A stretch of DNA of 64,000 nt from Gemmatimonadota bacterium (GTDB lineage Bacteria > JAAXHH01). The DNA lies in NCBI GenBank assembly GCA_009837395.1, contig VXTP01000004.1, positions 1 through 64,000 on the forward strand, given 5' to 3'. The notes below the pieces were generated by a model. It did not search any database. It had not been told where the DNA came from and worked only from the letters and a program-made list of their open reading frames with translations. Both the position numbers and the translations under genes were made by a program. Each line of letters opens with the position of its first letter. Position 1 is the stretch's first letter. Below, in pieces: positions 1-64,000 of the stretch.

Positions 1-480
1 CTCCCACCCGGGCCTCCTGAATACCCCCGACCTGCCGCCTTCCTTCTCCACGAGCAGGATGGAGGCGATCTCCATGGTCCGGTCCACGGCCTTGCACATG
101 TCGTAGAGGGTCAGGGCGGCCACAGAGACGGCTGTCAGGGCCTCCATTTCCACGCCGGTCCTGCCGGACGCGACGGCCGTGGCCAGGAGGCCGATCCTGC
201 CCGCGTCCTCGTTCAGGGTGATGTCGATCTCCACGTGGGTCAGCGGGATAGGGTGGCACATGGGGATGAGGTCGCCCGTCCGCTTGGCCGCAGAGATGCC
301 CGCGATCTTCGCCGTGGTCAGCACGTCGCCCTTGCCCATCTCGTCGGCGGAGATCTTCCGGATCGTCTCCGTCGCAGACCGGACTTCCCCGTAGGCCACC
401 GCGCGCCTTTCCGTAACCGGTTTCTCCGTCACGTCCACCATGCGGACGCGTCCTTTTTCATCAAGGTGCGAGAGGTCCAT
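1..480 (-). CDS. moaC: Cyclic pyranopterin monophosphate synthase MoaC (3' end cut by window)
   Basis: MoaC makes cyclic pyranopterin monophosphate, the first stable intermediate of molybdenum cofactor synthesis, together with the radical-SAM enzyme MoaA. I translated 160 codons from the ATG at 480 down to base 1 without a stop. The MCHPIPLTH motif lies at residues 74-82, the EMEALTAVSVAALTLYDM helix at 111-128 and KEGGRSG at 146-152. Lys50, Asp127 and Lys130 align one position before the catalytic Lys51, Asp128 and Lys131 known from E. coli. E. coli MoaC has 161 residues, so only the last few residues and the stop are probably missing. The start overlaps the end of the upstream ECF S-component gene by 20 bp, which suggests translational coupling. 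No other moa gene is visible. Confidence 0.95.
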   Translation of the reverse strand, partial: MDLSHLDEKGRVRMVDVTEKPVTERRAVAYGEVRSATETIRKISADEMGKGDVLTTAKIAGISAAKRTGDLIPMCHPIPLTHVEIDITLNEDAGRIGLLATAVASGRTGVEMEALTAVSVAALTLYDMCKAVDRTMEIASILLVEKEGGRSGVFRRPGWE

Positions 481-1093
481 AATCACTCCGTTTCAAGGCG
501 TTTCTCAACAGGACGGACAGGGGCAGGGCCACCACGACCGCCACGCCGGCCTGTACCAGGTTGCCCGGGATTTCGGTCAGCGCGGCGATGCCGCCGAAGA
601 GGACCGAGCCTGCCAGGTAGTAGCCGCAAACCATCCAGGCGCCGCCCACCAGCACGGCTGCGAAGGCCGCGATCCGACCGGGATTGCGTCCGTCCGAGGC
701 GGCCGGCGCAGCGCCGGCGTTCCGTGTATCGCTGACATCCGATGTGCCCCGCCCGCGTTGGTCGTCCAGTCCGCCCTGGGTGTCCCGACCGTCCCGGGTG
801 CCCCAGAACGCGATCGTTCCGACCAGGATCCCTTCAATCCCCTTGATGGCGAGCGTCCAGGGTGCCCAGATGAAGTAGCCGCCCAGCGCGTCGGCCAGGG
901 CGGATCCGACCCCGCCCGCGAGACCGCCGATGCGCCATCCGAAGACGAGGGCGAGGGTGAACAACATCGCGTCGCCGAGATTGATGTATCCCTGCGTGGC
1001 CGGATTGGGGATGCGTATGACAAAGGTCGCCAGCGTCACGAGCGCGATCGATAGCGCGGCCAGCGTCAACCTGCGTACAGGAACAGCGGCCAT
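461..1093 (-). CDS. ECF transporter S component (substrate-binding membrane subunit)
   Basis: Integral membrane vitamin/cofactor-binding subunit of an energy-coupling-factor transporter, 210 aa. The signature stretch with YINLGDAML, GSALADALGGYF and the IKGIEGILVG helix fits the riboflavin/HmpT-like S-component group (Pfam ECF-ribofla_trS or ECF_trnsprt). The substrate cannot be read from sequence. About five or six hydrophobic segments flank a hydrophilic insert at roughly residues 100-142, rich in Gly, Asp, Arg and Ala, which is unusual for this compact family. The gene follows the DUF420 gene by 9 bp and overlaps moaC, so it is part of the minus-strand operon. No T component is in the window. 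A fused pair of ECF ATPases lies about 18 kb away (19334-21268) and could energise it. Confidence 0.8.
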   Translation of the reverse strand: MAAVPVRRLTLAALSIALVTLATFVIRIPNPATQGYINLGDAMLFTLALVFGWRIGGLAGGVGSALADALGGYFIWAPWTLAIKGIEGILVGTIAFWGTRDGRDTQGGLDDQRGRGTSDVSDTRNAGAAPAASDGRNPGRIAAFAAVLVGGAWMVCGYYLAGSVLFGGIAALTEIPGNLVQAGVAVVVALPLSVLLRNALKRSDYGPLAP

Positions 1094-1102
1094 ATCAGGT
1101 GC

Positions 1103-1525
1103 CTAACCTTGCCATTGGTACAACATCAGGTACACCAGCACGCCGGTGACGGACACGTACAGCCAGATCGGCAGGGTCCATCGGGCCAGCGGCGCGTGGC
1201 GTTCGAAACGCCCCTTCAGCGCGTGGCGCAGCGTCAGCACGACCATGGGCACGATGGCCGTGGCCAGGATCGTGTGGCTGATGAGGATGGTGAAATAGAC
1301 GTAACGGGTCCATCCCTCGCCGGTGAAGGGCGTGCTTCCGTGGTTGAAATGGTAGATCAGATAGGTGGTGAGAAACAGCACGGATGCGGCGACCGCACCC
1401 AGCATGCACGTCCTGTGCGCGGCGACGTTCCGCTTCCGGATGTTGATGTAGCCCGCGACCAGGAAAGCCGCGCTGGTCGTGTTCAGGCAGGCGTTCACCA
1501 GGGGCAGGTCCGTTACTTCCAGCAT
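1103..1525 (-). CDS. DUF420 family membrane protein (CtaM-like oxidase maturation factor)
   Basis: Small membrane protein of 140 aa with four predicted transmembrane helices. Histidines sit in or near the helices (AAHRTC, LIYHFNHGS, ILISHTIL, TLRHAL), as in the DUF420 family. Members such as CtaM of Staphylococcus aureus are needed to mature heme-copper oxidases, and the genes usually lie next to ctaB and other oxidase assembly genes. Here the gene follows ctaB by only 3 bp on the same strand, which supports that role. The start at 1525 gives a first helix directly after a short N-terminus. No oxidase structural subunits are in the window. The family assignment is firm; the biochemical role is inferred from family and context. 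Confidence 0.85.
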   Translation of the reverse strand: MLEVTDLPLVNACLNTTSAAFLVAGYINIRKRNVAAHRTCMLGAVAASVLFLTTYLIYHFNHGSTPFTGEGWTRYVYFTILISHTILATAIVPMVVLTLRHALKGRFERHAPLARWTLPIWLYVSVTGVLVYLMLYQWQG

Positions 1526-1528
1526 GCT

Positions 1529-2374
1529 TTACACCTTGTCATAGGCCATTACGGAGAACTGGACCAGCAGGAACACCAGCGACGCAATGAACAGGTTCCT
1601 CGCCGAAGCCTGGGTCCGGGTCACGGTCAGGTGGATGGCGAAAGCAAGAAGTCCAAGTCCGGCCGCGAAAGCCGCGTAGAAATAGACGACCCCCGAGATG
1701 CCCAGTATGGTCGGCACCAGGCTGAACGCGGTCAGGGCCAGACAGTTGATCAGGATCTGCACGCTCGTGAACCGGCCGTCGGGATCGACGGCGGGCAGCA
1801 GCTGAAACCCGGCGCGGGCGTAGTCTTCGCGGAAGAGCCAGGCCAGCGCGAGGGCGTGGGGCATCTGCCAGAGAAAGAGGATGGCGAACAGGACGCCGGC
1901 CTCCAGCCCCAGTTCGTTCCGGGCGGCCGCCCAACCGGTCACCGGGGGCAGTGCGCCCGGGACGGCGCCGAACACGGTCGACAGCGTGGTCCGGTGCTTG
2001 AGCGGCGTATAGAGAAACAGGTAGGTGACGGTGATCAGCGCGGTGACCGCGCAGCTCAGGACGTTGACCACCAGCGCCAGGTACAACAGGCCCGCTACCG
2101 TGATGGCCGCGCCGAACCCGAGGGCCTGCGCGGGTCGAAGCTTCCCGGCGGGGAGCGGACGCTTCCGGGTCCGCCGCATCATGGCGTCCCGGTCTCGCTC
2201 CATGAACTGGTTCAGGGCCAGCGTGCCCCCAGCCGCCAGGGCGGTTCCGGCCAGCGTGTGCAACAGGCGCAGCCAGTCCACCGGTCCGTCGGACCCCAGG
2301 TAGAACCCGACGCAGGTGGTCAGCACCAGCATGATGACCAGGCCGGGTTTGGTCAGGGCGATGAAGTCCTTCAT
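1529..2374 (-). CDS. ctaB: Protoheme IX farnesyltransferase (heme O synthase)
   Basis: Transfers a farnesyl group to heme B to give heme O for terminal oxidases; a UbiA-superfamily integral membrane prenyltransferase. The protein has 281 aa, the usual length, with seven to nine hydrophobic segments. The first Asp-rich prenyl-diphosphate motif is NQFMERDRDAMMRRT near residues 55-69, followed by KRPLPAGKL. A second polar motif (FREDYARAGFQLLP) lies near residue 180. It sits between a CopD-like membrane protein (10 bp upstream) and a DUF420 protein (3 bp downstream), a typical cytochrome oxidase assembly context. Confidence 0.95.
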   Translation of the reverse strand: MKDFIALTKPGLVIMLVLTTCVGFYLGSDGPVDWLRLLHTLAGTALAAGGTLALNQFMERDRDAMMRRTRKRPLPAGKLRPAQALGFGAAITVAGLLYLALVVNVLSCAVTALITVTYLFLYTPLKHRTTLSTVFGAVPGALPPVTGWAAARNELGLEAGVLFAILFLWQMPHALALAWLFREDYARAGFQLLPAVDPDGRFTSVQILINCLALTAFSLVPTILGISGVVYFYAAFAAGLGLLAFAIHLTVTRTQASARNLFIASLVFLLVQFSVMAYDKV

Positions 2375-2383
2375 GGGGCCGAA

Positions 2384-2881
2384 TCAGACAGAGACATTCA
2401 TGGTCAGCAGGATCAGGCCAAGCAGCACCGCCGCCGCGAAGAGCACGGCGCCCACGATACCCGAAGCCCTGGACTTGAACCCGATGCTGCCGTCTTCGAG
2501 GACCCGGGGTTCCAGGAGCCGGACCGCATGGTGCACGATCAACGCGATCACGATCAGCAGCTTGACGGTCATCAGGGCTTCGTACCCCGGCGGAAGCAGC
2601 GGGTACAGTTCGGGCTGGGACGACATCGCCCGGGCGGCCACCCCATCCATGATCCGGTTGTACAGGCTGAACGAACCGCTCACGACCAGGATGACGATCG
2701 CCGTCCAGGATACCCGACGGAATATGGCGCCGGTCCGGCGCATGATCTCCACGCGTTCCTCCGACGCCCTGCCCGATCGGAGCACCGGGGTGAGCGCGAC
2801 CAGGACGTAGAAGAAACCGCCCGCCCACAGCACGACGCCCAGTACGTGCAGCCACATCCACAGAATCTTGGTGTCCAACAT
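2384..2881 (-). CDS. CopD-like four-helix membrane protein
   Basis: 165-aa membrane protein with four hydrophobic segments, resembling the CopD/DUF-type integral membrane domain. A His in the first helix (WMWLHVLGVVLWAGG) and a His pair in the third (VIALIVHHAV) could bind heme or copper, as proposed for CopD-type proteins. It is the first gene of the minus-strand cluster with ctaB and DUF420, so a part in heme/copper handling for oxidase assembly is likely. The start at 2881 puts the first helix at once after a short leader. No specific substrate can be assigned. Confidence 0.7.
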   Translation of the reverse strand: MLDTKILWMWLHVLGVVLWAGGFFYVLVALTPVLRSGRASEERVEIMRRTGAIFRRVSWTAIVILVVSGSFSLYNRIMDGVAARAMSSQPELYPLLPPGYEALMTVKLLIVIALIVHHAVRLLEPRVLEDGSIGFKSRASGIVGAVLFAAAVLLGLILLTMNVSV

Positions 2882-3067
2882 TTACCGTCCTCCTCCGATT
2901 CTTCCAGCGGGCCGTGGAACGGTCTTAAGGATCCGCGCGCCTTGAGACCAGGGCCGCCCAGGATGAGAAGCCGCCGTTTCGACTCCTGCAAAAATGCCCG
3001 GGCCGGACAGTCGCTGTCAATCAGTTTTTGGCGGGCAGGAACGGCATCGCGACCCGGTTGAAAGCAG

Positions 3068-3095
3068 TTGACATGACCCGCCCGCGGACTATAAT
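3068..3095 (+). promoter_or_regulatory. Strong sigma70-type promoter of the ROK/pentose-phosphate operon
   Basis: Perfect -35 TTGACA (3068-3073) and perfect -10 TATAAT (3090-3095) with a 16-bp spacer. Transcription should start near 3102, giving a leader of about 130 nt before the ROK kinase start at 3235. This is the closest match to consensus in the window. Confidence 0.85.
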
Positions 3096-3105
3096 AACTG
3101 CATGA

Positions 3106-3123
3106 TTTCCGGATAGCCGGAAA
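3106..3123 (+). other. Hairpin at the 5' end of the leader RNA
   Basis: Perfect 7-bp inverted repeat TTTCCGG / CCGGAAA with a 4-nt loop, placed only about 4 nt after the predicted transcription start. It has no U tract, so it is not a terminator. A 5' hairpin here could protect the mRNA from 5' end decay (inference). The rest of the 2882-3234 gap holds the promoter and the tandem repeats. I saw no gene in it. Confidence 0.5.
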
Positions 3124-3153
3124 GCGTCTGCGAAGCCCCGGGATTCATGGGCT

Positions 3154-3258
3154 GACCGGCGACTGTGCCCAGTTAGGATGAACGCTTTGACCGGCGACTG
3201 TGTCCAGCCAGGATGAACGCTTCGACCCGCGACTATGTCCCAGCCAGACCGGAACGCC
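3154..3258 (+). repeat. Three tandem 35-bp repeats covering the ROK kinase start codon
   Basis: Copies at 3154-3188, 3189-3223 and 3224-3258 share the pattern GACCGGCGACTGTG-CCAG, then GGATGAACGC or a variant. The third copy contains the real ATG (3235) and the first eight codons. The two upstream copies are decayed duplicates of the start region, with GTG in place of ATG. The first decoy GTG (3165) reads into TAG after three codons. The second (3200) is in another frame from the gene. Confidence 0.85.
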
Positions 3259-4233
3259 CCGTACCTCCTGGGCCATGACATCGGCGGCACCAAGCTCGCC
3301 GTGACCGTCGCCGACCGGAACGGGAAGATCCTGCGCAAGATCCGTCGGCCGACCGAAGCCGAACGGGGACCGCAAGCCGTGGTGGCGTCGCTGGTGGACA
3401 TGTCCCGCGAAGCCATGGCGCGCGCCGCGCTCTCCCCGGCGAAGCTGGCCGGCGTCGGCGTCAGTTGCGGCGGTCCCCTGGACACGGAAACAGGGGTGGT
3501 CTACGCGCCGCCCAATCTGCCGGGCTGGGACGAGGTCCCGCTGAAGGCGTGGCTGGAAAGCGCGCTCTCGCTGCCGGTTTTCGTCGAAAACGATGCCAAC
3601 GCCAGCGCCCTGGCGGAGTGGTCCTTCGGGGCCGGGCGGGGCTGCCGGCACATGGTGTACATGACCATGAGCACCGGGATCGGCGGCGGCATCATACTCG
3701 ACGGCCAGCTCTACCGCGGCCCCAACGACACGGCCGGCGAAGTGGGGCACATGACCATCGTCGAGAACGGACCGGTCTGCGGCTGCGGTAAGCGCGGCTG
3801 CCTGGAAGCCCTGTGTTCAGGGCCATCGATCGCCAGGCGGGCCCGGGAGAAGGCACAGGCGGCACCCGGCTCGCGCATGGTCGACCTGGCCGGCGGCGAC
3901 CCGGCACGCATTACGGCGGAGACCGTCATGGACGCGGCCAGGCAGGACGATCCCGCCGCCCGGGAAATCGTGGACGAGACGGCGCGGTACATGGCCGTCG
4001 GACTGGGGAACATCGTGAACATCCTGAACCCGGAGGTCATCGTCATCGGCACCATCCTGGTCAAGGCGCAGGACCTGTTGTTGGAACCCATCCGCGCGTA
4101 TCTTCGGCGCGAGACCTGGCCGCGCGTCTTCGACACGGTGCGGGTCGTGCCCGCAGGACTGGGAGACGAAGTGGGCGATCTCGCCGCCATCGCCGTGATC
4201 CGGCAGGCGGTTCAATCCGAAGGGAGCAATTAG
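3235..4233 (+). CDS. ROK family sugar kinase (glucokinase-like)
   Basis: ATP-dependent cytoplasmic sugar kinase of the ROK family, 332 aa, most likely phosphorylating glucose or an N-acetylated hexosamine. The phosphate-binding loop DIGGTK is at 15-20, the catalytic Asp is Asp120 in FVENDANAS, and the GEVGHMT motif (169-175) plus CGCGKRGCLEA (182-192) form the ROK zinc site. There is no N-terminal helix-turn-helix, so it is a kinase rather than a NagC/XylR-type repressor. It leads an operon containing transaldolase, 6-phosphogluconate dehydrogenase and ribulose-phosphate epimerase, consistent with feeding glucose 6-phosphate into the pentose phosphate pathway. The start ATG lies in the third copy of a tandem repeat. 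Confidence 0.9.
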   Translation: MSQPDRNAPYLLGHDIGGTKLAVTVADRNGKILRKIRRPTEAERGPQAVVASLVDMSREAMARAALSPAKLAGVGVSCGGPLDTETGVVYAPPNLPGWDEVPLKAWLESALSLPVFVENDANASALAEWSFGAGRGCRHMVYMTMSTGIGGGIILDGQLYRGPNDTAGEVGHMTIVENGPVCGCGKRGCLEALCSGPSIARRAREKAQAAPGSRMVDLAGGDPARITAETVMDAARQDDPAAREIVDETARYMAVGLGNIVNILNPEVIVIGTILVKAQDLLLEPIRAYLRRETWPRVFDTVRVVPAGLGDEVGDLAAIAVIRQAVQSEGSN

Positions 4234-4237
4234 GGCA

Positions 4238-5551
4238 TTGGACTGGAACGCGTTGGGGCGGGAAGCCGTACAACTGCTGGGTGAGTACCTGCGCATCGAC
4301 ACGACGAATCCCCCCGGGAACGAGGATCGCGCGACCGCCTTCCTCAGCCGCATCCTATCAGAAGAAGGCATCGATTGCCAGGTACACGAGTCCGCCCCGG
4401 GACGCTCCAATCTCTACGCGCGGCTGGAAGGGGACGGTTCGAAGCGGGCCGTGGTGCTACTGAGTCACAGCGACGTGGTACCCGCCGACCGCCGTTACTG
4501 GACTGTCGACCCCTTCGGTGGCGAGGTCCGGGACGGCTATATCTGGGGGCGGGGCGCCCTCGACATGAAGAACCTGGGCATCGCGGAGCTGGTGGTCTTC
4601 CTCGCGCTGCACCGGAACCGTTTTCCGTTGAAAAGGGACGTGATCTTTCTCGTCACCGCCGACGAGGAGGCCGGCGGATCGGCCGGCGCCCGGTGGATCA
4701 CCCGGAACCGTCCGGAACTCGTCTCGGACGCGGAATTCCTGATCAACGAGAGCGGCAAGGGACGCCTGGAGAACGGCCGGGCCGTCTATTCCATCGATAT
4801 CACCGAGAAGTCGCCCTGCTGGGTCCGGCTGGTCGCCCGCGGCGAGCCCGGCCACGGTTCCCGCCCGAAGCCCCATTCCGCCGTGAACCGGCTCATCCGC
4901 GCCTTGAGCGCCATCATGGCGTACACGCCTCCCATCAAGGTGACGGACGCGGCCGAACGGTACTTCGAAGGCATCGCCCACCTGCAGAAAGACGGATACC
5001 GCAAGCGATTCGCGAACATCCGGGAATCCGTCCGGGACCGCCGTTTCCTGGCGGACCTGCTCCGCAACCAGCATCACGCCGCGATTCTGCGCAATACCAT
5101 CTCCATAACCATGTTGCAGGGCAGCGACAAAATCAATATCATACCTCAGGCGGCGACGGCCGAACTGGACTGCAGGCTGCTGCCGGGGGAAGAGCCCGGG
5201 CACTTCGTCCAGGAGTTGAAAAAAGTGGTAGGCGACGACGGGATCGAAATCGAGACCTTACTGAACTTCGGGAACACGTCGTCGCCCTTCGATACACCCC
5301 TGGTCGAGGCGGTTCGCGAGGTCGTTTCCCGGCACCACGAACGCGCGGAGGTCGTACCGAACATTCTGTCCGGGTTCACGGACAGCCACTACTTCCGCGA
5401 GCTGGGGATCCACTGTTACGGCTTCATGCCCTTTCTGCTGATCGACGAAGAACTGAGACGCATCCACGGCAACGACGAACGGATCTCCCTGGAGAACATG
5501 GAACGGGGTCCGAGGATTCTCTACGAAGTCATCGAAAAACTCTGCGGCTGA
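4238..5551 (+). CDS. M20 family metallopeptidase (carboxypeptidase/deacylase type)
   Basis: Di-zinc hydrolase of the M20/ArgE/DapE superfamily, 437 aa. Visible metal and catalytic residues are His77 (LSHSDVV), Asp109 (GALDMK), Glu143-Glu144 (ADEEAGG) and a C-terminal His near residue 410 (RIHGNDE). The lid/dimerisation domain lies at about 185-300. Overall it resembles the long PM20D1/carboxypeptidase-like M20 group; the substrate is unknown. It starts with TTG 4 bp after the ROK stop, with AGGG just upstream, so the two genes are probably coupled. A peptidase is out of place among sugar enzymes. A second, unrelated-length M20 enzyme lies at 55763-57037. Confidence 0.88.
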   Translation: MDWNALGREAVQLLGEYLRIDTTNPPGNEDRATAFLSRILSEEGIDCQVHESAPGRSNLYARLEGDGSKRAVVLLSHSDVVPADRRYWTVDPFGGEVRDGYIWGRGALDMKNLGIAELVVFLALHRNRFPLKRDVIFLVTADEEAGGSAGARWITRNRPELVSDAEFLINESGKGRLENGRAVYSIDITEKSPCWVRLVARGEPGHGSRPKPHSAVNRLIRALSAIMAYTPPIKVTDAAERYFEGIAHLQKDGYRKRFANIRESVRDRRFLADLLRNQHHAAILRNTISITMLQGSDKINIIPQAATAELDCRLLPGEEPGHFVQELKKVVGDDGIEIETLLNFGNTSSPFDTPLVEAVREVVSRHHERAEVVPNILSGFTDSHYFRELGIHCYGFMPFLLIDEELRRIHGNDERISLENMERGPRILYEVIEKLCG

Positions 5552-5574
5552 TTTCAGGCATCTAGGAGACGCAA

Positions 5575-6537
5575 ATGGAAGCGATACGCATTCACGAATT
5601 CGGCGGTCCCGAGGTAATGAATCTCGAAACCGGCGCGGATCTGCAGGCAGGCCCCGGACAGATCCTGGTCGACATACGGGCCGCCGGCGTGAACCCGGTG
5701 GACACCTACATCCGGGCGGGCACCTACGCCATGAAACCCGATCTGCCCTTCACCCCGGGCATGGACGGCGCCGGAACGGTCGCCGATGTGGGCGACGGCG
5801 GGGCCCATGTCTCCGTCGGTGACCGGGTGTACCTGGCCGGCACCCTTACCGGTTCCTATGCGTCGCAGGCCCTTTGTTCGCCCGACCAGGTATATCCACT
5901 GCCCGGCAACGTTTCCTTCACGCAGGGCGCGGGGATCTACATCCCTTACGCGACGGCGTGGCGAGGGCTGTTCCAGCGTGCCGGGGGAAAGCCGGGCGAT
6001 ACCGTCCTGGTGCACGGCGCGAGCGGCGGCGTGGGGATCGCGGCCGTACAGATGGCCCGGGCGGCGGGCTTGACGGTCATCGGCACCGCCGGATCGGAAG
6101 AGGGCGCCGCGCTGGTAGAGGAACAGGGCGCCCATCACGTGGTGGACCACAACGTTCCCGGCTATACGGATAAGATCATGGAACTCACCGGCGGCCTGGG
6201 CGTCGACGTGATCATGGAAATGCTGGCCAACGTCAATCTGGACAAGGACCTGAACATGCTGGCCTATGGCGGACGGGTCGTCGTCATCGGCAACCGGGGC
6301 GTCATCGAGATCAATCCGCGGGACGCCATGGCACGGGACGCCAGTATCCTCGGCATGGTCCTGCTGCTGGCGTCTCCGGAGGATCTCGTCAGCATCCACG
6401 CCGGACTGTACGCCGGACTGCAGAACGGTACGCTCAAGCCTGTGGTCGGCAGAGAGTTCCCGCTGGAAGACGCGGCGAAGGGCCATGCCGCCGTCATGGA
6501 ACCCGGCGCCTATGGAAAGATCGTACTGATACCCTGA
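5575..6537 (+). CDS. NADPH:quinone reductase-like MDR oxidoreductase
   Basis: Medium-chain dehydrogenase/reductase of the quinone oxidoreductase type, 320 aa, cytoplasmic. The N-terminal GroES-like domain lacks the Cys/His ligands of zinc alcohol dehydrogenases, and the NADPH-binding Rossmann motif GASGGVG is at 148-154. The family reduces quinones or enones with NADPH. The start at 5575 has GGAG 8 bp upstream. The gene sits between the M20 peptidase (23 bp) and transaldolase (50 bp) in the plus-strand operon. Placing an NADPH consumer beside an NADPH-producing 6-phosphogluconate dehydrogenase may be meaningful, but this is inference. Confidence 0.88.
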   Translation: MEAIRIHEFGGPEVMNLETGADLQAGPGQILVDIRAAGVNPVDTYIRAGTYAMKPDLPFTPGMDGAGTVADVGDGGAHVSVGDRVYLAGTLTGSYASQALCSPDQVYPLPGNVSFTQGAGIYIPYATAWRGLFQRAGGKPGDTVLVHGASGGVGIAAVQMARAAGLTVIGTAGSEEGAALVEEQGAHHVVDHNVPGYTDKIMELTGGLGVDVIMEMLANVNLDKDLNMLAYGGRVVVIGNRGVIEINPRDAMARDASILGMVLLLASPEDLVSIHAGLYAGLQNGTLKPVVGREFPLEDAAKGHAAVMEPGAYGKIVLIP

Positions 6538-6587
6538 AGTCCGCGGCAGAAATCCCGCGCGGCGTCCGGCCGGTAAAGGAATCCGAC

Positions 6588-7724
6588 ATGGCAAATCCGC
6601 TCAACCAGCTCGAACGGCACGGCCAGAGCTTCTGGCTGGACAGCATCAGCCGGGAACTGATGTACTCCGGCCGGTTGAGGAAACTCATCGAGGAAGACGG
6701 CTTGAAAGGCATGACCTCGAACCCGGCCATCTTCGAGAAGGCCATCGCGGGAAGCACGGATTACGACGCCGATATCGAGCGGCTTGCGGCAGCGAACCGG
6801 ACCGCTTTGGAGATCTACGAGACCCTGGCCATCTCGGACATCCGGGAAGCCGCCGATCATCTGGCCGTCGTGTACGAAGCGACCGGCGGCGCCGACGGTT
6901 TCGTGAGCCTGGAAGTGTCCCCGGAGCTGGCCGACGACACCGAAGGTACGATCGAGGAGGCCCGGCGGCTGTGGAAGGCCGTGGACCGCCCGAACGTCAT
7001 GATCAAGGTGCCGGCGACGGAGGCCGGCGTACCGGCCGTGCGTCAACTGATCGGCGAGGGGTTGAACATCAACGTGACGCTGATGTTCTCGCGGGCAGTA
7101 TACGAGGCCGTGGCCGACGCCTATATCGGCGGGTTGGAGGATCGTCTTGCCGCGGGAGGAGAAATTAGCGGTATCGCAAGCGTATCCAGCTTCTTCATCA
7201 GCCGTATCGACACGCTCGTCGACGCGTTGCTGGCCGAACGGGCGGAACGGACCGGCGATCCCGGGGAACGGACCGAGATCCTGGAACTGATTGGCAAGAC
7301 GGCCATCGCAAACGGCAAGACGACCTACCAGCGGTACAAGACGATATACGCGTCACCGCGCTGGTCCGCGCTGGCCGAAAAGGGCGCGAGGAAGCAGCGG
7401 CTGCTGTGGGCCAGCACGAGCACCAAGAACCCCGAGTACCGGGACGTGCTCTACGTCGAGGAACTGATCGGCAAGAACACCATCAATACCCTCCCCGATG
7501 AAACGCTTGTTGCATTCCGCGATCACGGGCGCCTGGCCGATACCCTGGAGGCCGATATCGACGAAGCCTGGTCGATCATGGCCGGTGTGGAAAATGTCGG
7601 GATTTCGATGGACCGGGTCTCGGAGCAACTCGTCGAAGAAGGGGTGCGGAAATTCGTGGATCCCTTCGTGAAGCTGATCGAAGCCATTGAACGGAAACGG
7701 CTGCAGCCGGTCCGCCTGGCGTGA
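6588..7724 (+). CDS. tal: Transaldolase
   Basis: Moves a dihydroxyacetone unit between sugar phosphates in the non-oxidative pentose phosphate pathway. 378 aa, matching the long TalB-type subfamily found in actinobacteria and cyanobacteria. TSNPAIFEKAI is at 43-53, VSLEVSP at 106-112, and the Schiff-base lysine is Lys140 in NVMIKVPAT. An AAAGGAA ribosome-binding site precedes the ATG at good spacing. It is followed at 103 bp by the 6-phosphogluconate dehydrogenase gene on the same strand; the gap holds only a weak run of GACC-rich sequence. Confidence 0.96.
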   Translation: MANPLNQLERHGQSFWLDSISRELMYSGRLRKLIEEDGLKGMTSNPAIFEKAIAGSTDYDADIERLAAANRTALEIYETLAISDIREAADHLAVVYEATGGADGFVSLEVSPELADDTEGTIEEARRLWKAVDRPNVMIKVPATEAGVPAVRQLIGEGLNINVTLMFSRAVYEAVADAYIGGLEDRLAAGGEISGIASVSSFFISRIDTLVDALLAERAERTGDPGERTEILELIGKTAIANGKTTYQRYKTIYASPRWSALAEKGARKQRLLWASTSTKNPEYRDVLYVEELIGKNTINTLPDETLVAFRDHGRLADTLEADIDEAWSIMAGVENVGISMDRVSEQLVEEGVRKFVDPFVKLIEAIERKRLQPVRLA

Positions 7725-7827
7725 CCTGACCAGACTGGCCGGCGGACCGATCGAGACGGGCATACGGAATTACCGGGCCGGGCCGGACTGAACGGACCGC
7801 ACGTTCGACGGGTCCGGGGAGCATCGC

Positions 7828-8808
7828 ATGCAACTGGGTATGGTCGGACTCGGCCGGATGGGCGGCAACATGACGCGGCGGCTGTTGCGCGGCGGTCACG
7901 AAGTCGTCGTGTACGACCAAAGCGGCGAAGCGGTCGGCCAGGCGGTGCAAGCCGGCGCCGTGGGCACCTCGTCGCTCCGCGGTCTCGTAGCCGGACTTCA
8001 CCCGCCGCGGTCGGTCTGGGTCATGGTCCCGGCCGGAGACGCCACGGAACAGGCCGTCGACGAACTGGCCGGATTGTTGTCTCCGGACGATACCGTCATC
8101 GATGGCGGGAACACCTACTTCAAGGACGACGTGGCCCGCGCGGAGCAGCTGTCCGCCAGGGGCCTGCACTATGTCGACGTGGGTACGAGCGGCGGCGTTT
8201 GGGGCCTCGAGCGGGGATACTGCATGACCATCGGCGGGCCCGCGGAGATCGTCGAGCGCCTGGGCCCGTTGTTCGATACGCTGGCGCCCGGTTCCGGACA
8301 GGACGCCTGCGAAGCTCCCCCCTCAACGGCCCGCAGGGGCTACGTGCACGTGGGACCGGCAGGCGCGGGACACTTCGTCAAGATGATCCACAACGGGATC
8401 GAATACGGCATGATGCAGGCCTTTGCCGAAGGGCTGGAAATCCTGCGCGAATCGGGTTCCGACCGCGTGGACCCGCGCCATCGATACGACCTGGACCTGC
8501 ACGACATCGCCGAAGTCTGGCGCAACGGAAGCGTGGTCAGTTCCTGGCTGCTCGACCTCCTGGAGATCGCGTTGCGGGAAGACCGGGAACTGTCCGCCTA
8601 CTCCGGTTTCGTGCAGGATTCGGGCGAGGGACGGTGGACGGTGCAGACGGCCATCGAGGAAGACGTGCCCGCCCACGTGCTCACGGCTTCGCTCTTCACG
8701 CGGTTCCAGTCGCGGCAGGAGCAATCCTACGCCATGCGGGTGCTTTCCGCCCTTCGACACCAGTTCGGCGGTCACGTGGAGCAGAAGAAAACCGGGGGAG
8801 GCCCATGA
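7828..8808 (+). CDS. gnd: 6-phosphogluconate dehydrogenase, short (NAD-type) form
   Basis: Oxidative decarboxylation of 6-phosphogluconate to ribulose 5-phosphate. 326 aa, so it belongs to the short YqeC/GndA-like class rather than the 470-aa E. coli type. The nucleotide-binding motif [10 protein letters not shown] is at 5-14, the substrate-binding SGG is at 121-123, and the catalytic Lys185 and Asn189 lie in HFVKMIHNG. The short class often prefers NAD, which cannot be proved from sequence. GGGGAGC precedes the ATG. The stop overlaps the ATG of rpe as ATGA. No zwf or pgl is seen in the window. Confidence 0.93.
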
Positions 8809-9458
8809 TCCAGATCGCTCCATCCATCCTGTCGGCGGATTTCACCCGCCTGGCCGATGAGGTCCGTACCGTGGAGCGCGCGGGCGCGGACCGGATCCAT
8901 ATCGACGTCATGGACGGCCGGTTCGTCCCGAACATCTCCATGGGACCCTTCATCGTCGAGGCCGTCGACTCGCTGACGGAGCTGCCGCTGGAAGCCCACC
9001 TGATGATCGAGGAACCGGATCGGTACATCGACGCCTTCATGGCGGCCGGGGCCGACGTGATCATCGTGCACCAGGAGAATACGGCCCACCTGCACCGCGT
9101 GGTGCAGTCCGTCCGGGAGAGAGGCAAACAGGCCGGGGTCGCCCTGAACCCGGCGACGCCCGCCCAGGCCCTTGACGGGATTATCGACGAACTCGATCTC
9201 GTCCTGGTCATGTCCGTCAACCCCGGTTTCTCAGGCCAGCGGTTCATCCCGTCCGTACTGCCGAAGATCCACAAGATCCGAAAGACCCTGACAGACCGGG
9301 AGATCGCGTGCGACCTTGAGGTAGACGGCGGCGTGAACGCCGATACCGCGCCGGACGTCGTGTCGGCGGGTGCGAACGTCCTGGTGGCTGCTACGGCCGT
9401 GTTCAAGCATCCGGACGGCGCCGCCGAAGGCATCCGGACGCTGCGCGGCCGGGACTGA
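8805..9458 (+). CDS. rpe: Ribulose-phosphate 3-epimerase
   Basis: Interconverts ribulose 5-phosphate and xylulose 5-phosphate; a metal-dependent TIM-barrel enzyme. From the ATG at 8805, which overlaps the gnd stop by 4 bp, the protein has 217 aa, the family length. Metal and acid/base residues are His32 and Asp34 (IHIDVMDG), His65 (EAHLM) and Asp174 (EVDGGV). The phosphate-binding [10 protein letters not shown] loop is at 136-145. GGGGGAGG lies just upstream of the start. It is the last gene of the operon, and converges with the MATE gene; I see no clear terminator in the 80-bp gap. Confidence 0.96.
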
Positions 9459-9538
9459 CTTCTGGAGTTTCGACCGAGTCGGCGTCCCGCTCCGGCGTCC
9501 TGCGGCAATATCCCGCGCTCCCGAACACCCCATAATCC

Positions 9539-10924
9539 TCAAACCACCGCCCTTTTCCAGGTCCCTTTGAAGAAGCGCCTGAGCGTGAGCAAACCCTGCA
9601 GTACCGCCGCGGCGAGCCAGGCGATCCAGATGCCCGTAACGTCCAGTCCGAGCGGGAAGGCGAGGACGTAGGAGAATACGAGCATGATACCCCACTGGGA
9701 GAAGAGCGTGTAGTACAGCGACGGTCGGGTCTCGCCGCCGCCGGCCAGTACGCCGCTGGCCACGATGGACAGCGCGGAAAAGACCTGGGCGATGGCGAAG
9801 AAGCGCAGCATGACCGAACTGATGCCCAGGACCGTCTCGTCCGTCGTGAATATGGCCGCGATTCCCTGGGCGAATACCCAGATCAAGGCCGATCCGGCAC
9901 CGATCACAATCATGCAGAGCAGGATCGTCTGTCCGCCGTACTGCCCGGCCGACCTGACCTGCCGGCCACCCAGCCGCTGCCCCACCAGGGAGGTCGCCGC
10001 GACCGAGAAGGCCAGGGCGGGCATAATCGCGAAGAGACGTATCTGGAAACCCACGGTCAGCGCCGCTATGGCGGCCGTGGGACGGCTTACGCCCGATATG
10101 ACGCGGTACAGGAGCACGCGCGCGCCGTTGCGGAAGAAGCCGGACGCGCCGGAGGGCAGGCCGATGTCGAGCATGCGGGACATGATGCTCCAGTCCGGTT
10201 TGACGCGCCAGTTCCTCGAGAGACGCACCTGGCCGTGGCCCCGGACCAGGATCGCCAGTCCGATGACGCATCCCGCCAGCCGGGAGATGATCATGCCCAC
10301 GGCCGCGCCGGCCACGCCCAGCGCGGGCACTACCCAGGCGCCGAAGATAAACGCGTAGGAGGTCACGCATTTCACGATGATGACGATGACGGAAATCTTG
10401 AGCGGCGTGCGGGTGTCGCCCACGCCCCCGAAGATGGCGCTCATCACGTAGTTGAGAATCATGAAGACCATGCCGGCGAAGTAGAGCCTCAGGAAGAGCG
10501 TGCCGTGGGTAATGACCTCTTCCGGGGCGCCGAGCAGGACTAGCGTGGGCCGCGTGAGCACGATACTGACGGCGGCAAGACCCAGGGCCAGGTATGTGCC
10601 CATCAGGATCGCCTGCTGGCCGGTCCGGCTCACGTCGCCGTGCCTGCCCGCCCCGTAGTACTGGGCCACCAGCGTCCGCGTCCCCCCGGTGATCGAAATA
10701 GCCATGACCATGACGATGAATACGATCTGCCGGCTCATGCCGATGGCGGAGATCGCCGCGGGACCCAGGAATCCCACGAAGTAGATGTCTACGAGACCTT
10801 CTGTGGCGTCGATCAGCGAAGCGACCACGACGGGCCAGGCGATGGCCCAGACGTGACGGAGGACCTGGGAAGGCGGGACCTCGTTGTCAGCCGGTTTCGG
10901 GGAATCGGCAATATCGTCGGGCAT
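9539..10924 (-). CDS. MATE family efflux transporter
   Basis: Multidrug/toxin extrusion membrane protein, about 12 transmembrane segments in two homologous halves, exporting organic cations or metabolites in exchange for Na+ or H+. MATE features include WPVVVASLIDATEGLVDIYF in helix 1 and QYYGAGRHGD in the loop after helix 2. I chose the ATG at 10924 (461 aa); two in-frame upstream starts at 10945 and 10960 add short polar residues and cannot be excluded. The N-terminal 25 residues are polar and Pro-rich before helix 1. Transcribed divergently from the substrate-binding lipoprotein gene at 11126. Confidence 0.92.
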   Translation of the reverse strand: MPDDIADSPKPADNEVPPSQVLRHVWAIAWPVVVASLIDATEGLVDIYFVGFLGPAAISAIGMSRQIVFIVMVMAISITGGTRTLVAQYYGAGRHGDVSRTGQQAILMGTYLALGLAAVSIVLTRPTLVLLGAPEEVITHGTLFLRLYFAGMVFMILNYVMSAIFGGVGDTRTPLKISVIVIIVKCVTSYAFIFGAWVVPALGVAGAAVGMIISRLAGCVIGLAILVRGHGQVRLSRNWRVKPDWSIMSRMLDIGLPSGASGFFRNGARVLLYRVISGVSRPTAAIAALTVGFQIRLFAIMPALAFSVAATSLVGQRLGGRQVRSAGQYGGQTILLCMIVIGAGSALIWVFAQGIAAIFTTDETVLGISSVMLRFFAIAQVFSALSIVASGVLAGGGETRPSLYYTLFSQWGIMLVFSYVLAFPLGLDVTGIWIAWLAAAVLQGLLTLRRFFKGTWKRAVV

Positions 10925-11022
10925 GGGATGGAATGTATTCCTCATACAGCGTACCGGCAAGGCAATTCAGGCGGTGCCCGACGCCACTCAAGTTGTTGAT
11001 GGCGCGATAGATAAGAAAAGGG

Positions 11023-11051
11023 ATGACAGCGCAAACGGTACGCAGTATATC
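11023..11051 (+). promoter_or_regulatory. Candidate promoter for the substrate-binding lipoprotein gene
   Basis: ATGACA (11023-11028, five of six -35 matches), a 17-bp spacer, and TATATC (11046-11051, four of six). The predicted leader is about 70 nt. Its -10 box overlaps that of the divergent promoter. Confidence 0.45.
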
Positions 11052-11072
11052 TACATTGTCACGGATTTGTAA
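11044..11072 (-). promoter_or_regulatory. Candidate promoter for the MATE gene
   Basis: On the minus strand, a weak -35 TTACAA (11067-11072), a 17-bp spacer and a good -10 TATACT (11044-11049). The -10 box shares bases with the plus-strand promoter at 11046-11051, so polymerase could probably occupy only one of the two. Confidence 0.35.
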
Positions 11073-11125
11073 CCCGCAACCGGACATGGACATACCGACC
11101 GAATGCGCTGCGATGCGCGGGAGGC

Positions 11126-12418
11126 ATGAAGATGCGTGGAATGCGAGGATCGATTTCCTCCTGGGGGCCCTGGCTGTCGATCGTCCTGATGATCACCTTC
11201 CTGTTGTCGTGCGGCAGCGAGGATCCGGTATCGCCCGAGCCGCCGGAACCGCCCGAGCCGGTCGATCAGCCCGCGCTGAAGATCGGGCTGTTGATCGATC
11301 TGTCGGCAGGTGGTTCGGAACACGGCGTCCTCATGCGGCGGGGATTCGAAATGGCGATCGCGCATGTCAATGAGGTGGGCGTGCTCGGGGAACCAGTCGA
11401 AGTCCTGGTGGCCGATACGGAGTTGGACGCCGAAACCGCGGTATCCGAGGCGATGGACCTCATCGAAGACGAGGGCGTCCATGCGATCGTAGGCGCCTGG
11501 GCGAGCTCCTCGACGCTTGCCGTCGTGGACGAAGTGGTCGCGGATGCCGGCATACCCATGATCTCGCCGGCCTCCTCTTCTCCCATGCTCACGAACGCCG
11601 CGGACAACGATTTCCTGTTTCGCACCACGCTGTCCGACCTCGACCAGGGGCCGGTCCTCGCGAAGATCACGCTGGAATTGGGATACGGCAACGTGGGCAT
11701 GATCTACCGGGACGACGTCTGGGGCCGGGGCATCGCGGACGCATTCGAGCATGCCTGGGAAGGCAAGCTCATCCGGGTCGCGGCGGATCCCGAAAAGACG
11801 ACCCTCGTGGAGGAACTTAGAGAAAGCAAGGGCGTCCTCGAAGACACGCAGGCACTGATCGTCCTCGCCTTTCAACCCCAGCAGGAAACCATCGTGCGCG
11901 AAGCGCTCGACAACGGCTTCTATGACGTTTTTATCTTCGGCCCCACCGGACGCAGCCTGGACCTGATCCGTTCCATCGGTCCCGAGCATCTCGCCGGAAT
12001 GATCGGCACGTCGCCCGGTTCCGCGCAGGACACGCCTTCGGCGATCGCCTGGGAGGACGGGTATAAAAGCGCCTACGGCAGCAATCCTCCGCCTTTCCCC
12101 TATGTGAAACAGACCTATGACGCGACCGTGGCGCTGGCCCTGGCGACGCAGGCGGCGGGCAGGCTGGAGGGAGCGGCCATCCGGGACCAGTTGCGAACAA
12201 TCGGGAGGCCGCCCGGCGAACTCGTTATTGCCCAGGCGAGCAGCATCGCGAACGGGTTGCGCGTGCTGGCCGACGGCGGCGCAGTCAACTACGAAGGCGC
12301 GGCCATGCCCCTGGACTGGGACGAGAACGGCGATCTTGCCACGGGTTTCGTCGCGGTCTGGCAATTCACCCCGGCCGCTACGATCGAAGTCATCCGGGTC
12401 GAACCCTTCGACCATTAA
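11126..12418 (+). CDS. Periplasmic substrate-binding lipoprotein (branched-chain amino acid/receptor ligand-binding type)
   Basis: Type I periplasmic binding protein of the Peripla_BP_6/LivK family, 430 aa. The signal peptide ends in a lipobox (FLLSC, Cys29), followed by a Pro/Glu-rich linker of PEP repeats at about 35-47 and then two alternating alpha/beta lobes (IGLLIDLS near 52, ISPASSSPML near 150, MIYRDDVWGRG near 190). Such proteins usually feed an ABC importer for amino acids, amides or urea. No permease or ATPase gene is adjacent, so it may act alone as a sensor or with a distant transporter. A GGAGG-like site precedes the ATG. The gene is monocistronic and converges on tRNA-Glu. Confidence 0.87.
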   Translation: MKMRGMRGSISSWGPWLSIVLMITFLLSCGSEDPVSPEPPEPPEPVDQPALKIGLLIDLSAGGSEHGVLMRRGFEMAIAHVNEVGVLGEPVEVLVADTELDAETAVSEAMDLIEDEGVHAIVGAWASSSTLAVVDEVVADAGIPMISPASSSPMLTNAADNDFLFRTTLSDLDQGPVLAKITLELGYGNVGMIYRDDVWGRGIADAFEHAWEGKLIRVAADPEKTTLVEELRESKGVLEDTQALIVLAFQPQQETIVREALDNGFYDVFIFGPTGRSLDLIRSIGPEHLAGMIGTSPGSAQDTPSAIAWEDGYKSAYGSNPPPFPYVKQTYDATVALALATQAAGRLEGAAIRDQLRTIGRPPGELVIAQASSIANGLRVLADGGAVNYEGAAMPLDWDENGDLATGFVAVWQFTPAATIEVIRVEPFDH

Positions 12419-12442
12419 GTCCAGCGGACGGCACAACAAGCG

Positions 12443-12472
12443 AAAAGGGGACTGCGCATGCACGCAACCCCC
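12443..12472 (-). terminator. Probable terminator downstream of tRNA-Glu
   Basis: Interrupted hairpin: GGGG (12447-12450) and GCG pair with CGC and CCCC (to about 12471). On the minus strand it is followed by TTTT (12446-12443). The placement 25 nt after the tRNA 3' end fits a tRNA terminator. The stem has internal mismatches. Confidence 0.45.
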
Positions 12473-12496
12473 TCTGCCATTTCCGGTTATGTGATA

Positions 12497-12571
12497 TGAC
12501 CCCAACGGGATTTGAACCCGTGTTGCCGCCGTGAAAGGGCGGTGTCCTTGGCCAGGCTAGACGATGGGGTC
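12497..12571 (-). tRNA. tRNA-Glu (anticodon TTC)
   Basis: Read on the minus strand, the 7-bp acceptor stem GACCCCA/TGGGGTC closes the molecule. The anticodon loop CTTTCAC gives anticodon TTC, and the T arm reads ACGGGTTCAAATCCCGT. Length is 75 nt counting a discriminator A at 12497; the CCA end is not encoded. It stands alone between the binding-protein gene and the Gfo/Idh/MocA gene. Confidence 0.95.
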
Positions 12572-12628
12572 GCGTTCCTCCAAAGCCGTCCTAAAATACC
12601 CGACGGACCCTCGAAACGCAAGCCTTTT

Positions 12629-13870
12629 TTACCCTTCGTAACCCATATCCTTCCATACCCGCAGGGCGTACGGGACGCGCTCCGGATCCGGGTCGCGACG
12701 GCCCAGAATGCTGGGCGGAGGCTGGCCCGGTCCGGCATGTTTGGGCCAGGGTGACCAGTGGTCGTTTTCCCAGGATTTCCGGGCGGCTTCGTCCCTGAAA
12801 TCGGGCACGTCGAAGGGACGGCCGTCTTCCAGCGCGCTCTTCCAGGCCAGGATGCCCACCGACGACATGGCCACGCCGCGGTACACGTCCAGGAAGGGTT
12901 GCTCGCCTGAACGTATGGCCCGGGCGAAATGGAAACTGGTCCAGAAGTCGCCGCCGCCGTGGCCGGCCTTGCGGGCGAGATCGCCGTGCTCAGGCCAGTC
13001 CGGCTTATAGACCCGTTCCGCTTCCTGGCCGGGCACCAGGTGCCATGGCTCATGCCACACCCGTACCTCTCCCGGTCCGAAGTACCCAGGTCCCCGGGTG
13101 ATCTCCATGGCGCCGCGCTCTCCGTGCAGGCGGTACCAGTTGCTGTGACCGGGCAGGCCGAGTCCGAAGAGCCGGAAGACCGCGCCGTTGTCCATGCGGC
13201 AGAGGATGACGGACCCCGGATCTCCCCTCCTGAGAGTGAGCGTGCGCTCGGGCCGGGCGATGGCCAGGGCGTTCACGCCGACCGGCCGCGTGTCGGTGAT
13301 ATACACCAGGGGTGCGAGGGCGTGCGTGCAGTAGTAGGTGGAGGGGATCCACGCCCGCCAGTGGTCGAATCCCGGCGATATGCGCAGGCTCGCGTCCCGG
13401 GACATGGGGTGGTTGTACTCTCCCTCGGCGTAGGTGACTTCTCCGATCTCTCCCTCGCGGTAGAGCCGGTGCATTTCCTGGTTGAACACGGTGTAGGGAT
13501 AGTTCTCGGCCAGCATGTAGATCCGACCGGATTCCTCCACGGCGCGGCAAAGGGCGACGCCCTCCGCCAGCGTGCCGTTGCAGGCGGTCTCGCTCATGAC
13601 GTGCTTGCCCGCCCGCAGGGCCTCTATGGCGAACGGCGCGTGTTCGTGGAAGTAGTTGGCCAGGACCACGGCGTCCATGTCATGGGCGAGGAATGTGTCG
13701 TAGTCGGTGTACGCGGCGACGGAAAGTTCGCCGGCCAACTCGTGCAACCGCTCCTCCCAGATATCGCATAGTGCGACGAGTTCCATGCCAACGGCGCCGG
13801 ACGCGCTTTGCGCGAAGCTCTTCCCGCGTCCCACGCCGACCACGCCGACGCGGATCGGTTGGTTGCTCAT
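12629..13870 (-). CDS. Gfo/Idh/MocA family oxidoreductase
   Basis: NAD(P)-dependent sugar or cyclitol dehydrogenase-like protein, 413 aa. The N-terminal Rossmann fold has GVVGVGRGKSFA at about 8-19 and the CDIWEERL acidic turn after strand 2. The C-terminal alpha/beta domain runs from about 125. The family's usual EKP motif, whose lysine takes part in catalysis, is here MSETACNGT near residue 93: the Lys is Thr and the Pro is Ala. It may therefore be a divergent or non-dehydrogenase member. The gene ends close to tRNA-Glu, and a HAD gene lies 76 bp upstream on the same strand. Confidence 0.85.
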   Translation of the reverse strand: MSNQPIRVGVVGVGRGKSFAQSASGAVGMELVALCDIWEERLHELAGELSVAAYTDYDTFLAHDMDAVVLANYFHEHAPFAIEALRAGKHVMSETACNGTLAEGVALCRAVEESGRIYMLAENYPYTVFNQEMHRLYREGEIGEVTYAEGEYNHPMSRDASLRISPGFDHWRAWIPSTYYCTHALAPLVYITDTRPVGVNALAIARPERTLTLRRGDPGSVILCRMDNGAVFRLFGLGLPGHSNWYRLHGERGAMEITRGPGYFGPGEVRVWHEPWHLVPGQEAERVYKPDWPEHGDLARKAGHGGGDFWTSFHFARAIRSGEQPFLDVYRGVAMSSVGILAWKSALEDGRPFDVPDFRDEAARKSWENDHWSPWPKHAGPGQPPPSILGRRDPDPERVPYALRVWKDMGYEG

Positions 13871-13946
13871 GGTTCGTCCTCGTTCACGATGCTATCCACA
13901 CGGGCCTCCCTCACACGCGATGCGGCACACAGGATGCGGCCCGGAA

Positions 13947-14651
13947 TCATGTGATTCCCAGAAGCCCGGGGACGTCCGTCAACTGCCGGATGGAGGGGAG
14001 GCGATAGCGGCCGTACTTCTCGTACCGGTCGATGAGCAGGGCGTCCAGGCCGACACGCTCGGCCGGCAGGATGTCCTCCTCCGGGTAGTCCCCGATATAC
14101 AGGATGCGATCGACCGGCGCTTCAGCGCGGTCTATGGCCATGCGGAAGATCCGCTCGTCGGGCTTTTCGCAACCCGCTTCGGCGGAAACCACGAGAAAGG
14201 AGAAATACCGGTCCAGGTCGTGCCGCTCGAGCACCAGGGAGAGATGCTCCGACCAGTTCGACAGCACACCGAGCCGCACGCCGCGGTCCTTCAGTTTTTC
14301 CAGCGTGGGCCGGACGTCGCCGTACACGTCCAGGTACCTGCCGTCCTGAAACCGGTCGTAGTACTGCTGTAACCCGGACTGCAGGTCGCCCTCGATACCC
14401 ACCGCACTAAACACTTGGGCGTAGAGATCCACGAAGTACCGCCGCGTCTGCTCCGGCGTGCTCATGCGGCCGTCGCGCTTGCCGAACCGGGGTTCCTCCA
14501 TGGCCTTTGAGAGCGCCGCCTTCACCTGGTCCAGCGTGATCTCGGCCCCGATTTCGCCGGCCGCGACGACGAAGAACTCTTCGAAGAAATCGGGGGAATC
14601 CCGGCCGACCAGCGTACCCGCCGCGTCGAAGATCACGGTTTCGTAGAACAT
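13947..14651 (-). CDS. HAD superfamily hydrolase (DREG-2/HDHD3-like)
   Basis: Haloacid-dehalogenase-fold phosphatase, 234 aa from the ATG at 14651; a longer upstream reading adds low-quality Arg-rich residues, so I rejected it. Motif I is VIFDAAGTLV with the nucleophile Asp9. The usual second Asp (the acid/base) is Ala, a change common in the DREG-2 branch that has DAxGTL. Motif II is GVLSNWSEH, motif III is the Lys in GCEKPDERIF, and motif IV is YIGDYPEEDI. The substrate is unknown. It lies 62 bp after the hydroxyacid dehydrogenase gene and is probably cotranscribed with it. Confidence 0.88.
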   Translation of the reverse strand: MFYETVIFDAAGTLVGRDSPDFFEEFFVVAAGEIGAEITLDQVKAALSKAMEEPRFGKRDGRMSTPEQTRRYFVDLYAQVFSAVGIEGDLQSGLQQYYDRFQDGRYLDVYGDVRPTLEKLKDRGVRLGVLSNWSEHLSLVLERHDLDRYFSFLVVSAEAGCEKPDERIFRMAIDRAEAPVDRILYIGDYPEEDILPAERVGLDALLIDRYEKYGRYRLPSIRQLTDVPGLLGIT

Positions 14652-14713
14652 GGTGGATCCGAACCTTCGCCCCATTGCGTGTCCGACGCCAGTCACCGAC
14701 GCCGTCCGCCCGT

Positions 14714-15724
14714 TTACTCCGCGGACATGCCCCATTTTTCGGCGGCGATCGGCTTCACGGCGGGGTTTACGAGGCCGTCTTCGGGCCAGCGGCCGCTGAG
14801 AATGGTGACCAGTTGCCGGCCTGCTTTCTTGAAACGCTCGACGCCGCCCCTTTCCGATGCCGAAGCGTAGTGCGGCGTGAGGACCACCTGTTCCATCGAC
14901 CGCAGCGGGTTGTCCGGGGCGGGCGGTTCCTGTTCCTGCACGTCCAGCCCCGCACCGGCGAGCCACCCTTCCTGCAGGGCCCGGATCAGCGCCTGCTCGT
15001 CCACGACCTTGCCCCGGCCCGTGTTGATGAAGTAGGCGGAAGGCTTCATGTTCCGGAAATCCCGCTCCCCGATGAGATGAAAGGTTCCCGGTCCCAGGGG
15101 CACGTGGCAGGAGACGAAGTCCGATTCCCTGAACAGCGTTTCCTGGTCCACCATGGTCACGCCCCAGGGGTCGGCGTCGGCCTGGGTGACGAAGGGGTCG
15201 CAGGCGATGACGCGGAGATCGAATCCGGCGGCGATCTTCGCCATGGCCCGGCCGATGTTCCCGAAGGAGACCAGGCCCAGCGTCTGATCGTAAATCGGCT
15301 GAATCGTGCCGCGGCTGACCGGGGTGCCCTCCATCATGGACCGGTTGATGATCAGCAGCCGGCGGGCGCAGGCGAGCAGCAGCATCATGGCGTGCTGGGC
15401 GACTTCCCGTTCGAATACCCTCTGGATGTTGTAGACGATGATGCCTCGTTCCGTGGCCGCTTCCACGTCGATGAAATCCACGCCGATCCCGCCCGCGCCG
15501 ACCACGCGGATGCGTTCGGGCAGTTGCGCCACGGCTTCTCTGTTGTACGTGAGCCCGCCCTGGGTGAACCCGTCCACGTCCCGGGCTTCCTCAAGCATCT
15601 CCTCGAGCGTGCTGTAGGGCCGGATCTTGAGCTCGGCGCCAATGGTGTCGAGTTCGTCCCGGATGTACTGGTTGGGTCCGGGATTGTCCGGATTGCCGGG
15701 TGCGAGGATAGTGAAACCAGCCAT
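14714..15724 (-). CDS. D-isomer-specific 2-hydroxyacid dehydrogenase
   Basis: NAD-dependent dehydrogenase of the D-lactate/phosphoglycerate/C-terminal-binding-protein family, 336 aa from the ATG at 15724, which has GGAG 7 bp upstream. The NAD-binding site reads LVSFGNIGRA (151-160), with Ser in place of the first glycine of GxGxxG, then ACDP for the adenosine ribose. Catalytic Arg (INTGRGKVVDE), Glu (VQEQEPP) and His (LTPHYAS) are all present. It may reduce a 2-keto acid; the specific acid cannot be named. Confidence 0.9.
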   Translation of the reverse strand: MAGFTILAPGNPDNPGPNQYIRDELDTIGAELKIRPYSTLEEMLEEARDVDGFTQGGLTYNREAVAQLPERIRVVGAGGIGVDFIDVEAATERGIIVYNIQRVFEREVAQHAMMLLLACARRLLIINRSMMEGTPVSRGTIQPIYDQTLGLVSFGNIGRAMAKIAAGFDLRVIACDPFVTQADADPWGVTMVDQETLFRESDFVSCHVPLGPGTFHLIGERDFRNMKPSAYFINTGRGKVVDEQALIRALQEGWLAGAGLDVQEQEPPAPDNPLRSMEQVVLTPHYASASERGGVERFKKAGRQLVTILSGRWPEDGLVNPAVKPIAAEKWGMSAE

Positions 15725-16069
15725 GCAGACTCCTTCGGAAGGGGATATGGGGTGATTGCGACCAGTGAAAAGTAAACCGGGGCGGCGGGATTGGCAATAT
15801 GAGAATTCGATGGCGGTGCGATGGCGGTGCGATGCGGATCTGATTCCCTCCGGGCAGGTCATCGCGGACCCTGGAATCGGCAGAATGCCGTCGGCAGGAA
15901 CGCCCAAATATCCCTTGCCCTGACCCGAATATCGTTAATTTTAGAGGAGACTGGCTAAATGAGGACAGGATCCACATTTGGAAGCGCAATTGCCTACCTC
16001 CACGGGAATCCGACCCTCGACCCGATACGGACAGACACCAAACATTCATGGCTTCACCCCGGAGGAACC
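15725..16069. other. Divergent intergenic region, no gene
   Basis: 345 bp between the hydroxyacid dehydrogenase (minus) and the dipeptidase (plus). It carries an AGGAGA plus ATG at 15959 that opens an in-frame 37-codon extension of the dipeptidase, and GGAGG 4 bp before the preferred ATG at 16070. AT-rich sequence at 15928-15945 probably holds the plus-strand promoter, but no box pair is convincing. Confidence 0.5.
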
Positions 16070-17338
16070 ATGCACTCACTCGCCCTGCTGCTGACCGGCC
16101 TCTGTTTCATCGCGGTGACCGCCGCGTGCTCGCCGGCGGAAGAACCCATGCCAGAGGATCCCGTCGAACGCGCGAAGGCACTGCACGCCAAAGCCCCGTT
16201 GATCGACGGCCACAACGACCTGCCCTGGCAGATCCGCAGGAAAGCGAACCGGGACGTGTGGTCGATCGACCTCGATCGGTCCCAGCCCGATTTCCATACC
16301 GACATCCCCCGCTTGCGCGAGGGCATGGTGGGCGCGCAGTTCTGGTCGGTCTACGTACCCGTTTCCATGCAGGGCAAGGAGGCGACGCGGGCTACCATGG
16401 AAGCCATAGACATCGTGTACGAGATGATCGAGCGGTACCCGGACACGTTTCAGCTGGCCACGACGGCCGATGAAGTGGAAGCCGCCTTCGCGGCGGGCAG
16501 GATCGCGTCCATGATAGGTATCGAAGGGGGCCATTCCATCGATTCCTCCCTCGGCGCGCTCCGCATGTTCCACAAGCTGGGCGTCCGGTACATGACCCTG
16601 ACCCACAGCCGCAACATCCCGTGGGCGGATTCGGCCACGGACACCGTGGGAGTCGGCGGCCTTTCGGAGTTCGGGAAAGAGGTGATCCGGGAGATGAACC
16701 GCCTGGGCATGCTAGCGGACCTGTCCCACGTTTCCCTGGCGACCATGGGGGATGTCCTGGACGTGACAACGGCCCCGGTCATCTTCACCCATTCCTCGTC
16801 CTATGCCATGTGCAACCACGTGCGCAACGTCCCCGACGACGTCCTGGCGCGCCTCGCCGAAAACGGCGGCGTGATCATGGTCACCTTCGTCCCGGGCTAC
16901 ATCTCGGAAGAGACCCGCCTGCACGGCGTGAAGCGGAACGAGGAACGCGAGGCTCTCGCGGCGATGCCGGGCAGTACGGATGAATCGGTGGCGGAAGGCA
17001 TAGCCGCCTGGAACGAGGCCAATCCCACGCCGCGCGCCACCGTCGCGCAGGTGGCCGACCATATCGACCACATCCGGCAGGTGATCGGCATAGATTACAT
17101 CGGCATCGGCGGGGACTACGACGGCATTACCACGGTCCCGGTGGGACTGGAGGACGTCTCCACCTATCCCAATTTAACGGCCGAACTGGTCCTGCGGGGA
17201 TACGCGGACGAGGACATCATGAAGATCCTCGGAGGCAACGTGCTGCGCGTGATGCGCGACGCGGAGGCGGTGGCAGCCCGGTTGCAGCAGGATCGCCATG
17301 CCTCGGGCGCACGGATCGAAGTCCTGGACGGTGAATAG
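16070..17338 (+). CDS. Membrane dipeptidase, M19 (renal dipeptidase) family lipoprotein
   Basis: Zinc-dependent dipeptidase, 422 aa. The signal peptide MHSLALLLTG... ends in a lipobox with Cys20 (VTAAC), so it is probably anchored in a membrane facing the periplasm. Metal ligands include His48 and Asp50 (DGHNDLP), Glu in IGIEGGHSID, and His residues in ADLSHVS and FTHSSSYAMC; GIGGDYDGI is the C-terminal loop. I chose ATG 16070 because it starts exactly at the signal peptide and has GGAGG upstream. An upstream in-frame ATG (15959) also has a good Shine-Dalgarno but would bury the signal. larB starts 3 bp after the stop. Confidence 0.92.
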   Translation: MHSLALLLTGLCFIAVTAACSPAEEPMPEDPVERAKALHAKAPLIDGHNDLPWQIRRKANRDVWSIDLDRSQPDFHTDIPRLREGMVGAQFWSVYVPVSMQGKEATRATMEAIDIVYEMIERYPDTFQLATTADEVEAAFAAGRIASMIGIEGGHSIDSSLGALRMFHKLGVRYMTLTHSRNIPWADSATDTVGVGGLSEFGKEVIREMNRLGMLADLSHVSLATMGDVLDVTTAPVIFTHSSSYAMCNHVRNVPDDVLARLAENGGVIMVTFVPGYISEETRLHGVKRNEEREALAAMPGSTDESVAEGIAAWNEANPTPRATVAQVADHIDHIRQVIGIDYIGIGGDYDGITTVPVGLEDVSTYPNLTAELVLRGYADEDIMKILGGNVLRVMRDAEAVAARLQQDRHASGARIEVLDGE

Positions 17339-17341
17339 CCC

Positions 17342-18094
17342 GTGAACGAATCGCAGATCAAATCGTTGCTCGAACAGGTCCGGTCGGGGCAACTGGCGGT
17401 GGACGAGGCTTCCGCGCAGTTGCGATCCATGCCTTTCGAGGACCTGGGGTTTGCGCAGGTGGACCATCACAGGGCGCTGCGATGCGGGTTCCCAGAGGTG
17501 ATCTTCTGTACGGGGAAGACCGACGAACAGGTGGCCGCAATCGCGGAGCGCATCGTCGCCTCGGGCAGCGACCTGCTCGCCACGCGGGCGACCCCGGCCA
17601 TGTACGATGCCGTCGTGGCGCGGTGTCCCTCCGCGGAGTACAACGAGACGGCGCGGACCATCGTGGTCCAGGAAGCCTGGCAGGACCGGGGCATCGGCGA
17701 AGTCCTGGTCGTCTCGGCGGGCACGAGCGATATCCCCGTGGCCGAAGAGGCCGCGGTAACCGCCCGGGTCCTGGGCAACCGGGTGGAACGTGTCTTCGAC
17801 GTCGGGGTAGCCGGCATTCACCGCCTGTTTTCCCATCGCGAGGCCATCATGAACGCGTCGGTGCTTATCGTCGTGGCGGGCATGGAAGGCGCCCTGCCCA
17901 GCGTGGTCGGGGGCATGGTCTCCCGGCCGGTGATCGCCGTGCCGACCAGCGTCGGATACGGCGCAAGCTTCAACGGGCTTGCGGCACTTCTGGCCATGCT
18001 GAACAGCTGTGCCTCGGGCGTCACGGTGGTGAACATCGACGGCGGGTTCAACGCCGGGTACGCGGCGGGCCTCATCAACCGGAAACACGAATAG
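17342..18094 (+). CDS. larB: Pyridinium-3,5-biscarboxylic acid mononucleotide synthase LarB
   Basis: Carboxylates and hydrolyses nicotinic acid adenine dinucleotide in the synthesis of the nickel-pincer nucleotide cofactor of lactate racemase LarA. 250 aa, family length. The C-terminal PurE/AIRC-like domain (about 120-250) shows [37 protein letters not shown] and [10 protein letters not shown]. It starts with GTG only 3 bp after the dipeptidase stop and is followed by larC after 13 bp, the usual larB-larC pairing. Neither larE nor larA is in the window. Confidence 0.95.
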
Positions 18095-18107
18095 GACGGC
18101 GGGTCCC

Positions 18108-19337
18108 ATGGCGGTGGCGGGATATTTCGACCAGTTATCCGGCTTTACGGCGGACATGCTGCTCGGCGCGCTGATCGACGCGGGCTCGGACTGCGAGGAG
18201 ATCGCGGCGTCCTTGAAACGCCACTATGGCGTGGACTGCGAGATCAACGTCACCCGGGAGCGGGTCGATGGGACGCAGGTGACGTTCGCCTCCCTGTCCT
18301 GCGTCGAAGCGTCCGTCCCCGAGACCTACCGGGCCATCCCGGACGGGGGTGCGGGCACGCCGGCCGGCACGCTCATCGGCCGGGTAATTGGTCACCTCGA
18401 GCAGAACGTGAACGAACGCTGGGGGGCACCGGACCAGACGCCAGGACACGCGACGGACCACGCACCAGCCCACACGCCGTCGGTGGAGGCACTGGGCGGC
18501 CGCCACACGGCATTGCGTATCCTCGCCCTCTGCAACGCCCTGCATCTTCTCGGGATCGATACCCTCCACCACGAGGCACTGCCCTTTGCCACGGGCATCG
18601 ATGCTACGCCTCCCCTGCTCGCCGCCCTTATGCGGGGCGCAACCGTGCGGCCCGTCGACCGCGCCCCCGTCGACCTGGCGGGATGCGCCGTGCTGACCGC
18701 GCTTTCCGCGGGTTCGATGCACGGGTCCGGCTTTACGCTGCGGTCGGTGGGCTGCGGGGGCAACGACGACGCCCGTGGTGATGGAAACAGGGTACGGCTG
18801 TGCGTGGGAGAAGTCGCCCGTCTGGGGGAAGTCACCCGCCAGGGGGAAATCGCCCACATGGGAGGTATCGACCAGGCCGGCGACCGTGCGTCCGTGCAGG
18901 TTTTGGAAACTCAGATCGACGATATGAATCCGCAGTTCTACGGCCACGTCCTGGACCTGCTGCTCGACGCCGGCGCGGTGGACGCCTTTCTCACACCCGT
19001 GATCATGAAAAAGAGCAGGCCGGGCGTACTGCTCACCGTGCTGGCGCCAACCGCCCTGGTTGGCCGACTGGCCGAGGTGGTTTTCAGGGAAACGACGACC
19101 ATAGGCCTCAGAAGCTACCCCGTCTCCCGGAGCGTGTTGCCTCGCCGCGAAGCCAGGGCAGACACCCCCTTCGGCGCGATCCGGATCAAAGTCGTTCGGC
19201 AGGATAACGCCACGCGCTATACCCCCGAATACGAGGATTGCCGTCAGGCGGCGCTGAAGGCGGGGGTCCCGCTAGCGGAGGTATACGCGGCCGTCCACGA
19301 GGCCGCCGGCCAGATGGACCTGGACGACCTGCTGTGA
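18108..19337 (+). CDS. larC: Nickel insertion protein LarC, with a divergent N-terminal domain
   Basis: LarC is the CTP-dependent cyclometallase that inserts nickel into the pincer cofactor. 409 aa in one continuous frame, with no frameshift between LarC1 and LarC2. The LarC2 part (about 264-409) is well conserved: VLETQIDDMNPQFYGH, MKKSRPGVLLTVL, FRETTTIGLR and YEDCRQAALKAGVPL. The LarC1 part is degraded: the usual DCFSGISGDM start is DQLSGFTADM, and the HEVGxxDSIxD motif is replaced by VEALGGRHTALRI. Two repeat-rich inserts lie at residues about 104-125 and 233-256. The stop overlaps the GTG start of the ECF ATPase. Function may be kept through LarC2 (inference). Confidence 0.88.
   Translation: MAVAGYFDQLSGFTADMLLGALIDAGSDCEEIAASLKRHYGVDCEINVTRERVDGTQVTFASLSCVEASVPETYRAIPDGGAGTPAGTLIGRVIGHLEQNVNERWGAPDQTPGHATDHAPAHTPSVEALGGRHTALRILALCNALHLLGIDTLHHEALPFATGIDATPPLLAALMRGATVRPVDRAPVDLAGCAVLTALSAGSMHGSGFTLRSVGCGGNDDARGDGNRVRLCVGEVARLGEVTRQGEIAHMGGIDQAGDRASVQVLETQIDDMNPQFYGHVLDLLLDAGAVDAFLTPVIMKKSRPGVLLTVLAPTALVGRLAEVVFRETTTIGLRSYPVSRSVLPRREARADTPFGAIRIKVVRQDNATRYTPEYEDCRQAALKAGVPLAEVYAAVHEAAGQMDLDDLL
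18804..18875 (+). repeat. Four 18-bp tandem repeats inside larC
   Basis: Units at 18804, 18822, 18840 and 18858 encode VGEVAR, LGEVTR, QGEIAH and MGGIDQ. They sit between the LarC1 and LarC2 parts, in frame, so they lengthen the linker without breaking the gene. Confidence 0.85.
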
Positions 19338-21268
19338 TCGTCGTCGAAGACGTATCCTTCAGCTACCACCTCCCGACGGGGGACGAGGTCCCCACGCTGA
19401 GGGGCCTGTCCCTTGAGATCGGCGATTCCGGAAGCCTGGCCGTCATCGGCCCCAACGGTTCGGGCAAGAGCACGCTCGCCCGCTGCCTCAACGGATTGAT
19501 CGTGCCCCGGTCCGGCCGGGTCCTGGTGGACGGCCTGGACACGGCGGTCCCGGAGAACAAGTGGCCGGTCCATCAACGGGCCGGCATGATCTTCCAGAAC
19601 CCGGATAACCAGCTGGTCTCCACCACGGTGGAACGGGAAGTGGCTTTCGGCCTGGAGAACCTCGGCCTGCCTTCCGCAGAGATCCACGACCGCGTCGCGT
19701 GGGCCTTAAGCCGTTTCAACCTGGAGAAGTACCGCCAATATCCTCCCCACAGGCTGTCCGGCGGCGAGAAACAACGCCTGGCTATCGCCGCCGTGGCGTC
19801 CATGCGCCCCCGTTACCTCATCTGCGACGAGCCCACCTCGTCGCTAGACCCGGGCGACCGGCGGGACATCCTCGACCTGCTCCTGTCGATCGTGGAGGAA
19901 TACCGGTTGAGCGTGGTCTTCATAACGCAGTCACCGGAAGAAGCCGTCCGGATGGACCGCATCGCACTGGTGGTGGACGGGGATATCGCCGCCGAGGGAA
20001 CGCCGGAGGAGGTATACCGGGAATCCGGCCGGCTCGCGGCGCACGGGCTCGACGCGCCGCTGGCCAAGCGGCTGGCGGACGCCCTGTGTACGCGCGGCGT
20101 CGCGGTTCCGGCCGGCATTGTCCGTCCGGAGCCCCTGGTCCGGTGGCTGGCACACAAGGCGCACGAGTCACCCAGGGCGCTCGATCCGCCCGGAGCACCC
20201 GAGTCGCCCAGGGCGCCCGAATCGCCACCGTCCCGCCGGCAGGACGGCACGCCGCCGGGCGATGTCCGTTCGGCACCGGACGCGCCGGATGAGAAACCGG
20301 CCATGTCGCCAACCACCCCGCCCATGATCGCTTTCGACCAGGTGTGCCATACCTACTCCCCCGGCACTTCCCTTGAGATCCTCGCGTTGCGCGATGTGAC
20401 CACCCTGGTGTTCCCCGGGGAGTGCGTCGCGCTGACCGGGCCGAACGGTTCGGGTAAATCCACGATGATTCAGCACCTCAACCGCCTGCTTAAGGCGGAT
20501 TCGGGCACGGTACGGGTCGAGGGGAAGGATGTGTCGTCCCCGGAGACCGACCTGCGTAAGCTGCGTCAGAAAGTGGGACTGGTCTTCCAGTTTCCCGAGG
20601 CGCAGTTGTTCGAGGAAACCGTCTTCGACGACGTGGCCTTCGGCCCTCGGCAAACGGGTGTTGCGGCATCGGAAATCCCGGGCATGGTCAACGGGGCGCT
20701 CGAGCGGGTCGGCCTGGATCCCGGCCGGTTCTTACACCGGCATCCCCTGTCTCTGAGCGGCGGGGAAAAACGCCGGGCCGCGATCGCCGGAATCCTGGCC
20801 ATGGAGCCTTCCGTCCTCGCGCTCGACGAACCCACGTCCGGACTCGATCCGCAAAGCGTACGGCAGGTCGAGGCGATTTTCAGGGCCTGCAAGGCGAAGG
20901 GGACGACCCTTTTCCTGATCACCCATGACATGGACCTGATCTCCCGCCTGGCGGACCGGATCCTGGTCATGGAAAACGGCGGCATCACGGCGGATACCAC
21001 GCCGGTTCGCCTGTTCGGCCGGGCGGACGGCGTCGGCGCGCGGCCGCAGGAACAGCCCGGTCGGCCCGGTCGGGTGGATGGCGTCGACCCGCGGCCGCAG
21101 GAACGGCCCGGTCGGCCCGGGCTGTGCGATCTGCTGACCGCCGCCTGCGAAGCCGGGATCCCCGTCGATCCCGCCTGTTTCGACCTGGAAGAAGCCGCGG
21201 ACATGATCCGTGCGAGCGTTTTCAACGACAATCATCACGCCAGCCCCGGGGAAAGCCAACCATGCTAG
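19334..21268 (+). CDS. Fused double ECF/cobalt-type ABC ATPase (EcfA-EcfA')
   Basis: Two ATP-binding cassettes in one 644-aa chain; most ECF systems use two separate genes. Domain 1 (about 1-265) has Walker A GPNGSGKS at 39-46, the Q-loop FQNPDNQL typical of ECF A subunits, LSGGEKQR and ICDEPTSSLD. Domain 2 (about 335-585) has GPNGSGKS, FQFPEAQLFEE, LSGGEKRR and LALDEPTSGLD. The linker (about 275-330) is made of Pro/Ser/Glu repeats, and a duplicated 17-residue unit lies in the C-terminal tail. Start is GTG 19334, overlapping the larC stop as GTGA. Next to larBC it might power nickel uptake, as larMNQO does in Lactobacillus, or serve several S components. No T subunit is visible. Confidence 0.9.
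   Translation: MIVVEDVSFSYHLPTGDEVPTLRGLSLEIGDSGSLAVIGPNGSGKSTLARCLNGLIVPRSGRVLVDGLDTAVPENKWPVHQRAGMIFQNPDNQLVSTTVEREVAFGLENLGLPSAEIHDRVAWALSRFNLEKYRQYPPHRLSGGEKQRLAIAAVASMRPRYLICDEPTSSLDPGDRRDILDLLLSIVEEYRLSVVFITQSPEEAVRMDRIALVVDGDIAAEGTPEEVYRESGRLAAHGLDAPLAKRLADALCTRGVAVPAGIVRPEPLVRWLAHKAHESPRALDPPGAPESPRAPESPPSRRQDGTPPGDVRSAPDAPDEKPAMSPTTPPMIAFDQVCHTYSPGTSLEILALRDVTTLVFPGECVALTGPNGSGKSTMIQHLNRLLKADSGTVRVEGKDVSSPETDLRKLRQKVGLVFQFPEAQLFEETVFDDVAFGPRQTGVAASEIPGMVNGALERVGLDPGRFLHRHPLSLSGGEKRRAAIAGILAMEPSVLALDEPTSGLDPQSVRQVEAIFRACKAKGTTLFLITHDMDLISRLADRILVMENGGITADTTPVRLFGRADGVGARPQEQPGRPGRVDGVDPRPQERPGRPGLCDLLTAACEAGIPVDPACFDLEEAADMIRASVFNDNHHASPGESQPC
20164..20320 (+). repeat. Pro/Ser/Glu linker built from 9-bp units between the two ECF ATPases
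   Basis: At 20164-20235 the sequence runs in degenerate 9-bp units of the type GAGTCACCC / AGGGCGCTC / GATCCGCCC / GGAGCACCC. They encode repeated ES/P-R-A-P triplets. The following 85 bp stay Pro/Asp/Ala-rich. It joins two conserved domains. Confidence 0.6.
21026..21124 (+). repeat. 51-bp tandem duplication near the 3' end of the ECF ATPase gene
   Basis: Unit 1 (21026-21076) and unit 2 (21077-21124) share GCGGCCGCAGGAAC and CCCGGTCGGCCCGG blocks. They encode DGVGARPQEQPGRPGRV and a near copy, a Gly/Pro/Arg-rich extension after the second ATPase domain. Confidence 0.85.
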
Positions 21269-22155
21269 TCGACATCCATACCAACCTGATGTGGTACCCG
21301 GACCATATGTCCGACGAATTCGTGGAATTCGCCTACGCCGCCAAGAAGGCCAAGATGCGGCTGTCCGAGGACGTATACTTCGCCGGCTACGAAGACCGGT
21401 ACAGGAATGCCTTCGATTCCACGCCCGAAACGCTGCTGAAGGCGACCGGGGACTGCGACAGGGTGGTGGTGTTCGGGCTGAAGGCGCCCTACTGCGGGGT
21501 GGACGTACCCCAGGAACTCGTCGCCGGTTTCGTGGATAAACACGCGGACCGGTTCATCGGATGGTGTTCCGTCGACCCGAACGATGAAGACGCCGTCGAA
21601 CAACTCGAATACAACGTCGAAGTGCTCGGCCTGCGCGGGCTAAAGGTCGCGCCGATCTACCAGCACTTCGACCCGCAGGACCCGGCCCATCTTCCCCTGT
21701 TCAAAAAAGCGGAGGCGCTGGACATCCCCGTGATCTGGCACCAGGGCACTTCCTTCGTGCGGCCGGGCCCGCTCAAGTGGGCCAACCCGATCCAGCTGGA
21801 GGACATCGCGGTGGCCTGCCCGGACCTCCGGATGATGATCGCCCACATGGGACACCCGTGGGAGGACGAATGCGTGGTGCTGATCCGGAAGCATCCGAAT
21901 CTCTACGCGGATATATCGGCCCTGCACTACCGCCCGCTTCGCCATTACATGGCCTTCATGTCCGCCCTGGAGTACGGCGTGGAGCACAAGCTGATCTTCG
22001 GTTCCGACTTTCCCTCCGCCACGCCGGCGCAGGTCATAGCGGGCCAGTGGAAGGTGAACGACGTCGTACGGAACACGTCCCTGCCCGTGTTTCCGGAAGA
22101 GGCCATCCACAACATGATCTATGAAAACTGGAGACCGTTTCTCGGGGAGTCGTAA
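21262..22155 (+). CDS. Amidohydrolase family 2 (ACMSD-like) metal-dependent hydrolase
   Basis: TIM-barrel amidohydrolase, 297 aa from the ATG at 21262, which overlaps the ECF ATPase stop by 7 bp. Barrel metal-site elements are visible in IWHQGTS, MIAHMGHPW and the terminal Asp in FGSDFPSA. The N-terminal metal motif, usually HxH, is VDIHTNLM: His6 is followed by Asn, so one ligand is missing. Decarboxylases and hydrolases occur in this family and the reaction cannot be told. Coupling to larB-larC-ecfAA suggests it may act on a related substrate. It ends on the A-tract of a terminator serving the opposite strand. Confidence 0.82.
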   Translation: MLVDIHTNLMWYPDHMSDEFVEFAYAAKKAKMRLSEDVYFAGYEDRYRNAFDSTPETLLKATGDCDRVVVFGLKAPYCGVDVPQELVAGFVDKHADRFIGWCSVDPNDEDAVEQLEYNVEVLGLRGLKVAPIYQHFDPQDPAHLPLFKKAEALDIPVIWHQGTSFVRPGPLKWANPIQLEDIAVACPDLRMMIAHMGHPWEDECVVLIRKHPNLYADISALHYRPLRHYMAFMSALEYGVEHKLIFGSDFPSATPAQVIAGQWKVNDVVRNTSLPVFPEEAIHNMIYENWRPFLGES

Positions 22156-22188
22156 AAAAACAGGAGCGACCTTTACGGCCGCCCCTGT
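22154..22188 (-). terminator. Rho-independent terminator of the first pal gene
   Basis: A 12-bp stem (arms 22160-22171 and 22177-22188, two G-U pairs) with a 5-nt loop. On the minus strand it is followed by seven T (22160-22154). It lies 31 nt after the pal stop. Confidence 0.92.
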
Positions 22189-22218
22189 CCTGAAACGGTA
22201 CGGGTGATGCGGGGAAAC

Positions 22219-22872
22219 CTACTGGCGCTTCAGCTCCACGCGCCGGTTCTGCGCCAGGGCGCTTTCGTCACTGCCCATGACCGACTGCCGCTCTTCACCG
22301 TAACTGACGGTCTCGATGCGGTCTTCCGCCACACCGGCATCCACGAGGTACGCCTTGATCGCCTCGGCGCGCCGTTCACCCAGCGCCAGGTTGTATTCGA
22401 TCGTGCCCCGTTCATCGGTATGGCCTTCGACCACCACCCGGTCTTCGGGCTGGTACTCCCGCAGCTTGCGGGCGTTTTCATCCAGGACTGAACGCTGGTC
22501 CTCCCGGACGTCCGACCGGTCATAGTCGAAGTAGATGGTGGCCAGGGACATCATCTCCTGGTGCAGGGCCTCGGCCTCGGCCGCCCTGCGGGCTTCCTCT
22601 TCGGCCAGGCGCCGGGCTTCTTCCTCGGCCGCCAGACGGGCTTCCTCTTCGGCTATGCGCCGGGCTTCGGCCTCGGCCGCCAGGCGGGCTTCCTCTTCAG
22701 CCTGTACCGCCCTGATCGAATCCGCGATCGCCTGTTGACGCGCCGCCTCCATCGCGGCCAGTTCCTCCGCGGAAGGTCCCCGGGTTACGGCGCAGCAAGC
22801 GCCCATCCATACGGGAGCGGCGACCAGCACACAGAGCGCCAGGACCGATGCCGTATTGCTCCATCGCTTCAT
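22219..22872 (-). CDS. pal: Peptidoglycan-associated lipoprotein Pal, copy 1
   Basis: Outer-membrane lipoprotein that binds peptidoglycan and TolB/TolA, 217 aa. The signal peptide ends at a lipobox-like MGAC (Cys26). Residues about 34-112 form one long Ala/Glu/Arg helix containing six 8-residue repeats (AEEEARLA type). The C-terminal OmpA-like domain (about 110-217) has IYFDYDRSDV, the meso-DAP-binding GHTDERGTIEYN, and ALGERRAEAI. E. coli Pal has only a short linker and about 173 residues, so the helix is extra. It has its own promoter (22969-22997) and terminator. A paralogue lies directly upstream (23139-23780). Confidence 0.93.
   Translation of the reverse strand: MKRWSNTASVLALCVLVAAPVWMGACCAVTRGPSAEELAAMEAARQQAIADSIRAVQAEEEARLAAEAEARRIAEEEARLAAEEEARRLAEEEARRAAEAEALHQEMMSLATIYFDYDRSDVREDQRSVLDENARKLREYQPEDRVVVEGHTDERGTIEYNLALGERRAEAIKAYLVDAGVAEDRIETVSYGEERQSVMGSDESALAQNRRVELKRQ
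22558..22701 (-). repeat. Six 24-bp repeats encoding an 8-residue Ala/Glu/Arg motif in pal copy 1
   Basis: The units encode AEEEARLA, AEAEARRI, AEEEARLA, AEEEARRL, AEEEARRA and AEAEALHQ. A period of eight is not the heptad of a classic coiled coil; it fits a charged single helix of the TolA domain II kind. A matching block of five and a half units lies in copy 2 at about 23484-23615. Confidence 0.85.
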
Positions 22873-22968
22873 GCGAAACTCCTTTCCCTGAGTTGGCTTT
22901 TAAATCCAAAATACATCCAGTCAGTCTGTTCCTTTTCCGCTTAACGTCTGTTTCATCCTGAGCGGCAA

Positions 22969-22997
22969 AGTATATGCATTTCTGCTTCATCTTTCAA
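22969..22997 (-). promoter_or_regulatory. Promoter of pal copy 1
   Basis: Minus-strand TTGAAA (22992-22997), a 17-bp spacer and TATACT (22969-22974), each five of six to consensus. The leader is about 90 nt. It lies between the terminator of copy 2 and the start of copy 1, so copy 1 can be expressed separately from the tol operon. Confidence 0.75.
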
Positions 22998-23077
22998 TGT
23001 TTTTTTGCAATACGCCGGTCTGTCCTTTGTATCCACGTGACCTATGAAAACGGGAACATTACTCCCGGGCACAGACG

Positions 23078-23104
23078 AAAAAGGGGCGACCATACGGCCG
23101 CCCC
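23078..23104 (-). terminator. Rho-independent terminator of the second pal gene
   Basis: A 9-bp stem (23083-23091 with 23096-23104, one G-U pair) and a 4-nt loop. On the minus strand it is followed by five T. It resembles the terminator of copy 1 in sequence, so the gene and its terminator were probably duplicated together. Confidence 0.88.
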
Positions 23105-23138
23105 GGTCCTGTTTCGGTACGGGTGATACCTGTAACGC

Positions 23139-23780
23139 TTACTGGCGCTTCAACTCGGCGCGCCGGTTCTGCGACCACGCGCTTTCGTCGTCACCCATGA
23201 CCGCCGGCTGCTCTTCACCGTAACTGACGGTCTCTATGCGGCCGTCCGCCACGCCGGCATCCGTGAGGTACGTCTTGACGGCCTGGGCGCGCTGCTCGCC
23301 CAGCGCCAGGTTGTATTCGATCGTACCCCGTTCATCGCAGTGGCCCTCGACCACCACCGAGTCTTCCGGCTGGTACTCCCGCAGCTTGCGGGCGTTCTCG
23401 TCCAGGGCCGAACGCTGATCTTCCCGGATGTTCGACATGTCGTAATCGAAGTAGATGGTGGACAGGGACATCATCTCCTGGTGCCGGGCTTCGGCCGCCC
23501 TGCGGGCTTCCTCTTCGGCCGCGAGACGGGCCGCTTCCTCGGCCGCGAGACGGGCTTCCTCTTCGGCCAGGCGCCGGGCTTCTTCCTCGGCCGCGAGACG
23601 GGCTTCCTCTTCAGCGCGTACCGCTCTGAGTGAATCCGCTATGGCCTGTTGACGCGCGGCCTCCATCGCGGCCAGTTCCTCCGCGGACGGGCCCCTGGCA
23701 CAGGCGGCACCCATCCACGCGGGAACGGTGACCATCACACAGAGCGCCAGGATCGAATACGTGCTACGCCATCTTTTCAT
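23139..23780 (-). CDS. pal: Peptidoglycan-associated lipoprotein Pal, copy 2
   Basis: Paralogue of the pal gene at 22219-22872, 213 aa, same layout: signal peptide with MGAAC lipobox, a long Ala/Glu/Arg helix with 8-residue repeats, and an OmpA-like domain. Peptidoglycan-binding residues are kept (DERGTIEYN, ALGEQR), but the Thr of GHTDERGT is Cys. The two proteins are very alike in the OmpA domain and differ most in the helix repeats. It lies 167 bp downstream of cpoB and probably ends the tolQ-cpoB transcript at the terminator 23078-23104. Confidence 0.93.
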   Translation of the reverse strand: MKRWRSTYSILALCVMVTVPAWMGAACARGPSAEELAAMEAARQQAIADSLRAVRAEEEARLAAEEEARRLAEEEARLAAEEAARLAAEEEARRAAEARHQEMMSLSTIYFDYDMSNIREDQRSALDENARKLREYQPEDSVVVEGHCDERGTIEYNLALGEQRAQAVKTYLTDAGVADGRIETVSYGEEQPAVMGDDESAWSQNRRAELKRQ

Positions 23781-23947
23781 TACAGCACTCCTTTCAAATA
23801 GATGCGTTACTCATCCATCAATGAACGGCAGGTATATGGACTCCTTCTCGACTTCACCGTGCTTTTTTCGATGCGTGGATCAAACCGGTACATCCACACT
23901 TAAAATCTCCATTTGGTTGTGAAAGTAAAGCAAAAAGTAAGTCCTGT

Positions 23948-24751
23948 TCAGTCTTCCGGCATCAGGTCAAGTCTCATCCTCGCGAGCTGAGCCTCCTCCG
24001 AATCGGGGAACTCACCGATTACCCGTTCCAGGAAGGACCGGGCCTCGGCAGGTTCCTTCCGGGCCACCTTGATGAAGGCGATCTTCAACAGGGTGGCCGG
24101 CACCTTGCTTCCACCCGGATAGGTGTCCAACAGCATCTCGTAGGCATCGAGCGCCTGGGTGTACAGACTCTGGGTATAGTAGCTGTCGCCGATATAGAAC
24201 TGCGCGTCGTCGGCCAGGTCCGAGTCCGGGAAATACTCGATGTACTGGGTAAACTGCCGGACCGCCACGTCGTAGCTGCCCCGCTGGTAATCCCTCAGCG
24301 CCAGGTCGTAGAGCTCACCCGGATCGAAGGACCCGGTCTGAGCCGCGGTCGTATCCGGCCTTGCCGGCACACTCAGCTGGACCTGCAGGCTCTCCAGCCG
24401 ACGCACCAGGGCCGAAAACTGACGGTCGCTTTCCGTGATGCGCGTGGTAAGGACCTGCAACTGGTTTTCGAGGGCGCCGACCCGCTGCCCCATGTCCGCA
24501 CGCATGCGCAGCAGCTCCTCCGTCTGGGCCCGCACGAGGGCTTCCAGCCGCACGATGTGCACCTTCAGGGAGTCGATGTCCTCCTGTAGGGCGATCTCCT
24601 CGCGCATGACCTGCATCTGGGCCCGCAGATGCGTCGTGTCGTTCTTCAGGTTGGTCAGGTCGGACTGGACGCCGCATGCGCCGGCAACGACCAGGACGAA
24701 GATCGCCGGCAGCATGCACCGGCCGAGAGGTTTCAGGAACCTTTCGTTCAT
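23948..24751 (-). CDS. cpoB: Tol-Pal system protein CpoB/YbgF
   Basis: Periplasmic coordinator of peptidoglycan synthesis and outer-membrane constriction, 267 aa. The N-terminus has a signal with a lipobox-like VAGAC (Cys26), so it may be lipid-anchored, unlike soluble E. coli CpoB. A long coiled coil covers about 30-130, and the TPR domain runs from about 145 to the end (YDLALRDYQRGSYDVAVRQF, DDAQFYIGDSYYTQ). It follows tolB by 22 bp. In E. coli the order is tolB-pal-cpoB; here cpoB precedes pal. Confidence 0.92.
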   Translation of the reverse strand: MNERFLKPLGRCMLPAIFVLVVAGACGVQSDLTNLKNDTTHLRAQMQVMREEIALQEDIDSLKVHIVRLEALVRAQTEELLRMRADMGQRVGALENQLQVLTTRITESDRQFSALVRRLESLQVQLSVPARPDTTAAQTGSFDPGELYDLALRDYQRGSYDVAVRQFTQYIEYFPDSDLADDAQFYIGDSYYTQSLYTQALDAYEMLLDTYPGGSKVPATLLKIAFIKVARKEPAEARSFLERVIGEFPDSEEAQLARMRLDLMPED

Positions 24752-24773
24752 TTACGCTCGATCCGCTTCGATT

Positions 24774-26198
24774 TCATTCGGGCCTGGGTCCCCAGCTGGG
24801 TTGCCGGTTGTTGCCCTCCGTGATGACGGGATGGACGTCGTCTCCGTTCCAGGACATCCGGTAGATTTGGTACTCGCCGCTACGGGCACGGTCGGAACTG
24901 AAGAGAATGTGCAGTCCGTCCGGGGACCAGGTCGGGTTCACGTTGTCTCCTTCCGGTCCGCGGACGCCCGTGAGTTTCACCAGGTTGCTGCCGTTGACGT
25001 CGCAGGTATAGATATTGAAGACCCGCCGGGGTCCTCCCCGCCTCCCCTGCGCCAGATCACCGCCCACGTAGGCGATGCGATCGCCCCGGGGCGACCACGC
25101 CGGCGATCCGTTGTAACCGCCCTCGAAGGTGATGCGATGGTCGTTCGAGCCATCTATATTTATAACGTACAGGTGCTTCTGTGTCAATCGGTCCGACATG
25201 TAGACCACCTGGTCGCCCCGGGGTGACCAGGACGGTGATACGTTGATTCCGTAACCGGTCGCCAGCGGTATCAGTCCGCTCCCGTCCAGCGTGCTGATGT
25301 ACAGCCTGGAAACCCCCTCCGTGACCAGGCTCAGGATCAGGTGGCGGCCGTCCGGCGACCAACGCGGCGAAAGCACCGTTCTCCCCCCGAAAGGGACCTT
25401 GCCGGTCTCGCCGCTCTGCAGGTCGAGGATATACAGTTCGTGGGGGCCGTCCCGGTAGGAGGTGTAGGCGATTTTGGTGCCGTCCGGCGACCAGTTCGGC
25501 GAGTACTTCCGTGCGCCGTCCCGGGTCAGCTGACGGACGTTGAAACCGTCGTAATCCGATATGTACAGTTCCGGCGCGCCGCTGCGCTGGGAGATAAAGA
25601 CGACGCGGGTCTGGGCGGTGCCCCGGTCCCCGGTGAGCTGGAACACGATGTCGTCGGCCATGAGATGCACGATTCTTCGCAGGGTCAGGTCGAAGGCGGC
25701 GTACCCCTTCTCCATGATCGTCCGCCGGGTGCCCAGGTCGGTGAGCCGAACGGAGATCTCCACCCGGGGTCCCGATACTTCATACGTCCCCGACACCATG
25801 ACCTGCACGGACAGCTTGCGCAGCAGCTCGAGGTCCACTTCTCCGGCGGCGTCCATGAACACATAGGTAGTGTCGCCGTCGCTTTCCGTCAGCACCGGCG
25901 ATCCTTCGTCCGCGCCGATCCGGGCCGGGATGGAAAGGTCCCGCACGGCGAATACGCCGGAGAATGACAGGTCCCGCATGAGCACCTGGTTGACGGTGTC
26001 CTGCACGGCGGCGTCGAAGGCCGTTCCTTCCCGGGGGACAAAGGGCTTGAAGGCGATCGGGATGCGGGGGGAGACACGGGCCTGCACGCTGAGATTGACC
26101 TCGTCCTGGCCCGACGCGGACCGCGCGACGAGCAGGGGCAGTACGAAGGCCGCCAACAAAAGGGTCCTCAACAGCCAGGCATTTCGGTTTTTTCTCAT
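24774..26198 (-). CDS. tolB: Tol-Pal system protein TolB
   Basis: Periplasmic beta-propeller protein that shuttles between TolA and Pal, 474 aa from the ATG at 26198 that opens a clean signal peptide (MRKNRNAWLLRTLLLAAF, cleavage after ASG or ASGQ). The N-terminal alpha/beta domain covers about 30-180. The six-bladed propeller follows, with repeated SPNWSPDGTKIAY, SPRWSPDGRHLIL, SPSWSPRGDQVVY and NPTWSPDGLHILF motifs. The C-terminal part is a little longer than in E. coli TolB (430 aa). It sits between tolA and cpoB in the usual order. Confidence 0.95.
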   Translation of the reverse strand: MRKNRNAWLLRTLLLAAFVLPLLVARSASGQDEVNLSVQARVSPRIPIAFKPFVPREGTAFDAAVQDTVNQVLMRDLSFSGVFAVRDLSIPARIGADEGSPVLTESDGDTTYVFMDAAGEVDLELLRKLSVQVMVSGTYEVSGPRVEISVRLTDLGTRRTIMEKGYAAFDLTLRRIVHLMADDIVFQLTGDRGTAQTRVVFISQRSGAPELYISDYDGFNVRQLTRDGARKYSPNWSPDGTKIAYTSYRDGPHELYILDLQSGETGKVPFGGRTVLSPRWSPDGRHLILSLVTEGVSRLYISTLDGSGLIPLATGYGINVSPSWSPRGDQVVYMSDRLTQKHLYVINIDGSNDHRITFEGGYNGSPAWSPRGDRIAYVGGDLAQGRRGGPRRVFNIYTCDVNGSNLVKLTGVRGPEGDNVNPTWSPDGLHILFSSDRARSGEYQIYRMSWNGDDVHPVITEGNNRQPSWGPRPE

Positions 26199-26271
26199 TT
26201 CAGGCCTTCCGTGCCGTGATCCCATCCCTGGCCTCGGGTTCGGTCCGGTACCGCATGCGTCCGTTGCTGCT

Positions 26272-26895
26272 TCACAACGCGTACTGGAAGGCGAAATGCA
26301 CGCCCAGGTAGGACTTCCTGTAGCCTTCCGGAAGCGGCGGCAGCGGATCGGCCAGTTGCAGCGCCCGTTGCGCCCTCAGGTCGAAGACCGGGTTGGAAGA
26401 CGAACGCTCGATGACGACGCCGGTAATCCGGCCGGACCGTACTACGCGGAAATAGATAACCGTCTCGAGCTGGGTTACGCCGAGCATCCTGGGCACGGTG
26501 AAATGCTGCTGGATCTTCCGCTGCATCATGCCCAGGTAGTACGGGTATTCGAAGTTCCGCTCGTCCAGGCGGATCTCCGGAGAATCGGTCTCGAAGGTCT
26601 GCGGCGCTTCAGGTAGGGGGTCCGGTTCTTCGGAGACCAGGCGCGGTGTCCGTTCCAGCGCCAGGACCGCCTCCTCCTGCGGCGCGGCGGCCTCCTTCTT
26701 CGAGACGACTTCGTACGCCTCGTCGATCGCGGGCGGACGTTGGACCGGCGGACGCTCGTTCAGCGTTACGAGATCGACCCGGTAGACCTGCTGGTCCAGC
26801 GACGACGCCGGCGCGGACCACCAGGTATTCAAACCAATCAGCCCGGCGATCACCGCGATATGCAGGAATCCGGAAGCCCAGATCATGCGTGCCAT
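26272..26895 (-). CDS. tolA: Short TolA/TonB-like energy transducer
   Basis: Inner-membrane protein that passes proton-motive energy from TolQR to the outer membrane, 207 aa. One N-terminal transmembrane helix (about 6-25) is followed by a Pro/Glu-rich stretch (45-105) and a C-terminal TonB/TolA domain (about 115-207, YLGMMQRKIQQHF, VIYFRVVRSGRITGVVIE). It lacks the 260-residue Ala/Lys/Glu helix (domain II) of E. coli TolA and looks closer to TonB in architecture. Its ATG overlaps the tolR stop at one base, so TolA is the role expected from position. Confidence 0.85.
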   Translation of the reverse strand: MARMIWASGFLHIAVIAGLIGLNTWWSAPASSLDQQVYRVDLVTLNERPPVQRPPAIDEAYEVVSKKEAAAPQEEAVLALERTPRLVSEEPDPLPEAPQTFETDSPEIRLDERNFEYPYYLGMMQRKIQQHFTVPRMLGVTQLETVIYFRVVRSGRITGVVIERSSSNPVFDLRAQRALQLADPLPPLPEGYRKSYLGVHFAFQYAL

Positions 26896-27314
26896 TATCG
26901 TGAAGGCCTCAGACTGGTCGCCAGGCCAATCTGCGTTACGCCGTGCTGCTTGAGTTTATCCAGCACGCCAATGACGGCGCCGTAGGGCACCTGTTCGTCT
27001 CCGCGGATAAACACCGGCTTATCCTGCTGATCCTCGAAGATCTCCCCGAACACCCCGTCGAACTGGGCGATCGAAAGCAGCCGGTCTTCGAGGTAGAGCG
27101 ACCCTTCGCTCGTTATCGTGATGACGAGGCCCTCGCCAAGATCCGGTGCGGCCGCGCTCGCCCTGGGAAGATCCACCTGGACGCCGCTCTGGATCATCGG
27201 CGTGGTGATCATGAAGATGATCAGGAGCACGGTCATGACGTCGACGAGCGCCGTGACCCTGATTTCCGAAAGGACGCGGGGCGAGCCCGCGCTATTGAAA
27301 TCAAAGGAATTCAT
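26895..27314 (-). CDS. tolR: Biopolymer transport protein TolR/ExbD
   Basis: Inner-membrane proton-channel subunit, 139 aa, with one transmembrane helix at about 20-38 carrying the conserved Asp25 (VTALVDVMTVLLIIFMI), equal to Asp23 of E. coli TolR. The periplasmic domain has PVFIRGDEQVPYG and the C-terminal GVTQIGLAT. The start overlaps the tolQ stop by 4 bp. Confidence 0.93.
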   Translation of the reverse strand: MNSFDFNSAGSPRVLSEIRVTALVDVMTVLLIIFMITTPMIQSGVQVDLPRASAAAPDLGEGLVITITSEGSLYLEDRLLSIAQFDGVFGEIFEDQQDKPVFIRGDEQVPYGAVIGVLDKLKQHGVTQIGLATSLRPSR

Positions 27315-28075
27315 GGCCTCCCCGCGGTGGTCCGCAACTGGAGGATGTTCAGGACCGCGGTGGCCAGGTCCTCGAGTTCCAGGCCCAGCACCCGCGACCG
27401 CTGCACGAAGTAGTTATACGCCACCATGGCCGGGATCGCCACGGCCAGGCCCGCGATCGTCGTAATCAGGGCTTCCGCGATCCCGGGCGCCACGACCACG
27501 ATGTTGGTGGAGCCCTGGGTACTGATGTCCAGAAAGGCGGTCATGACGCCCCACACCGTTCCGAACAGGCCGAGAAAGGGGCACACGCTTCCAGCGGTGG
27601 CCAGCAGGGGAAGCCGTTGTTCGAACCGGGCCAGTTCCCGGTGGGCGGCCAGCCGCAGGTCGCGATAGACGGATTCCACCAGGTCCTGGTCCACCTCCAT
27701 CGCCCGGCCCGCCTGGTCGGCCTGGACCGCGGCGGCGGCCTGGACCGCGCTGCCGGCCGACTGGTCCGCGGCGCCGGCCTGACCTGCGGCGGCCGGAAAC
27801 GCCGGGGCGTACTTTTCGTAGACCTCGCGGTACACCGCGGCGGCGGGGCTGAACGGCAACTTCGAGGCGGTGGCGTAAACCTGTCTGTAGTTGCGCTCCG
27901 CCCTGAAGAACGCGAGGAATTCCCCCGACTGCGCCTGGGCCCGGCGAAAGTACCGCCAGCGCTCCGCCATGATCGCCCATGTAACGATAGAGAACATCAG
28001 GAGAACGACAATGACGGTCTTGGCGACGGCGCCCGAATCCAGAATCAGATTCAGGATACTGATTTCGGATGACAA
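27311..28075 (-). CDS. tolQ: Biopolymer transport protein TolQ/ExbB
   Basis: Inner-membrane proton-channel subunit. I place the start at TTG 28075, giving 254 aa that begin just before the first helix. A longer TTG start at 28156 would add residues unlike the family, and that TTG is the first half of a TTGACA box (28151-28156) that looks like a -35. Helices lie at about 12-33, 165-188 (GSVCPFLGLFGTVWGVMTAF) and 205-228. The cytoplasmic loop carries a low-complexity Ala/Gln/Asp insert (plus coordinates about 27705-27796) made of 9-bp units. It heads the tol operon. Confidence 0.9.
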   Translation of the reverse strand: MSSEISILNLILDSGAVAKTVIVVLLMFSIVTWAIMAERWRYFRRAQAQSGEFLAFFRAERNYRQVYATASKLPFSPAAAVYREVYEKYAPAFPAAAGQAGAADQSAGSAVQAAAAVQADQAGRAMEVDQDLVESVYRDLRLAAHRELARFEQRLPLLATAGSVCPFLGLFGTVWGVMTAFLDISTQGSTNIVVVAPGIAEALITTIAGLAVAIPAMVAYNYFVQRSRVLGLELEDLATAVLNILQLRTTAGRP

Positions 28076-28185
28076 AGTGCGTTCAAGTCCTTTCGACAGA
28101 TCCCATGGCCCTTTACCGGCGGCTTGAAAGTTGGAACACGGAAGCGTGCGTGTCAAGCACTACAGGACGCTGATCCTGTCGATCC

Positions 28186-29160
28186 CTACCCCCATATCAG
28201 CGCGACTTCGACGGCCAGGTCAGGGTGGCCGTCGATCAGTTCGAGGGCCTCGGCGGCACGATGGGCGGGGAACACGTGGGTCAGCAGGGGGCGCAGCCTG
28301 ACGGCGCCGATACCCACGAGTTTCAGTCCCCGGTCCACCAGGTAGGGGGTTTCGAAGGGCTGTTCGCGTCCCATGATCAGCTGCAGGGACCGCTCCGACC
28401 ATTCCCGCATGTCGATGGATACGGAGTGGGCAGCGGCTTTCAGGACGACGAGCTTCCCGCCCGGCCGCAGTACCGCCGCGCACTGGGCAAAGGATGCCCC
28501 GCTGCCGGCGCATTCGAGGCAGACATCCACACCCTGACCGCCGGTCTGGTCCATGACACGGCGATGGACGTCTTCCGTGGAGGCATTGATCAGGGTGTCC
28601 GCGCCCGTATCCGCCGCCCGTTGCAGGCGCTTCGCGTGCTGGTCCGACGCGATCACGGCCGCGGCGCCCGATATGGACGCCACCTGCGTGCCCAGCAACC
28701 CGGTAGTCCCCAGGCCGCTGACGAAAACGGTACTGCCCTTCACGTCGGCCCGTTCCATGCCCTTGAGTACCGTCGGCATCAGGCCGGCGATGGCGCCTTC
28801 TTCGTAACTGACCCCTTGCGGCAACTTTACGGCCTGGCTCGCAGGCACGCTGCGGTATTCCGAAAAGCCGCCTTCGGTAAGGCAGGCAACGACCCGGTCG
28901 CCCCGGCCGATCGAGTCCACGCGCCGTCCAGGCGAATCCACAAGCCGGCCTGTGGACTCGATGACACCCGTGAAGCTCCGGCTGATGGCCCCGTGGGCTC
29001 CGTTGGCGGTTGATGGCGGATCGGCGCCGTTTTCGGCGACACTCCGGCGCGACAGCACGCATGCCCGGACCTTGATCAGTACGTCCTCGTCGTTGCAGGC
29101 AGGCACGGGCCCGCTGGATACCTCGGGATTGCCCTCCGCATCCAGCGTCAGTGTTTGCAT
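28186..29160 (-). CDS. Zinc-type alcohol dehydrogenase-like MDR protein
   Basis: Medium-chain dehydrogenase/reductase, 324 aa from the ATG at 29160. The GroES-like N-terminal domain is shortened and carries a hydrophilic insert near 30-60. The NAD(P) site is GLGTTGLLGTQ, with ECAGSGASFAQC after it. The structural four-Cys zinc lobe is missing. The region after LIKVRACVLSRRS lacks the usual catalytic Cys-His pair. It may therefore act without zinc. It lies between tolQ (110 bp) and the ferredoxin reductase-like gene (49 bp). Confidence 0.8.
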   Translation of the reverse strand: MQTLTLDAEGNPEVSSGPVPACNDEDVLIKVRACVLSRRSVAENGADPPSTANGAHGAISRSFTGVIESTGRLVDSPGRRVDSIGRGDRVVACLTEGGFSEYRSVPASQAVKLPQGVSYEEGAIAGLMPTVLKGMERADVKGSTVFVSGLGTTGLLGTQVASISGAAAVIASDQHAKRLQRAADTGADTLINASTEDVHRRVMDQTGGQGVDVCLECAGSGASFAQCAAVLRPGGKLVVLKAAAHSVSIDMREWSERSLQLIMGREQPFETPYLVDRGLKLVGIGAVRLRPLLTHVFPAHRAAEALELIDGHPDLAVEVALIWG

Positions 29161-29209
29161 GGCGGCCTCTTCGTCATTCAGGATGCGACCCGACGAGCCG
29201 GACGGTGGA

Positions 29210-30142
29210 TTACCAGTATTCCTCGAAGTGAATATTGCCCTTGTCCCTGCGATGGTCCGCCTTGAATCCACGGGATTCGAGCAGCTCCACCATGCCGGTG
29301 GGCGAGGGGTACGACTTGTCGCCCTCCCTGGTATAGTTGGGCACGCCGATCATGTCGGGGTTACCGCAGATGTACACGTGGGTCCTTTCAGGATCCAGGA
29401 CGATTCCGGTATGTCCTTCCAGTTCCCCGGTCTTAACCAGATCCTGTATATACACCTTGCGGTTGAGGTTGTGGGCTTCCCGGGTGGTCAGCGTGATGTA
29501 ATGGTAGTTCGGATGCAGGTGCTCCAGGCGCTCGTTGGTGGACTGGTAGCCCAGGTCCCGGGCGTATCGCACGCACACCACCGAAATGATCTCCGGTCCG
29601 TGGCCATTGCGCATCAGTTCGGCAATCATGCAATTGTGGGGCGCCTCGCCGGTGCCGGTCGCGGCGAAGATGACCTGGTCGTCCGGACCAACGTGTTCCA
29701 GGGTGTAATGGCCGGTCACCTTCGGCCCCATCCAGAGACGGTCGCCTTCCTTCAGCATCCACAGCCTCGGCGTGAGGGAGGGGTCCTGGCCTTCCTCGCC
29801 GTCGCGGGCTACGAGCGTGATGTAGAACTCATAGTAGTCCATGTCCGCCGGGTCCATCAATTGGCGGGGATCGTCCTCGTACATGGGAAAGGACATGGAG
29901 TAGGCGCGGCGGACGAGCTTCGTCTTGAGGTTCTCGTTAACGTCTTCGTTATGTTCGGGATCGTTGGTGGGTTCCCAGTCGCCCAGGCCGAGCGTGGTGT
30001 ACTGTCCGGGCTTGTACGGCGGAAGTTCCTCGTCCGGTTTCACCCGGATGATCCAGAGTTCGGGGTTCAGTTCCTGGATTTCGGTCAGCGTGGCGTTATA
30101 GTGTTGCTCCCTTAAGGCCGTGATCTCTTCTGATGTATGCAT
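29210..30142 (-). CDS. Ferredoxin/flavodoxin-NADP reductase (Fpr-like)
   Basis: FAD-containing NADP reductase, 310 aa from the ATG at 30142. The FAD-binding motif is RRAYSMSFP (RxYS type), followed by the NADP-binding ATGTGEAPHNCMI and the C-terminal VYICGNPDMIG. The C-terminus ends in Tyr-Trp, as in bacterial FNRs where the last aromatic residue stacks on the flavin. Compared with E. coli Fpr (248 aa) it has extra loops in the FAD domain. It likely moves electrons between NADPH and ferredoxin. Confidence 0.88.
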   Translation of the reverse strand: MHTSEEITALREQHYNATLTEIQELNPELWIIRVKPDEELPPYKPGQYTTLGLGDWEPTNDPEHNEDVNENLKTKLVRRAYSMSFPMYEDDPRQLMDPADMDYYEFYITLVARDGEEGQDPSLTPRLWMLKEGDRLWMGPKVTGHYTLEHVGPDDQVIFAATGTGEAPHNCMIAELMRNGHGPEIISVVCVRYARDLGYQSTNERLEHLHPNYHYITLTTREAHNLNRKVYIQDLVKTGELEGHTGIVLDPERTHVYICGNPDMIGVPNYTREGDKSYPSPTGMVELLESRGFKADHRRDKGNIHFEEYW

Positions 30143-30226
30143 GTATACCTGCCGTATCTCCGCGCTCAGGCAAAGGTGAACCAACGAGGGATAAACCGGC
30201 CGGCGGACCGGTACGCGAGGAGCGTC

Positions 30227-33200
30227 CTAGAAATCGGCTCCGATCGTAAAGAAGAACTGGGTGTCGTTCAGCGCATGCCTCAGCCGGTACGAACGCGTGC
30301 CCGGGAACTCGGACTCGAGCCCACGGGGAACATTGGACAGGTTTTCGTTGTTGTACCATGCAGGCCGCCTTCCCAGGTCGAATTGGCGGGCGATATCGAA
30401 CTTCAGGATCAGGAAGCCGACACGCGAGCGCATGCCGATGCCGTAGGCCACCGCGAGCGGCCCGCCCGACAGCTCTTCCATCGTGCGCGGCCCCAGGCCG
30501 TTGTCCCGCACCAGGCCGCCGTCGACGAATTGGCCCACGTTTGGATAGCCGGCATACTGGTTGGCCTGGGTGGAACTGGTGGTCTGGTCCCAGGTGGCGC
30601 CCGCGTCCACGAACAGCGAACCGCGGATCTGCTGGAAGGCCAGCGGCAGCGGCCAGCCGAAGGCGAGGACCTCGATCAGGGGAAACCGGAACTCGGCGTT
30701 GACCAGCGCGACCTTGCTCCCCCAGACGGACCAGTAGTCCGCCCCGCGGAAGTTGAAGGGACCGCCGAATGGATACAGTTCCTGGTCCCGCCCGTCGCTG
30801 CTCAGTCCGTACAGGCGGAAGGCAAAGGCGTAACGCTGCAGGACATTGTAGTAGGCGCGGTAGTCGACGAAGACCCGCGTGAACTGCAGCTCGCCGAACG
30901 TTGGCGTCACTTCGACGCGGCCGCGGGCGCCGGCGATCGGGCCGGTCAGTCCGTACAGCGTGTGATCCGTGACCAGGGCGGCGGTGGGCTGGATGAAGTT
31001 GACGCTTCCCAGGCTTCCCCGCCTCGTCCGCCGGATGCCGAAGTAATTGAAACTGACGTCCACCAGTTCACGGGAACGGTTGACGCCCTGCACCCCCAGT
31101 TCGAACCGGTTGAACTTGCTGAAAGGACGGCTCAGGTAGAACTGGACGCCGCGGTTGATCTGGGTCGTCACCTGGGCAACCCAGGGACCCTGGTAGCTGC
31201 CGCGGAACAGGTCGTAGCTGTACTGGAACGCCGCCACGCTCCAGTTGACGCGCCGCGTCAGATTGGTGTACTGGAGCAGCAGGTTCGCGTCCGTCAGGGA
31301 TCCGAAAACGTTGGCGCCGACGAGTATCTTGTGGTTGTTCAGAATGTCGCTGAAGGAAAGGACGGAACTGCCCACGAGTCCGACGTGCGTGGAGTACCCG
31401 GCATTCCCCCCCAGGTAGTCCAGCCCGAATTTGGGGGAGTATTTCCGCTTCGTGAACGTACCGTCGGTCCAGGCGGTCGTATCCGGCAACTCGCCCGCCG
31501 GACCGATACCCCCTGCGATGGGTCCGAAGGGGAACTGCGGCGTCTCCAGGAGGCCGGAACCCGTCGACGGTTCGGGCATCTCCCCGGGCGCGGCCGACTC
31601 TGCGGCCGACTCATTGATGGACTCCGCGACAGACTCCGCGGCGGACGTCGTGTCCGGCGGCGCGGTAAGCACGGTCTGGATCGTGGTTATCTTTTCCCGT
31701 TCCGGGATCCCGGACGGTGGTCCCGCCTCGGATGCGGTGTCCGGAGCAGTGGACGGCGCGGCGGCCTCCGTCGCTGCCGGCGAAGATCCTTCCTCGTCCC
31801 CGGAGGCGGTTTCTTCCGATGATCCTTCCTCGACCCCGGAGGCGGTTTCTTCCGATGATCCTTCCGCGTCCCCGGAGGCGAGGGGTTCATCCGGTGGTTC
31901 GGTTCTCAGAGGCGGCGCCAGTTGCTGCGCATCGGGCGACGCACCGGGCGTCGCCGCCTTTTCGTGGTCGTAGGGTTCCTTCATCAACGACACCGGGTCG
32001 GTGATGGAAAACAGGTCGAATCCCCCCCAGGACAGGGCGGAAAAGACCATGCGGTCCGACTTCTGCGCCCAGCTGATGGCGGGTCCGGCGGCGGTTACGT
32101 TGGTCACCCCGGTCAGTACGTTGGTAATCTGGTAGGTCTCGCCGTTCTCCATGTCCCTGATGAATATGTTGGACACGCCGGTGCGATTGGAAATGAACGC
32201 GATTTTGCTGCCGTCCGCCGACCACTGCGGCGAAATGCTCTTGCCGATCTGGTCCGGGATCTTCTCGACCTCTCCCGTTTCCAGGTCATACAGCGCCAGC
32301 TGCTGGTATCCGAAGGTGAGCGTTCGGAAATTGGTCACGTCGCCCCGGTCCGAGGAAAAGGCGATCGTCTTGCCGTCCGGCGACCATACGGGGTCCCGGT
32401 CCGTGTACCGGTCCCGGGTAAGGGCCTTCAGGTTCCCGCCCGCGGAATCCACCACGTACAGGTCGGACTGCCCTCCCTGGAGGCCGACGAAGACCAGCTT
32501 TTCACCGTCCGGCGACCAGCTCGGCGACGTGGCGCCGTCGAGATTGACCTTGATGCGCCGGATCACCTTCTTCCTTCGGACGTCCATGATATACAGGGCG
32601 TCCCGCGCCCCCACCTTGGCCGGGAAGGCGATGTACTGCTCATCGGGCGACCAGGAAATGGACGTGGAAAAGAACCGGAGAGACTCGAAATCGGCCGAGC
32701 GCTCGCCTTCGACCAGCTTGGAGATAACTTCGCCGTTGATGGCGGAGGCCAGGTAGATATCGTTGTACAGGCTTCGGTTGGAAATGAAGACCAGCTTGTC
32801 GCCCCGCGGCGAAATCGCCGGGGCGAGGTGCAGGCCCGCCCTGGATTCCCGGACGTCGGTCAGTTGACGGGCGAAGGCCTGCGGCTTTTCGTAGTCCTCG
32901 ATCTGTGGCAGGTAGGTCTTGCGCACGTGCTCGTTCCACTCGTCGGACAGCCTTTCGATGTCCTTGCCGATGGACGAGCGGAAGGCTTCGTTCACGTTCC
33001 GCATGCGGGCCGTCTTGCGGAGTATCTCGCCGATCTTCCGGTCTCCGTACCGGTCGCCGATGTAGGCGAACAGCGCCTGTCCGAACCGGTAGACGCCGAA
33101 ACTGTAGTCCATGGCGGGAATGGTCGGGGGCAGATAGCCCTGCAGCGCCGCGTCACGCAGCCACATGTGGGTATAGGCGTCGATGCGGCCGAGCGACAGG

Positions 33201-33733
33201 TATTCGGCCATGCCCTCCATGAACCACAGCGGGGCGACGAAGGCCATGGGGTTCAGGATGGAGACGCCCGGACCCGCGCCGTAGATCACGTCTCCCTGGA
33301 AGGCGTGAACGAGTTCGTGAGTGAGTACGTGTTCCAGCTCCGCGTAGGATCCCGTGAAGGGCAGCAATATGCGGTTCTTGTTGAACTCCGTCACGCCGCC
33401 GGTGCCCTCGCTGATAAAGCCGGGCAGGACGTTGGTCTGCTGGAAATCGGTATGGGAGGCGTACAGGATGATCGGAATCTTGTCGGTGAACCGGTGCTGC
33501 AGGATACGGCTCAGGCGGTTATACGAACGCTCCGCCATCCTGGCGGCATCGTAGGCGGCCTCTTCCTCTCCCTGGTAGTAGTAGATTTCGAAGTGGGGCG
33601 TGGAGATGATTTCCCACTTGAAGTCGCGGTACTGGACCTTGTTCCGACCGAAGTATTCTCCCTGGGCGAGCACGTCCGCAGGCGTGGCCAGCAGGCACAG
33701 AATCGCCAGTATATACCGCAACCGATGTGGCAT
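30227..33733 (-). CDS. Gluzincin peptidase - TolB-like propeller - BamA-like barrel protein
   Basis: 1168-aa exported protein with three parts. A signal peptide (about 1-23, ends VLAQG) leads to a metallopeptidase domain (about 30-290) with HELVH and a downstream EGMAEY, the gluzincin (Peptidase MA-like) zinc site. A PD40 beta-propeller (about 300-600) follows, with SWSPDEQYIAF, SWSPDGEKLVF, VWSPDGKTIAF and QWSADGSKIAF. A low-complexity Ser/Glu/Ala/Pro linker spans about 620-760. The rest (about 780-1168) is a beta-barrel resembling the Omp85/BamA surface-antigen domain, ending in Phe. The ATG at 33733 has AAGGAGA upstream and lies 19 nt after the predicted transcription start. The function is unknown. 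Confidence 0.82.
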   Translation of the reverse strand: MPHRLRYILAILCLLATPADVLAQGEYFGRNKVQYRDFKWEIISTPHFEIYYYQGEEEAAYDAARMAERSYNRLSRILQHRFTDKIPIILYASHTDFQQTNVLPGFISEGTGGVTEFNKNRILLPFTGSYAELEHVLTHELVHAFQGDVIYGAGPGVSILNPMAFVAPLWFMEGMAEYLSLGRIDAYTHMWLRDAALQGYLPPTIPAMDYSFGVYRFGQALFAYIGDRYGDRKIGEILRKTARMRNVNEAFRSSIGKDIERLSDEWNEHVRKTYLPQIEDYEKPQAFARQLTDVRESRAGLHLAPAISPRGDKLVFISNRSLYNDIYLASAINGEVISKLVEGERSADFESLRFFSTSISWSPDEQYIAFPAKVGARDALYIMDVRRKKVIRRIKVNLDGATSPSWSPDGEKLVFVGLQGGQSDLYVVDSAGGNLKALTRDRYTDRDPVWSPDGKTIAFSSDRGDVTNFRTLTFGYQQLALYDLETGEVEKIPDQIGKSISPQWSADGSKIAFISNRTGVSNIFIRDMENGETYQITNVLTGVTNVTAAGPAISWAQKSDRMVFSALSWGGFDLFSITDPVSLMKEPYDHEKAATPGASPDAQQLAPPLRTEPPDEPLASGDAEGSSEETASGVEEGSSEETASGDEEGSSPAATEAAAPSTAPDTASEAGPPSGIPEREKITTIQTVLTAPPDTTSAAESVAESINESAAESAAPGEMPEPSTGSGLLETPQFPFGPIAGGIGPAGELPDTTAWTDGTFTKRKYSPKFGLDYLGGNAGYSTHVGLVGSSVLSFSDILNNHKILVGANVFGSLTDANLLLQYTNLTRRVNWSVAAFQYSYDLFRGSYQGPWVAQVTTQINRGVQFYLSRPFSKFNRFELGVQGVNRSRELVDVSFNYFGIRRTRRGSLGSVNFIQPTAALVTDHTLYGLTGPIAGARGRVEVTPTFGELQFTRVFVDYRAYYNVLQRYAFAFRLYGLSSDGRDQELYPFGGPFNFRGADYWSVWGSKVALVNAEFRFPLIEVLAFGWPLPLAFQQIRGSLFVDAGATWDQTTSSTQANQYAGYPNVGQFVDGGLVRDNGLGPRTMEELSGGPLAVAYGIGMRSRVGFLILKFDIARQFDLGRRPAWYNNENLSNVPRGLESEFPGTRSYRLRHALNDTQFFFTIGADF
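31785..31880 (-). repeat. 36-bp tandem repeats (2.7 copies) in the linker of the peptidase-barrel protein
   Basis: Units at 31785-31820 and 31821-31856, and a partial one from 31857. They encode a 12-residue acidic Ser/Glu repeat (SSEETASGVEEG type). Adjacent bases 31560-31690 are also Ser/Ala/Glu-rich. Confidence 0.85.
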
Positions 33734-33758
33734 TTTCGGTCTCCTTGAGGATGGACTC

Positions 33759-33787
33759 ATCATACGGACGGCCGCACTATGTGTCAA
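33759..33787 (-). promoter_or_regulatory. Strong promoter of the peptidase-propeller-barrel gene
   Basis: Minus-strand TTGACA (33782-33787, perfect), a 17-bp spacer and TATGAT (33759-33764, five of six). Predicted start of transcription is near 33752, leaving about 19 nt with AAGGAGA before the ATG at 33733. This rules out start codons upstream of 33752. Confidence 0.85.
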
Positions 33788-33997
33788 GCCAATATTGGAC
33801 AGGGGCCCGCGGCCCGCGTGCCGGAAGAAGCCCTTTCCGCGCGCGTCCATAGTCCATATTGGATTGCACGAAAAACCCCGGATATGGTTTCGATTTAATG
33901 GAAGCCGCGATGGATCCGCCCGGCGCCGGCACGTGGCGTTCTATCCTTTAGACTTGTGAAGGGGATTCCTTATTCCCGGAAACCGGGCAAATGAAAG

Positions 33998-34021
33998 GAC
34001 GGACCCAGGGGCAGGTCCGTC
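33998..34021 (-). terminator. Hairpin at the end of TonB receptor 1
   Basis: Perfect 8-bp stem GACGGACC / GGTCCGTC with an 8-nt loop. It touches the stop codon and is followed by CTTTCATTT on the minus strand. The T tract is weak. A second small hairpin, CCCGG-AAA-CCGGG, lies at about 33975-33988. Confidence 0.5.
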
Positions 34022-36794
34022 AGAATCGCACGGCCACGCCCGCGGAAAGCAGCCGACCGATTTCCGGGGCGCCTACGAAGGCGCGGTACTTCGTGTTCAG
34101 CAGGTTGCTGGCTTCCACGCTGAAGGTGATCGCGGATAACTGGTAGGCGGCGTTGGCGTCCACCACGGCGTAGGCGTCGACAGGACCCGCGTAAACGCCG
34201 TCCAGCATCGGGAAGGCACCGCGGTAACTGATCTTGCCGCCCAGGGTCAGTGGTATCCTGGAGGGGCGGTACGTAATGCCACCGCTCAACTTGTGCTTCG
34301 GGGAATTCAAGGGGACGTCGCCGAGGTTCTCCACGTTCTCGAACAGGTTCCGGTGTATATACGAGTAACTGCCCGTTATGTGCCACGACCGGTTGGGGAA
34401 CCAGGATAACCCCAGGTCGGCGCCGTAGACCGTGACATCGCCGAAATTCCGGTAGGTCAGGGCGACCGCCGTCGGGTCGGACGCCTGCTCGGGCGTAACG
34501 GTACCGAAGGGAATCATCGCGGCGCCGTCCGCGATCTGGTCGACGTATCCCTTTATCTCATCGGCGTGGTCACCGTTCCCGTTGCCGCCGAGCGCGGGCT
34601 GGTCGAGCAAGGTGACCAGGCCGGCCAGTTGCGCGTTCGCGGGATCCGCCAGGTAGTCGGCAATGCCCTGGCTCAATGCACTTCGGAGGGAACCTTCGTC
34701 GAGAAACACCGAAGGCGTGAATATCCAGAGCGGCAGGGTGTAGTCGTTCATCTGCGTGCGGTAGAAATCGGCCGCGAGCACCAGCTTGTTCCGGACAATG
34801 CCCTTGTATCCGAACTCGAGGGTCTGCGAGATGGTCGGCCGGATCTTGTCGATGTCCTGGACCGCCGAGACGTCGTACGGATCGAAGTCCTGTGTTTCGG
34901 GGTTGAGCAGTTGCAGGCTGTTCGTCAGGCCATGGAGACGCTCGGGTATCACGCCGGTGAACTGGGCAGCCAGCTCGGGGGTGACCAGGCCGCCGCTGTC
35001 GTTACCCAGTTGCTGGATCAACTCCGCGACCACGAGTTCCCTTGCCGCCCTCCACAGGAGGTTGTTGGCTTCCGGATCGTCGAGGCGGAGGTAGGTATCC
35101 CTGGGAAGCCCGTCCACAGTAGCGAAGGGCGACCGGTACATGGGCTGGCCGCTCTCGTCGCGGCGGAAGGTAAAGGGATTACGCGCGCCGTATGACCGGA
35201 TGTCGATGGAGTTGTCCGGACCCAAGCCCAGCCCTCCGAAATAGTCGCCGAATTCGAACGCGTCGACAACCGCCCTGATGTCCAGCGACAACGTAGTCAC
35301 CGTGGGCGTGTTGAACGCCCGGTTGTAGGTGACCCTGAACGTGTTCTCCGGATTGGGCTTCATCACTACGGCCGCGCGCGGCGAGAATACCGGATTATCC
35401 AGCCTGCTGTGCCGGTCGAGGCGGCCGGCCAGCATGAGGCTCACCTGGTCGGTGAACCGGGTCTCGCTCTGGAGGTAGCCCCCGAATTCGTCGGTGTCGT
35501 CATCGTCCTCGTAGTTGCCGTGGATGGTCCCTTCGGTCCGTGGACGGGTAAGCAGCAGGTCCACGCCGTAGATGAATTGCTGGCGCGGGCCGATATCCGA
35601 GGAGTTCTGCAGCTGCATCACGGTTAACGACGACTTGTCCACCACGCCGTCGCCGGTGCGCAGCAACTGGGTTTCCCCCGCGTCGCTCTTGTTGTAGAAG
35701 AACTGGCCGAACCAGCCCCTGTACTGCATGCGGCCCTGGAGATAGCTGTACACCCAGTCCCTGCCCTGGGCCGAGCCCTGCCCCGTCATCTGGATGCTGG
35801 AACTCTTGGAATACCCCGCTGAACCGATGAACGTCAGCTCCTCCGAAGGACGGACGTCGAGCCTGATTTCCCCGTATTGGCCGTCTATGTCGAGATTGCG
35901 CGGCACGACCTCGGCGGGATCGTGGTGTTCCCAGTCCCGGGCCTTCAGGTACTTCCCCGAAATCTTGAGGCCGATCATGTCGTTTACGCTGCTGGCATGG
36001 CGGAAGGACGCCTTCCGCAGGCCGCGTTCACCCCCGGAAAGGGACACGAAGTTGCCTTCGGACCCGATGGGAGACCGGGATATGATGTGCATCACGCCGT
36101 TGGAGCTGTTGGGACCGTAAAGCGCCGAACCGGGACCGCGGACGATCTCTATCCGTTCGATGTCCTCGCTGGTGATGGGAATGATGTGGAAGGAATTGAT
36201 CCGCAGCGACGGGATCCGCGCGATCCGGTTGTCCACCATCGTCAGGAGAAGGCCCGACAGCACTTTGTTGAAGCCGCGGATCACCGTACTGGCCTGCATG
36301 ACGCCCGTCTTCGCGTGGTCCACGCCGCTCAGGTTCTTGATGTGCTCGTCGACGGACAGCGCTTGGGAGTCCCGGATATCTTTCATCTCGACCACTTCGA
36401 CGGATGCCGGGGCGTCCAGCGCTTTCTCCTGCTTTCGGGACGCCGAAACCACGACCTCCTGGCCCACGAGCACCGTAGCGGCCAGTACGAAATCCCGTTC
36501 CGTGCGCGCGCCGCGTTGAACCAGGACCCCGGTCGCGGTTTCCGCCACGTAACCCAGGAAAGTAACGGTGATCTCGTACGCTCCGGCGGGAAGTCCTTCT
36601 ACGCGGTACATGCCCCGGCTGTCGCTCGTCGAACCCCGCAGCCCTTCGATCGCAGGGCTCTTGACCACGACGTTGGCACCGAAAAGCGACACCCCGCTCT
36701 CCGAAGCGATTCTGCCGGTCAGGATGCCCGTTTCCTGCGCCGCCGCCGGGACCGCTGTCATGATGACAGCCAGAATAACGCCTGCCAGTCGCAT
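34020..36794 (-). CDS. TonB-dependent receptor 1
   Basis: Outer-membrane active-transport receptor, 924 aa. The signal peptide (1-20, ends AAAQ) is followed by a carboxypeptidase-regulatory-like domain (about 22-103), a plug domain (about 115-240; APASVEVVEMKDI, IEIVRGPGSALYGPNSSNG) and a 22-strand barrel ending in the terminal Phe (AGVAVRF). A STN domain is absent. The CarboxypepD_reg-like domain is typical of FCB-group receptors, often for glycans or siderophores. No SusD partner lies nearby, so it is a stand-alone receptor. It is a diverged paralogue of the next gene upstream. Its promoter is at 36914-36941. Confidence 0.93.
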   Translation of the reverse strand: MRLAGVILAVIMTAVPAAAQETGILTGRIASESGVSLFGANVVVKSPAIEGLRGSTSDSRGMYRVEGLPAGAYEITVTFLGYVAETATGVLVQRGARTERDFVLAATVLVGQEVVVSASRKQEKALDAPASVEVVEMKDIRDSQALSVDEHIKNLSGVDHAKTGVMQASTVIRGFNKVLSGLLLTMVDNRIARIPSLRINSFHIIPITSEDIERIEIVRGPGSALYGPNSSNGVMHIISRSPIGSEGNFVSLSGGERGLRKASFRHASSVNDMIGLKISGKYLKARDWEHHDPAEVVPRNLDIDGQYGEIRLDVRPSEELTFIGSAGYSKSSSIQMTGQGSAQGRDWVYSYLQGRMQYRGWFGQFFYNKSDAGETQLLRTGDGVVDKSSLTVMQLQNSSDIGPRQQFIYGVDLLLTRPRTEGTIHGNYEDDDDTDEFGGYLQSETRFTDQVSLMLAGRLDRHSRLDNPVFSPRAAVVMKPNPENTFRVTYNRAFNTPTVTTLSLDIRAVVDAFEFGDYFGGLGLGPDNSIDIRSYGARNPFTFRRDESGQPMYRSPFATVDGLPRDTYLRLDDPEANNLLWRAARELVVAELIQQLGNDSGGLVTPELAAQFTGVIPERLHGLTNSLQLLNPETQDFDPYDVSAVQDIDKIRPTISQTLEFGYKGIVRNKLVLAADFYRTQMNDYTLPLWIFTPSVFLDEGSLRSALSQGIADYLADPANAQLAGLVTLLDQPALGGNGNGDHADEIKGYVDQIADGAAMIPFGTVTPEQASDPTAVALTYRNFGDVTVYGADLGLSWFPNRSWHITGSYSYIHRNLFENVENLGDVPLNSPKHKLSGGITYRPSRIPLTLGGKISYRGAFPMLDGVYAGPVDAYAVVDANAAYQLSAITFSVEASNLLNTKYRAFVGAPEIGRLLSAGVAVRF

Positions 36795-36913
36795 CGGAAC
36801 GGTTCCTTCCTGCCGGTAAGGGCCGTGGGTATTACAGACCCCGCGCCGATGCGGTTTCGACTACTGTTTCGCGTCGGCGCGGCCGGTCTTTACTTGTGTG
36901 CGTAATTACTTAT

Positions 36914-36941
36914 AGAATAAGAAAATACGCGGATTTGTCAA
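36914..36941 (-). promoter_or_regulatory. Promoter of TonB receptor 1
   Basis: Minus-strand TTGACA (36936-36941), a 16-bp spacer and TATTCT (36914-36919, four of six). A TATAAG lies 3 bp further on. The AT-rich stretch 36900-36940 contrasts with the GC-rich genes. The leader is about 113 nt. Confidence 0.65.
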
Positions 36942-36967
36942 GCGAATTATCGCGGGATTGCTTGCGG

Positions 36968-39802
36968 TCAGAAGCGCACCGCGAGACCCGCCATGACCAG
37001 GCGCCCGATCATCGGCGCACCGACGAAGGCCTGGTACTGCTTGTCGAGCAGATTGCTGGCCTCCACGCTGAACGTAACTTTCGAGAAATCATAGGAAGCG
37101 CTCACGTCCACGACGGTATGGGATTCCACGTCGCCGACGTAGACGCCGTCGGCCATTTCAAAAGCGCCGCGGTAGCGCATGCGGGCGCCGAGGTTGAGCG
37201 GCAGGCCGGACGGCTTCAGGCCGAGCGCCAGGGACAGCTTGTGCTTTGGTGCGTTCAAGGGAATGTCGTCGATGCCGTCCACTTTCTCGAACAGGTTCTC
37301 GTTGATGAAGGAATAGCTGCCCGACAGGCTCCAGATATCGTTGGGATAATAGGAAAACCCGAGATCCGTGCCGTAGTACGAAACTTCACCGAAATTGCGG
37401 TAGGTCAGCATCACGGCATTGGGGTCGGTGGCTTCCTCCGGGGTCACCGTGCCGTAGGGGATCGCAGCTGCCGTACTCACGAAGATCCGGGTCAGCTCGT
37501 CTACCGGCGACCCGTTTCCGTCGCCGCCCACGCCGGTGGCCGGATCATCGAGCACCGCGAGCGCCCCGGCCAGCTGCGCGTTCTCAGGCAGGGCCAGTTG
37601 CTGCGCGATACCGGCGCCCAGGGCCGAGGCCAGCGGACCGAGATCCAGGAACACGTTGGGGGTCACGATGTGTATAGAACTGATGAAATCGTGGATCTTG
37701 TTCCGGTAGAAATCCGCGGTCAGCACCAGCTTGTTGCCGACGACGCCCTTGTAACCTACTTCAAACGTCTCGGTGATTGACGGTCTCATCGGGTCGACGT
37801 CCCTGACCGATGCCGGGTCGACGGGATTGAAGGTACCCGTCCCCGTGTCCAGTACGCCCAGTGCGTTCGTGAGCCCCGGCAGGGCGGACGGGATGACGCC
37901 CGGGAACGCGGCGGCCAGCCCTGCCGCCTGCTGGGCCGCGAGCTGCGCGGCGTTCGGTGCCGGAAGACCGAGCGAAATCAGGTACTGCGTGATGATGGGG
38001 ACCGCCAGCCCCTGTAGTTGCGGCGTAAGCTGCGCCAGCACGGCCCCGCGGGCTACGCCCCAGAGGAGATTGGTACTGGCCGGATCGTTCATGGGCAGAT
38101 AGGTGTCCGCGGGCAGCCCCGCCACTGGGGCGAAGGGCGACCGGTACATGGGCAGGCCGTTGTCTCCGCGCCGGAACGTGAACTGCGAATTGACGCCCTG
38201 CGTGCGCAGGTCGATGGTGCGGTCCGGCCCCAGGCCGAGGGCGGCGAAATTCGCGCCCAGGCCGAACGGATCGGAACCCGCGATCAGATCGAGGAAGTAA
38301 TGCACGGAACTGGGTGTGCCGAAGGCCCGGTTGTACGTCAGCCTGAGCGTGCTCTCGGGCGAAGGCTTGAAAACAAGGGCTGCCCGGGGCGAGAACACCG
38401 GGTCTTCGTTCTTGCTGTGTTCGTCCACCCGGCCGGCCAGCATCAGGCTGACCTGGTCGTTCAGGGTCGTTTCGCTTTGCAGGTACAACCCGTATTCGTC
38501 CAGGTTGTCGCGGTCTTCGAACTGACCGTGGGTCGTGTTCCCGGTGTTGGGCCGGGTCAGCAGCACGTCGGCGCCGTAGGTGAACTGCTGCCGGGTGCCC
38601 AGCGCGAGGTTGTGCTGAAGCTGCATCACGGTCAACCTGGAGGTGTCCACGATCGGCTGGGTGGTCCGGAGGAGCTTGGTATCGCCCGCGTCGTTCATGT
38701 TGACAAATACCTGCGCGAACCATCCCTTGTACTGCGAACGGGCCTGGAAGAACCGGGTGGACCAGTCGACAGCCTGGGCCGCGCCCTGTCCGGTCATCTG
38801 GACGGCCTTGATCCGGGAATACCCCGCCGACCCGATGATGGACAGGTCGTCGGTCGGACGCAGGTCGATCCGGATTTCCCCGAGCAGGCGTTCGTTGTCG
38901 TCGTCCCGGGGGATGACTTCCAGGGCGTCTTCGTATGCCCACTCCCGGGCCTTCGAGTATTCGCCGGAGACCTTGAACCCCATTTTGCCGTCGACGCTGC
39001 TGGCGTGCCGGAAGGTCGCCTTGCGCAGGCTGCGTTCGCCGCCGAACAGCGAGAACGCGTTGCCCTCCGAACCGATGGGCGAGCGGGTCACGATGTGCAT
39101 CACCCCGTTGGCGCTGTTGGGGCCGTAGAGGGCGGAACCCGGTCCGCGGACGACCTCGATGCGCTGGATGTCCTCGTTCGTCAAGGGAATGGCATTGCCC
39201 ATGTTGAGCCGGAGCGAGGCGATGCGCGCGATCCGGTTGTCCACCATCTGCAGGAGGGACCCGGTGAAGGTGCGGTTGAATCCCCGGATCACGGTGGAGC
39301 TCTGGGAAACGCCGACCTTGGCCTGGTCCACGCCACTCAAGTCCTTGATGTAGTCGGTTACCGACAGGGCGGGCCGGTTCATGATCTCGTCCAGCTCCAC
39401 CACGGATATGGAAGCCGGAGCGTCGAGCAGCTTCTCCTGCTTGCGCGACGCGGAAACCACGACCTGCTCGCCGATCAGCGTCGTAGCAGCCAGGCCGAGG
39501 TCCAGCGTGGTGGTTTGTCCGGCGCGGATCATGACGCCGGCCGTGGTAGACGATGCGTAACCGAGGAAGGAAGCGGTCACTTCATAGACGCCCGGCGGCA
39601 GGCCGTCGATACGGAACGCCCCTTCGCCGTCGCTCGTCGTACCCCGCACTCCTTCGATCGCGTCGCCTGCGACAGCGACATTGGCGCCGAACAGTGCCAT
39701 GCCGTCATCAGAAGCGACTCTGCCGGCCAGGCTGCCGGTTTCCTGGGCCGTCGCCGGCCATACACTGAACAGCAAGAGCAGAACCACGCTCGTAATGCGC
39801 AT
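36968..39802 (-). CDS. TonB-dependent receptor 2
   Basis: Outer-membrane receptor, 944 aa, same architecture as receptor 1: signal peptide (1-19), carboxypeptidase-regulatory-like domain (about 22-103), plug (APASISVVELDEI, IEVVRGPGSALYGPNSANG) and a barrel ending in Phe (AGLAVRF). The two share long identical motifs in the plug and first strands and diverge in the barrel loops, where ligand contact is expected. An Ala/Gln-rich stretch near residue 610 (AAQLAAQQAAGLAAAF) is unusual. GGGGAGG lies upstream of the ATG. The stop is 174 bp before receptor 1, which has its own promoter. Confidence 0.93.
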   Translation of the reverse strand: MRITSVVLLLLFSVWPATAQETGSLAGRVASDDGMALFGANVAVAGDAIEGVRGTTSDGEGAFRIDGLPPGVYEVTASFLGYASSTTAGVMIRAGQTTTLDLGLAATTLIGEQVVVSASRKQEKLLDAPASISVVELDEIMNRPALSVTDYIKDLSGVDQAKVGVSQSSTVIRGFNRTFTGSLLQMVDNRIARIASLRLNMGNAIPLTNEDIQRIEVVRGPGSALYGPNSANGVMHIVTRSPIGSEGNAFSLFGGERSLRKATFRHASSVDGKMGFKVSGEYSKAREWAYEDALEVIPRDDDNERLLGEIRIDLRPTDDLSIIGSAGYSRIKAVQMTGQGAAQAVDWSTRFFQARSQYKGWFAQVFVNMNDAGDTKLLRTTQPIVDTSRLTVMQLQHNLALGTRQQFTYGADVLLTRPNTGNTTHGQFEDRDNLDEYGLYLQSETTLNDQVSLMLAGRVDEHSKNEDPVFSPRAALVFKPSPESTLRLTYNRAFGTPSSVHYFLDLIAGSDPFGLGANFAALGLGPDRTIDLRTQGVNSQFTFRRGDNGLPMYRSPFAPVAGLPADTYLPMNDPASTNLLWGVARGAVLAQLTPQLQGLAVPIITQYLISLGLPAPNAAQLAAQQAAGLAAAFPGVIPSALPGLTNALGVLDTGTGTFNPVDPASVRDVDPMRPSITETFEVGYKGVVGNKLVLTADFYRNKIHDFISSIHIVTPNVFLDLGPLASALGAGIAQQLALPENAQLAGALAVLDDPATGVGGDGNGSPVDELTRIFVSTAAAIPYGTVTPEEATDPNAVMLTYRNFGEVSYYGTDLGFSYYPNDIWSLSGSYSFINENLFEKVDGIDDIPLNAPKHKLSLALGLKPSGLPLNLGARMRYRGAFEMADGVYVGDVESHTVVDVSASYDFSKVTFSVEASNLLDKQYQAFVGAPMIGRLVMAGLAVRF

Positions 39803-39868
39803 GATGAATACCTCCCCACGGTAGCTGGTGGTGATTGGAGGCCACTGGTACAGGCCCGTAAACTCAGA

Positions 39869-41182
39869 TCACTCCATGAAAACGTAACGCGCGATGAAGA
39901 CAAGCGCCAGGACGTCGACGAGTGGATGCACGTCCGCGCCTCTGCCGCTCAGTCTCTTGATGACCGGATAGGCGACGAAACCCACGGCCAGCCCGTCGGC
40001 GATACTGAACGTCAACGGGATCGAAATCAACGTCAGGAATACGGGGACCGCTTCCGTCGCGTCGCTCCAGTTCACCCGCGCCGCCGCGGCCATCATCAGC
40101 ACGCCCGTTACGATCAGGGCCGGCGCGGTGGCGAAGATTGGTATGGATTCGACCAGGGGCGCCACGAACAACGTGCCGAGGAACAGGAAGGCGACGACCA
40201 GGCTGGCGAATCCCGTCCGCGCCCCGGAAGATATGCCGGTGGCGCTCTCGATGTAGGTGGTCACGGTCGACGACCCCAGCACGCTGCCGAAAACCGTCCC
40301 GACGGAGTCCGCCAGCAGCGCGCGGTTAGCCCGGGGAAGCCGGCCCTCCCGGTCCAGGAAACCCGAGCGTTCCGAGAGGCCGACCAGCGTGCCCATGGTA
40401 TCGAACAGGTCCACGAACAGGAAGGCGAAGACGAGATGGAGAAACATCGTGTCCAGGGTATACGGCAGGTGGACGATCGCCTCCCCGAAGAGGGTTTCCG
40501 GCCAGGCGGGCAGGCTGACCACGCCGGTCGGCCAGGGCACCACGCCGATGATCATGGCCAGGAAAGCGACCCCGGCGACGCCCAGCAGGATTGCGCCGCG
40601 AATGCCCCGGGCGAGCATGACGCCTATACCGGCCAGACCGACGAGCGTCAGGGCGAAGGGCCAGGAACGCACGTCCCCAAGGTCGACCAGGGTGACCGGA
40701 TCGTCCACGATGATGCCGGCGTTCCTGAGGCCGATGAACGCGATGAACAGCCCGATACCGGCCGCCGTCGCCCGTTTGAGCGGTTCGGGCACCGCCGTGA
40801 TGATGGCTTCCCTTACGCGCAGTACGGTCAACAACAGGAACAGAAGACCCGACGTCAGCACCACGGCGAGCGCGATACGCCAGTCCACCCCCATGCCCAG
40901 CACGATGGTATAGGTGAAAAAGGCGTTGAGCCCCATACCGGGCGCGAGGGCGAAGGGGTAGTTCGCCAGCAGCGCCATCAGAAGCGTGCCGATGGCGGCG
41001 GACGTGCACGTGGCGAACAGGAGTTCTCCGAACAAGTCCTGGCCGATCGCCTCCGACAACATAGCGGGGTTTACCGCCACGATGTAGGCCATCGTCATGA
41101 AGGTGGTCAGGCCGCCGGTGGCTTCGGTCCGCCAGTCCGTTTTGTGTTCGTCGAACCTGAAGAATGTCGCGATACGGTTCAT
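39869..41182 (-). CDS. NCS2 family purine permease (AzgA/PbuG-like)
   Basis: Nucleobase transporter with about 12-14 transmembrane helices, 437 aa, for guanine, hypoxanthine or adenine. The N-terminal EATGGLTTFMTMAYIVAVNP and the LAPGMGLNAFFTY motif are typical of the AzgA branch rather than uracil/xanthine permeases. Further matches are FVDLFDTMGTLVG and STVTTYIESATGISSGARTG-like substrate-site helices. Its ATG overlaps the tsaD stop as ATGA, so it is translated from the tsaD transcript. Confidence 0.92.
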   Translation of the reverse strand: MNRIATFFRFDEHKTDWRTEATGGLTTFMTMAYIVAVNPAMLSEAIGQDLFGELLFATCTSAAIGTLLMALLANYPFALAPGMGLNAFFTYTIVLGMGVDWRIALAVVLTSGLLFLLLTVLRVREAIITAVPEPLKRATAAGIGLFIAFIGLRNAGIIVDDPVTLVDLGDVRSWPFALTLVGLAGIGVMLARGIRGAILLGVAGVAFLAMIIGVVPWPTGVVSLPAWPETLFGEAIVHLPYTLDTMFLHLVFAFLFVDLFDTMGTLVGLSERSGFLDREGRLPRANRALLADSVGTVFGSVLGSSTVTTYIESATGISSGARTGFASLVVAFLFLGTLFVAPLVESIPIFATAPALIVTGVLMMAAAARVNWSDATEAVPVFLTLISIPLTFSIADGLAVGFVAYPVIKRLSGRGADVHPLVDVLALVFIARYVFME

Positions 41183-42222
41183 GGACGCGCTGTCCCACCG
41201 TTCGGCCCTGCGCCGTTTACATCCGCCAGGCGCGCGCGGGGCTGGACGGAAAGCGAGAGTCCGTCCCGCTGCCCGTTGCGAAATCGGTAAGCTCCTGCCG
41301 CCGCGATCATGGCGCCGTTATCCGTGCATAGAATGGGCGGGGGATAGACCACCCTGAGCCCCGATTCGGCACCCCTTTCGGTCATCCGCTCACGCAGCCG
41401 GCTGTTGCATGCCACGCCGCCGGTAATCAGAATGGCGTCCACGCCGGCGGCCGCGGCGGCGGCCACGGACTTGTCGACCAGCACGTCTACGACGGCTTCC
41501 TGGAAGGATGCGGCGATGTGGGCGCGGTCGCGGTCGATCTCCGCTTCGGTCTGTCCGGACAGATACATGCGTATGGCGTTCTTGAGTCCGCTGAAACTGA
41601 ACTCGAAACCATCGGGATCGAGGTAGGTCCGTGGAAAGTCCAGGAACCCGGGATCTCCGTCCCGCGACAACCGGTCGATGACGGGACCGCCGGGATACCC
41701 GATCCGCATCAGCCGGGCGACCTTGTCGAAGGCCTCGCCGGCCGCGTCATCGCGCGTATTGCCCAGGATGCGATACCGGCCCCAGTCCTCGACGAGCACC
41801 AGCTGCGTGTGTCCGCCGGATACGACGAGCGCGATGAAGGGCGGGGCGAGTTCATCGTCCGCCAGGCGCCCCGCGAACACGTGGCCCTCGATGTGGTTCA
41901 CGCCGACCAGGGGTTTGCCCATGGCCATCGCGATGGATTTGACCGTGGAAAGTCCGATCAGCAGACAGCCCGCCAGCCCCGGGCCATAGGTCACGGCGAT
42001 GGCGTCCAGGCCGTCGGGTTCGCAGGAGGCCTGTTGCAGGGCCGATTCGATCGCGGGCAGCAGAAGGGCCAGGTGGGCCCGGGAGGCCAGTTCCGGCACG
42101 ACGCCCCCGTATTCGACGTGTATGCCCTGCGAGGAGATCACGTTGGACAGGACGGTCGTTTCATCGCGTACGACGGCGGCCGCGGTTTCATCACAGGAGG
42201 TATCGATTCCGAGGATGTGCAT
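41179..42222 (-). CDS. tsaD: tRNA N6-adenosine threonylcarbamoyltransferase TsaD
   Basis: Transfers the threonylcarbamoyl group to A37 of ANN-decoding tRNAs; works with TsaB, TsaC and TsaE. 347 aa. MHILGIDTSCDET opens the ASKHA fold. His110 and His114 in VNHIEGH are the iron/zinc ligands, and VSGGHTQL holds an ATP-contact loop. The C-terminal LITGGVACNSRLRE motif and CTDNGAMIA are intact. It has its own promoter at 42382-42411. No tsaB, tsaC or tsaE is in the window. Confidence 0.97.
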   Translation of the reverse strand: MHILGIDTSCDETAAAVVRDETTVLSNVISSQGIHVEYGGVVPELASRAHLALLLPAIESALQQASCEPDGLDAIAVTYGPGLAGCLLIGLSTVKSIAMAMGKPLVGVNHIEGHVFAGRLADDELAPPFIALVVSGGHTQLVLVEDWGRYRILGNTRDDAAGEAFDKVARLMRIGYPGGPVIDRLSRDGDPGFLDFPRTYLDPDGFEFSFSGLKNAIRMYLSGQTEAEIDRDRAHIAASFQEAVVDVLVDKSVAAAAAAGVDAILITGGVACNSRLRERMTERGAESGLRVVYPPPILCTDNGAMIAAAGAYRFRNGQRDGLSLSVQPRARLADVNGAGPNGGTARP

Positions 42223-42579
42223 GGCCCCTCGATCGGCTCGCTTCTGAGACTGCGCCGTGGGTCTGCCGAAACGGATATCGCCGTGGTCGATCGGAAGTTG
42301 AATCCTTATACCGGACTGGTGCGCGCCCAGGCCTTGTACACGATCGCCGCGAAATATGAAACTGCCGCGAATTGTTTACAAATTATGGTATCACGGACGC
42401 GGCGTTGTCAATGATTATACGGCGGAAATGGCGCACGGGCCACAGCGAGCCGCGGGAAGGCAGACCCGTATCGTCTCGCGGGACCGGTGAGGGAGTGGTG
42501 CCGCGGGCACGCCGCGCCCGGTCGAGGTACCGGGACGGCGTGCTGTGGGGACATGGCGGGGGGACGTCTATGATCCGAA
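42223..42579. other. Intergenic region upstream of tsaD, no gene
   Basis: 357 bp between the tsaD start and the stop of the DUF4097-like gene. It contains the tsaD promoter and an AT-rich segment around 42340-42420. The remaining 42421-42579 is GC-rich with no convincing gene on either strand. Confidence 0.6.
42382..42411 (-). promoter_or_regulatory. Promoter of tsaD and the NCS2 permease
   Basis: Minus-strand TTGACA (42406-42411, perfect), an 18-bp spacer and CATAAT (42382-42387, five of six). The leader is about 150 nt. Confidence 0.78.
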
Positions 42580-43449
42580 TTACGGATCGCTTCTTCTCAA
42601 CCGGAATCTGGTATGGTCGCCGCGGAGTTCGAGCAACGAGCCGCCCCCGTTGATCGTACCGGCGATAATGCCTTCGTCGCGTTGTGACACCTGGGTCGAA
42701 ATCTCGAAATCGGAATCCAGGTCGCTTTGGTGTCTGACGTCGGAGTAGAGGTCGAGTCCCTGATGGCGGGGCAGGTACAGCACCGTCTGGCCCCGGTGTG
42801 CGCGTATCCGCGTATCACCGCTGAGTTGCGTTGCTTCCATGCGCACATCCGCGTGTCTTGCATCGAGTTCGACGGCGCCTTCCAACTCCGTCAGCCGAAG
42901 CGTACCGTGATCCAGGTCCAGGCGTGTCAGGCCCGTCCAATCCGTTCCCGTAACCTCGCTGTAGTGCGCATTGATGCGAATCGCGCCTTCCACGTCCTGG
43001 ATTCTCGTGTCCGTATGGCGGACATCCAAATCCAGATGGATACGGCGCGGCGTTCGAATTTCGTAGTGGACGTAGGGGATATGGCGGATACTGATGAACC
43101 ATCGTTTGTAACTGGGAATTTCGTCATAGTCGGACCGGATCCGCAATGATCGTCCGGATCCCTCCACTTCGATGCTCAGCGCCGTTACGATCTTACTCGC
43201 GTAGTCGGGGTTGATTTCGAAGGGTGACTCGATACGGGCGACGATTTCCACCTCGTTACGGTCCCATGACGACAGTTCAATGCTGCCCCTGCCTGTTTCT
43301 ATGTCCAGGTGGCCGCCCGGTTCGAACGCGACCGTTTTAGCGTAATGCCTGACCTCTGCGAAAGCGTCCCTGTGAAAACCCGTCAGATCGCCGGGGAGCA
43401 GGATCAGTACGCCGGCAACGGCAAAGACTCTATACGCGAGTGTAAACAT
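42580..43449 (-). CDS. DUF4097-like exported beta-strand protein
   Basis: 289 aa from the ATG at 43449, which has GGGAGGT upstream; the longer reading adds a non-signal N-terminus. A signal peptide (about 1-30) leads into a right-handed beta-helix-like repeat: alternating segments such as GGHLDIETGRGSIELSSW, HLDLDVRHTDTRIQDVEG, LDLDHGTLRLTELEG and VELDARHADVRMEA. This is the pattern of DUF4097/adhesin-like proteins, often linked to anti-sigma or envelope stress functions. The true role is unknown. It stands 123 bp downstream of proline dehydrogenase on the same strand. Confidence 0.72.
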   Translation of the reverse strand: MFTLAYRVFAVAGVLILLPGDLTGFHRDAFAEVRHYAKTVAFEPGGHLDIETGRGSIELSSWDRNEVEIVARIESPFEINPDYASKIVTALSIEVEGSGRSLRIRSDYDEIPSYKRWFISIRHIPYVHYEIRTPRRIHLDLDVRHTDTRIQDVEGAIRINAHYSEVTGTDWTGLTRLDLDHGTLRLTELEGAVELDARHADVRMEATQLSGDTRIRAHRGQTVLYLPRHQGLDLYSDVRHQSDLDSDFEISTQVSQRDEGIIAGTINGGGSLLELRGDHTRFRLRRSDP

Positions 43450-43572
43450 AATGCACCTCCCATCCGATAAGCTGAGGGTTACTTGCGATGGGCAACGGAA
43501 TGAAAAACGCCAGGTCATCGCGCCTACCCACTTAGACCTCGAATGGAAAGTGTATGTTACCGCAAATCCGTC

Positions 43573-44421
43573 TCAGCTTCGGACCAGGTTCCGCAGGATG
43601 AACCATACGTTCTCTTTGCGTTCCCTGAGCCTCCGGTAGAAGTAGGGCATCCACTCCGTTCCGAAGGGCACGTAGACGCGCATGCCGTAGCCCCTCGCGC
43701 GCATTTCCTTCTGGAACCCCGGACGCAGGCCGTAGAGCATCTGGAACTCGAAGCCGTCCCGCGGGACTTCCAGTTGCTCGGCGTACCGTATCACGCCCTC
43801 GATCAGGTAATCATCGTGCGTCGCGAAAGCGGGATAGTGGCCGTCCCGCAGGAGCTGTTCCGTCATCGAAAGAAACGCGCCGCGGATGTTGGGCATCCGC
43901 TGCAGGGCCAGGTCGGAGGGTTCCCGGTAGGATCCCTTGCACAGCCGCACGCGGGCCCCGATCTTGTTGAGCACGAAGATGTCGTGGGGGCTGCGCAGCA
44001 GCATGGCCTGGATCACCACGCCGGAGTTTTTGTGACTTTCGTACAGGCTATAAAAGGTATCCAGGGTCTGCTGCGTGTAGGGCGAGCCCTCCATGTCCAG
44101 CCGGACGAAGATGTCCCGTTCCCTGGCGGCTTCCAGGATCCGGCCCAGGTTGTCTACGCAGTACGCCTCGTCTATATCCAGTCCCAGGTGGGTGAGCTTG
44201 ACGGAGATATTGGCCTGAAGCGCGCCGTCCCGGATCAGGTCCAGCATGACGAGATACTGGCGGACGGCCTCGTCCGCCTTCTCCCGCTCAAGGGTCGCTT
44301 CGCCGAGCATGTTCAGGGTCACGTCGAGCCCGTCGTCGTTCAACGACCGGACGACGTCGACCGCGGCCTCGAGGGATTCCCCCGCGACGAATCTCCTGGC
44401 GAGGAAGAACAACCGGCTCAT
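43573..44421 (-). CDS. Proline dehydrogenase (monofunctional)
   Basis: FAD-dependent TIM-barrel enzyme that oxidises proline to pyrroline-5-carboxylate and feeds electrons to quinone, 282 aa, the length of stand-alone ProDH. Barrel signatures are NISVKLTHLG, VRLDMEGSPY and VRLCKGSY, then the C-terminal YVPFGTEWMPYFYRRLRER helix whose two Arg bind the proline carboxylate. GGAG precedes the ATG. No pyrroline-5-carboxylate dehydrogenase is in the window. A 9-bp repeat array fills the gap on its 5' side. Confidence 0.92.
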   Translation of the reverse strand: MSRLFFLARRFVAGESLEAAVDVVRSLNDDGLDVTLNMLGEATLEREKADEAVRQYLVMLDLIRDGALQANISVKLTHLGLDIDEAYCVDNLGRILEAARERDIFVRLDMEGSPYTQQTLDTFYSLYESHKNSGVVIQAMLLRSPHDIFVLNKIGARVRLCKGSYREPSDLALQRMPNIRGAFLSMTEQLLRDGHYPAFATHDDYLIEGVIRYAEQLEVPRDGFEFQMLYGLRPGFQKEMRARGYGMRVYVPFGTEWMPYFYRRLRERKENVWFILRNLVRS

Positions 44422-44443
44422 ATCGGCTCCGTTACCCTATGCG

Positions 44444-44506
44444 GCGGACCGGGCGGACCAGGTAGACTGGGCGGACGAGGCGGACCAGGCGGTCAAGCCG
44501 GACCAG
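44444..44506. repeat. Seven 9-bp tandem units in an intergenic gap
   Basis: Units: GCGGACCGG, GCGGACCAG, GTAGACTGG, GCGGACGAG, GCGGACCAG, GCGGTCAAG, CCGGACCAG. They fill most of the 94-bp gap between the sulfatase stop and the proline dehydrogenase start. The same unit occurs inside coding regions at 48723-48758 and 63048-63101. Confidence 0.9.
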
Positions 44507-44515
44507 GCATACCAA

Positions 44516-46084
44516 TTACGCCGTGAAGGGATCGCGCCCGAATCCGGGGCGGCGCGCATAGGTCCACGCGACCCGGCTCACGTCCTCGTTGGACATGCGC
44601 CAGTCCAGCAGTCTCACGCGCAGGTCACGGACCGTGTCGGCGTAACGCGGATCTTCGGCCACGTTACGTAGTTCGCCGGGATCCCGTTCCAGGTCGAAGA
44701 GCACGTCCGGCATGCCGTTGAAGTGCCAGTACTTGAACCGGTCGTCCCGCACCATCCATCCCCGGCACTTCTCCGGCGGAATACCGAGCTTCTTCGGCGT
44801 CCAGTAGAACCGGAAATCCCAGTCCGCAAAGACCGCTTCGCGCCAGTCGGCCGGGCGTTCGCCCCGCAGGAGGGGAACGAGGGACCGGCCCTGCAGGGCG
44901 GGCGGCATACCGGGCATGTCCGGTGCGCCCGGTGCGTTGGGTCCGCCGACACCGCCGGGTCCGTCCGTTCCGTCAATTCCACACACCTCCAGGCAAGTCG
45001 GCAGGACGTCCAGGGACTCGACGAACTCGTCCATCGTCCTACCGCGCGTGGCGTCCGCGCAGGACCGGGGATCGCGGATTATGAAGGGCACGTTGTACGC
45101 CTCGTCGTAGAAGAGTTCCTTCTCGAACATCCAGTGGTCGCCCACGTATTCGCCGTGGTCGGACGTGAAGACGATGAGCGTGTCTTCCCAGAGACCCCGG
45201 TCCTTCATGAAATCGAACAGCCTGCCCAGGTGGTCGTCGATCTCCGTGATCAAGCCGTAGTAGGTCGCCCTTCGCTGGCGCCACACGTCCTCGTCGTCGT
45301 AGGCCACACCGCCCCGCTCGATCCGGTAGGGGACGTGGAAGGGATGAGGACGCTCCAGTTCCTCCGGGGACCGGTTTGGCGCGGGGGAATCGGCGGGATC
45401 GTACAGTTCGTTGTAAGGATAGGGCGCCACGATGGGCAAATGGGGCTTGAAGTAGGAAAGGTGCAGGAACCAGGGCGAATCCCCGGCGTCGTCCATGAAG
45501 GCCATGGCCCGGTCCGTCATGAAGGCGGTATCGCTGTCCTCACGCCTGAAACGCGTGGGGTAGGCGGAACGATCCCGGTCGGCATCCGCGGGCATTTCCA
45601 CCGCGAAAGGATCGGCGATGACGTCTTCGGCGTACCCCTTGCTTCTTAGATGGGCCAGCCAGCCCTCCCCCCTGGATTCGTTCAGTTCCCAGGTTTCCAG
45701 CCCGGCCAGGGCCGTGCGGCGGATCCCCTGTTCAGGCTGCGCCGCCGGGTCGCCGAAGGGATCGGGGGTGTAGTGCGTCTTGCCACAGAGCGCCGCCCGG
45801 TAACCTGCTTCGCCGAAGAAGTGGCCCATGGTCTTCTCGTCCGCGGGCAGGGGCACTTCGTTCCAAGGAGACCGGTTGGCGTGGGGATACCGGCCCGTGT
45901 AGAAGCACATGCGGCTGGGACCGCAGACCGCAGACTGCACGTAGGCCCGCCGGAAGAGGACGCCTTCGGAGGCGAGTTGGTCGAGATGGGGCGTCCGGAC
46001 CACGGGGTGGCCGACGCCGGACATGCAGTCCGCCCGCATCTGGTCGGTCATGATGAAAAGTACGTTCGGTCGACCGCCGGGCAT
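44516..46084 (-). CDS. Sulfatase (formylglycine-dependent, S1 family)
   Basis: Hydrolyses a sulfate ester, probably from a sulfated glycan or choline-type substrate. 522 aa from the ATG at 46084; the longer reading frame upstream is Arg/Pro-rich and lacks family similarity. Asp14-Gln15 (MTDQMRAD) and the later FTSDHGEYVGDH supply metal ligands. The active-site motif is CGPSR at 54-58, where Cys54 would become formylglycine. A collagen-like Gly-x-y stretch (about 373-396) is inserted near ICGIDG. There is no clear signal peptide, so it may be cytoplasmic or use another export route. No formylglycine-generating enzyme is in the window. Confidence 0.92.
   Translation of the reverse strand: MPGGRPNVLFIMTDQMRADCMSGVGHPVVRTPHLDQLASEGVLFRRAYVQSAVCGPSRMCFYTGRYPHANRSPWNEVPLPADEKTMGHFFGEAGYRAALCGKTHYTPDPFGDPAAQPEQGIRRTALAGLETWELNESRGEGWLAHLRSKGYAEDVIADPFAVEMPADADRDRSAYPTRFRREDSDTAFMTDRAMAFMDDAGDSPWFLHLSYFKPHLPIVAPYPYNELYDPADSPAPNRSPEELERPHPFHVPYRIERGGVAYDDEDVWRQRRATYYGLITEIDDHLGRLFDFMKDRGLWEDTLIVFTSDHGEYVGDHWMFEKELFYDEAYNVPFIIRDPRSCADATRGRTMDEFVESLDVLPTCLEVCGIDGTDGPGGVGGPNAPGAPDMPGMPPALQGRSLVPLLRGERPADWREAVFADWDFRFYWTPKKLGIPPEKCRGWMVRDDRFKYWHFNGMPDVLFDLERDPGELRNVAEDPRYADTVRDLRVRLLDWRMSNEDVSRVAWTYARRPGFGRDPFTA
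44903..44977 (-). repeat. Degenerate 9-bp repeats encoding a Gly-x-y stretch in the sulfatase
   Basis: On the minus strand the units run GACGGAACG, GACGGACCC, GGCGGTGTC, GGCGGACCC and so on, encoding GTDGPGGVGGPNAPGAPDMP. They form a loop in an otherwise normal sulfatase. Confidence 0.8.
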
Positions 46085-46502
46085 GTGGGATCTCCGCGCG
46101 CTGCGGGGTGCGGCCGCGCGCAGCGGCGAAAGACCGCACGGCGCGACGGGCGGCAATGGCGCCGCCTGTACGGTAATATGCAGCCGTGTTTCCCGATAGG
46201 CAAAAGCATATTCTGATATGGATGCACGCGCGCGGGTGCACGCCGCCGGCCGGGGAGTGGCCGGGGAAAGGGCGGGGAGAGGCCGGGTGGAAATTACAAG
46301 TGCATCCGCACAGGGGAAAATCGGAGAGGTTTTGTGAATGGGATGGACGAAAGGAATGTATGCAGTACGTCTCGCCGTTCGATATCGCCGCGTGAGACCA
46401 AGGGGGCTCGAAAAAACGCAACCATTTCGGTCGTTACCCTGTCTTAGATGCAGCGCGTGAATCGATGGTCGGCGAGGACCCCAAAAGGCTGGAGGACATA
46501 CC
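46085..46502. other. Divergent intergenic region, no gene
   Basis: 418 bp between the sulfatase (minus) and the DUF5916 gene (plus). It holds a candidate minus-strand promoter at 46175-46203 and GGAGG at 46490-46494 for the plus-strand gene. I see no small gene or repeat in it. Confidence 0.55.
46175..46203 (-). promoter_or_regulatory. Candidate promoter of the sulfatase gene
   Basis: Minus-strand TTGCCT (46198-46203), a 17-bp spacer and CATATT (46175-46180), each four of six. The leader is about 84 nt. Confidence 0.35.
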
Positions 46503-49247
46503 TTGTTTCTGAACAGACTGCATCGGTGGACGATCATCCTGTCCGCCCTGATCATAGTGGGACCCGCGGAATCCGAAGCGCGTCAGCCGGCACCGGAGAA
46601 ACGGGTGTACAATACCCGGCACATCACGTCGCTGCCCCCGGACATCGACGGCAGGGGCGATGATCCGGCCTGGAACGACGTGGAGTGGTCCGGCGACTTT
46701 ACCCAGCTGGACCCGGACGACGGCGGGGAACCCACACAGCAGACGGCCTTCAAGATCCTTTTCGACGATCACAACCTCTACGTGCTGATCCGGGCCTTCG
46801 ATACCGAACCGGACCAGATTACCCACCGCGTGACCCGGCGGGACGACTTTGACAACGACTGGGTGGAGATCCATTTCGACAGCTACCACGACAAGCGCAC
46901 GGCTTTTTCCTTCACGCTGTCCTCCTCCGGCGGGCGGGGCGACGAGGCCATATCGAACGACGGCGACGACTGGGACTCGAGCTGGGACCCCGTCTGGTTC
47001 GGCGCGTCCACCATCGACGAAGAGGGATGGCTTGCCGAGATGCGCATACCCTTAAGCCAGTTGCGGTTCTCCGGCGAGGAGGGACAGGTATGGGGCCTGC
47101 AGGTACAGAGAAGGCTGTACCGCCGCCAGGAACGTTCCGGGTGGCAGCACATCCACCGAAATTCGCCGGGCTGGGTCAGCCTGTTCGGGGAACTGCGCGG
47201 TCTTGAAGGGATCGAATCTTCCCACCGGATCGAGATCCTGCCCTACGTGGTGGGCGACCTCAACCGGTTCCAGGCCGAAGCGCAGAACCCCTTCCGCGAC
47301 GGCCAGCGCGCCGACGGGCGCATCGGACTGGACGGCAAGATCGGGCTCGCCGGGAACATGACCATGGACCTGGCCGTGAACCCCGACTTCGGCCAGGTCG
47401 AGGCGGATCCTTCGCGGGTCAACCTGTCGGCCTTCGAGCTGTTCTTCGAAGAGCGGCGGCCCCTCTTCGTCGAAGGGAAGAACATCACCGAATTCCAGGT
47501 CGGCGGCGGCGGTCCATTCTGGAACGATCGGCTGTTCTACTCGCGGCGTATCGGCCGGTCTCCCCAGCGGAGCCCGGACCTCTCAGACGGCCAGACCATG
47601 GACAAGCCCCGGAATACGCCCATACTCGCCGCCGCGAAGATTACCGGCAAGACGCCGGGCGGCCTGTCCATCGGCATCGTGGACGCGGTGACCGCGGAAA
47701 CCGCCGCCCAGATAGACACGAAGGGCTCGCGGAGCGAGGAGTCCGTGGAACCGCTGACCAACTACCTGATCGCGCGTCTTCAGCAGGACTTCAACGACGG
47801 GGGTTCGTCACTGGGCACGATGCTCACGGCGACCAACCGGAATAACAACGAGACCCACTTCGATTTCCTCAACCAGGCGGCCTACACGGGCGGGATCGAT
47901 TTCCGCCACCAGTGGAGCGACCGGACCTACTGGCTTAACGCGAGCATGTCATTCAGCCACATCCGGGGCGAACCGGAGGCGATTACCCGCGTGCAGCGCA
48001 ATTCCGCACGGTACTACCAGCGCCCCGACGCCGACTACGTGACCCTCGACTCCACGCTGACCGCCCTGAGCGGCCACGGCGGCAGCTTCAGCGTGGGCCG
48101 GTCGGGCAACAGCCCGTGGAACATAGGCATCGGCGGCACCTGGCGGTCGCCGGGCCTCGAACTGAACGACGTGGGATTCCTGCGCCAGGCCGACGTTTTC
48201 ATGCAGAACAGCTGGTTCGGTTACCGGTCGGAAAAACCGAACCGGATCTTTCGGGAGTACAACCTGTTCCTGAACCAGTGGCAGGGCTTCACCTTCGGCG
48301 GGGATCGGAAGTTCCTGGGGGGCAACATCAACGGGGGCGGGCAGTTCAACAACTACTGGTGGGTGTGGTTCAACGTAAACTCGGAGATCGAAGGCCTTTC
48401 CACCACCGCCCTGCGCGGCGGGCCGGCCCTCAAATCACCGGGCAACGTGGAATTCAACTTCGACGTCGACACCGATGGACGCAAACCGCTCAGTTTCGGT
48501 GTGGGCGGCGGCCTCAACCGGCGCCGCGATGACGCGGGTCACTCGAGCTGGGTGTACCTGTCCATGCGGTACCGGCCGAGTAACGCCATGAACATCCGCA
48601 TCAACCCGTTTTTCGACACCGCCCGGAACGAATTGCAGTACGTGTCCAATGAAACGTTCGACGACGCCGGCCTGACGGGCCAAGCCGGCCTGACGGGCCA
48701 AGCCGGCCTGACGGGCCCGGCCTCCCAGGCTTCCCAGGCGGACCAGACGGACCAGGCTGACCGCTACCTGCTGGGCCGCGTCGATCAGAAGACGCTGGGG
48801 ATCGGTATCCGGCTCAACTACAGCATCACCAACAACATGTCCATTCAGTACTACGGCCAGCCCTTCGTGTCGGCCGGCCGCTACGACCGGTTCAAGCGGA
48901 TAACCAACCCGCGTGCCGACCGGTTCGCGGACCGTTTTGAACTGCTTTCGGGCGGCCAGCTGGCCTACGACGATGCAGACGAAGCCTACAGCGTGGATGA
49001 GAATATGGACGGACGGACCGACTATTCCTTCGACGATCCCGACTTCAACTTCCTTCAGTTCCGATCGAACCTGGTATTGCGGTGGGAGTATACGCCGGGC
49101 TCGACGCTGTTCCTCGTGTGGCAGCAGCAGCGCAGCCGCTCGGGCGGCACGGGTGAGTTCGACGCGGGGCAGGACCTGAACAACCTGTTCGATACCTATC
49201 CCTCGAACATCTTCCTGCTGAAGTTCAACTACTGGTTCTCGCTCTAG
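46503..49247 (+). CDS. DUF5916 outer-membrane protein with a CBM9-like domain
   Basis: 914 aa with a signal peptide (about 1-27, ends SEARQ). The N-terminal domain (about 35-215) resembles carbohydrate-binding family 9: PPDIDGRGDDPAWND, FKILFDDHNLYVLI and ISQLRF-like strands. The remainder (about 230-914) is a DUF5916 beta-barrel, with MDLAVNPDFGQVEADPSRVN and FFEERRPLFVEGKN, and a C-terminus ending YWFSL. A TTG start at 46503 has GGAGG 8 bp upstream. A repeat insert lies at residues about 722-752. The family is common in FCB bacteria and its role is unknown; outer-membrane binding or transport of glycans is a guess. Confidence 0.88.
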   Translation: MFLNRLHRWTIILSALIIVGPAESEARQPAPEKRVYNTRHITSLPPDIDGRGDDPAWNDVEWSGDFTQLDPDDGGEPTQQTAFKILFDDHNLYVLIRAFDTEPDQITHRVTRRDDFDNDWVEIHFDSYHDKRTAFSFTLSSSGGRGDEAISNDGDDWDSSWDPVWFGASTIDEEGWLAEMRIPLSQLRFSGEEGQVWGLQVQRRLYRRQERSGWQHIHRNSPGWVSLFGELRGLEGIESSHRIEILPYVVGDLNRFQAEAQNPFRDGQRADGRIGLDGKIGLAGNMTMDLAVNPDFGQVEADPSRVNLSAFELFFEERRPLFVEGKNITEFQVGGGGPFWNDRLFYSRRIGRSPQRSPDLSDGQTMDKPRNTPILAAAKITGKTPGGLSIGIVDAVTAETAAQIDTKGSRSEESVEPLTNYLIARLQQDFNDGGSSLGTMLTATNRNNNETHFDFLNQAAYTGGIDFRHQWSDRTYWLNASMSFSHIRGEPEAITRVQRNSARYYQRPDADYVTLDSTLTALSGHGGSFSVGRSGNSPWNIGIGGTWRSPGLELNDVGFLRQADVFMQNSWFGYRSEKPNRIFREYNLFLNQWQGFTFGGDRKFLGGNINGGGQFNNYWWVWFNVNSEIEGLSTTALRGGPALKSPGNVEFNFDVDTDGRKPLSFGVGGGLNRRRDDAGHSSWVYLSMRYRPSNAMNIRINPFFDTARNELQYVSNETFDDAGLTGQAGLTGQAGLTGPASQASQADQTDQADRYLLGRVDQKTLGIGIRLNYSITNNMSIQYYGQPFVSAGRYDRFKRITNPRADRFADRFELLSGGQLAYDDADEAYSVDENMDGRTDYSFDDPDFNFLQFRSNLVLRWEYTPGSTLFLVWQQQRSRSGGTGEFDAGQDLNNLFDTYPSNIFLLKFNYWFSL
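48666..48758 (+). repeat. 18-bp (x3) then 9-bp (x4) tandem repeats in the DUF5916 gene
   Basis: Three units of GCCGGCCTGACGGGCCAA from 48666, 48684 and 48702, then TCCCAGGCT, TCCCAGGCG, GACCAGACG and GACCAGGCT (48723-48758). They encode AGLTGQ repeats followed by SQA/DQT/DQA triplets in a barrel loop. Confidence 0.92.
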
Positions 49248-49295
49248 GGTCAGCCAGCGGCACGGAAGGCGGGCAGCCTGGCAGGGCGGTGTGGA

Positions 49296-50282
49296 CTAGG
49301 CCGAAGCGGGCTGCCGCTTGTTCACCATCTCCAGCATGGCCGTCATGTAGCCGATGGCGTAGGCGCGCCCCCGGTGATGCCAGTCGGTGTCGTCCACGAA
49401 ACGGGGCACGTGGTCGGTGATCATGAACCCGGTGAACCCGACCTCCTTCAGGGTGCGCATGACCTCGTAGGGATCCACGTTCCCCTCGTTGATGAAACAC
49501 TCGTTGAAACAGGGCACGTTCCCCTGCACGTCGCGGAAATGGACGTAGAAAATCCTGCCCGCGCCGCCGAAGTGCCGCACGGCCTTGATCACGTAGTCGT
49601 GACCCCCCATCTCCGACCAGCATCCCATGCAGAAATCCAGGCCGTGGTAAGGACTGTCGAAGGTGTCCATGGCCCGCTTGAAGCCCTCGAAACTGCTGAA
49701 GATCCGCGCCACGCCGCCGAGCATGGGGATGGGCGGGTCGTCGGGATGCAGAGCGAGCTTGACGTTGCTTTCCTCGGCGACCGGCAGGATCCTTGACAAG
49801 TAGTATTCGTAGTTCTCCCACATCTCGTCTGCCGTGAAGATCCGGCCGAAGGTGGGTTCCGCGTCCCGGTGGGCCTCGAAATCGAACCGGGTGGCCGTGG
49901 CTCCGCCGCGGAGCACGGCGGGATCGGGCGTCCGCCATACGGAACTGGGGATCCAGTGGTACCCCAGGATGGGAATGCCGGCCTTGCCCATGTTCCGGAT
50001 CGTGTACTTCATGTTTTCGATCTGCTCGTCGCGACCCGGCAGCCCCAGCATGGCCTTGTCGTAGAAGGGGATGGGGACGTTCTCCAGGGCCATCAGGCGC
50101 AGTTCGGCGGTGTCGGCCCGAATCTTCAGGTCGACCAGGTCTTCCAGCTCCCAGCGCTTCTCGCCCGGCAGTTTCGGCGTGTTCATGAGGAAGTCGTCGG
50201 CGCCGAGCTGCTTGATGTAGGCCAGTTTCTCGTCGGTGAGCACGTTGAACTGTCCCAGGCCGATGCGCATTTCCAGGCTCAT
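49296..50282 (-). CDS. uxuA: Mannonate dehydratase (UxuA-like)
   Basis: Dehydrates D-mannonate to 2-keto-3-deoxygluconate in glucuronate breakdown; a metal-dependent TIM barrel. 328 aa, shorter than E. coli UxuA (394 aa). Recognisable parts are GYHWIPSSVWRTP, LALHPDDPPIPMLGGVARIF, LDFCMGCWSEMG with the metal-binding Cys, and FYVHFRDVQG with the catalytic His. The C-terminus keeps MITDHVPRFVDDT. It ends 48 bp from the convergent DUF5916 gene and begins 1 bp after the parC stop, so it is likely cotranscribed with parE-parC. No other glucuronate genes are adjacent. Confidence 0.9.
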   Translation of the reverse strand: MSLEMRIGLGQFNVLTDEKLAYIKQLGADDFLMNTPKLPGEKRWELEDLVDLKIRADTAELRLMALENVPIPFYDKAMLGLPGRDEQIENMKYTIRNMGKAGIPILGYHWIPSSVWRTPDPAVLRGGATATRFDFEAHRDAEPTFGRIFTADEMWENYEYYLSRILPVAEESNVKLALHPDDPPIPMLGGVARIFSSFEGFKRAMDTFDSPYHGLDFCMGCWSEMGGHDYVIKAVRHFGGAGRIFYVHFRDVQGNVPCFNECFINEGNVDPYEVMRTLKEVGFTGFMITDHVPRFVDDTDWHHRGRAYAIGYMTAMLEMVNKRQPASA

Positions 50283-50283
50283 G

Positions 50284-52230
50284 TCAGTCCTCGCCTTGTT
50301 CGGGATCGGCCGGGGGAGCCGTGGGTTCCGCCTGCTCCGGCTTCCTGGTCAGCCTCACGCCCTTGAGCGCCTTCGGGGCCAGGCGGATGCCCTTGGCCCG
50401 GTTCCCCCGAACGGGAAAGAGCGAAAGGTCGAAAGCTTCCTCGAAGACCCGCATCCGCGGCGTGGGCTTGTAGGAGATATTCGCCATGACGTCGGTATCC
50501 GTGGTCAGTTGAAGGATACGGCAACCCTCGGGCACGAGCTCGTATCCCCGGTTTAGAATGAACTTGTCCAGCTTGCAACGCTTGACGTAGGGATGGCCCT
50601 TCCGGTCCCGGTAGATCATGGTGAACACCAGGTCGGGATCGACGAACCCGCAGTACAGCATGCCCTTGTCCACGAAAAGCCGCTCGATCTCGTCGTGGAG
50701 CGCGTAGGCGCCGGTCTTGCGGATCACGAGGACCCGGTCATAGGGCGACACGTCGAAGAGGGTGTCCCCGCTGCCCAGTCCATACCCCAGGTATCCGGTG
50801 CTCCGGTCGTACTTGAGTGCCAGGTTCCGCTGCGCCGCCTCTCGGGCGTCGACCCGCTTGAAGGAGGTGATGGTCGTCCTGCGGGGAAAAGCTTCGCGGT
50901 ACCGCCCGATGAGCCCTTCCAGGAGCGTGATCGCGTAAGCCGAAAGATGGCCCAGGTGATCCCTGATCTCCCGCAGGCGATTCCGGATGGCCTTCATCTC
51001 CTCGTTGGCGCGGTTGATGTCGTACAGGGAGATCCGCCGGATCGGCACCTTGAGCAGTGTATCGATATCCTCGGACGTCAGTTCCTTCACCTTGGATTCG
51101 AAGGGTTCGAACCCTGCCCGGATCGCTTCGTGGATCTTTTCCTGCTCCCGGACTTCCTCGATGCGCTTGTAGATCCGCTCCTTGATGAAGAGTTGCTCCA
51201 GCGTCTTCGCGCGCAACTTCGCGTGCAGCTGCTTCCGTTCGATCTTCAGCTCCGCTTCGAGAACTTCCAGCAGCCGCTGCGTGTTGTGCCTGAGCACGTC
51301 GGTAACGGGCAGGATGCAAGGGTGGCCCGCCCGGATGACCAGCACGTTCGTGGAGATGGAGGACTCGCAGTCGGTGAAGGCGTAGAGGGCGTCCACGGTT
51401 TCCTCGGAATGGACGCCCCGGGCCAGTCGGATCTCGATTTCCACCTCGTCCGCAGTGAAGTCGGAAATGCCGGCGATCTTCAGTTTGTTCTTCTTCGCCG
51501 CCGCCTCGATGGAACCGATCAGGCTCTCGGTGGTCGAACCGAAGGGCAGCTGGCGTATGACGATGCGCTTGGGGTCCTTCACGTCCAGCTGGGCGCGGAC
51601 CATCACCTTCCCGTTGCCGTCATTGTATTCCGAAACGTCCACCAGGCCCCCCGTCGGAAAATCGGGCTGGACCTCGAAGGGCTCGTCCCGGAGGCAGGCG
51701 ATCTGGGCCTCCATGAGTTCGATGAGGTTGTGCGGCATGATCCGGGTCGCCATGCTCGAAGCGATGCCCTCGGCGCCCATGGCCAGGAGGACGGGGATCT
51801 TCGCCGGAAAGGCGACGGGTTCCCTGTTGCGGCCGTCGTAGGAATCCACGTACTCGGTGATCTCCGGATCGTGCAGCACCTCCTTGGCCAGCGGCGTCAG
51901 GCGGCACTCGATGTACCGGGCCGCCGAAGCGGGGTCGCCGGTGAGGGTCGAGCCGAAATTGCCCTGCTTCTCGATGAACATGTCCTTGTTCGCGAGATTG
52001 ACCAGCGAGCCGAAGATGGACTGGTCCCCGTGGGGATGGTACCGCATGGTCTGGCCCACCACGTTGGCGACCTTGTGGAACTTCCCGTCGTCCATCTCGA
52101 AGAGGGTATGCAGAATGCGGCGCTGCACGGGCTTGAGTCCGTCGTCGATCTCCGGAATCGCCCGGTCCTTGATGAAATAGGAAGCGTACTTCAGGTAGTA
52201 GTCTTCGAAGAGGGTATCGGCGTAGGCCAT
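50284..52230 (-). CDS. parC: DNA topoisomerase IV/gyrase subunit A-like protein
   Basis: Type IIA topoisomerase cleavage subunit, 648 aa, which makes and rejoins double-strand breaks. The active-site Arg105-Tyr106 lie in SAARYIECRLTPLA. GLKPVQRRILHTL and YHPHGDQSIFGSL form the winged-helix region, followed by the tower and coiled coil. It resembles the shorter ParC/GyrA-like proteins of Chlamydiae and Bacteroidetes. The C-terminal part (about 470-620) is shorter than in GyrA and lacks a clear GyrA-box, favouring decatenation (ParC) over supercoiling. It starts 15 bp after the parE stop. Confidence 0.92.
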   Translation of the reverse strand: MAYADTLFEDYYLKYASYFIKDRAIPEIDDGLKPVQRRILHTLFEMDDGKFHKVANVVGQTMRYHPHGDQSIFGSLVNLANKDMFIEKQGNFGSTLTGDPASAARYIECRLTPLAKEVLHDPEITEYVDSYDGRNREPVAFPAKIPVLLAMGAEGIASSMATRIMPHNLIELMEAQIACLRDEPFEVQPDFPTGGLVDVSEYNDGNGKVMVRAQLDVKDPKRIVIRQLPFGSTTESLIGSIEAAAKKNKLKIAGISDFTADEVEIEIRLARGVHSEETVDALYAFTDCESSISTNVLVIRAGHPCILPVTDVLRHNTQRLLEVLEAELKIERKQLHAKLRAKTLEQLFIKERIYKRIEEVREQEKIHEAIRAGFEPFESKVKELTSEDIDTLLKVPIRRISLYDINRANEEMKAIRNRLREIRDHLGHLSAYAITLLEGLIGRYREAFPRRTTITSFKRVDAREAAQRNLALKYDRSTGYLGYGLGSGDTLFDVSPYDRVLVIRKTGAYALHDEIERLFVDKGMLYCGFVDPDLVFTMIYRDRKGHPYVKRCKLDKFILNRGYELVPEGCRILQLTTDTDVMANISYKPTPRMRVFEEAFDLSLFPVRGNRAKGIRLAPKALKGVRLTRKPEQAEPTAPPADPEQGED

Positions 52231-52245
52231 GGGGTCCTATAGGTC

Positions 52246-54309
52246 CTAAACTTCGTCCAGCAGGTTTTCCACGATGTAGTCCCTGCGCTCGGGCGTGTTC
52301 TTGCCCATGTAGAAGGTAAGGGTTTCCGGTATGCTGTGGATGGAACGGACGTTGACCTTCACGAGCCGCATGTCGGAACCGATAAACTGGCCGAATTCGC
52401 CGGGCGAGATCTCGCCCAGGCCCTTGAACCGGGTCACTTCCGCCCCACGTATGCGATCAAGGGCCGCGTTGCGCTCCTTCTCGCTGTAGCAGTAGACGGT
52501 TTCCTTCGTGTTGCGCACCCGGAAGAGCGGCGTTTCGAGGATATGGACGTGGCCCGCGAGCACCATCTCCTCGAAGTAGCTCAGGAAGAAGGTCATCAGG
52601 AGATTGCGGATGTGGTAGCCGTCGTAATCGGCGTCGGTCGCGATGATCACCTTGTTGAACCGCAGGTTCGAAATCCCTTCCTCGATGCCGAGGGCCATCA
52701 TGAGATTGTAGAGTTCCTCGTTCTTGTAAATGGCCGCCCGCGTGCGGGAGAAGACGTTCAGCGGGACGCCCTTGAGTCCGAAGATCGCCTGGGTCAGCGG
52801 GTCCCGCGCCGAGACCATCGAACCGGCGGCCGAAGGCCCCTCGGTAATGAAGATCGAGGAATCCTCCCCGAACTTCGCGTGATCGTAGTGGTACTTGCAG
52901 TCCTTGAAATTTGGGATCTTGATGGCGATGCGCCGGGCCGCCTCGCGGGCTTCCTTCTTGACAGCATTTAGTTCCTTCCGCAGACGCTCATTCTGGGAGA
53001 TCTTCTCCTGGATTTTCTGGGCGGACTCCTGGTTCTTGTGCAGGAAGTCCACTACGGCGCTGCGGATCTCGGAGACGAGCCATCCCCGGATCTCGGTATT
53101 GCCCAGCTTGTTCTTGGTCTGGGATTCGAAAATGGGCTCCTTCAGCTTGATGGCGATGGCGCCCGCTATCGACTCCCGCACGTCCACCCCGCCGTAACTC
53201 TTCTTGAAGTACTCGTTGACGCCCTTGAGGATGCCCTCGCGGAACGCGCTCTGGTGGGACCCGCCGTCCGCGGTGTACTGGCCGTTCACGAAGGAGAATA
53301 GCGTCTCGCCGTAATTCGTGGTGTGCGTGAAGGAGAACTCGATATACTGGCTCTTGTGGTACGAGGGCTCGTAGAGGACGTTCTCGCCCACCTCGGCCTT
53401 GAGGAAGTCCAGCAGACCATACTTTGAAACGAAGCGCTTCCTGTTGAAGACCAGGCGGAGGCCGCTGTTCAGGCAGGCGTAGTTCCACATGCGGCGTTCG
53501 ACGTAATCCGGCTGGAAGGCGTATTCCCCGAAGATCTCCTCGTCGGGCAGGAACTCGACATAGGTGCCGTCCGGCTCGTCCGCGGCGCCCTCCTTCTGCC
53601 CGAGGAGCTGTCCCCGCTCGTACACCGCCTCCGCGTAGCGCCCGTTCCGGTAGGCCACGACGCGGAAATCGACGGAAAGGGCGTTGACCGCCTTGGCGCC
53701 CACGCCGTTCAGTCCCACGCTGAACTGAAAGACCTCGTCGTTGTACTTGGCGCCTGTGTTGATGATCGAAGTGCACTCCACGACCTTGCCGAGGGGAATC
53801 CCGCGGCCGAAGTCGCGGACGCGGACCCGGTTGTCTTCGATGGACACGTCGACCTGCCGGCCGTGGCCCATGATGAACTCGTCCACGGCGTTGTCGATCA
53901 CTTCCTTGAGGAGGACGTAGATGCCGTCTTCGGGATCGCTCCCGTTCCCGAGCCGGCCGATATACATGCCGGTACGAAGCCGGATGTGTTCCAGCGACGA
54001 GAGGGTCTTGACCTTGCTTTCGTCGTAGACGGCGGCGTCCTTAGCGGCCGCAGTGTCCGCAGCGTCCGCAGCGGCCGAGGTGGCCGGAGATCCGTTGCCG
54101 TCGGCGGGCCGTGCGGACGAAGATCCGTTACTTTCATCCGTTCGCGCACCCTTTTCCGATTCGACCGGTTTACCGTTGGTCGCGGCTGCGCTGACGCGCG
54201 AGCCATTCCCGTTCCCGGTCCGCCCCTTCGCCCCTTCCTCCCGCGGCGTAAGCAGGTCGAGCTGGGTGTGCTGGTCCTCTCCGTTTCTCGAACCGTTCCG
54301 GGTCGCCAT
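52246..54309 (-). CDS. parE: DNA topoisomerase IV subunit B-like ATPase
   Basis: ATPase subunit of the type IIA topoisomerase, 687 aa from the ATG at 54309. The GHKL ATP site shows EVIDNAVDEF (136-145), VRDFGRGIPLG and the GLNGVGAKAVNAL lid. The TOPRIM domain has FITEGPSAAGSM, where the usual EGDSA Asp is Pro, and the DxD motif ATDADYDGYHIRNLL is intact. The N-terminal 97 residues are a Gly/Asn/Ser/Ala-rich extension before the conserved fold, absent from typical ParE. Two near-identical promoter units lie upstream. It pairs with parC. Confidence 0.93.
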   Translation of the reverse strand: MATRNGSRNGEDQHTQLDLLTPREEGAKGRTGNGNGSRVSAAATNGKPVESEKGARTDESNGSSSARPADGNGSPATSAAADAADTAAAKDAAVYDESKVKTLSSLEHIRLRTGMYIGRLGNGSDPEDGIYVLLKEVIDNAVDEFIMGHGRQVDVSIEDNRVRVRDFGRGIPLGKVVECTSIINTGAKYNDEVFQFSVGLNGVGAKAVNALSVDFRVVAYRNGRYAEAVYERGQLLGQKEGAADEPDGTYVEFLPDEEIFGEYAFQPDYVERRMWNYACLNSGLRLVFNRKRFVSKYGLLDFLKAEVGENVLYEPSYHKSQYIEFSFTHTTNYGETLFSFVNGQYTADGGSHQSAFREGILKGVNEYFKKSYGGVDVRESIAGAIAIKLKEPIFESQTKNKLGNTEIRGWLVSEIRSAVVDFLHKNQESAQKIQEKISQNERLRKELNAVKKEAREAARRIAIKIPNFKDCKYHYDHAKFGEDSSIFITEGPSAAGSMVSARDPLTQAIFGLKGVPLNVFSRTRAAIYKNEELYNLMMALGIEEGISNLRFNKVIIATDADYDGYHIRNLLMTFFLSYFEEMVLAGHVHILETPLFRVRNTKETVYCYSEKERNAALDRIRGAEVTRFKGLGEISPGEFGQFIGSDMRLVKVNVRSIHSIPETLTFYMGKNTPERRDYIVENLLDEV

Positions 54310-54401
54310 GGGTCCTTTCCCGATAGCAGATGACTGCGGCAACATGCATATCATGCCGCTTCGCCATTAGAACATGTCGTGTCAGGCCATGCAGTTAGCA
54401 C

Positions 54402-54430
54402 AATATATGGCCGTATGCCCCGCGTGTCAA
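54402..54430 (-). promoter_or_regulatory. Promoter of the parE-parC operon
   Basis: Minus-strand TTGACA (54425-54430, perfect), a 17-bp spacer and TATATT (54402-54407, five of six). The leader is about 85 nt. Confidence 0.85.
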
Positions 54431-54473
54431 CATACGCGCTATGGCCGTATGCCGCGCGTGACAATATACGCTA
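54406..54473. repeat. 34-bp direct tandem repeat containing the parE promoter and a decayed copy
   Basis: Copies at 54406-54439 and 54440-54473 share TATGGCCGTATGCC and CGCGTG-CAA-ATACGC. The upstream copy (relative to parE) carries TTGTCA, a 17-bp spacer and TAGCGC, so its -10 box is lost. Another TTGACA sits at 54490-54495. The rest of the gap 54496-54591 shows nothing clear. Confidence 0.85.
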
Positions 54474-54591
54474 CGTCTGTTTGGTAATTTGTCAAGGAAA
54501 ACCATGCCCGCGCGGGTACCATTGCGGGTGCCGGTCTGTGATTGGACCGGGGCGCGCAGGCCGGACGCCCCGGGACCCGCCTCCGGACGCC

Positions 54592-55749
54592 CTAGGACCC
54601 GGCGCCGTCCGACTTGAGGATGTTCCTCGAAATGACGATCTTCTGGGCTTCGGAGGTGCCTTCGTAGAGGGTGGTGATCCGCGCGTCGCGGTAGAAGCGT
54701 TCCACGTCGAAGTCGCGGATGTACCCGTAGCCGCCGTGGATCTGAATGGCCTCGTTCGTGATCCGTATCGAGGCCTCGGACGCGTACAGCTTGGCCATGG
54801 ACGACGCCGTGATGTAGTCCTGCCCGGCGTCCTTGAGCCACGCGGCCCGGTAGGTCAGAAGGCGGGCCGCCTCGAGTTCGGTCGCCATTTCCGCCAGCTT
54901 GAAGGCGATCGCCTGGAACTCGGCGATGGGCTTGCCGAACTGGGTCCGTTCCTTCGCGTACCGTACGGAAGCGTCGTAGGCCCCCTGCGCGATGCCCAGG
55001 GCCTGGGCCGCGATGCCGATGCGGCCGCCGTTCAGTATGGACAGCGCAATGTTCAGCCCCCGGCCTTCCTCGCCCAACAGATTAGTCTGCGGCACGCGGC
55101 AATCCTCGAACAGAAGCTCGCTGGTATCCGAGCCCCGGATGCCAAGTTTCTGCTCCTGTCGGCCGACGGTGAAACCGGGGGTTCCCTTCTCCACGAGGAC
55201 CATGCTGAGGCCGCGATGGCCCGTGCCGGGTTCGGTAGTCACCAGCACGAGGAGGTAGTCGGCGAAACCGCCGTTGGTCACGAAGTGCTTCTTGCCGTTG
55301 ATGACGTATTCCGTGCCGTCCTTCAGCGCCGACGTGACCGTCGAACCGACGTCCGTCCCGGCGCCGGGTTCGGTCAGCGCGAGGCAGGCCTGCGCTTCGC
55401 CTCGGCCCAGGGGCGGCAGAAAGGCCGTCTTCTGATCTTCCGTCCCGAAGGCGAAGACGCCGTCGGCGAAAAGGGAGTTGTTCACCGAGACGCAAACCCC
55501 GGTCGACGCGCATACCCGCGAGAACTCCTCCACGGCCAGCACGTAACTGAGCGTATCCAGGCCCGCGCCGCCGTACGCCTCGGGAACCATCATGGCCATG
55601 AAACCCATCTCGCCGAGTTCCCGGATCGTATCGTAGTGTACGGCTTCGCGCTCGTCGATTTCCCGGGCGTGGGGCTTCAGTTTCTCCTCGGCGATCCGGC
55701 GGGCGGTGTCCCGCATCATGGCCTGGTCGCCGCTCAAGGCGAATTCCAT
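54592..55749 (-). CDS. Acyl-CoA dehydrogenase (short/branched-chain type)
   Basis: FAD enzyme that introduces a trans-2 double bond into acyl-CoA and passes electrons to ETF, 385 aa. The N-terminal helix domain is followed by ALTEPGAGTDVGS (FAD/substrate site), the KHFVTNGGFADYLLV stretch, the Arg of ERTQFGKPIAEFQ and IHGGYGYIRDF. The catalytic base is the Glu near residue 363 in LYEGTSEAQ, the position used by short-chain and glutaryl-CoA-type enzymes. It is the last gene of a three-gene run, 13 bp after the M20 peptidase. No ETF or other beta-oxidation genes are present. Confidence 0.94.
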   Translation of the reverse strand: MEFALSGDQAMMRDTARRIAEEKLKPHAREIDEREAVHYDTIRELGEMGFMAMMVPEAYGGAGLDTLSYVLAVEEFSRVCASTGVCVSVNNSLFADGVFAFGTEDQKTAFLPPLGRGEAQACLALTEPGAGTDVGSTVTSALKDGTEYVINGKKHFVTNGGFADYLLVLVTTEPGTGHRGLSMVLVEKGTPGFTVGRQEQKLGIRGSDTSELLFEDCRVPQTNLLGEEGRGLNIALSILNGGRIGIAAQALGIAQGAYDASVRYAKERTQFGKPIAEFQAIAFKLAEMATELEAARLLTYRAAWLKDAGQDYITASSMAKLYASEASIRITNEAIQIHGGYGYIRDFDVERFYRDARITTLYEGTSEAQKIVISRNILKSDGAGS

Positions 55750-55762
55750 CGGTTCCCCCTCT

Positions 55763-57037
55763 TCAGTTCACGCCGAGCAACCGGGCCGCGGTGACCGCCA
55801 TGACCTCGCAGCTCCGGACGATATGTTCGATCTCACAGTACTCATCGGGCTGGTGGGCAAGATTGAGCAGTCCGGGGCCATAGGCGATGCACTGCTTCAC
55901 CCGTCCCGTGTTGTGGACGTGCTTGTGGTCGTAGGTGCCGGGACTGGCCACGTGTTCCGCGGGAACGCCGGTCAGATCCTCGATCGTGCGGGCGGCCGTA
56001 CCGACCAGCTCGGTGTCCGGGTCGGTCTCGACCGGGTGAACGACCATCAGGTCGGTGAGCTCAGCTTTGAAGTCCCGGTCTTCCGCGGTCAGATTGGCGA
56101 TCAGCGTCTCGATTTCTTTTTTTACGTCGTCGAAGGGTTCCTCTATCAGAAAACGCCGGTCGAAGATGGCGGAGCACCGGTCGGCCACGCAGGGCGAACC
56201 CACGTTTCCGTCCGTCTGTCCGCCGGTTATGCCGTTCACGTTGATCGTGGCCCGGCGCGCTTCCGGCGGGTCCACGGGCATGTCCGTTATCCGGGCGCGA
56301 AGGGCCTGCACAAGGTCCGACGAGACCCGGCTCAGGAACCGCTCCATCTGGCTGATGGCGCTGACGCCCAGAAAGGGCATGCTGCCGTGGGCGGTCCTGC
56401 CGATGGTTTCCACCCGGAACCAGTAGACTCCGCGGTGTCCCAGGCAGATGCGTCCCGGTCCGAAGGGTTCCGGGATAATCACGTACGAGGTCCGTTCGGG
56501 GGAAATCAGGCCTTCGCGGGCAAGGTAGTCCATGCCGGCGAACCCGCCGGTCTCCTCGTCGACCGTCGCGCTGAATTCGAGACTGCCGCGCAACGAGACG
56601 CCCGCCTCCCGCAACGCAGCCGCCGCGAAGAGCGCCGCGGCGATACCGCCCTTCATGTCACACGCGCCGCGGCCGTATATCCTGCCGTCCTTCACTTCCC
56701 CGCCGAAGGGATCGACCGTCCAGTGCTCGCCCGGCGGAACCACGTCGGTGTGGCCATTGAAATGCAGCGTGGGCATGGGCGACCGACCGGGAAGCCGGCC
56801 CACCACGTTGACCCGGGGGTATTCTTCGGAATGGTCCGGATGACCGGTGGCGGTCACGTACCGGGTCTCGAATCCCAGCGCGCTCAACCGGTCGCCCACG
56901 AGGCAGGCGCAGTCCAGGTATCCTTCACCCGGCGGATTCACGGAGGGTATTTGGATCAACTCCCGCAAAAACCCGATCATGTCGTCGCGGAGGACGCGTA
57001 CCTGTTCCACGATGCGCTGTTCGAGCGGGGTTATCAT
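55763..57037 (-). CDS. M20 family peptidase (ArgE/DapE-like)
   Basis: Di-zinc deacylase or desuccinylase, 424 aa. Metal motifs are LHFNGHTDVVPPG, GRGACDMKGG and SATVDEETGG. The insert domain lies between about 190 and 310 (INVNGITGGQTDGNVG). Acetylornithine deacetylase and succinyl-diaminopimelate desuccinylase share this fold, so the substrate is open. It shows only the basic family motifs in common with the M20 gene at 4238-5551. It sits between the aldolase-like gene (87 bp) and acyl-CoA dehydrogenase (13 bp). Confidence 0.9.
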   Translation of the reverse strand: MITPLEQRIVEQVRVLRDDMIGFLRELIQIPSVNPPGEGYLDCACLVGDRLSALGFETRYVTATGHPDHSEEYPRVNVVGRLPGRSPMPTLHFNGHTDVVPPGEHWTVDPFGGEVKDGRIYGRGACDMKGGIAAALFAAAALREAGVSLRGSLEFSATVDEETGGFAGMDYLAREGLISPERTSYVIIPEPFGPGRICLGHRGVYWFRVETIGRTAHGSMPFLGVSAISQMERFLSRVSSDLVQALRARITDMPVDPPEARRATINVNGITGGQTDGNVGSPCVADRCSAIFDRRFLIEEPFDDVKKEIETLIANLTAEDRDFKAELTDLMVVHPVETDPDTELVGTAARTIEDLTGVPAEHVASPGTYDHKHVHNTGRVKQCIAYGPGLLNLAHQPDEYCEIEHIVRSCEVMAVTAARLLGVN

Positions 57038-57124
57038 GGGCTTGCAGGGGAGGCCGGCGCCACGGCGCCGGTGGGTGGCAAAGGGCTGATCGGGACCTTG
57101 CCCTGCCGGGTTCCGGGCGCCGGG

Positions 57125-58132
57125 TCAGCCGGCGTCCTCCATCTCGTCGTAGAATCTGGCCATGCTGCCCCGTTCCTTAGCCGCGTTGAACCGCATGCCC
57201 GACCGGGGATGCTGGTTCATCAGGCCCGTGATCATGTAGGGAATGTCGAACCCCCACATCAGTTCGGCCCGCATCGGCTCGACGTGGTACTGGATGCAGT
57301 CCAGCAGCGGACGCAGGCGGAACTTCGGGTTGTGCAGGAATCCGACGATCAGTTCCATGGGGCAGTTTCCGGCGCCGCGGCCGAGACCGGCGAGGCTGGC
57401 GTCCAGGTAGTTCGCCCCGCGGATCAGCGCCTGTATCGTGTTGGCAAAGGCCAGTTGCTGGTTGTTGTGGGCGTGGATGCCCACCTCTTTGTCGGTGGAC
57501 TGCAGGGTGTTCAGGAACTTGTCCACGAGCGCTTCGATCTGTTCGCTGTACAGCGCGCCGAAGCTGTCCACCACGTAGATGGCGTCCACCGGCGATTCGA
57601 CGAGCATGGAGAGCGCTTCGTCCATTTCGCTTTCCGGAACCGTCGATGCCGCCATGAGGTTCAACGTGGTCTCGTAGCCCTTCTCGTGGGCGTCCTGGAT
57701 CATGTCCAGCGCAAGGGGAATCTGGTGGATGTAGGTGGCGATCCGGATCATGTCCAGCACGCTGTCCGCGGCCGGCAGGATATCGGTCTGGTAGTCCGAC
57801 TTCTCCGCGTCGGCCATCGCCGCCAGCTTGACGGCGGAATCGTTATCGCCCACGACGCCGCGGATGTCCTCTTCGGCACAGAACTTCCAGGGTCCGTGTT
57901 CATCGGGGGAGAAGATCTGCCGCGAGTTGATGTACCCGATTTCCATGTAGTCGATCCCGCCGGTGACGCAGGCCTGGTAGACCGCCTTGACGGTATCCAC
58001 GTCGAAACGGTGGTCGTTCATCAGGCCGCCGTCCCGTATGGTACAGTCGATGAGCTTGATCTCCGGCCGGTAGGTCAGCCACTTACGCGTGGGTGCTTCG
58101 TTGAGTGCCGATTGGTCCATGATCCTGTTCAC
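57125..58132 (-). CDS. HMGL-like (DRE-TIM) aldolase/synthase family protein
   Basis: TIM-barrel enzyme of the DRE-TIM metallolyase group, 335 aa. The signature IDCTIRDGG (near 27-35) gives the catalytic Arg-Asp, EIGYINSRQI follows strand 2, and GIHAHNNQQLA holds the metal-binding His-x-His. ASLAGLGRGAGNCPMEL is the glycine-rich loop. Homologues include 4-hydroxy-2-oxovalerate aldolase and HMG-CoA lyase; which reaction it catalyses is unclear. An alternative ATG at 58120 is possible. It is the first gene of a run with the M20 peptidase and acyl-CoA dehydrogenase. Confidence 0.85.
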   Translation of the reverse strand: MNRIMDQSALNEAPTRKWLTYRPEIKLIDCTIRDGGLMNDHRFDVDTVKAVYQACVTGGIDYMEIGYINSRQIFSPDEHGPWKFCAEEDIRGVVGDNDSAVKLAAMADAEKSDYQTDILPAADSVLDMIRIATYIHQIPLALDMIQDAHEKGYETTLNLMAASTVPESEMDEALSMLVESPVDAIYVVDSFGALYSEQIEALVDKFLNTLQSTDKEVGIHAHNNQQLAFANTIQALIRGANYLDASLAGLGRGAGNCPMELIVGFLHNPKFRLRPLLDCIQYHVEPMRAELMWGFDIPYMITGLMNQHPRSGMRFNAAKERGSMARFYDEMEDAG

Positions 58133-58206
58133 TTCACTCCTGTTTACCGGTGAATCCGCCTGGCATGCCTTGACGGCCTGAAATAACGGGGGCCGTTCCG
58201 CGACAG

Positions 58207-58235
58207 AACATATACGACACCCGGACGCGGGACAA
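58207..58235 (-). promoter_or_regulatory. Candidate promoter of the aldolase-like gene
   Basis: Minus-strand TTGTCC (58230-58235), a 17-bp spacer and TATGTT (58207-58212), each four of six. Confidence 0.45.
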
Positions 58236-58298
58236 GGTATTTCAAGCGGAGCACGTAAGTCGCCTGTGCGGCGGTTCGACGTGCCCGCCTAATTGCCC

Positions 58299-58326
58299 TT
58301 GACTAATCCGCCTTCCCGCTTATCAT
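58299..58326 (+). promoter_or_regulatory. Promoter of the methionine aminopeptidase gene
   Basis: TTGACT (58299-58304, five of six), a 16-bp spacer and TATCAT (58321-58326, five of six). The leader is about 85 nt. Confidence 0.75.
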
Positions 58327-58417
58327 GCAAAGGGCGTTTCGGGCCGCGCCGGCAGGCGCACAGCCGGACGCGCAGGACATTTGACGATGGCGTTCCGTAT
58401 TTCGCGGGGCAAGGGTT

Positions 58418-59218
58418 ATGGGAATCATTCTCAAGACCGAAAAGCAGATCGAGACCATCCGCCGCAGCGGCCAGGCCGCGACCGCGACGCTGCAGCGCAT
58501 GGGTGAAGCCGTCAGGCCGGGCATCGCGACCTCCGAACTGGACCGGATCGCCCGCAAGATGATCCGGGATTTCGGAGGCACCTCCTCTTTCCTCGGATAC
58601 CGGCCCAGCTACCATCCGCCCTTTCCCGCAACCATCTGCGCGTCCATCAACGACGAGATTGTGCACGGCATCCCCAGTCCGCGGCGCAAAGTCGAGGAGG
58701 GGGACATCCTCAGTCTGGATTTCGCCATGATCATCGACGGGTATCACGGCGATACAGCCTTCACCTTTCCCGTCGGCCGCGTTTCACTGGAGACGCAGCG
58801 GCTGCTGGACGTCACGCGGGCATCGGTATTCAAGGGGATCGAGGAAGCGAAGCCGGGAAACCGCATCGGCGATATCGGACACGCGGTGCAGCATTACGCG
58901 GAATCTCACGGATACTCGGTGGTGCGGGACCTGTGCGGCCACGGGATCGGCCGCAGTCTCTGGGAGGAACCGCAGGTCCCCAATCACGGCAGGCCGCAAC
59001 GTGGCATCCGGCTCAAACCGGGCATGGTCATCGCCATCGAACCCATGGTGTGCGCAGGCGCGCACCGGATCCGGATCCTCGACGACGAATGGACGACCTC
59101 CACCGCCGACGGACGGCTGTCCGCCCATTACGAGCACACGGTAGCGATCCTGTCCGACGGTCCCGAGATCCTGACGGAAAACACCGATCTCTGGGGTTCG
59201 AACGGCGTGCCGGGATGA
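58418..59218 (+). CDS. map: Methionine aminopeptidase, type I
   Basis: Removes the starter methionine from nascent proteins, 266 aa, the usual size of the short bacterial type. Metal ligands are Asp in LSLDFAMI, Asp in HGDTAF, His in LCGHGIG, Glu in AIEPMV and Glu in AHYEHTVAI, the full set of five. It is expressed from its own promoter and is monocistronic, converging on the GNAT fusion gene. In many bacteria map sits in the secY-adk ribosomal cluster; here it does not, so this may be a second copy. Confidence 0.96.
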   Translation: MGIILKTEKQIETIRRSGQAATATLQRMGEAVRPGIATSELDRIARKMIRDFGGTSSFLGYRPSYHPPFPATICASINDEIVHGIPSPRRKVEEGDILSLDFAMIIDGYHGDTAFTFPVGRVSLETQRLLDVTRASVFKGIEEAKPGNRIGDIGHAVQHYAESHGYSVVRDLCGHGIGRSLWEEPQVPNHGRPQRGIRLKPGMVIAIEPMVCAGAHRIRILDDEWTTSTADGRLSAHYEHTVAILSDGPEILTENTDLWGSNGVPG

Positions 59219-59282
59219 CGTGGTCCGCTGGCCTGTCCACTCCGCCTGGTCCTTCTAACCGGACGTCCCGACTGAACAGGAA

Positions 59283-62200
59283 TCACCGCAGGTCTTTCAA
59301 CACCGCGTAACGCCGCGCTTCTTCTCTCGATCCGGCCAGGACCAGGTAAGCGGTTTCCTCGCTGACCCCGCGGGCAGCCACCTCGTGACCCCGCATGAGC
59401 TTCAGGTGACCCCCGGCGTCGCCCCAACTGTCCATCCGGACTCCGCTCCCAGGCGAAACGAGCACGAAGGTACGCCCCGTGCGCGGGTTGGCGGCGGCGG
59501 CCCAGTGTCCGCCATCCTCTTCGACATACCACGGGCGACGCTTCCGTTCGCCGTCCGCCGAGAACAGGACGGTGTCGTCCATCTCGCCGTCGGGCTTCAG
59601 GAACAGATGCCATCCGCCCCTTAAGCGCCGGTGCGCGTCGCTCTCGTTCAGCAGCCTCCAGACCAGTTTGATTACCGTTCCGCCCCCCACGGTCAGGGTA
59701 TCGAGTTCCAGGGTCAGGCCGCGGGAAGCCTCTTTGGACAACGCCGCCCGTTGTCGCACGCCCGTCCACTCAAGGCCACGGGCGCGATAGGAGACGGGCT
59801 CCGCGGCGAACGTCTCGTCCTCGAGGGACTCCGTCCAGGACAGGCGGTCCAAAACGATCTCGGGTTGCAGTCCACCATACCAGGGGTAGCTCCAGCCGAA
59901 GGCCCCGGGTTCGGGAAAGGCGGAAGCCAGGTGGTTGCATTCGCCGCCGGCATCCCGGATGGCGCACACGGATCCGAGGAAGGTGGGGGCGACGTCGATT
60001 TCGAGCCGCTGGTTACGAATGGTATACACCCTGTGGCCCCCGGATTCGACGTGACCCCCGGATTCGACCTCGTCGATTTCCACGGCCGATCCGTCCGTCA
60101 GCCGGACGAGGGGCAGTTCGACCTCCGCGCCACGCTCCCCGCTGTCCAGCACCATGCGGCCGGTGTAGACGCCGGGCGGCCGGGACGTGGAAAGCCGCAC
60201 CGAACCCACGAAGGGTTGCCGCCAGTCGATCTCGGAGAATGAGACCCATGGCGGGTCGCAGCTCCACCCGTCCGGCGTGACGAAGGAAACAGTCCCGCTG
60301 GCCTTCCGGGATTTCCACTGCGCAATCCGGAAACGGAGGTCGGTCTCGTCCCCGCTTACCACGGCGACGGGAGGATCGGTCGATACCTCGAATGTATCCA
60401 GGATCCGCAGGGCGGGTTCGCTTTCTCCGACCGGTTCCCCCCGGACACGTCGCCACAGCCGGCGCACACCTTGCCAGCCACCGTCCCCGACGCGCAGTCT
60501 CAGGACGCCGAAGGAGACGCGGGACTGGGGCGCACAGGTCGTCTCCACGCTCACCGACTGGAATTCAAAACCGTTCCATTCGACCTCGTCCAGGCCGTCG
60601 GGCCACAGGACCCCTATCGTTCCATGGGGCATTTCGAAGGCGCCCCACGTCTCCGCGTAGCGGTCGCCCATCTTGAAATCGTGGTCGTCCGGCACGGACC
60701 TCTCGCTGCAACGGGCCTTGAGGATCCCTTCCCGCAGCGGCAGCGCCAGCGTCGTCTGGTCCGGCCCCCCGTTCGTGACGAACTGGTAGAGGTGGCTGGT
60801 GCGGGGGTCGAAACCGGTGTTCTCCAGCGTGTGCTCCACGGTGATGACCGGCCCGGCGTTCAACCGGAAGATCCGGCTGAAGACGAGGCCGGGGGACTTC
60901 CGGGGCTCATAGGTCGCCGTAAGGACCACGCCGTTCCCGTCCCCTTCGGCTTTCAGCTTGAATTCCGACTCGCTGTATTCGCTGGGCCACTTCGGCGGGA
61001 TGGGACGGCCGCCTTCCGTTCCCAGGTACCTCCCGGTGGACCGGTCGCTGATCTTCAGCTGGCCGCCCTCGGCCTCCAGGGTCGCCCGGAAGATCTCGTT
61101 CTCGAACCGAATCGCGCCGTCCTGGTGGTACAACAGCCCGCCCGGCGCCAGAGTGAAGACGGCGTGTTTCGCATCCGCCAGGTCCACCGGCTTGTCTTCC
61201 CTTTCCAGGCGTCCCGACAGGGTCAGTCCGAATACGCCCGGGCGGTCCGCTTCCAGGACGGATTCGAATCCTGCGTATCCCCGGGCAGGCACCACGACGG
61301 ATCGTGCGCTCCGGTCCACCGAGAGGCCCTCCGATGCCGTGATGCGGACCTGCGCTTTCACGTCATCGGCCAACTGACTGTGCAGGGTTACGCGCACCGG
61401 CCGTGGTGCGCCGGGCGCAAGGGTGATCTCCCCGGGATCGATGGAAAAGGACATCTCGACCCGCGGCCGGATACCGGTGGCGAGGTCGATGGATAGATCG
61501 TCCCAACGTATGCTGGTGCGCACCCTCGGCGCGGTCTTCTTCACGTCCACGGATTTGGCTTTGGCCGACACGCTCACCGGCGCTTCCAGGGAAACCGTCT
61601 CGCCGGGTCCCAACGTCTTCCGGCAGTGGTAGTCGATGGACAAATCGCCCGTCTCTTTCGCCGTCAACGCGACGGTGGCCGGAACGTCCTTCCGGTTCTC
61701 CAGTTTCCACCGAAGGACCGTCTGCCCGCCCCTTACCGGCTCGATGTCGTCCACCGTAGCCCATGCGGACAACTCCGCCGTCTCCACCGCGGTCACGTGC
61801 CGGGCTTCGCGGTCCACCCGGACCGTCAATTCCTCCCGGTTCCCGGCGGACCCGGCTTCATCCGCGCCAGTCCCGGTGCTACCGAAGGCCGGCGTCTCCC
61901 CGGCCCTAAACCGGTAGGTAAAAACCCGCAGTCCTTCCCAGGTTTCGTCGTCCGGTTGCTGGTCGATCCGCCGCTCCAGCGACTCGTACCAGTCGTGCCG
62001 GTCGAAGAAGTACCGCGTACAGGGCATCTCGAGGATGGCGGGCATGTAGTTGCGCATGATCGGCCAGCCACCGGCGTCCCAGAAGAAGCCCGTCCGCTTG
62101 TAGGGCGCCATAGCCTTCACGTTCCCCGACCAGGTATCGAGATCGAGGTGGTAATACTTGTCCTCGATGGCCTTCTCCACCGAGCGAACGAGCAACCGCC

Positions 62201-62504
62201 GGCCGATGCTCCTGCCCTGGAAGCGCGGTGAGACGTTCAGCAGCGCGAGGTAGAGGGCCTCGCCGTCGTCCTTGTCGTATACCAGGGAACAGTACCCGCC
62301 GATCTTTTCCCCTTCGGCCCAGACGAAGACCGCGGTGTATTCCAACTTTTCGTGCCAGTCCCGGATGTCCCGCGCTGTCGTGGGCACGCCGCTGTTCCAG
62401 GTGCCGGGCCATTCGCCGTCGCTTTCGTTCCACATCTCGGCGATCGCGGCGGCGTCCCGCACGGGGTCGATCAGACGCAAATCGGCTTGTTCCGCCATTG
62501 TCAT
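59283..62504 (-). CDS. GNAT acetyltransferase fused to a large beta-rich region
   Basis: 1073 aa. The first about 170 residues are a GNAT N-acetyltransferase fold: the acetyl-CoA loop QGRSIGRRLLVRSVEKA with the Q/R-x-x-G-x-G/A pattern near 95-100, then KRTGFFW. The remaining 900 residues have no motif I can name. They look like alternating beta-sandwich domains (GETVSLEAPVSVSAKAK, PRPVRVTLHSQLADD, GVYTGRMVLDSGERG), and the pattern recalls NEW3/CARDB-like and galactose-mutarotase-like folds. There is no signal peptide, so it is probably cytoplasmic. A 36-bp repeat inside encodes VESGGH twice. It lies 33 bp after the sulfatase on the same strand. Function unknown. Confidence 0.75.
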   Translation of the reverse strand: MTMAEQADLRLIDPVRDAAAIAEMWNESDGEWPGTWNSGVPTTARDIRDWHEKLEYTAVFVWAEGEKIGGYCSLVYDKDDGEALYLALLNVSPRFQGRSIGRRLLVRSVEKAIEDKYYHLDLDTWSGNVKAMAPYKRTGFFWDAGGWPIMRNYMPAILEMPCTRYFFDRHDWYESLERRIDQQPDDETWEGLRVFTYRFRAGETPAFGSTGTGADEAGSAGNREELTVRVDREARHVTAVETAELSAWATVDDIEPVRGGQTVLRWKLENRKDVPATVALTAKETGDLSIDYHCRKTLGPGETVSLEAPVSVSAKAKSVDVKKTAPRVRTSIRWDDLSIDLATGIRPRVEMSFSIDPGEITLAPGAPRPVRVTLHSQLADDVKAQVRITASEGLSVDRSARSVVVPARGYAGFESVLEADRPGVFGLTLSGRLEREDKPVDLADAKHAVFTLAPGGLLYHQDGAIRFENEIFRATLEAEGGQLKISDRSTGRYLGTEGGRPIPPKWPSEYSESEFKLKAEGDGNGVVLTATYEPRKSPGLVFSRIFRLNAGPVITVEHTLENTGFDPRTSHLYQFVTNGGPDQTTLALPLREGILKARCSERSVPDDHDFKMGDRYAETWGAFEMPHGTIGVLWPDGLDEVEWNGFEFQSVSVETTCAPQSRVSFGVLRLRVGDGGWQGVRRLWRRVRGEPVGESEPALRILDTFEVSTDPPVAVVSGDETDLRFRIAQWKSRKASGTVSFVTPDGWSCDPPWVSFSEIDWRQPFVGSVRLSTSRPPGVYTGRMVLDSGERGAEVELPLVRLTDGSAVEIDEVESGGHVESGGHRVYTIRNQRLEIDVAPTFLGSVCAIRDAGGECNHLASAFPEPGAFGWSYPWYGGLQPEIVLDRLSWTESLEDETFAAEPVSYRARGLEWTGVRQRAALSKEASRGLTLELDTLTVGGGTVIKLVWRLLNESDAHRRLRGGWHLFLKPDGEMDDTVLFSADGERKRRPWYVEEDGGHWAAAANPRTGRTFVLVSPGSGVRMDSWGDAGGHLKLMRGHEVAARGVSEETAYLVLAGSREEARRYAVLKDLR
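60033..60068 (-). repeat. 18-bp tandem duplication in the GNAT fusion gene
   Basis: Units 60033-60050 and 60051-60068 differ by one base and encode VESGGH twice in a row. Confidence 0.9.
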
Positions 62505-62537
62505 CTCCTCACCATCTCCTTACCATTTTTTACCATC

Positions 62538-63959
62538 TCAAGTGGTCCCGCCATGGTCCGGACTACCGCGTCGACCGGGCGGAGGAACCGCATTGTCGTG
62601 GGGGATCGCCCCGGCTTCGTTCACTTCGTAGCCGAACCGCTCCAGGTAATGGCCGGCGGGAAGCAACGCGTCGCCACGCCGGGCCATCTCTTGATGCAAC
62701 TGGTCGTCCAGCCGGCGCTGCAGGTCGGCATATTCCTCACGGCCGGCCAGGTTGGACAACTGGCAGGGATCCTCCCGGTTGTCGTACAGCAGCCAGGGAC
62801 CGTCGAGATTGCGTACATAAGTGTGCCCAGCGGTGCGGATTCCCCGCCAGGGCTGGCCCCGGTATTCCGAGAAGGGCGCGATGCTCATGATATAGGCGGC
62901 ATCGTTGCCCGTAAAGGCCTCGCCACGCACCGCCGGGGCGTGGTCCCGCCCCTCGCAGGATCCGGGGACGGGGATGCCTGCCAGACCGAGGAGCGTCGGC
63001 ATGATGTCCACCACGTTGAAGGGGGTGCCGATCCGGAGTCCCGCGTGCGCCTGGCCAGCCTGTCCAGCCTGGTCCGCCTGGGCTGCCTGGTCCGCCTGGT
63101 CCGGACAACGCATGACGAAAGGGACTCGGATGGACTCGTCCCAGGGATGCTGCTTGCGCTGCCGGCCCTGCGATCCGAGCATGTCGCCGTGGTCCGACGT
63201 ATAAACGAAAATCGTTTCGTCCATCAGTCCCAGTTCATCGAGGACGCCACCGAGCCGCGCCAACTGGTCGTCGAGGGCAGTGATATGCGCATAGTAACCC
63301 GCCAGGTCGGTCCGGGCAGGATCGGGGCAGTTGGGACGCACCTCCACTTCCTCCGGCGGATACAGGTCGAGGTAGCGGGCGGGTACGGCATCGTAGGGAT
63401 TGTGCGGCGGCCCCCACGACAGCACCAGCGCGAAGGGCCGGTCCCGACTCCGGGCGCGTATGTAATCGATGGCCAGGGAAGTCTGCGCCTCCGCATCGTA
63501 CCCGTCCCAGTACAGCGGCGCTTCCGAATCCCGGTAGTACAGGGAGCGCATGTAATCGTGGGTGCAGTTGCCCACGGCCCAGAAATCGAACCCCTGCCTG
63601 CGGGGACCGGGCGGCGTGAACCCGCTCCGGGACGGGCCGTCGAGATGCCATTTCCCGATATAGGCCGTATCGTAGCCCGCCGCGCGCAGGACCGTGCCCA
63701 GGGTCGGCCGGTCCGCCGGAAGCCGCACGTCGTTCATGAACATGCCTGTCGTCAACGGATACTGTCCGGTCAGAAGAGCCGCCCGCCAGGGCGTGCAGAC
63801 CGGGATGTTTGAGACTGCCAGGTCGAAGACGACGCCTTCGTCGGCCATGCGGTCCATGTACGGCGTCCGCACCTGGCGGCTGCCGCCGAAGCCGGTGCTG
63901 CACCATCGGTGCTGGTCGCTGAACACGAACACGATATTCCTGGCGCGGTGTCCGGACAC
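62538..63959 (-). CDS. Sulfatase with a CTPWR active-site motif
   Basis: Formylglycine-type sulfatase, 473 aa, starting with GTG at 63959 (AAGGAG 10 bp upstream). Asp15-Gln16 (VFSDQHRWC) and TSDHGDMLGSQG give the metal ligands. The active-site motif is CTPWR (55-59), not CxPSR; the core CxPxR needed by formylglycine-generating enzyme is kept. IGKWHLDG and LVLSWGPPHNPYD are typical. A repeat insert lies at about residues 287-305 (DQADQAAQADQA). An out-of-frame ATG 7 bp upstream has better Shine-Dalgarno spacing. The GNAT fusion follows by 33 bp. Confidence 0.92.
   Translation of the reverse strand: MSGHRARNIVFVFSDQHRWCSTGFGGSRQVRTPYMDRMADEGVVFDLAVSNIPVCTPWRAALLTGQYPLTTGMFMNDVRLPADRPTLGTVLRAAGYDTAYIGKWHLDGPSRSGFTPPGPRRQGFDFWAVGNCTHDYMRSLYYRDSEAPLYWDGYDAEAQTSLAIDYIRARSRDRPFALVLSWGPPHNPYDAVPARYLDLYPPEEVEVRPNCPDPARTDLAGYYAHITALDDQLARLGGVLDELGLMDETIFVYTSDHGDMLGSQGRQRKQHPWDESIRVPFVMRCPDQADQAAQADQAGQAGQAHAGLRIGTPFNVVDIMPTLLGLAGIPVPGSCEGRDHAPAVRGEAFTGNDAAYIMSIAPFSEYRGQPWRGIRTAGHTYVRNLDGPWLLYDNREDPCQLSNLAGREEYADLQRRLDDQLHQEMARRGDALLPAGHYLERFGYEVNEAGAIPHDNAVPPPGRRGSPDHGGTT
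63048..63101 (-). repeat. Six 9-bp tandem units in the second sulfatase
   Basis: Plus-strand units CGCCTGGCC, AGCCTGTCC, AGCCTGGTC, CGCCTGGGC, TGCCTGGTC and CGCCTGGTC; on the coding strand they are GACCAGGCG-type and encode DQA/AQA/GQA triplets. This is the same unit as in the intergenic array at 44444-44506. Confidence 0.93.
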
Positions 63960-64000
63960 GGATCATGGTCTCCTTATTACGCTGTTACGTTTCCCGGCCG

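Follow-up and report, generated by a model that had tools for sequence, protein, structure and literature searches.

The window analysed here, a single stretch of 64,000 nucleotides (64 kb), carries short tandem arrays both within unrelated genes and between genes, and the question it raises is whether such arrays owe their presence to a process acting on DNA or to selection on the encoded proteins. Arrays were located with Tandem Repeats Finder, and genes were assigned from home-made codon-score gene calls together with Pfam matches. An earlier note on this DNA had described 9-bp-based minisatellites in unrelated genes; these are real, and the arrays it named were recovered by Tandem Repeats Finder. 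The arrays considered are listed below, with the numbers of distinct lengths referring to a comparison of six species.

18805-18855, plus strand: 18-bp array in larC (Pfam Ni_insertion), amino acids 233-250; four distinct lengths.
20158-20226, plus strand: 18-bp array in a double ABC (ECF-type) ATPase gene, amino acids 275-298, ahead of the second ABC match (amino acids 352-502).
21016-21120, plus strand: 51-bp array in the same ATPase gene, amino acids 561-596, past the second ABC match; five distinct lengths.
27718-27793, minus strand: 18-bp core-family array in a TolQ/ExbB-type gene, amino acids 95-120, directly ahead of the MotA_ExbB match (amino acids 125-234).
31781-31880, minus strand: 36-bp array in a peptidase-barrel protein, amino acids 614-647; three distinct lengths; not counted as family.
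44443-44508, plus strand: 9-bp core-family array, intergenic by the codon-score gene calls, between a proline dehydrogenase gene (43573-44421, minus strand) and a sulfatase gene (44516-46084, minus strand); six distinct lengths.
48666-48762, plus strand: array in a DUF5916 gene, amino acids 722-753, running from an 18-bp part (48666-48717) into a core-family 9-bp part (48719-48762).
54035-54077, minus strand: 9-bp array in a GyrB/ParE gene, amino acids 78-92, near the N-terminus; the HATPase match begins at amino acid 127.
60033-60068, minus strand: 18-bp array in a 1071-amino-acid protein with an N-terminal GNAT match, amino acids 811-822; three distinct lengths; non-family.
63048-63103, minus strand: 9/27-bp core-family array in a sulfatase gene (62538-63959), amino acids 286-304.

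The unit of the array family is GCNGRCCRG, of which GCGGACCAG is one form. The earlier note had held that several of the arrays share one core, on either strand, and this core can be made out clearly at only four sites in the window, namely the TolQ-type gene, the intergenic array at 44443, the DUF5916 gene and the sulfatase array at 63048-63103; not every array that it listed is of one family. The consensus sequences of the larC array, which was excluded from the family count, of the array at 20158-20226 and of the GyrB/ParE array each lie 3 mismatches from the core, and the units of 51 and 36 bp are no more than two mismatches from it, which is not unusual at such unit lengths. Most of the proposed carriers were confirmed (larC, the ECF ATPase, tolQ, the peptidase-barrel protein, the DUF5916 gene and the intergenic gap), with one in-gene sulfatase (62538-63959) rather than two, the second (44516-46084) merely flanking the intergenic array by our home-made gene calls. 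If the start of that flanking sulfatase lies further upstream (open reading frame 44516-46555), an 11-bp array at 46248 falls inside the gene. The GyrB/ParE array, absent from the earlier list, has three distinct lengths; the TolQ/ExbB-type array has six, with unit variants that depend on the species, and the array at 20158-20226 has four, of which two break the three-base step, probably through alignment edges.

Head-to-tail minisatellite arrays with a core common to many unlinked loci occur above chance. In the window, GCGGACCAG is found 7 times against 1.33 expected, a count reached by none of 100 dinucleotide shuffles. In our own sample of 1.26 Mb, comprising the window and contigs C24, C36 and C42, the GCNGRCCRG family accounts for 27 of 44 nine-bp arrays, where about 3.2 would be expected from the 7.25% of random genomic 9-mers that qualify; without the window the share is 25 of 41. 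This share climbs with array score, from 52/134 to 13/18, and is uneven among the pieces (C42, 18/24; C24, 3/8; C36, 4/9; window, 2/3). Contig C42 alone holds 18 of the 27 family arrays. Among our own arrays, enrichment of the core is present at periods of 9, 18 and 27-54, with a weak excess at 21, and is absent at period 15, at other multiples of three and at non-multiples. The unit varies most at positions 5, 3 and 8, and several loci are pure arrays of a single variant, such as GCGGACCGG or GCTGACCAG.

The family spans both the sampled genome and the genus, which bears out the suspicion that it extends beyond the window. Three exact head-to-tail GCNGRCCRG units were found in 12 of 12 genomes of this uncultured genus (2 to 64 overlapping matches per genome) and in none of the other 103 genomes in the search, which included two sister genera; in another phylum, 2 of 80 genomes gave one match each. 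The 27-base pattern also matched 73 stretches in a viral collection of 2.9 million contigs, and the 30 frame readings listed, with the frame guessed as the longest stop-free one, include collagen-like Gly-Pro-Pro, indicating that the word is able to arise elsewhere for protein reasons. A reversed-pattern control is uninformative for GCGGACCAG, since reversing the repeated unit yields one of its own rotations. In a literature search, none of the titles found reported this nine-base array family.

Chance in GC-rich low-complexity sequence, or an ordinary bacterial load of tandem repeats, might be thought sufficient to produce such arrays. Arrays of all kinds number 180, 207, 266 and 270 per Mb in our four samples, and 50-150 per Mb are present in five unrelated genomes, of which three have a similar GC content, values only a little below our lowest contig. 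Likewise, the 72 arrays of all periods in C24 compare with 34-43 after codon shuffling and 51-52 after synonymous shuffling (intergenic DNA being left unshuffled). Dinucleotide shuffles of three of the samples (C36 left out), however, yielded only 8, 5 and 0 arrays per Mb. Furthermore, Tandem Repeats Finder reported 22 period-9 arrays in our 1.26 Mb and none among the 59 arrays in 0.70 Mb from two sister and five unrelated genomes; a second method gave one period-9 array, non-family, in genome G040. After codon shuffling, family arrays in genes fell from 20 of 32 to a mean of 0.2 of 0.6. As far as tested, the chance reading is refuted for the 9-bp family, and as an explanation of that family we regard it as highly improbable; the general array load may be of this ordinary kind. 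Our genome is also rich in 15-, 18- and 21-bp tandem arrays that share no core, a broader tandem-duplication load whose sequence-specific component is the 9-bp family.

The reading frames of the family arrays bear on whether the process acts at the level of DNA or of protein. Of the 27 family arrays, 22 lie in genes and 5 are intergenic, a share slightly above the 10.5% of the DNA that is intergenic; the family does not lie mainly between genes, unlike what would be expected of a repeat family of the GGGNATC, TAACTGA or STRR type. The 22 in-gene arrays cover all six frames (8, 3 and 5 in sense; 3, 2 and 1 in antisense), and the reading of the same unit in every frame, as well as between genes, argues for the DNA-level process that the earlier note had suggested. 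Sense-frame 0, encoding Ala-Asp-Gln, is the commonest single frame (8/22, and 14/26 in a partly orthologous set), suggesting that some protein-level preference is also acting. It is conceivable that an Ala-Asp-Gln-like peptide is favoured as a flexible linker and that the shared DNA merely follows from codon bias, and the in-gene periods, which are multiples of three in 151 of 159 arrays of all kinds (49 of 120 between genes), would suit such an origin. Against it stand the 14 of 22 arrays outside sense-frame 0, the 5 intergenic arrays and the collapse of in-gene family arrays upon codon shuffling. In addition, synonymous shuffling of C24 and the window, which keeps the proteins intact, reduced the 21 period-18 runs to 10.0 and the 6 period-9 runs to 2.7. 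Selection on protein is thus an unlikely source of the shared unit.

Within the window, all 11 in-gene arrays scoring at least 50 have a period divisible by three, so that the claim that coding copies keep the frame stands. Phase-variation contingency repeats, for which in-gene units that are not multiples of three are expected, were rejected on the in-gene periods given above. The proposal that the arrays diversify surface loops was not supported in general, many of the proteins concerned being housekeeping enzymes. Family arrays occur in genes for a Mur ligase, TsaE, OMP decarboxylase, QueA, a LacI-type regulator and thioredoxin, and further arrays in MutS and GyrB/ParE. Adaptive diversification of exposed loops is favoured by the DUF5916 protein, in whose predicted model the array forms a loop (amino acids 722-751, pLDDT below 50) between two long strands at 696-718 and 753-776; this location does fit a barrel loop in the model. 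The cytoplasmic enzymes, DNA-repair and topoisomerase proteins among the carriers, together with a density of arrays of all kinds that is 6.4 times greater between genes than within them (909 against 141 per Mb), make such diversification a distinctly unlikely explanation.

Copy number differs between related genomes. Across six species, each represented by one genome, length varies at 10 of the 11 window sites with in-gene arrays and at 171 of 1905 controls, a comparison biased in favour of the arrays because they were chosen in one of the genomes compared. All 6 intergenic array sites vary as well, but so do 83 of 95 intergenic controls. In the six-way alignment, multiples of nine are only slightly over-represented among gap lengths in genes (47 of the 108 that are divisible by three). 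In repeat-poor species, three of the four loci examined still have core-like units; at the sulfatase site 63048-63103 one such unit is present in the relative G001 and two in the relative G004, and in G004 a real seed is absent at the TolQ and intergenic sites.

Dispersal from locus to locus, whether in the form of a mobile element or through ectopic template switching between arrays, would directly explain why unlinked loci hold a common unit and why pure arrays of GCGGACCGG or GCTGACCAG recur at several of them. The 200-bp flanks of the 27 family arrays, however, lack homology apart from seven matches of 14-15 bp and one pair of overlapping flanks, and a MITE or REP-type element was rejected on this ground. 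Our own arrays are also locally homogeneous, the units of 26 arrays differing at 1.09 of 9 positions within an array and 2.86 between arrays. At four loci in six species, a small set, no signal of ectopic concerted evolution and no species-wide dialect of units was detected: differences from units at another locus were 2.76 in the same species and 2.77 in other species, with 2.66 at the same locus and 2.59 within an array. Since same-locus units are hardly closer than those of other loci, the data give no sign of descent from a common seed. Given the small dialect test and the decayed state of the arrays, ectopic copying is only made less likely, and we consider dispersal rather unlikely.

Several candidate causes were examined. 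Plain loss of MutS was rejected as a simple cause, a MutS1 match being present in 16 of 16 genomes (15 above the cut-off) in a search that covered 10 of the 12 genomes of the genus, with the two sister genera left out. The MutS protein itself has a hypervariable linker. Hairpin potential was rejected as a common cause, since only some unit variants fold well as single strands (z -3.82, -2.71, -2.15 and -1.87) and the canonical unit is unremarkable (z -0.74 and +1.01). A GG at the unit junction is conserved, and a second GG (positions 3-4) occurs in about half of the units. As regards replication-strand bias, GC skew on the sampled contigs is weak and array orientation mixed.

We conclude that these arrays probably represent a genus-wide family of hypervariable minisatellites with the shared unit GCNGRCCRG, generated by local tandem amplification that favours this unit and filtered for frame by selection. 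Arrays would originate at sites that already hold a short sequence similar to the unit, and would then lengthen or shorten in situ through replication slippage or unequal exchange, with GCNGRCCRG favoured over other 9-mers. In genes, mainly multiples of three would survive, in linkers, termini and loops. For the most part the arrays are probably by-products that the proteins tolerate, although selection may occasionally make use of them. As a tentative extension, an enzyme or replication feature specific to the genus might expand GCNGRCCRG-like seeds wherever they are present. In that case a single DNA word would have entered dozens of unrelated proteins, in every frame, essential ones included. 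The family would provide a natural case, confined to one genus among the genomes searched, of DNA-level tandem expansion that puts the same nine bases into unrelated proteins in all six frames, and so a means of telling mutation bias apart from selection on protein when bacterial linkers and loops originate. A comparison of the 12 species with their sister genera offers a direct test of why certain short words expand.

The human hypervariable minisatellites of Jeffreys are likewise many unlinked arrays with a common short GC-rich core, but they are eukaryotic and mostly non-coding, and their unit lengths differ between loci. The short tandemly repeated repetitive (STRR) sequences of cyanobacteria resemble the present arrays as family-type short tandem repeats dispersed in the genome; they are heptamers, not a multiple of three. 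In the GGGNATC heptamer repeats of Xanthomonas and Nostoc (PMC4692102), a single core likewise forms short tandem arrays genome-wide, on both strands and with widely variable unit number. Those 7-nt repeats are under-represented in genes, prefer four units and were shown to form quadruplexes, whereas the unit described here has 9 nt, lies in genes in 22 of 27 arrays and has G at position 3 in 48 of 94 units. The TAACTGA direct repeats of marine Beggiatoaceae (PMC4679880) also have one core, with 169 sets in one genome and related heptamers rarely or never repeated, but that core is a 7-mer and most sets lie just upstream of start codons. Core-sharing repeat families are thus already known in bacteria, and what is new here is a nine-base unit that resides largely in genes.

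The source genome (3.80 Mb in 47 contigs, the window being contig 21) contains a family of tandem arrays that share a 9-bp core unit, GCNGRCCRG. In a sample of 1.26 Mb, comprising three contigs (C24, C36 and C42) and the window, 27 of 44 nine-bp arrays need at most two changes to match the core when units are compared as rings, against 7.25% of random genomic 9-mers. The family share is 18/24 in C42, 3/8 in C24, 4/9 in C36 and 2/3 in the window; leaving out the window, which first drew attention to the core, gives 25/41, and leaving out C42 gives 9/20. Of the 27 family arrays in the sample, 18 are on C42, four of them inside 5 kb (173308-178225). Within genes, 32 nine-bp arrays were observed, 20 belonging to the family, whereas within-gene codon shuffling yielded a mean of 0.6, of which 0.2 were family. 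The family share rises with array score, from 52/134 to 13/18. The core is found in 15/22 arrays of period 9 (2.0 expected), 19/51 of period 18 (8.0) and 9/15 of periods 27-54 (3.2), is weakly raised at period 21 (10/32 against 4.6, none within one mismatch), and is near chance at period 15 (5/41 against 4.8), other multiples of three (11/39 against 8.7) and non-multiples of three (13/79 against 12.0). Since the core is enriched at some periods and not others, the genome carries a general load of tandem arrays plus one sequence-specific family. The load over all periods is 180-270 arrays per Mb, compared to 35 and 85 per Mb in two sister genera and 50-150 per Mb in five unrelated genomes, these being samples of 20-200 kb each, with lower GC in the sister genera. 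In C24, 72 arrays of all periods were observed, against 34-43 after codon shuffling and 51-52 after synonymous shuffling, with intergenic DNA unchanged in both. The general load thus exceeds that of codon-shuffled C24 only about twofold.

Within the window, Tandem Repeats Finder (score at least 50, period up to 100 bp) returned 17 arrays, 11 in genes and 6 intergenic; gene boundaries are home-made codon-score calls, of which a few short ones may be wrong. The arrays listed in the earlier note were recovered, with corrections. The core is clear at four sites, three of them in genes (for a TolQ/ExbB-type protein, the DUF5916 protein and one sulfatase) and the fourth in the gap 44443-44508. Consensus units in larC and the 18-bp ECF array are each three mismatches from the core, and the 51-bp ECF and 36-bp peptidase units are within two, which is not unusual at such unit length. 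One form of the core, GCGGACCAG, occurs seven times in the window against 1.33 expected. When repeated (e.g. 44453-44461) it is mirror-symmetric, its reversed reading being its own rotation; CCAGG spans the unit junction and GGACC is also present, and both resemble methylase sites.

Comparison of the DUF5916 protein with named genome records identified seven close relatives (at least 85%), five labelled Candidatus Latescibacterota and two Gemmatimonadetes MAGs. The close relatives are presumably sponge symbionts, judging from isolate names and the existence of PMC12993501. Two core units with up to two mismatches gave 92 matches in the source genome, 34-168 in each of 11 other species of the genus, 4 and 1 in two sister genera, and 0-14 in each of the remaining 45 of 59 genomes, overlapping matches being counted. 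Three exact units were present in all 12 genus genomes (2-64 overlapping matches apiece), in none of 103 genomes outside the genus, and in 2 of 80 genomes from another phylum, with a single match each. Two exact units of a variant, GCTGACCAG, were present in 8/10 genus genomes versus 0/6 others. Among the genomes searched, the core family is restricted to the genus, and in the source genome it extends beyond the window through the sampled contigs. One relative (G006, contig C1; stretch L270, 6025-6120) bears a 9-bp family array of 10.7 copies.

Five relatives keep the 64 kb in synteny, with nucleotide identities of 85-93%, allowing array lengths to be compared across six species. Lengths vary at 10 of 11 in-gene array sites, 9 having three or more lengths, against 171 and 73, respectively, of 1905 random in-gene control sites; because the arrays were picked from a single one of these genomes, the test is biased toward variation. 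The few in-gene differences not in steps of three are probably alignment edges. All six intergenic array sites vary, as do 83/95 intergenic controls. At the intergenic 11-bp array at 15808-15834, the relative G001 has approximately 400 additional bases. Repeat-poor species mostly have between one and three core-like units where the array lies (the sulfatase in G001 and G004, DUF5916 in G002 and G004, TolQ in G002), and G004 has practically none at the TolQ or intergenic site. Two arrays in neighbouring genes behave unlike the other nine in-gene arrays, in that the six species share a single length at one of them and show two at the other:

22566-22702: OmpA-type protein array, 24/48-bp repeats encoding Glu/Ala/Arg
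23503-23612: OmpA-type protein array, 24/48-bp repeats encoding Glu/Ala/Arg

The repeats of both proteins would form a coiled coil.

The earlier note had proposed a DNA-level process, and the distribution of the family agrees with this: 22 of the 27 arrays are in genes and 5 are intergenic, and every one of the six frames is represented among the in-gene arrays (sense 8, 3 and 5; antisense 3, 2 and 1). The most variable unit positions are 5, 3 and 8; substitutions at 5 and 8 are nonsynonymous when the unit is read in the commonest frame. For arrays of any kind, the period is divisible by three in 151/159 in-gene cases versus 49/120 intergenic ones; density is 141/Mb in genes versus 909/Mb between them. 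These observations agree with a DNA-level process on which selection acts as a filter.

Units in the source genome differ at 1.09 positions within an array versus 2.86 between 26 arrays, and 200-bp flanks show no likeness save seven 14-15-bp matches and one overlapping flank pair. Local homogeneity and unshared flanks are consistent with growth in place and argue against transposition. When six species are compared at four loci, units carry no mark of locus or species (2.66, 2.76, 2.77) and differ by 2.59 within arrays; these arrays are therefore too degraded to tell whether ectopic copying took place. The family combines a shared unit, use of all frames, local homogeneity, length change and a frame filter; arrays may grow and shrink through slippage or unequal exchange at seeds already present. 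MutS is present, and canonical units have no special folding, while some variants fold well.

Outside the window, 20 family arrays lie in genes. For 16 of them the carrier gene was searched with Pfam, the other four lying in three genes that each cross two sequence stretches, and 15 of the 16 have a Pfam family. Arrays are N-terminal in a Mur ligase, an aminotransferase, a CorC-type protein, an outer-membrane efflux protein, a DUF3047 protein and a methyltransferase; at the end of the match, or beyond it, in a phosphorylase, a thioredoxin and HupE; between matches in a LacI-type protein and DsbD; among FG-GAP repeats in one case; and inside the match in TsaE, OMP decarboxylase and QueA. The last two are conserved enzymes. 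Positions on the numbered stretches (L) are:

L199:12055-13275: QueA, array inside domain match, 407 aa versus a 322-position profile
L188:16071-16802: OMP decarboxylase, array inside domain match
L261 3810-3920 (source contig C23): mutS 9-bp array, Gly-Ala-Asp repeats in the linker before the C-terminal part

The MutS linker is variable, and short in three of eight comparable species (a contig end truncates G007); counted from the match start, G004, G008 and G009 have 882-887 residues, against 913-929 for the source genome, G001, G002, G003 and G006. The AlphaFold model of DUF5916 (19 sequences, mean pLDDT 74.9) places its array in a predicted loop, aa 722-751 (pLDDT <50), between two long strands.

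No report of the GCNGRCCRG family was found in the literature searched. It resembles GGGNATC of Xanthomonas and Nostoc (PMC4692102) and TAACTGA of Beggiatoaceae (PMC4679880) in consisting of dispersed short repeats with a common core. Both of those, however, are 7-mers found mainly between genes, whereas the present unit is 9 bp and mostly within them.
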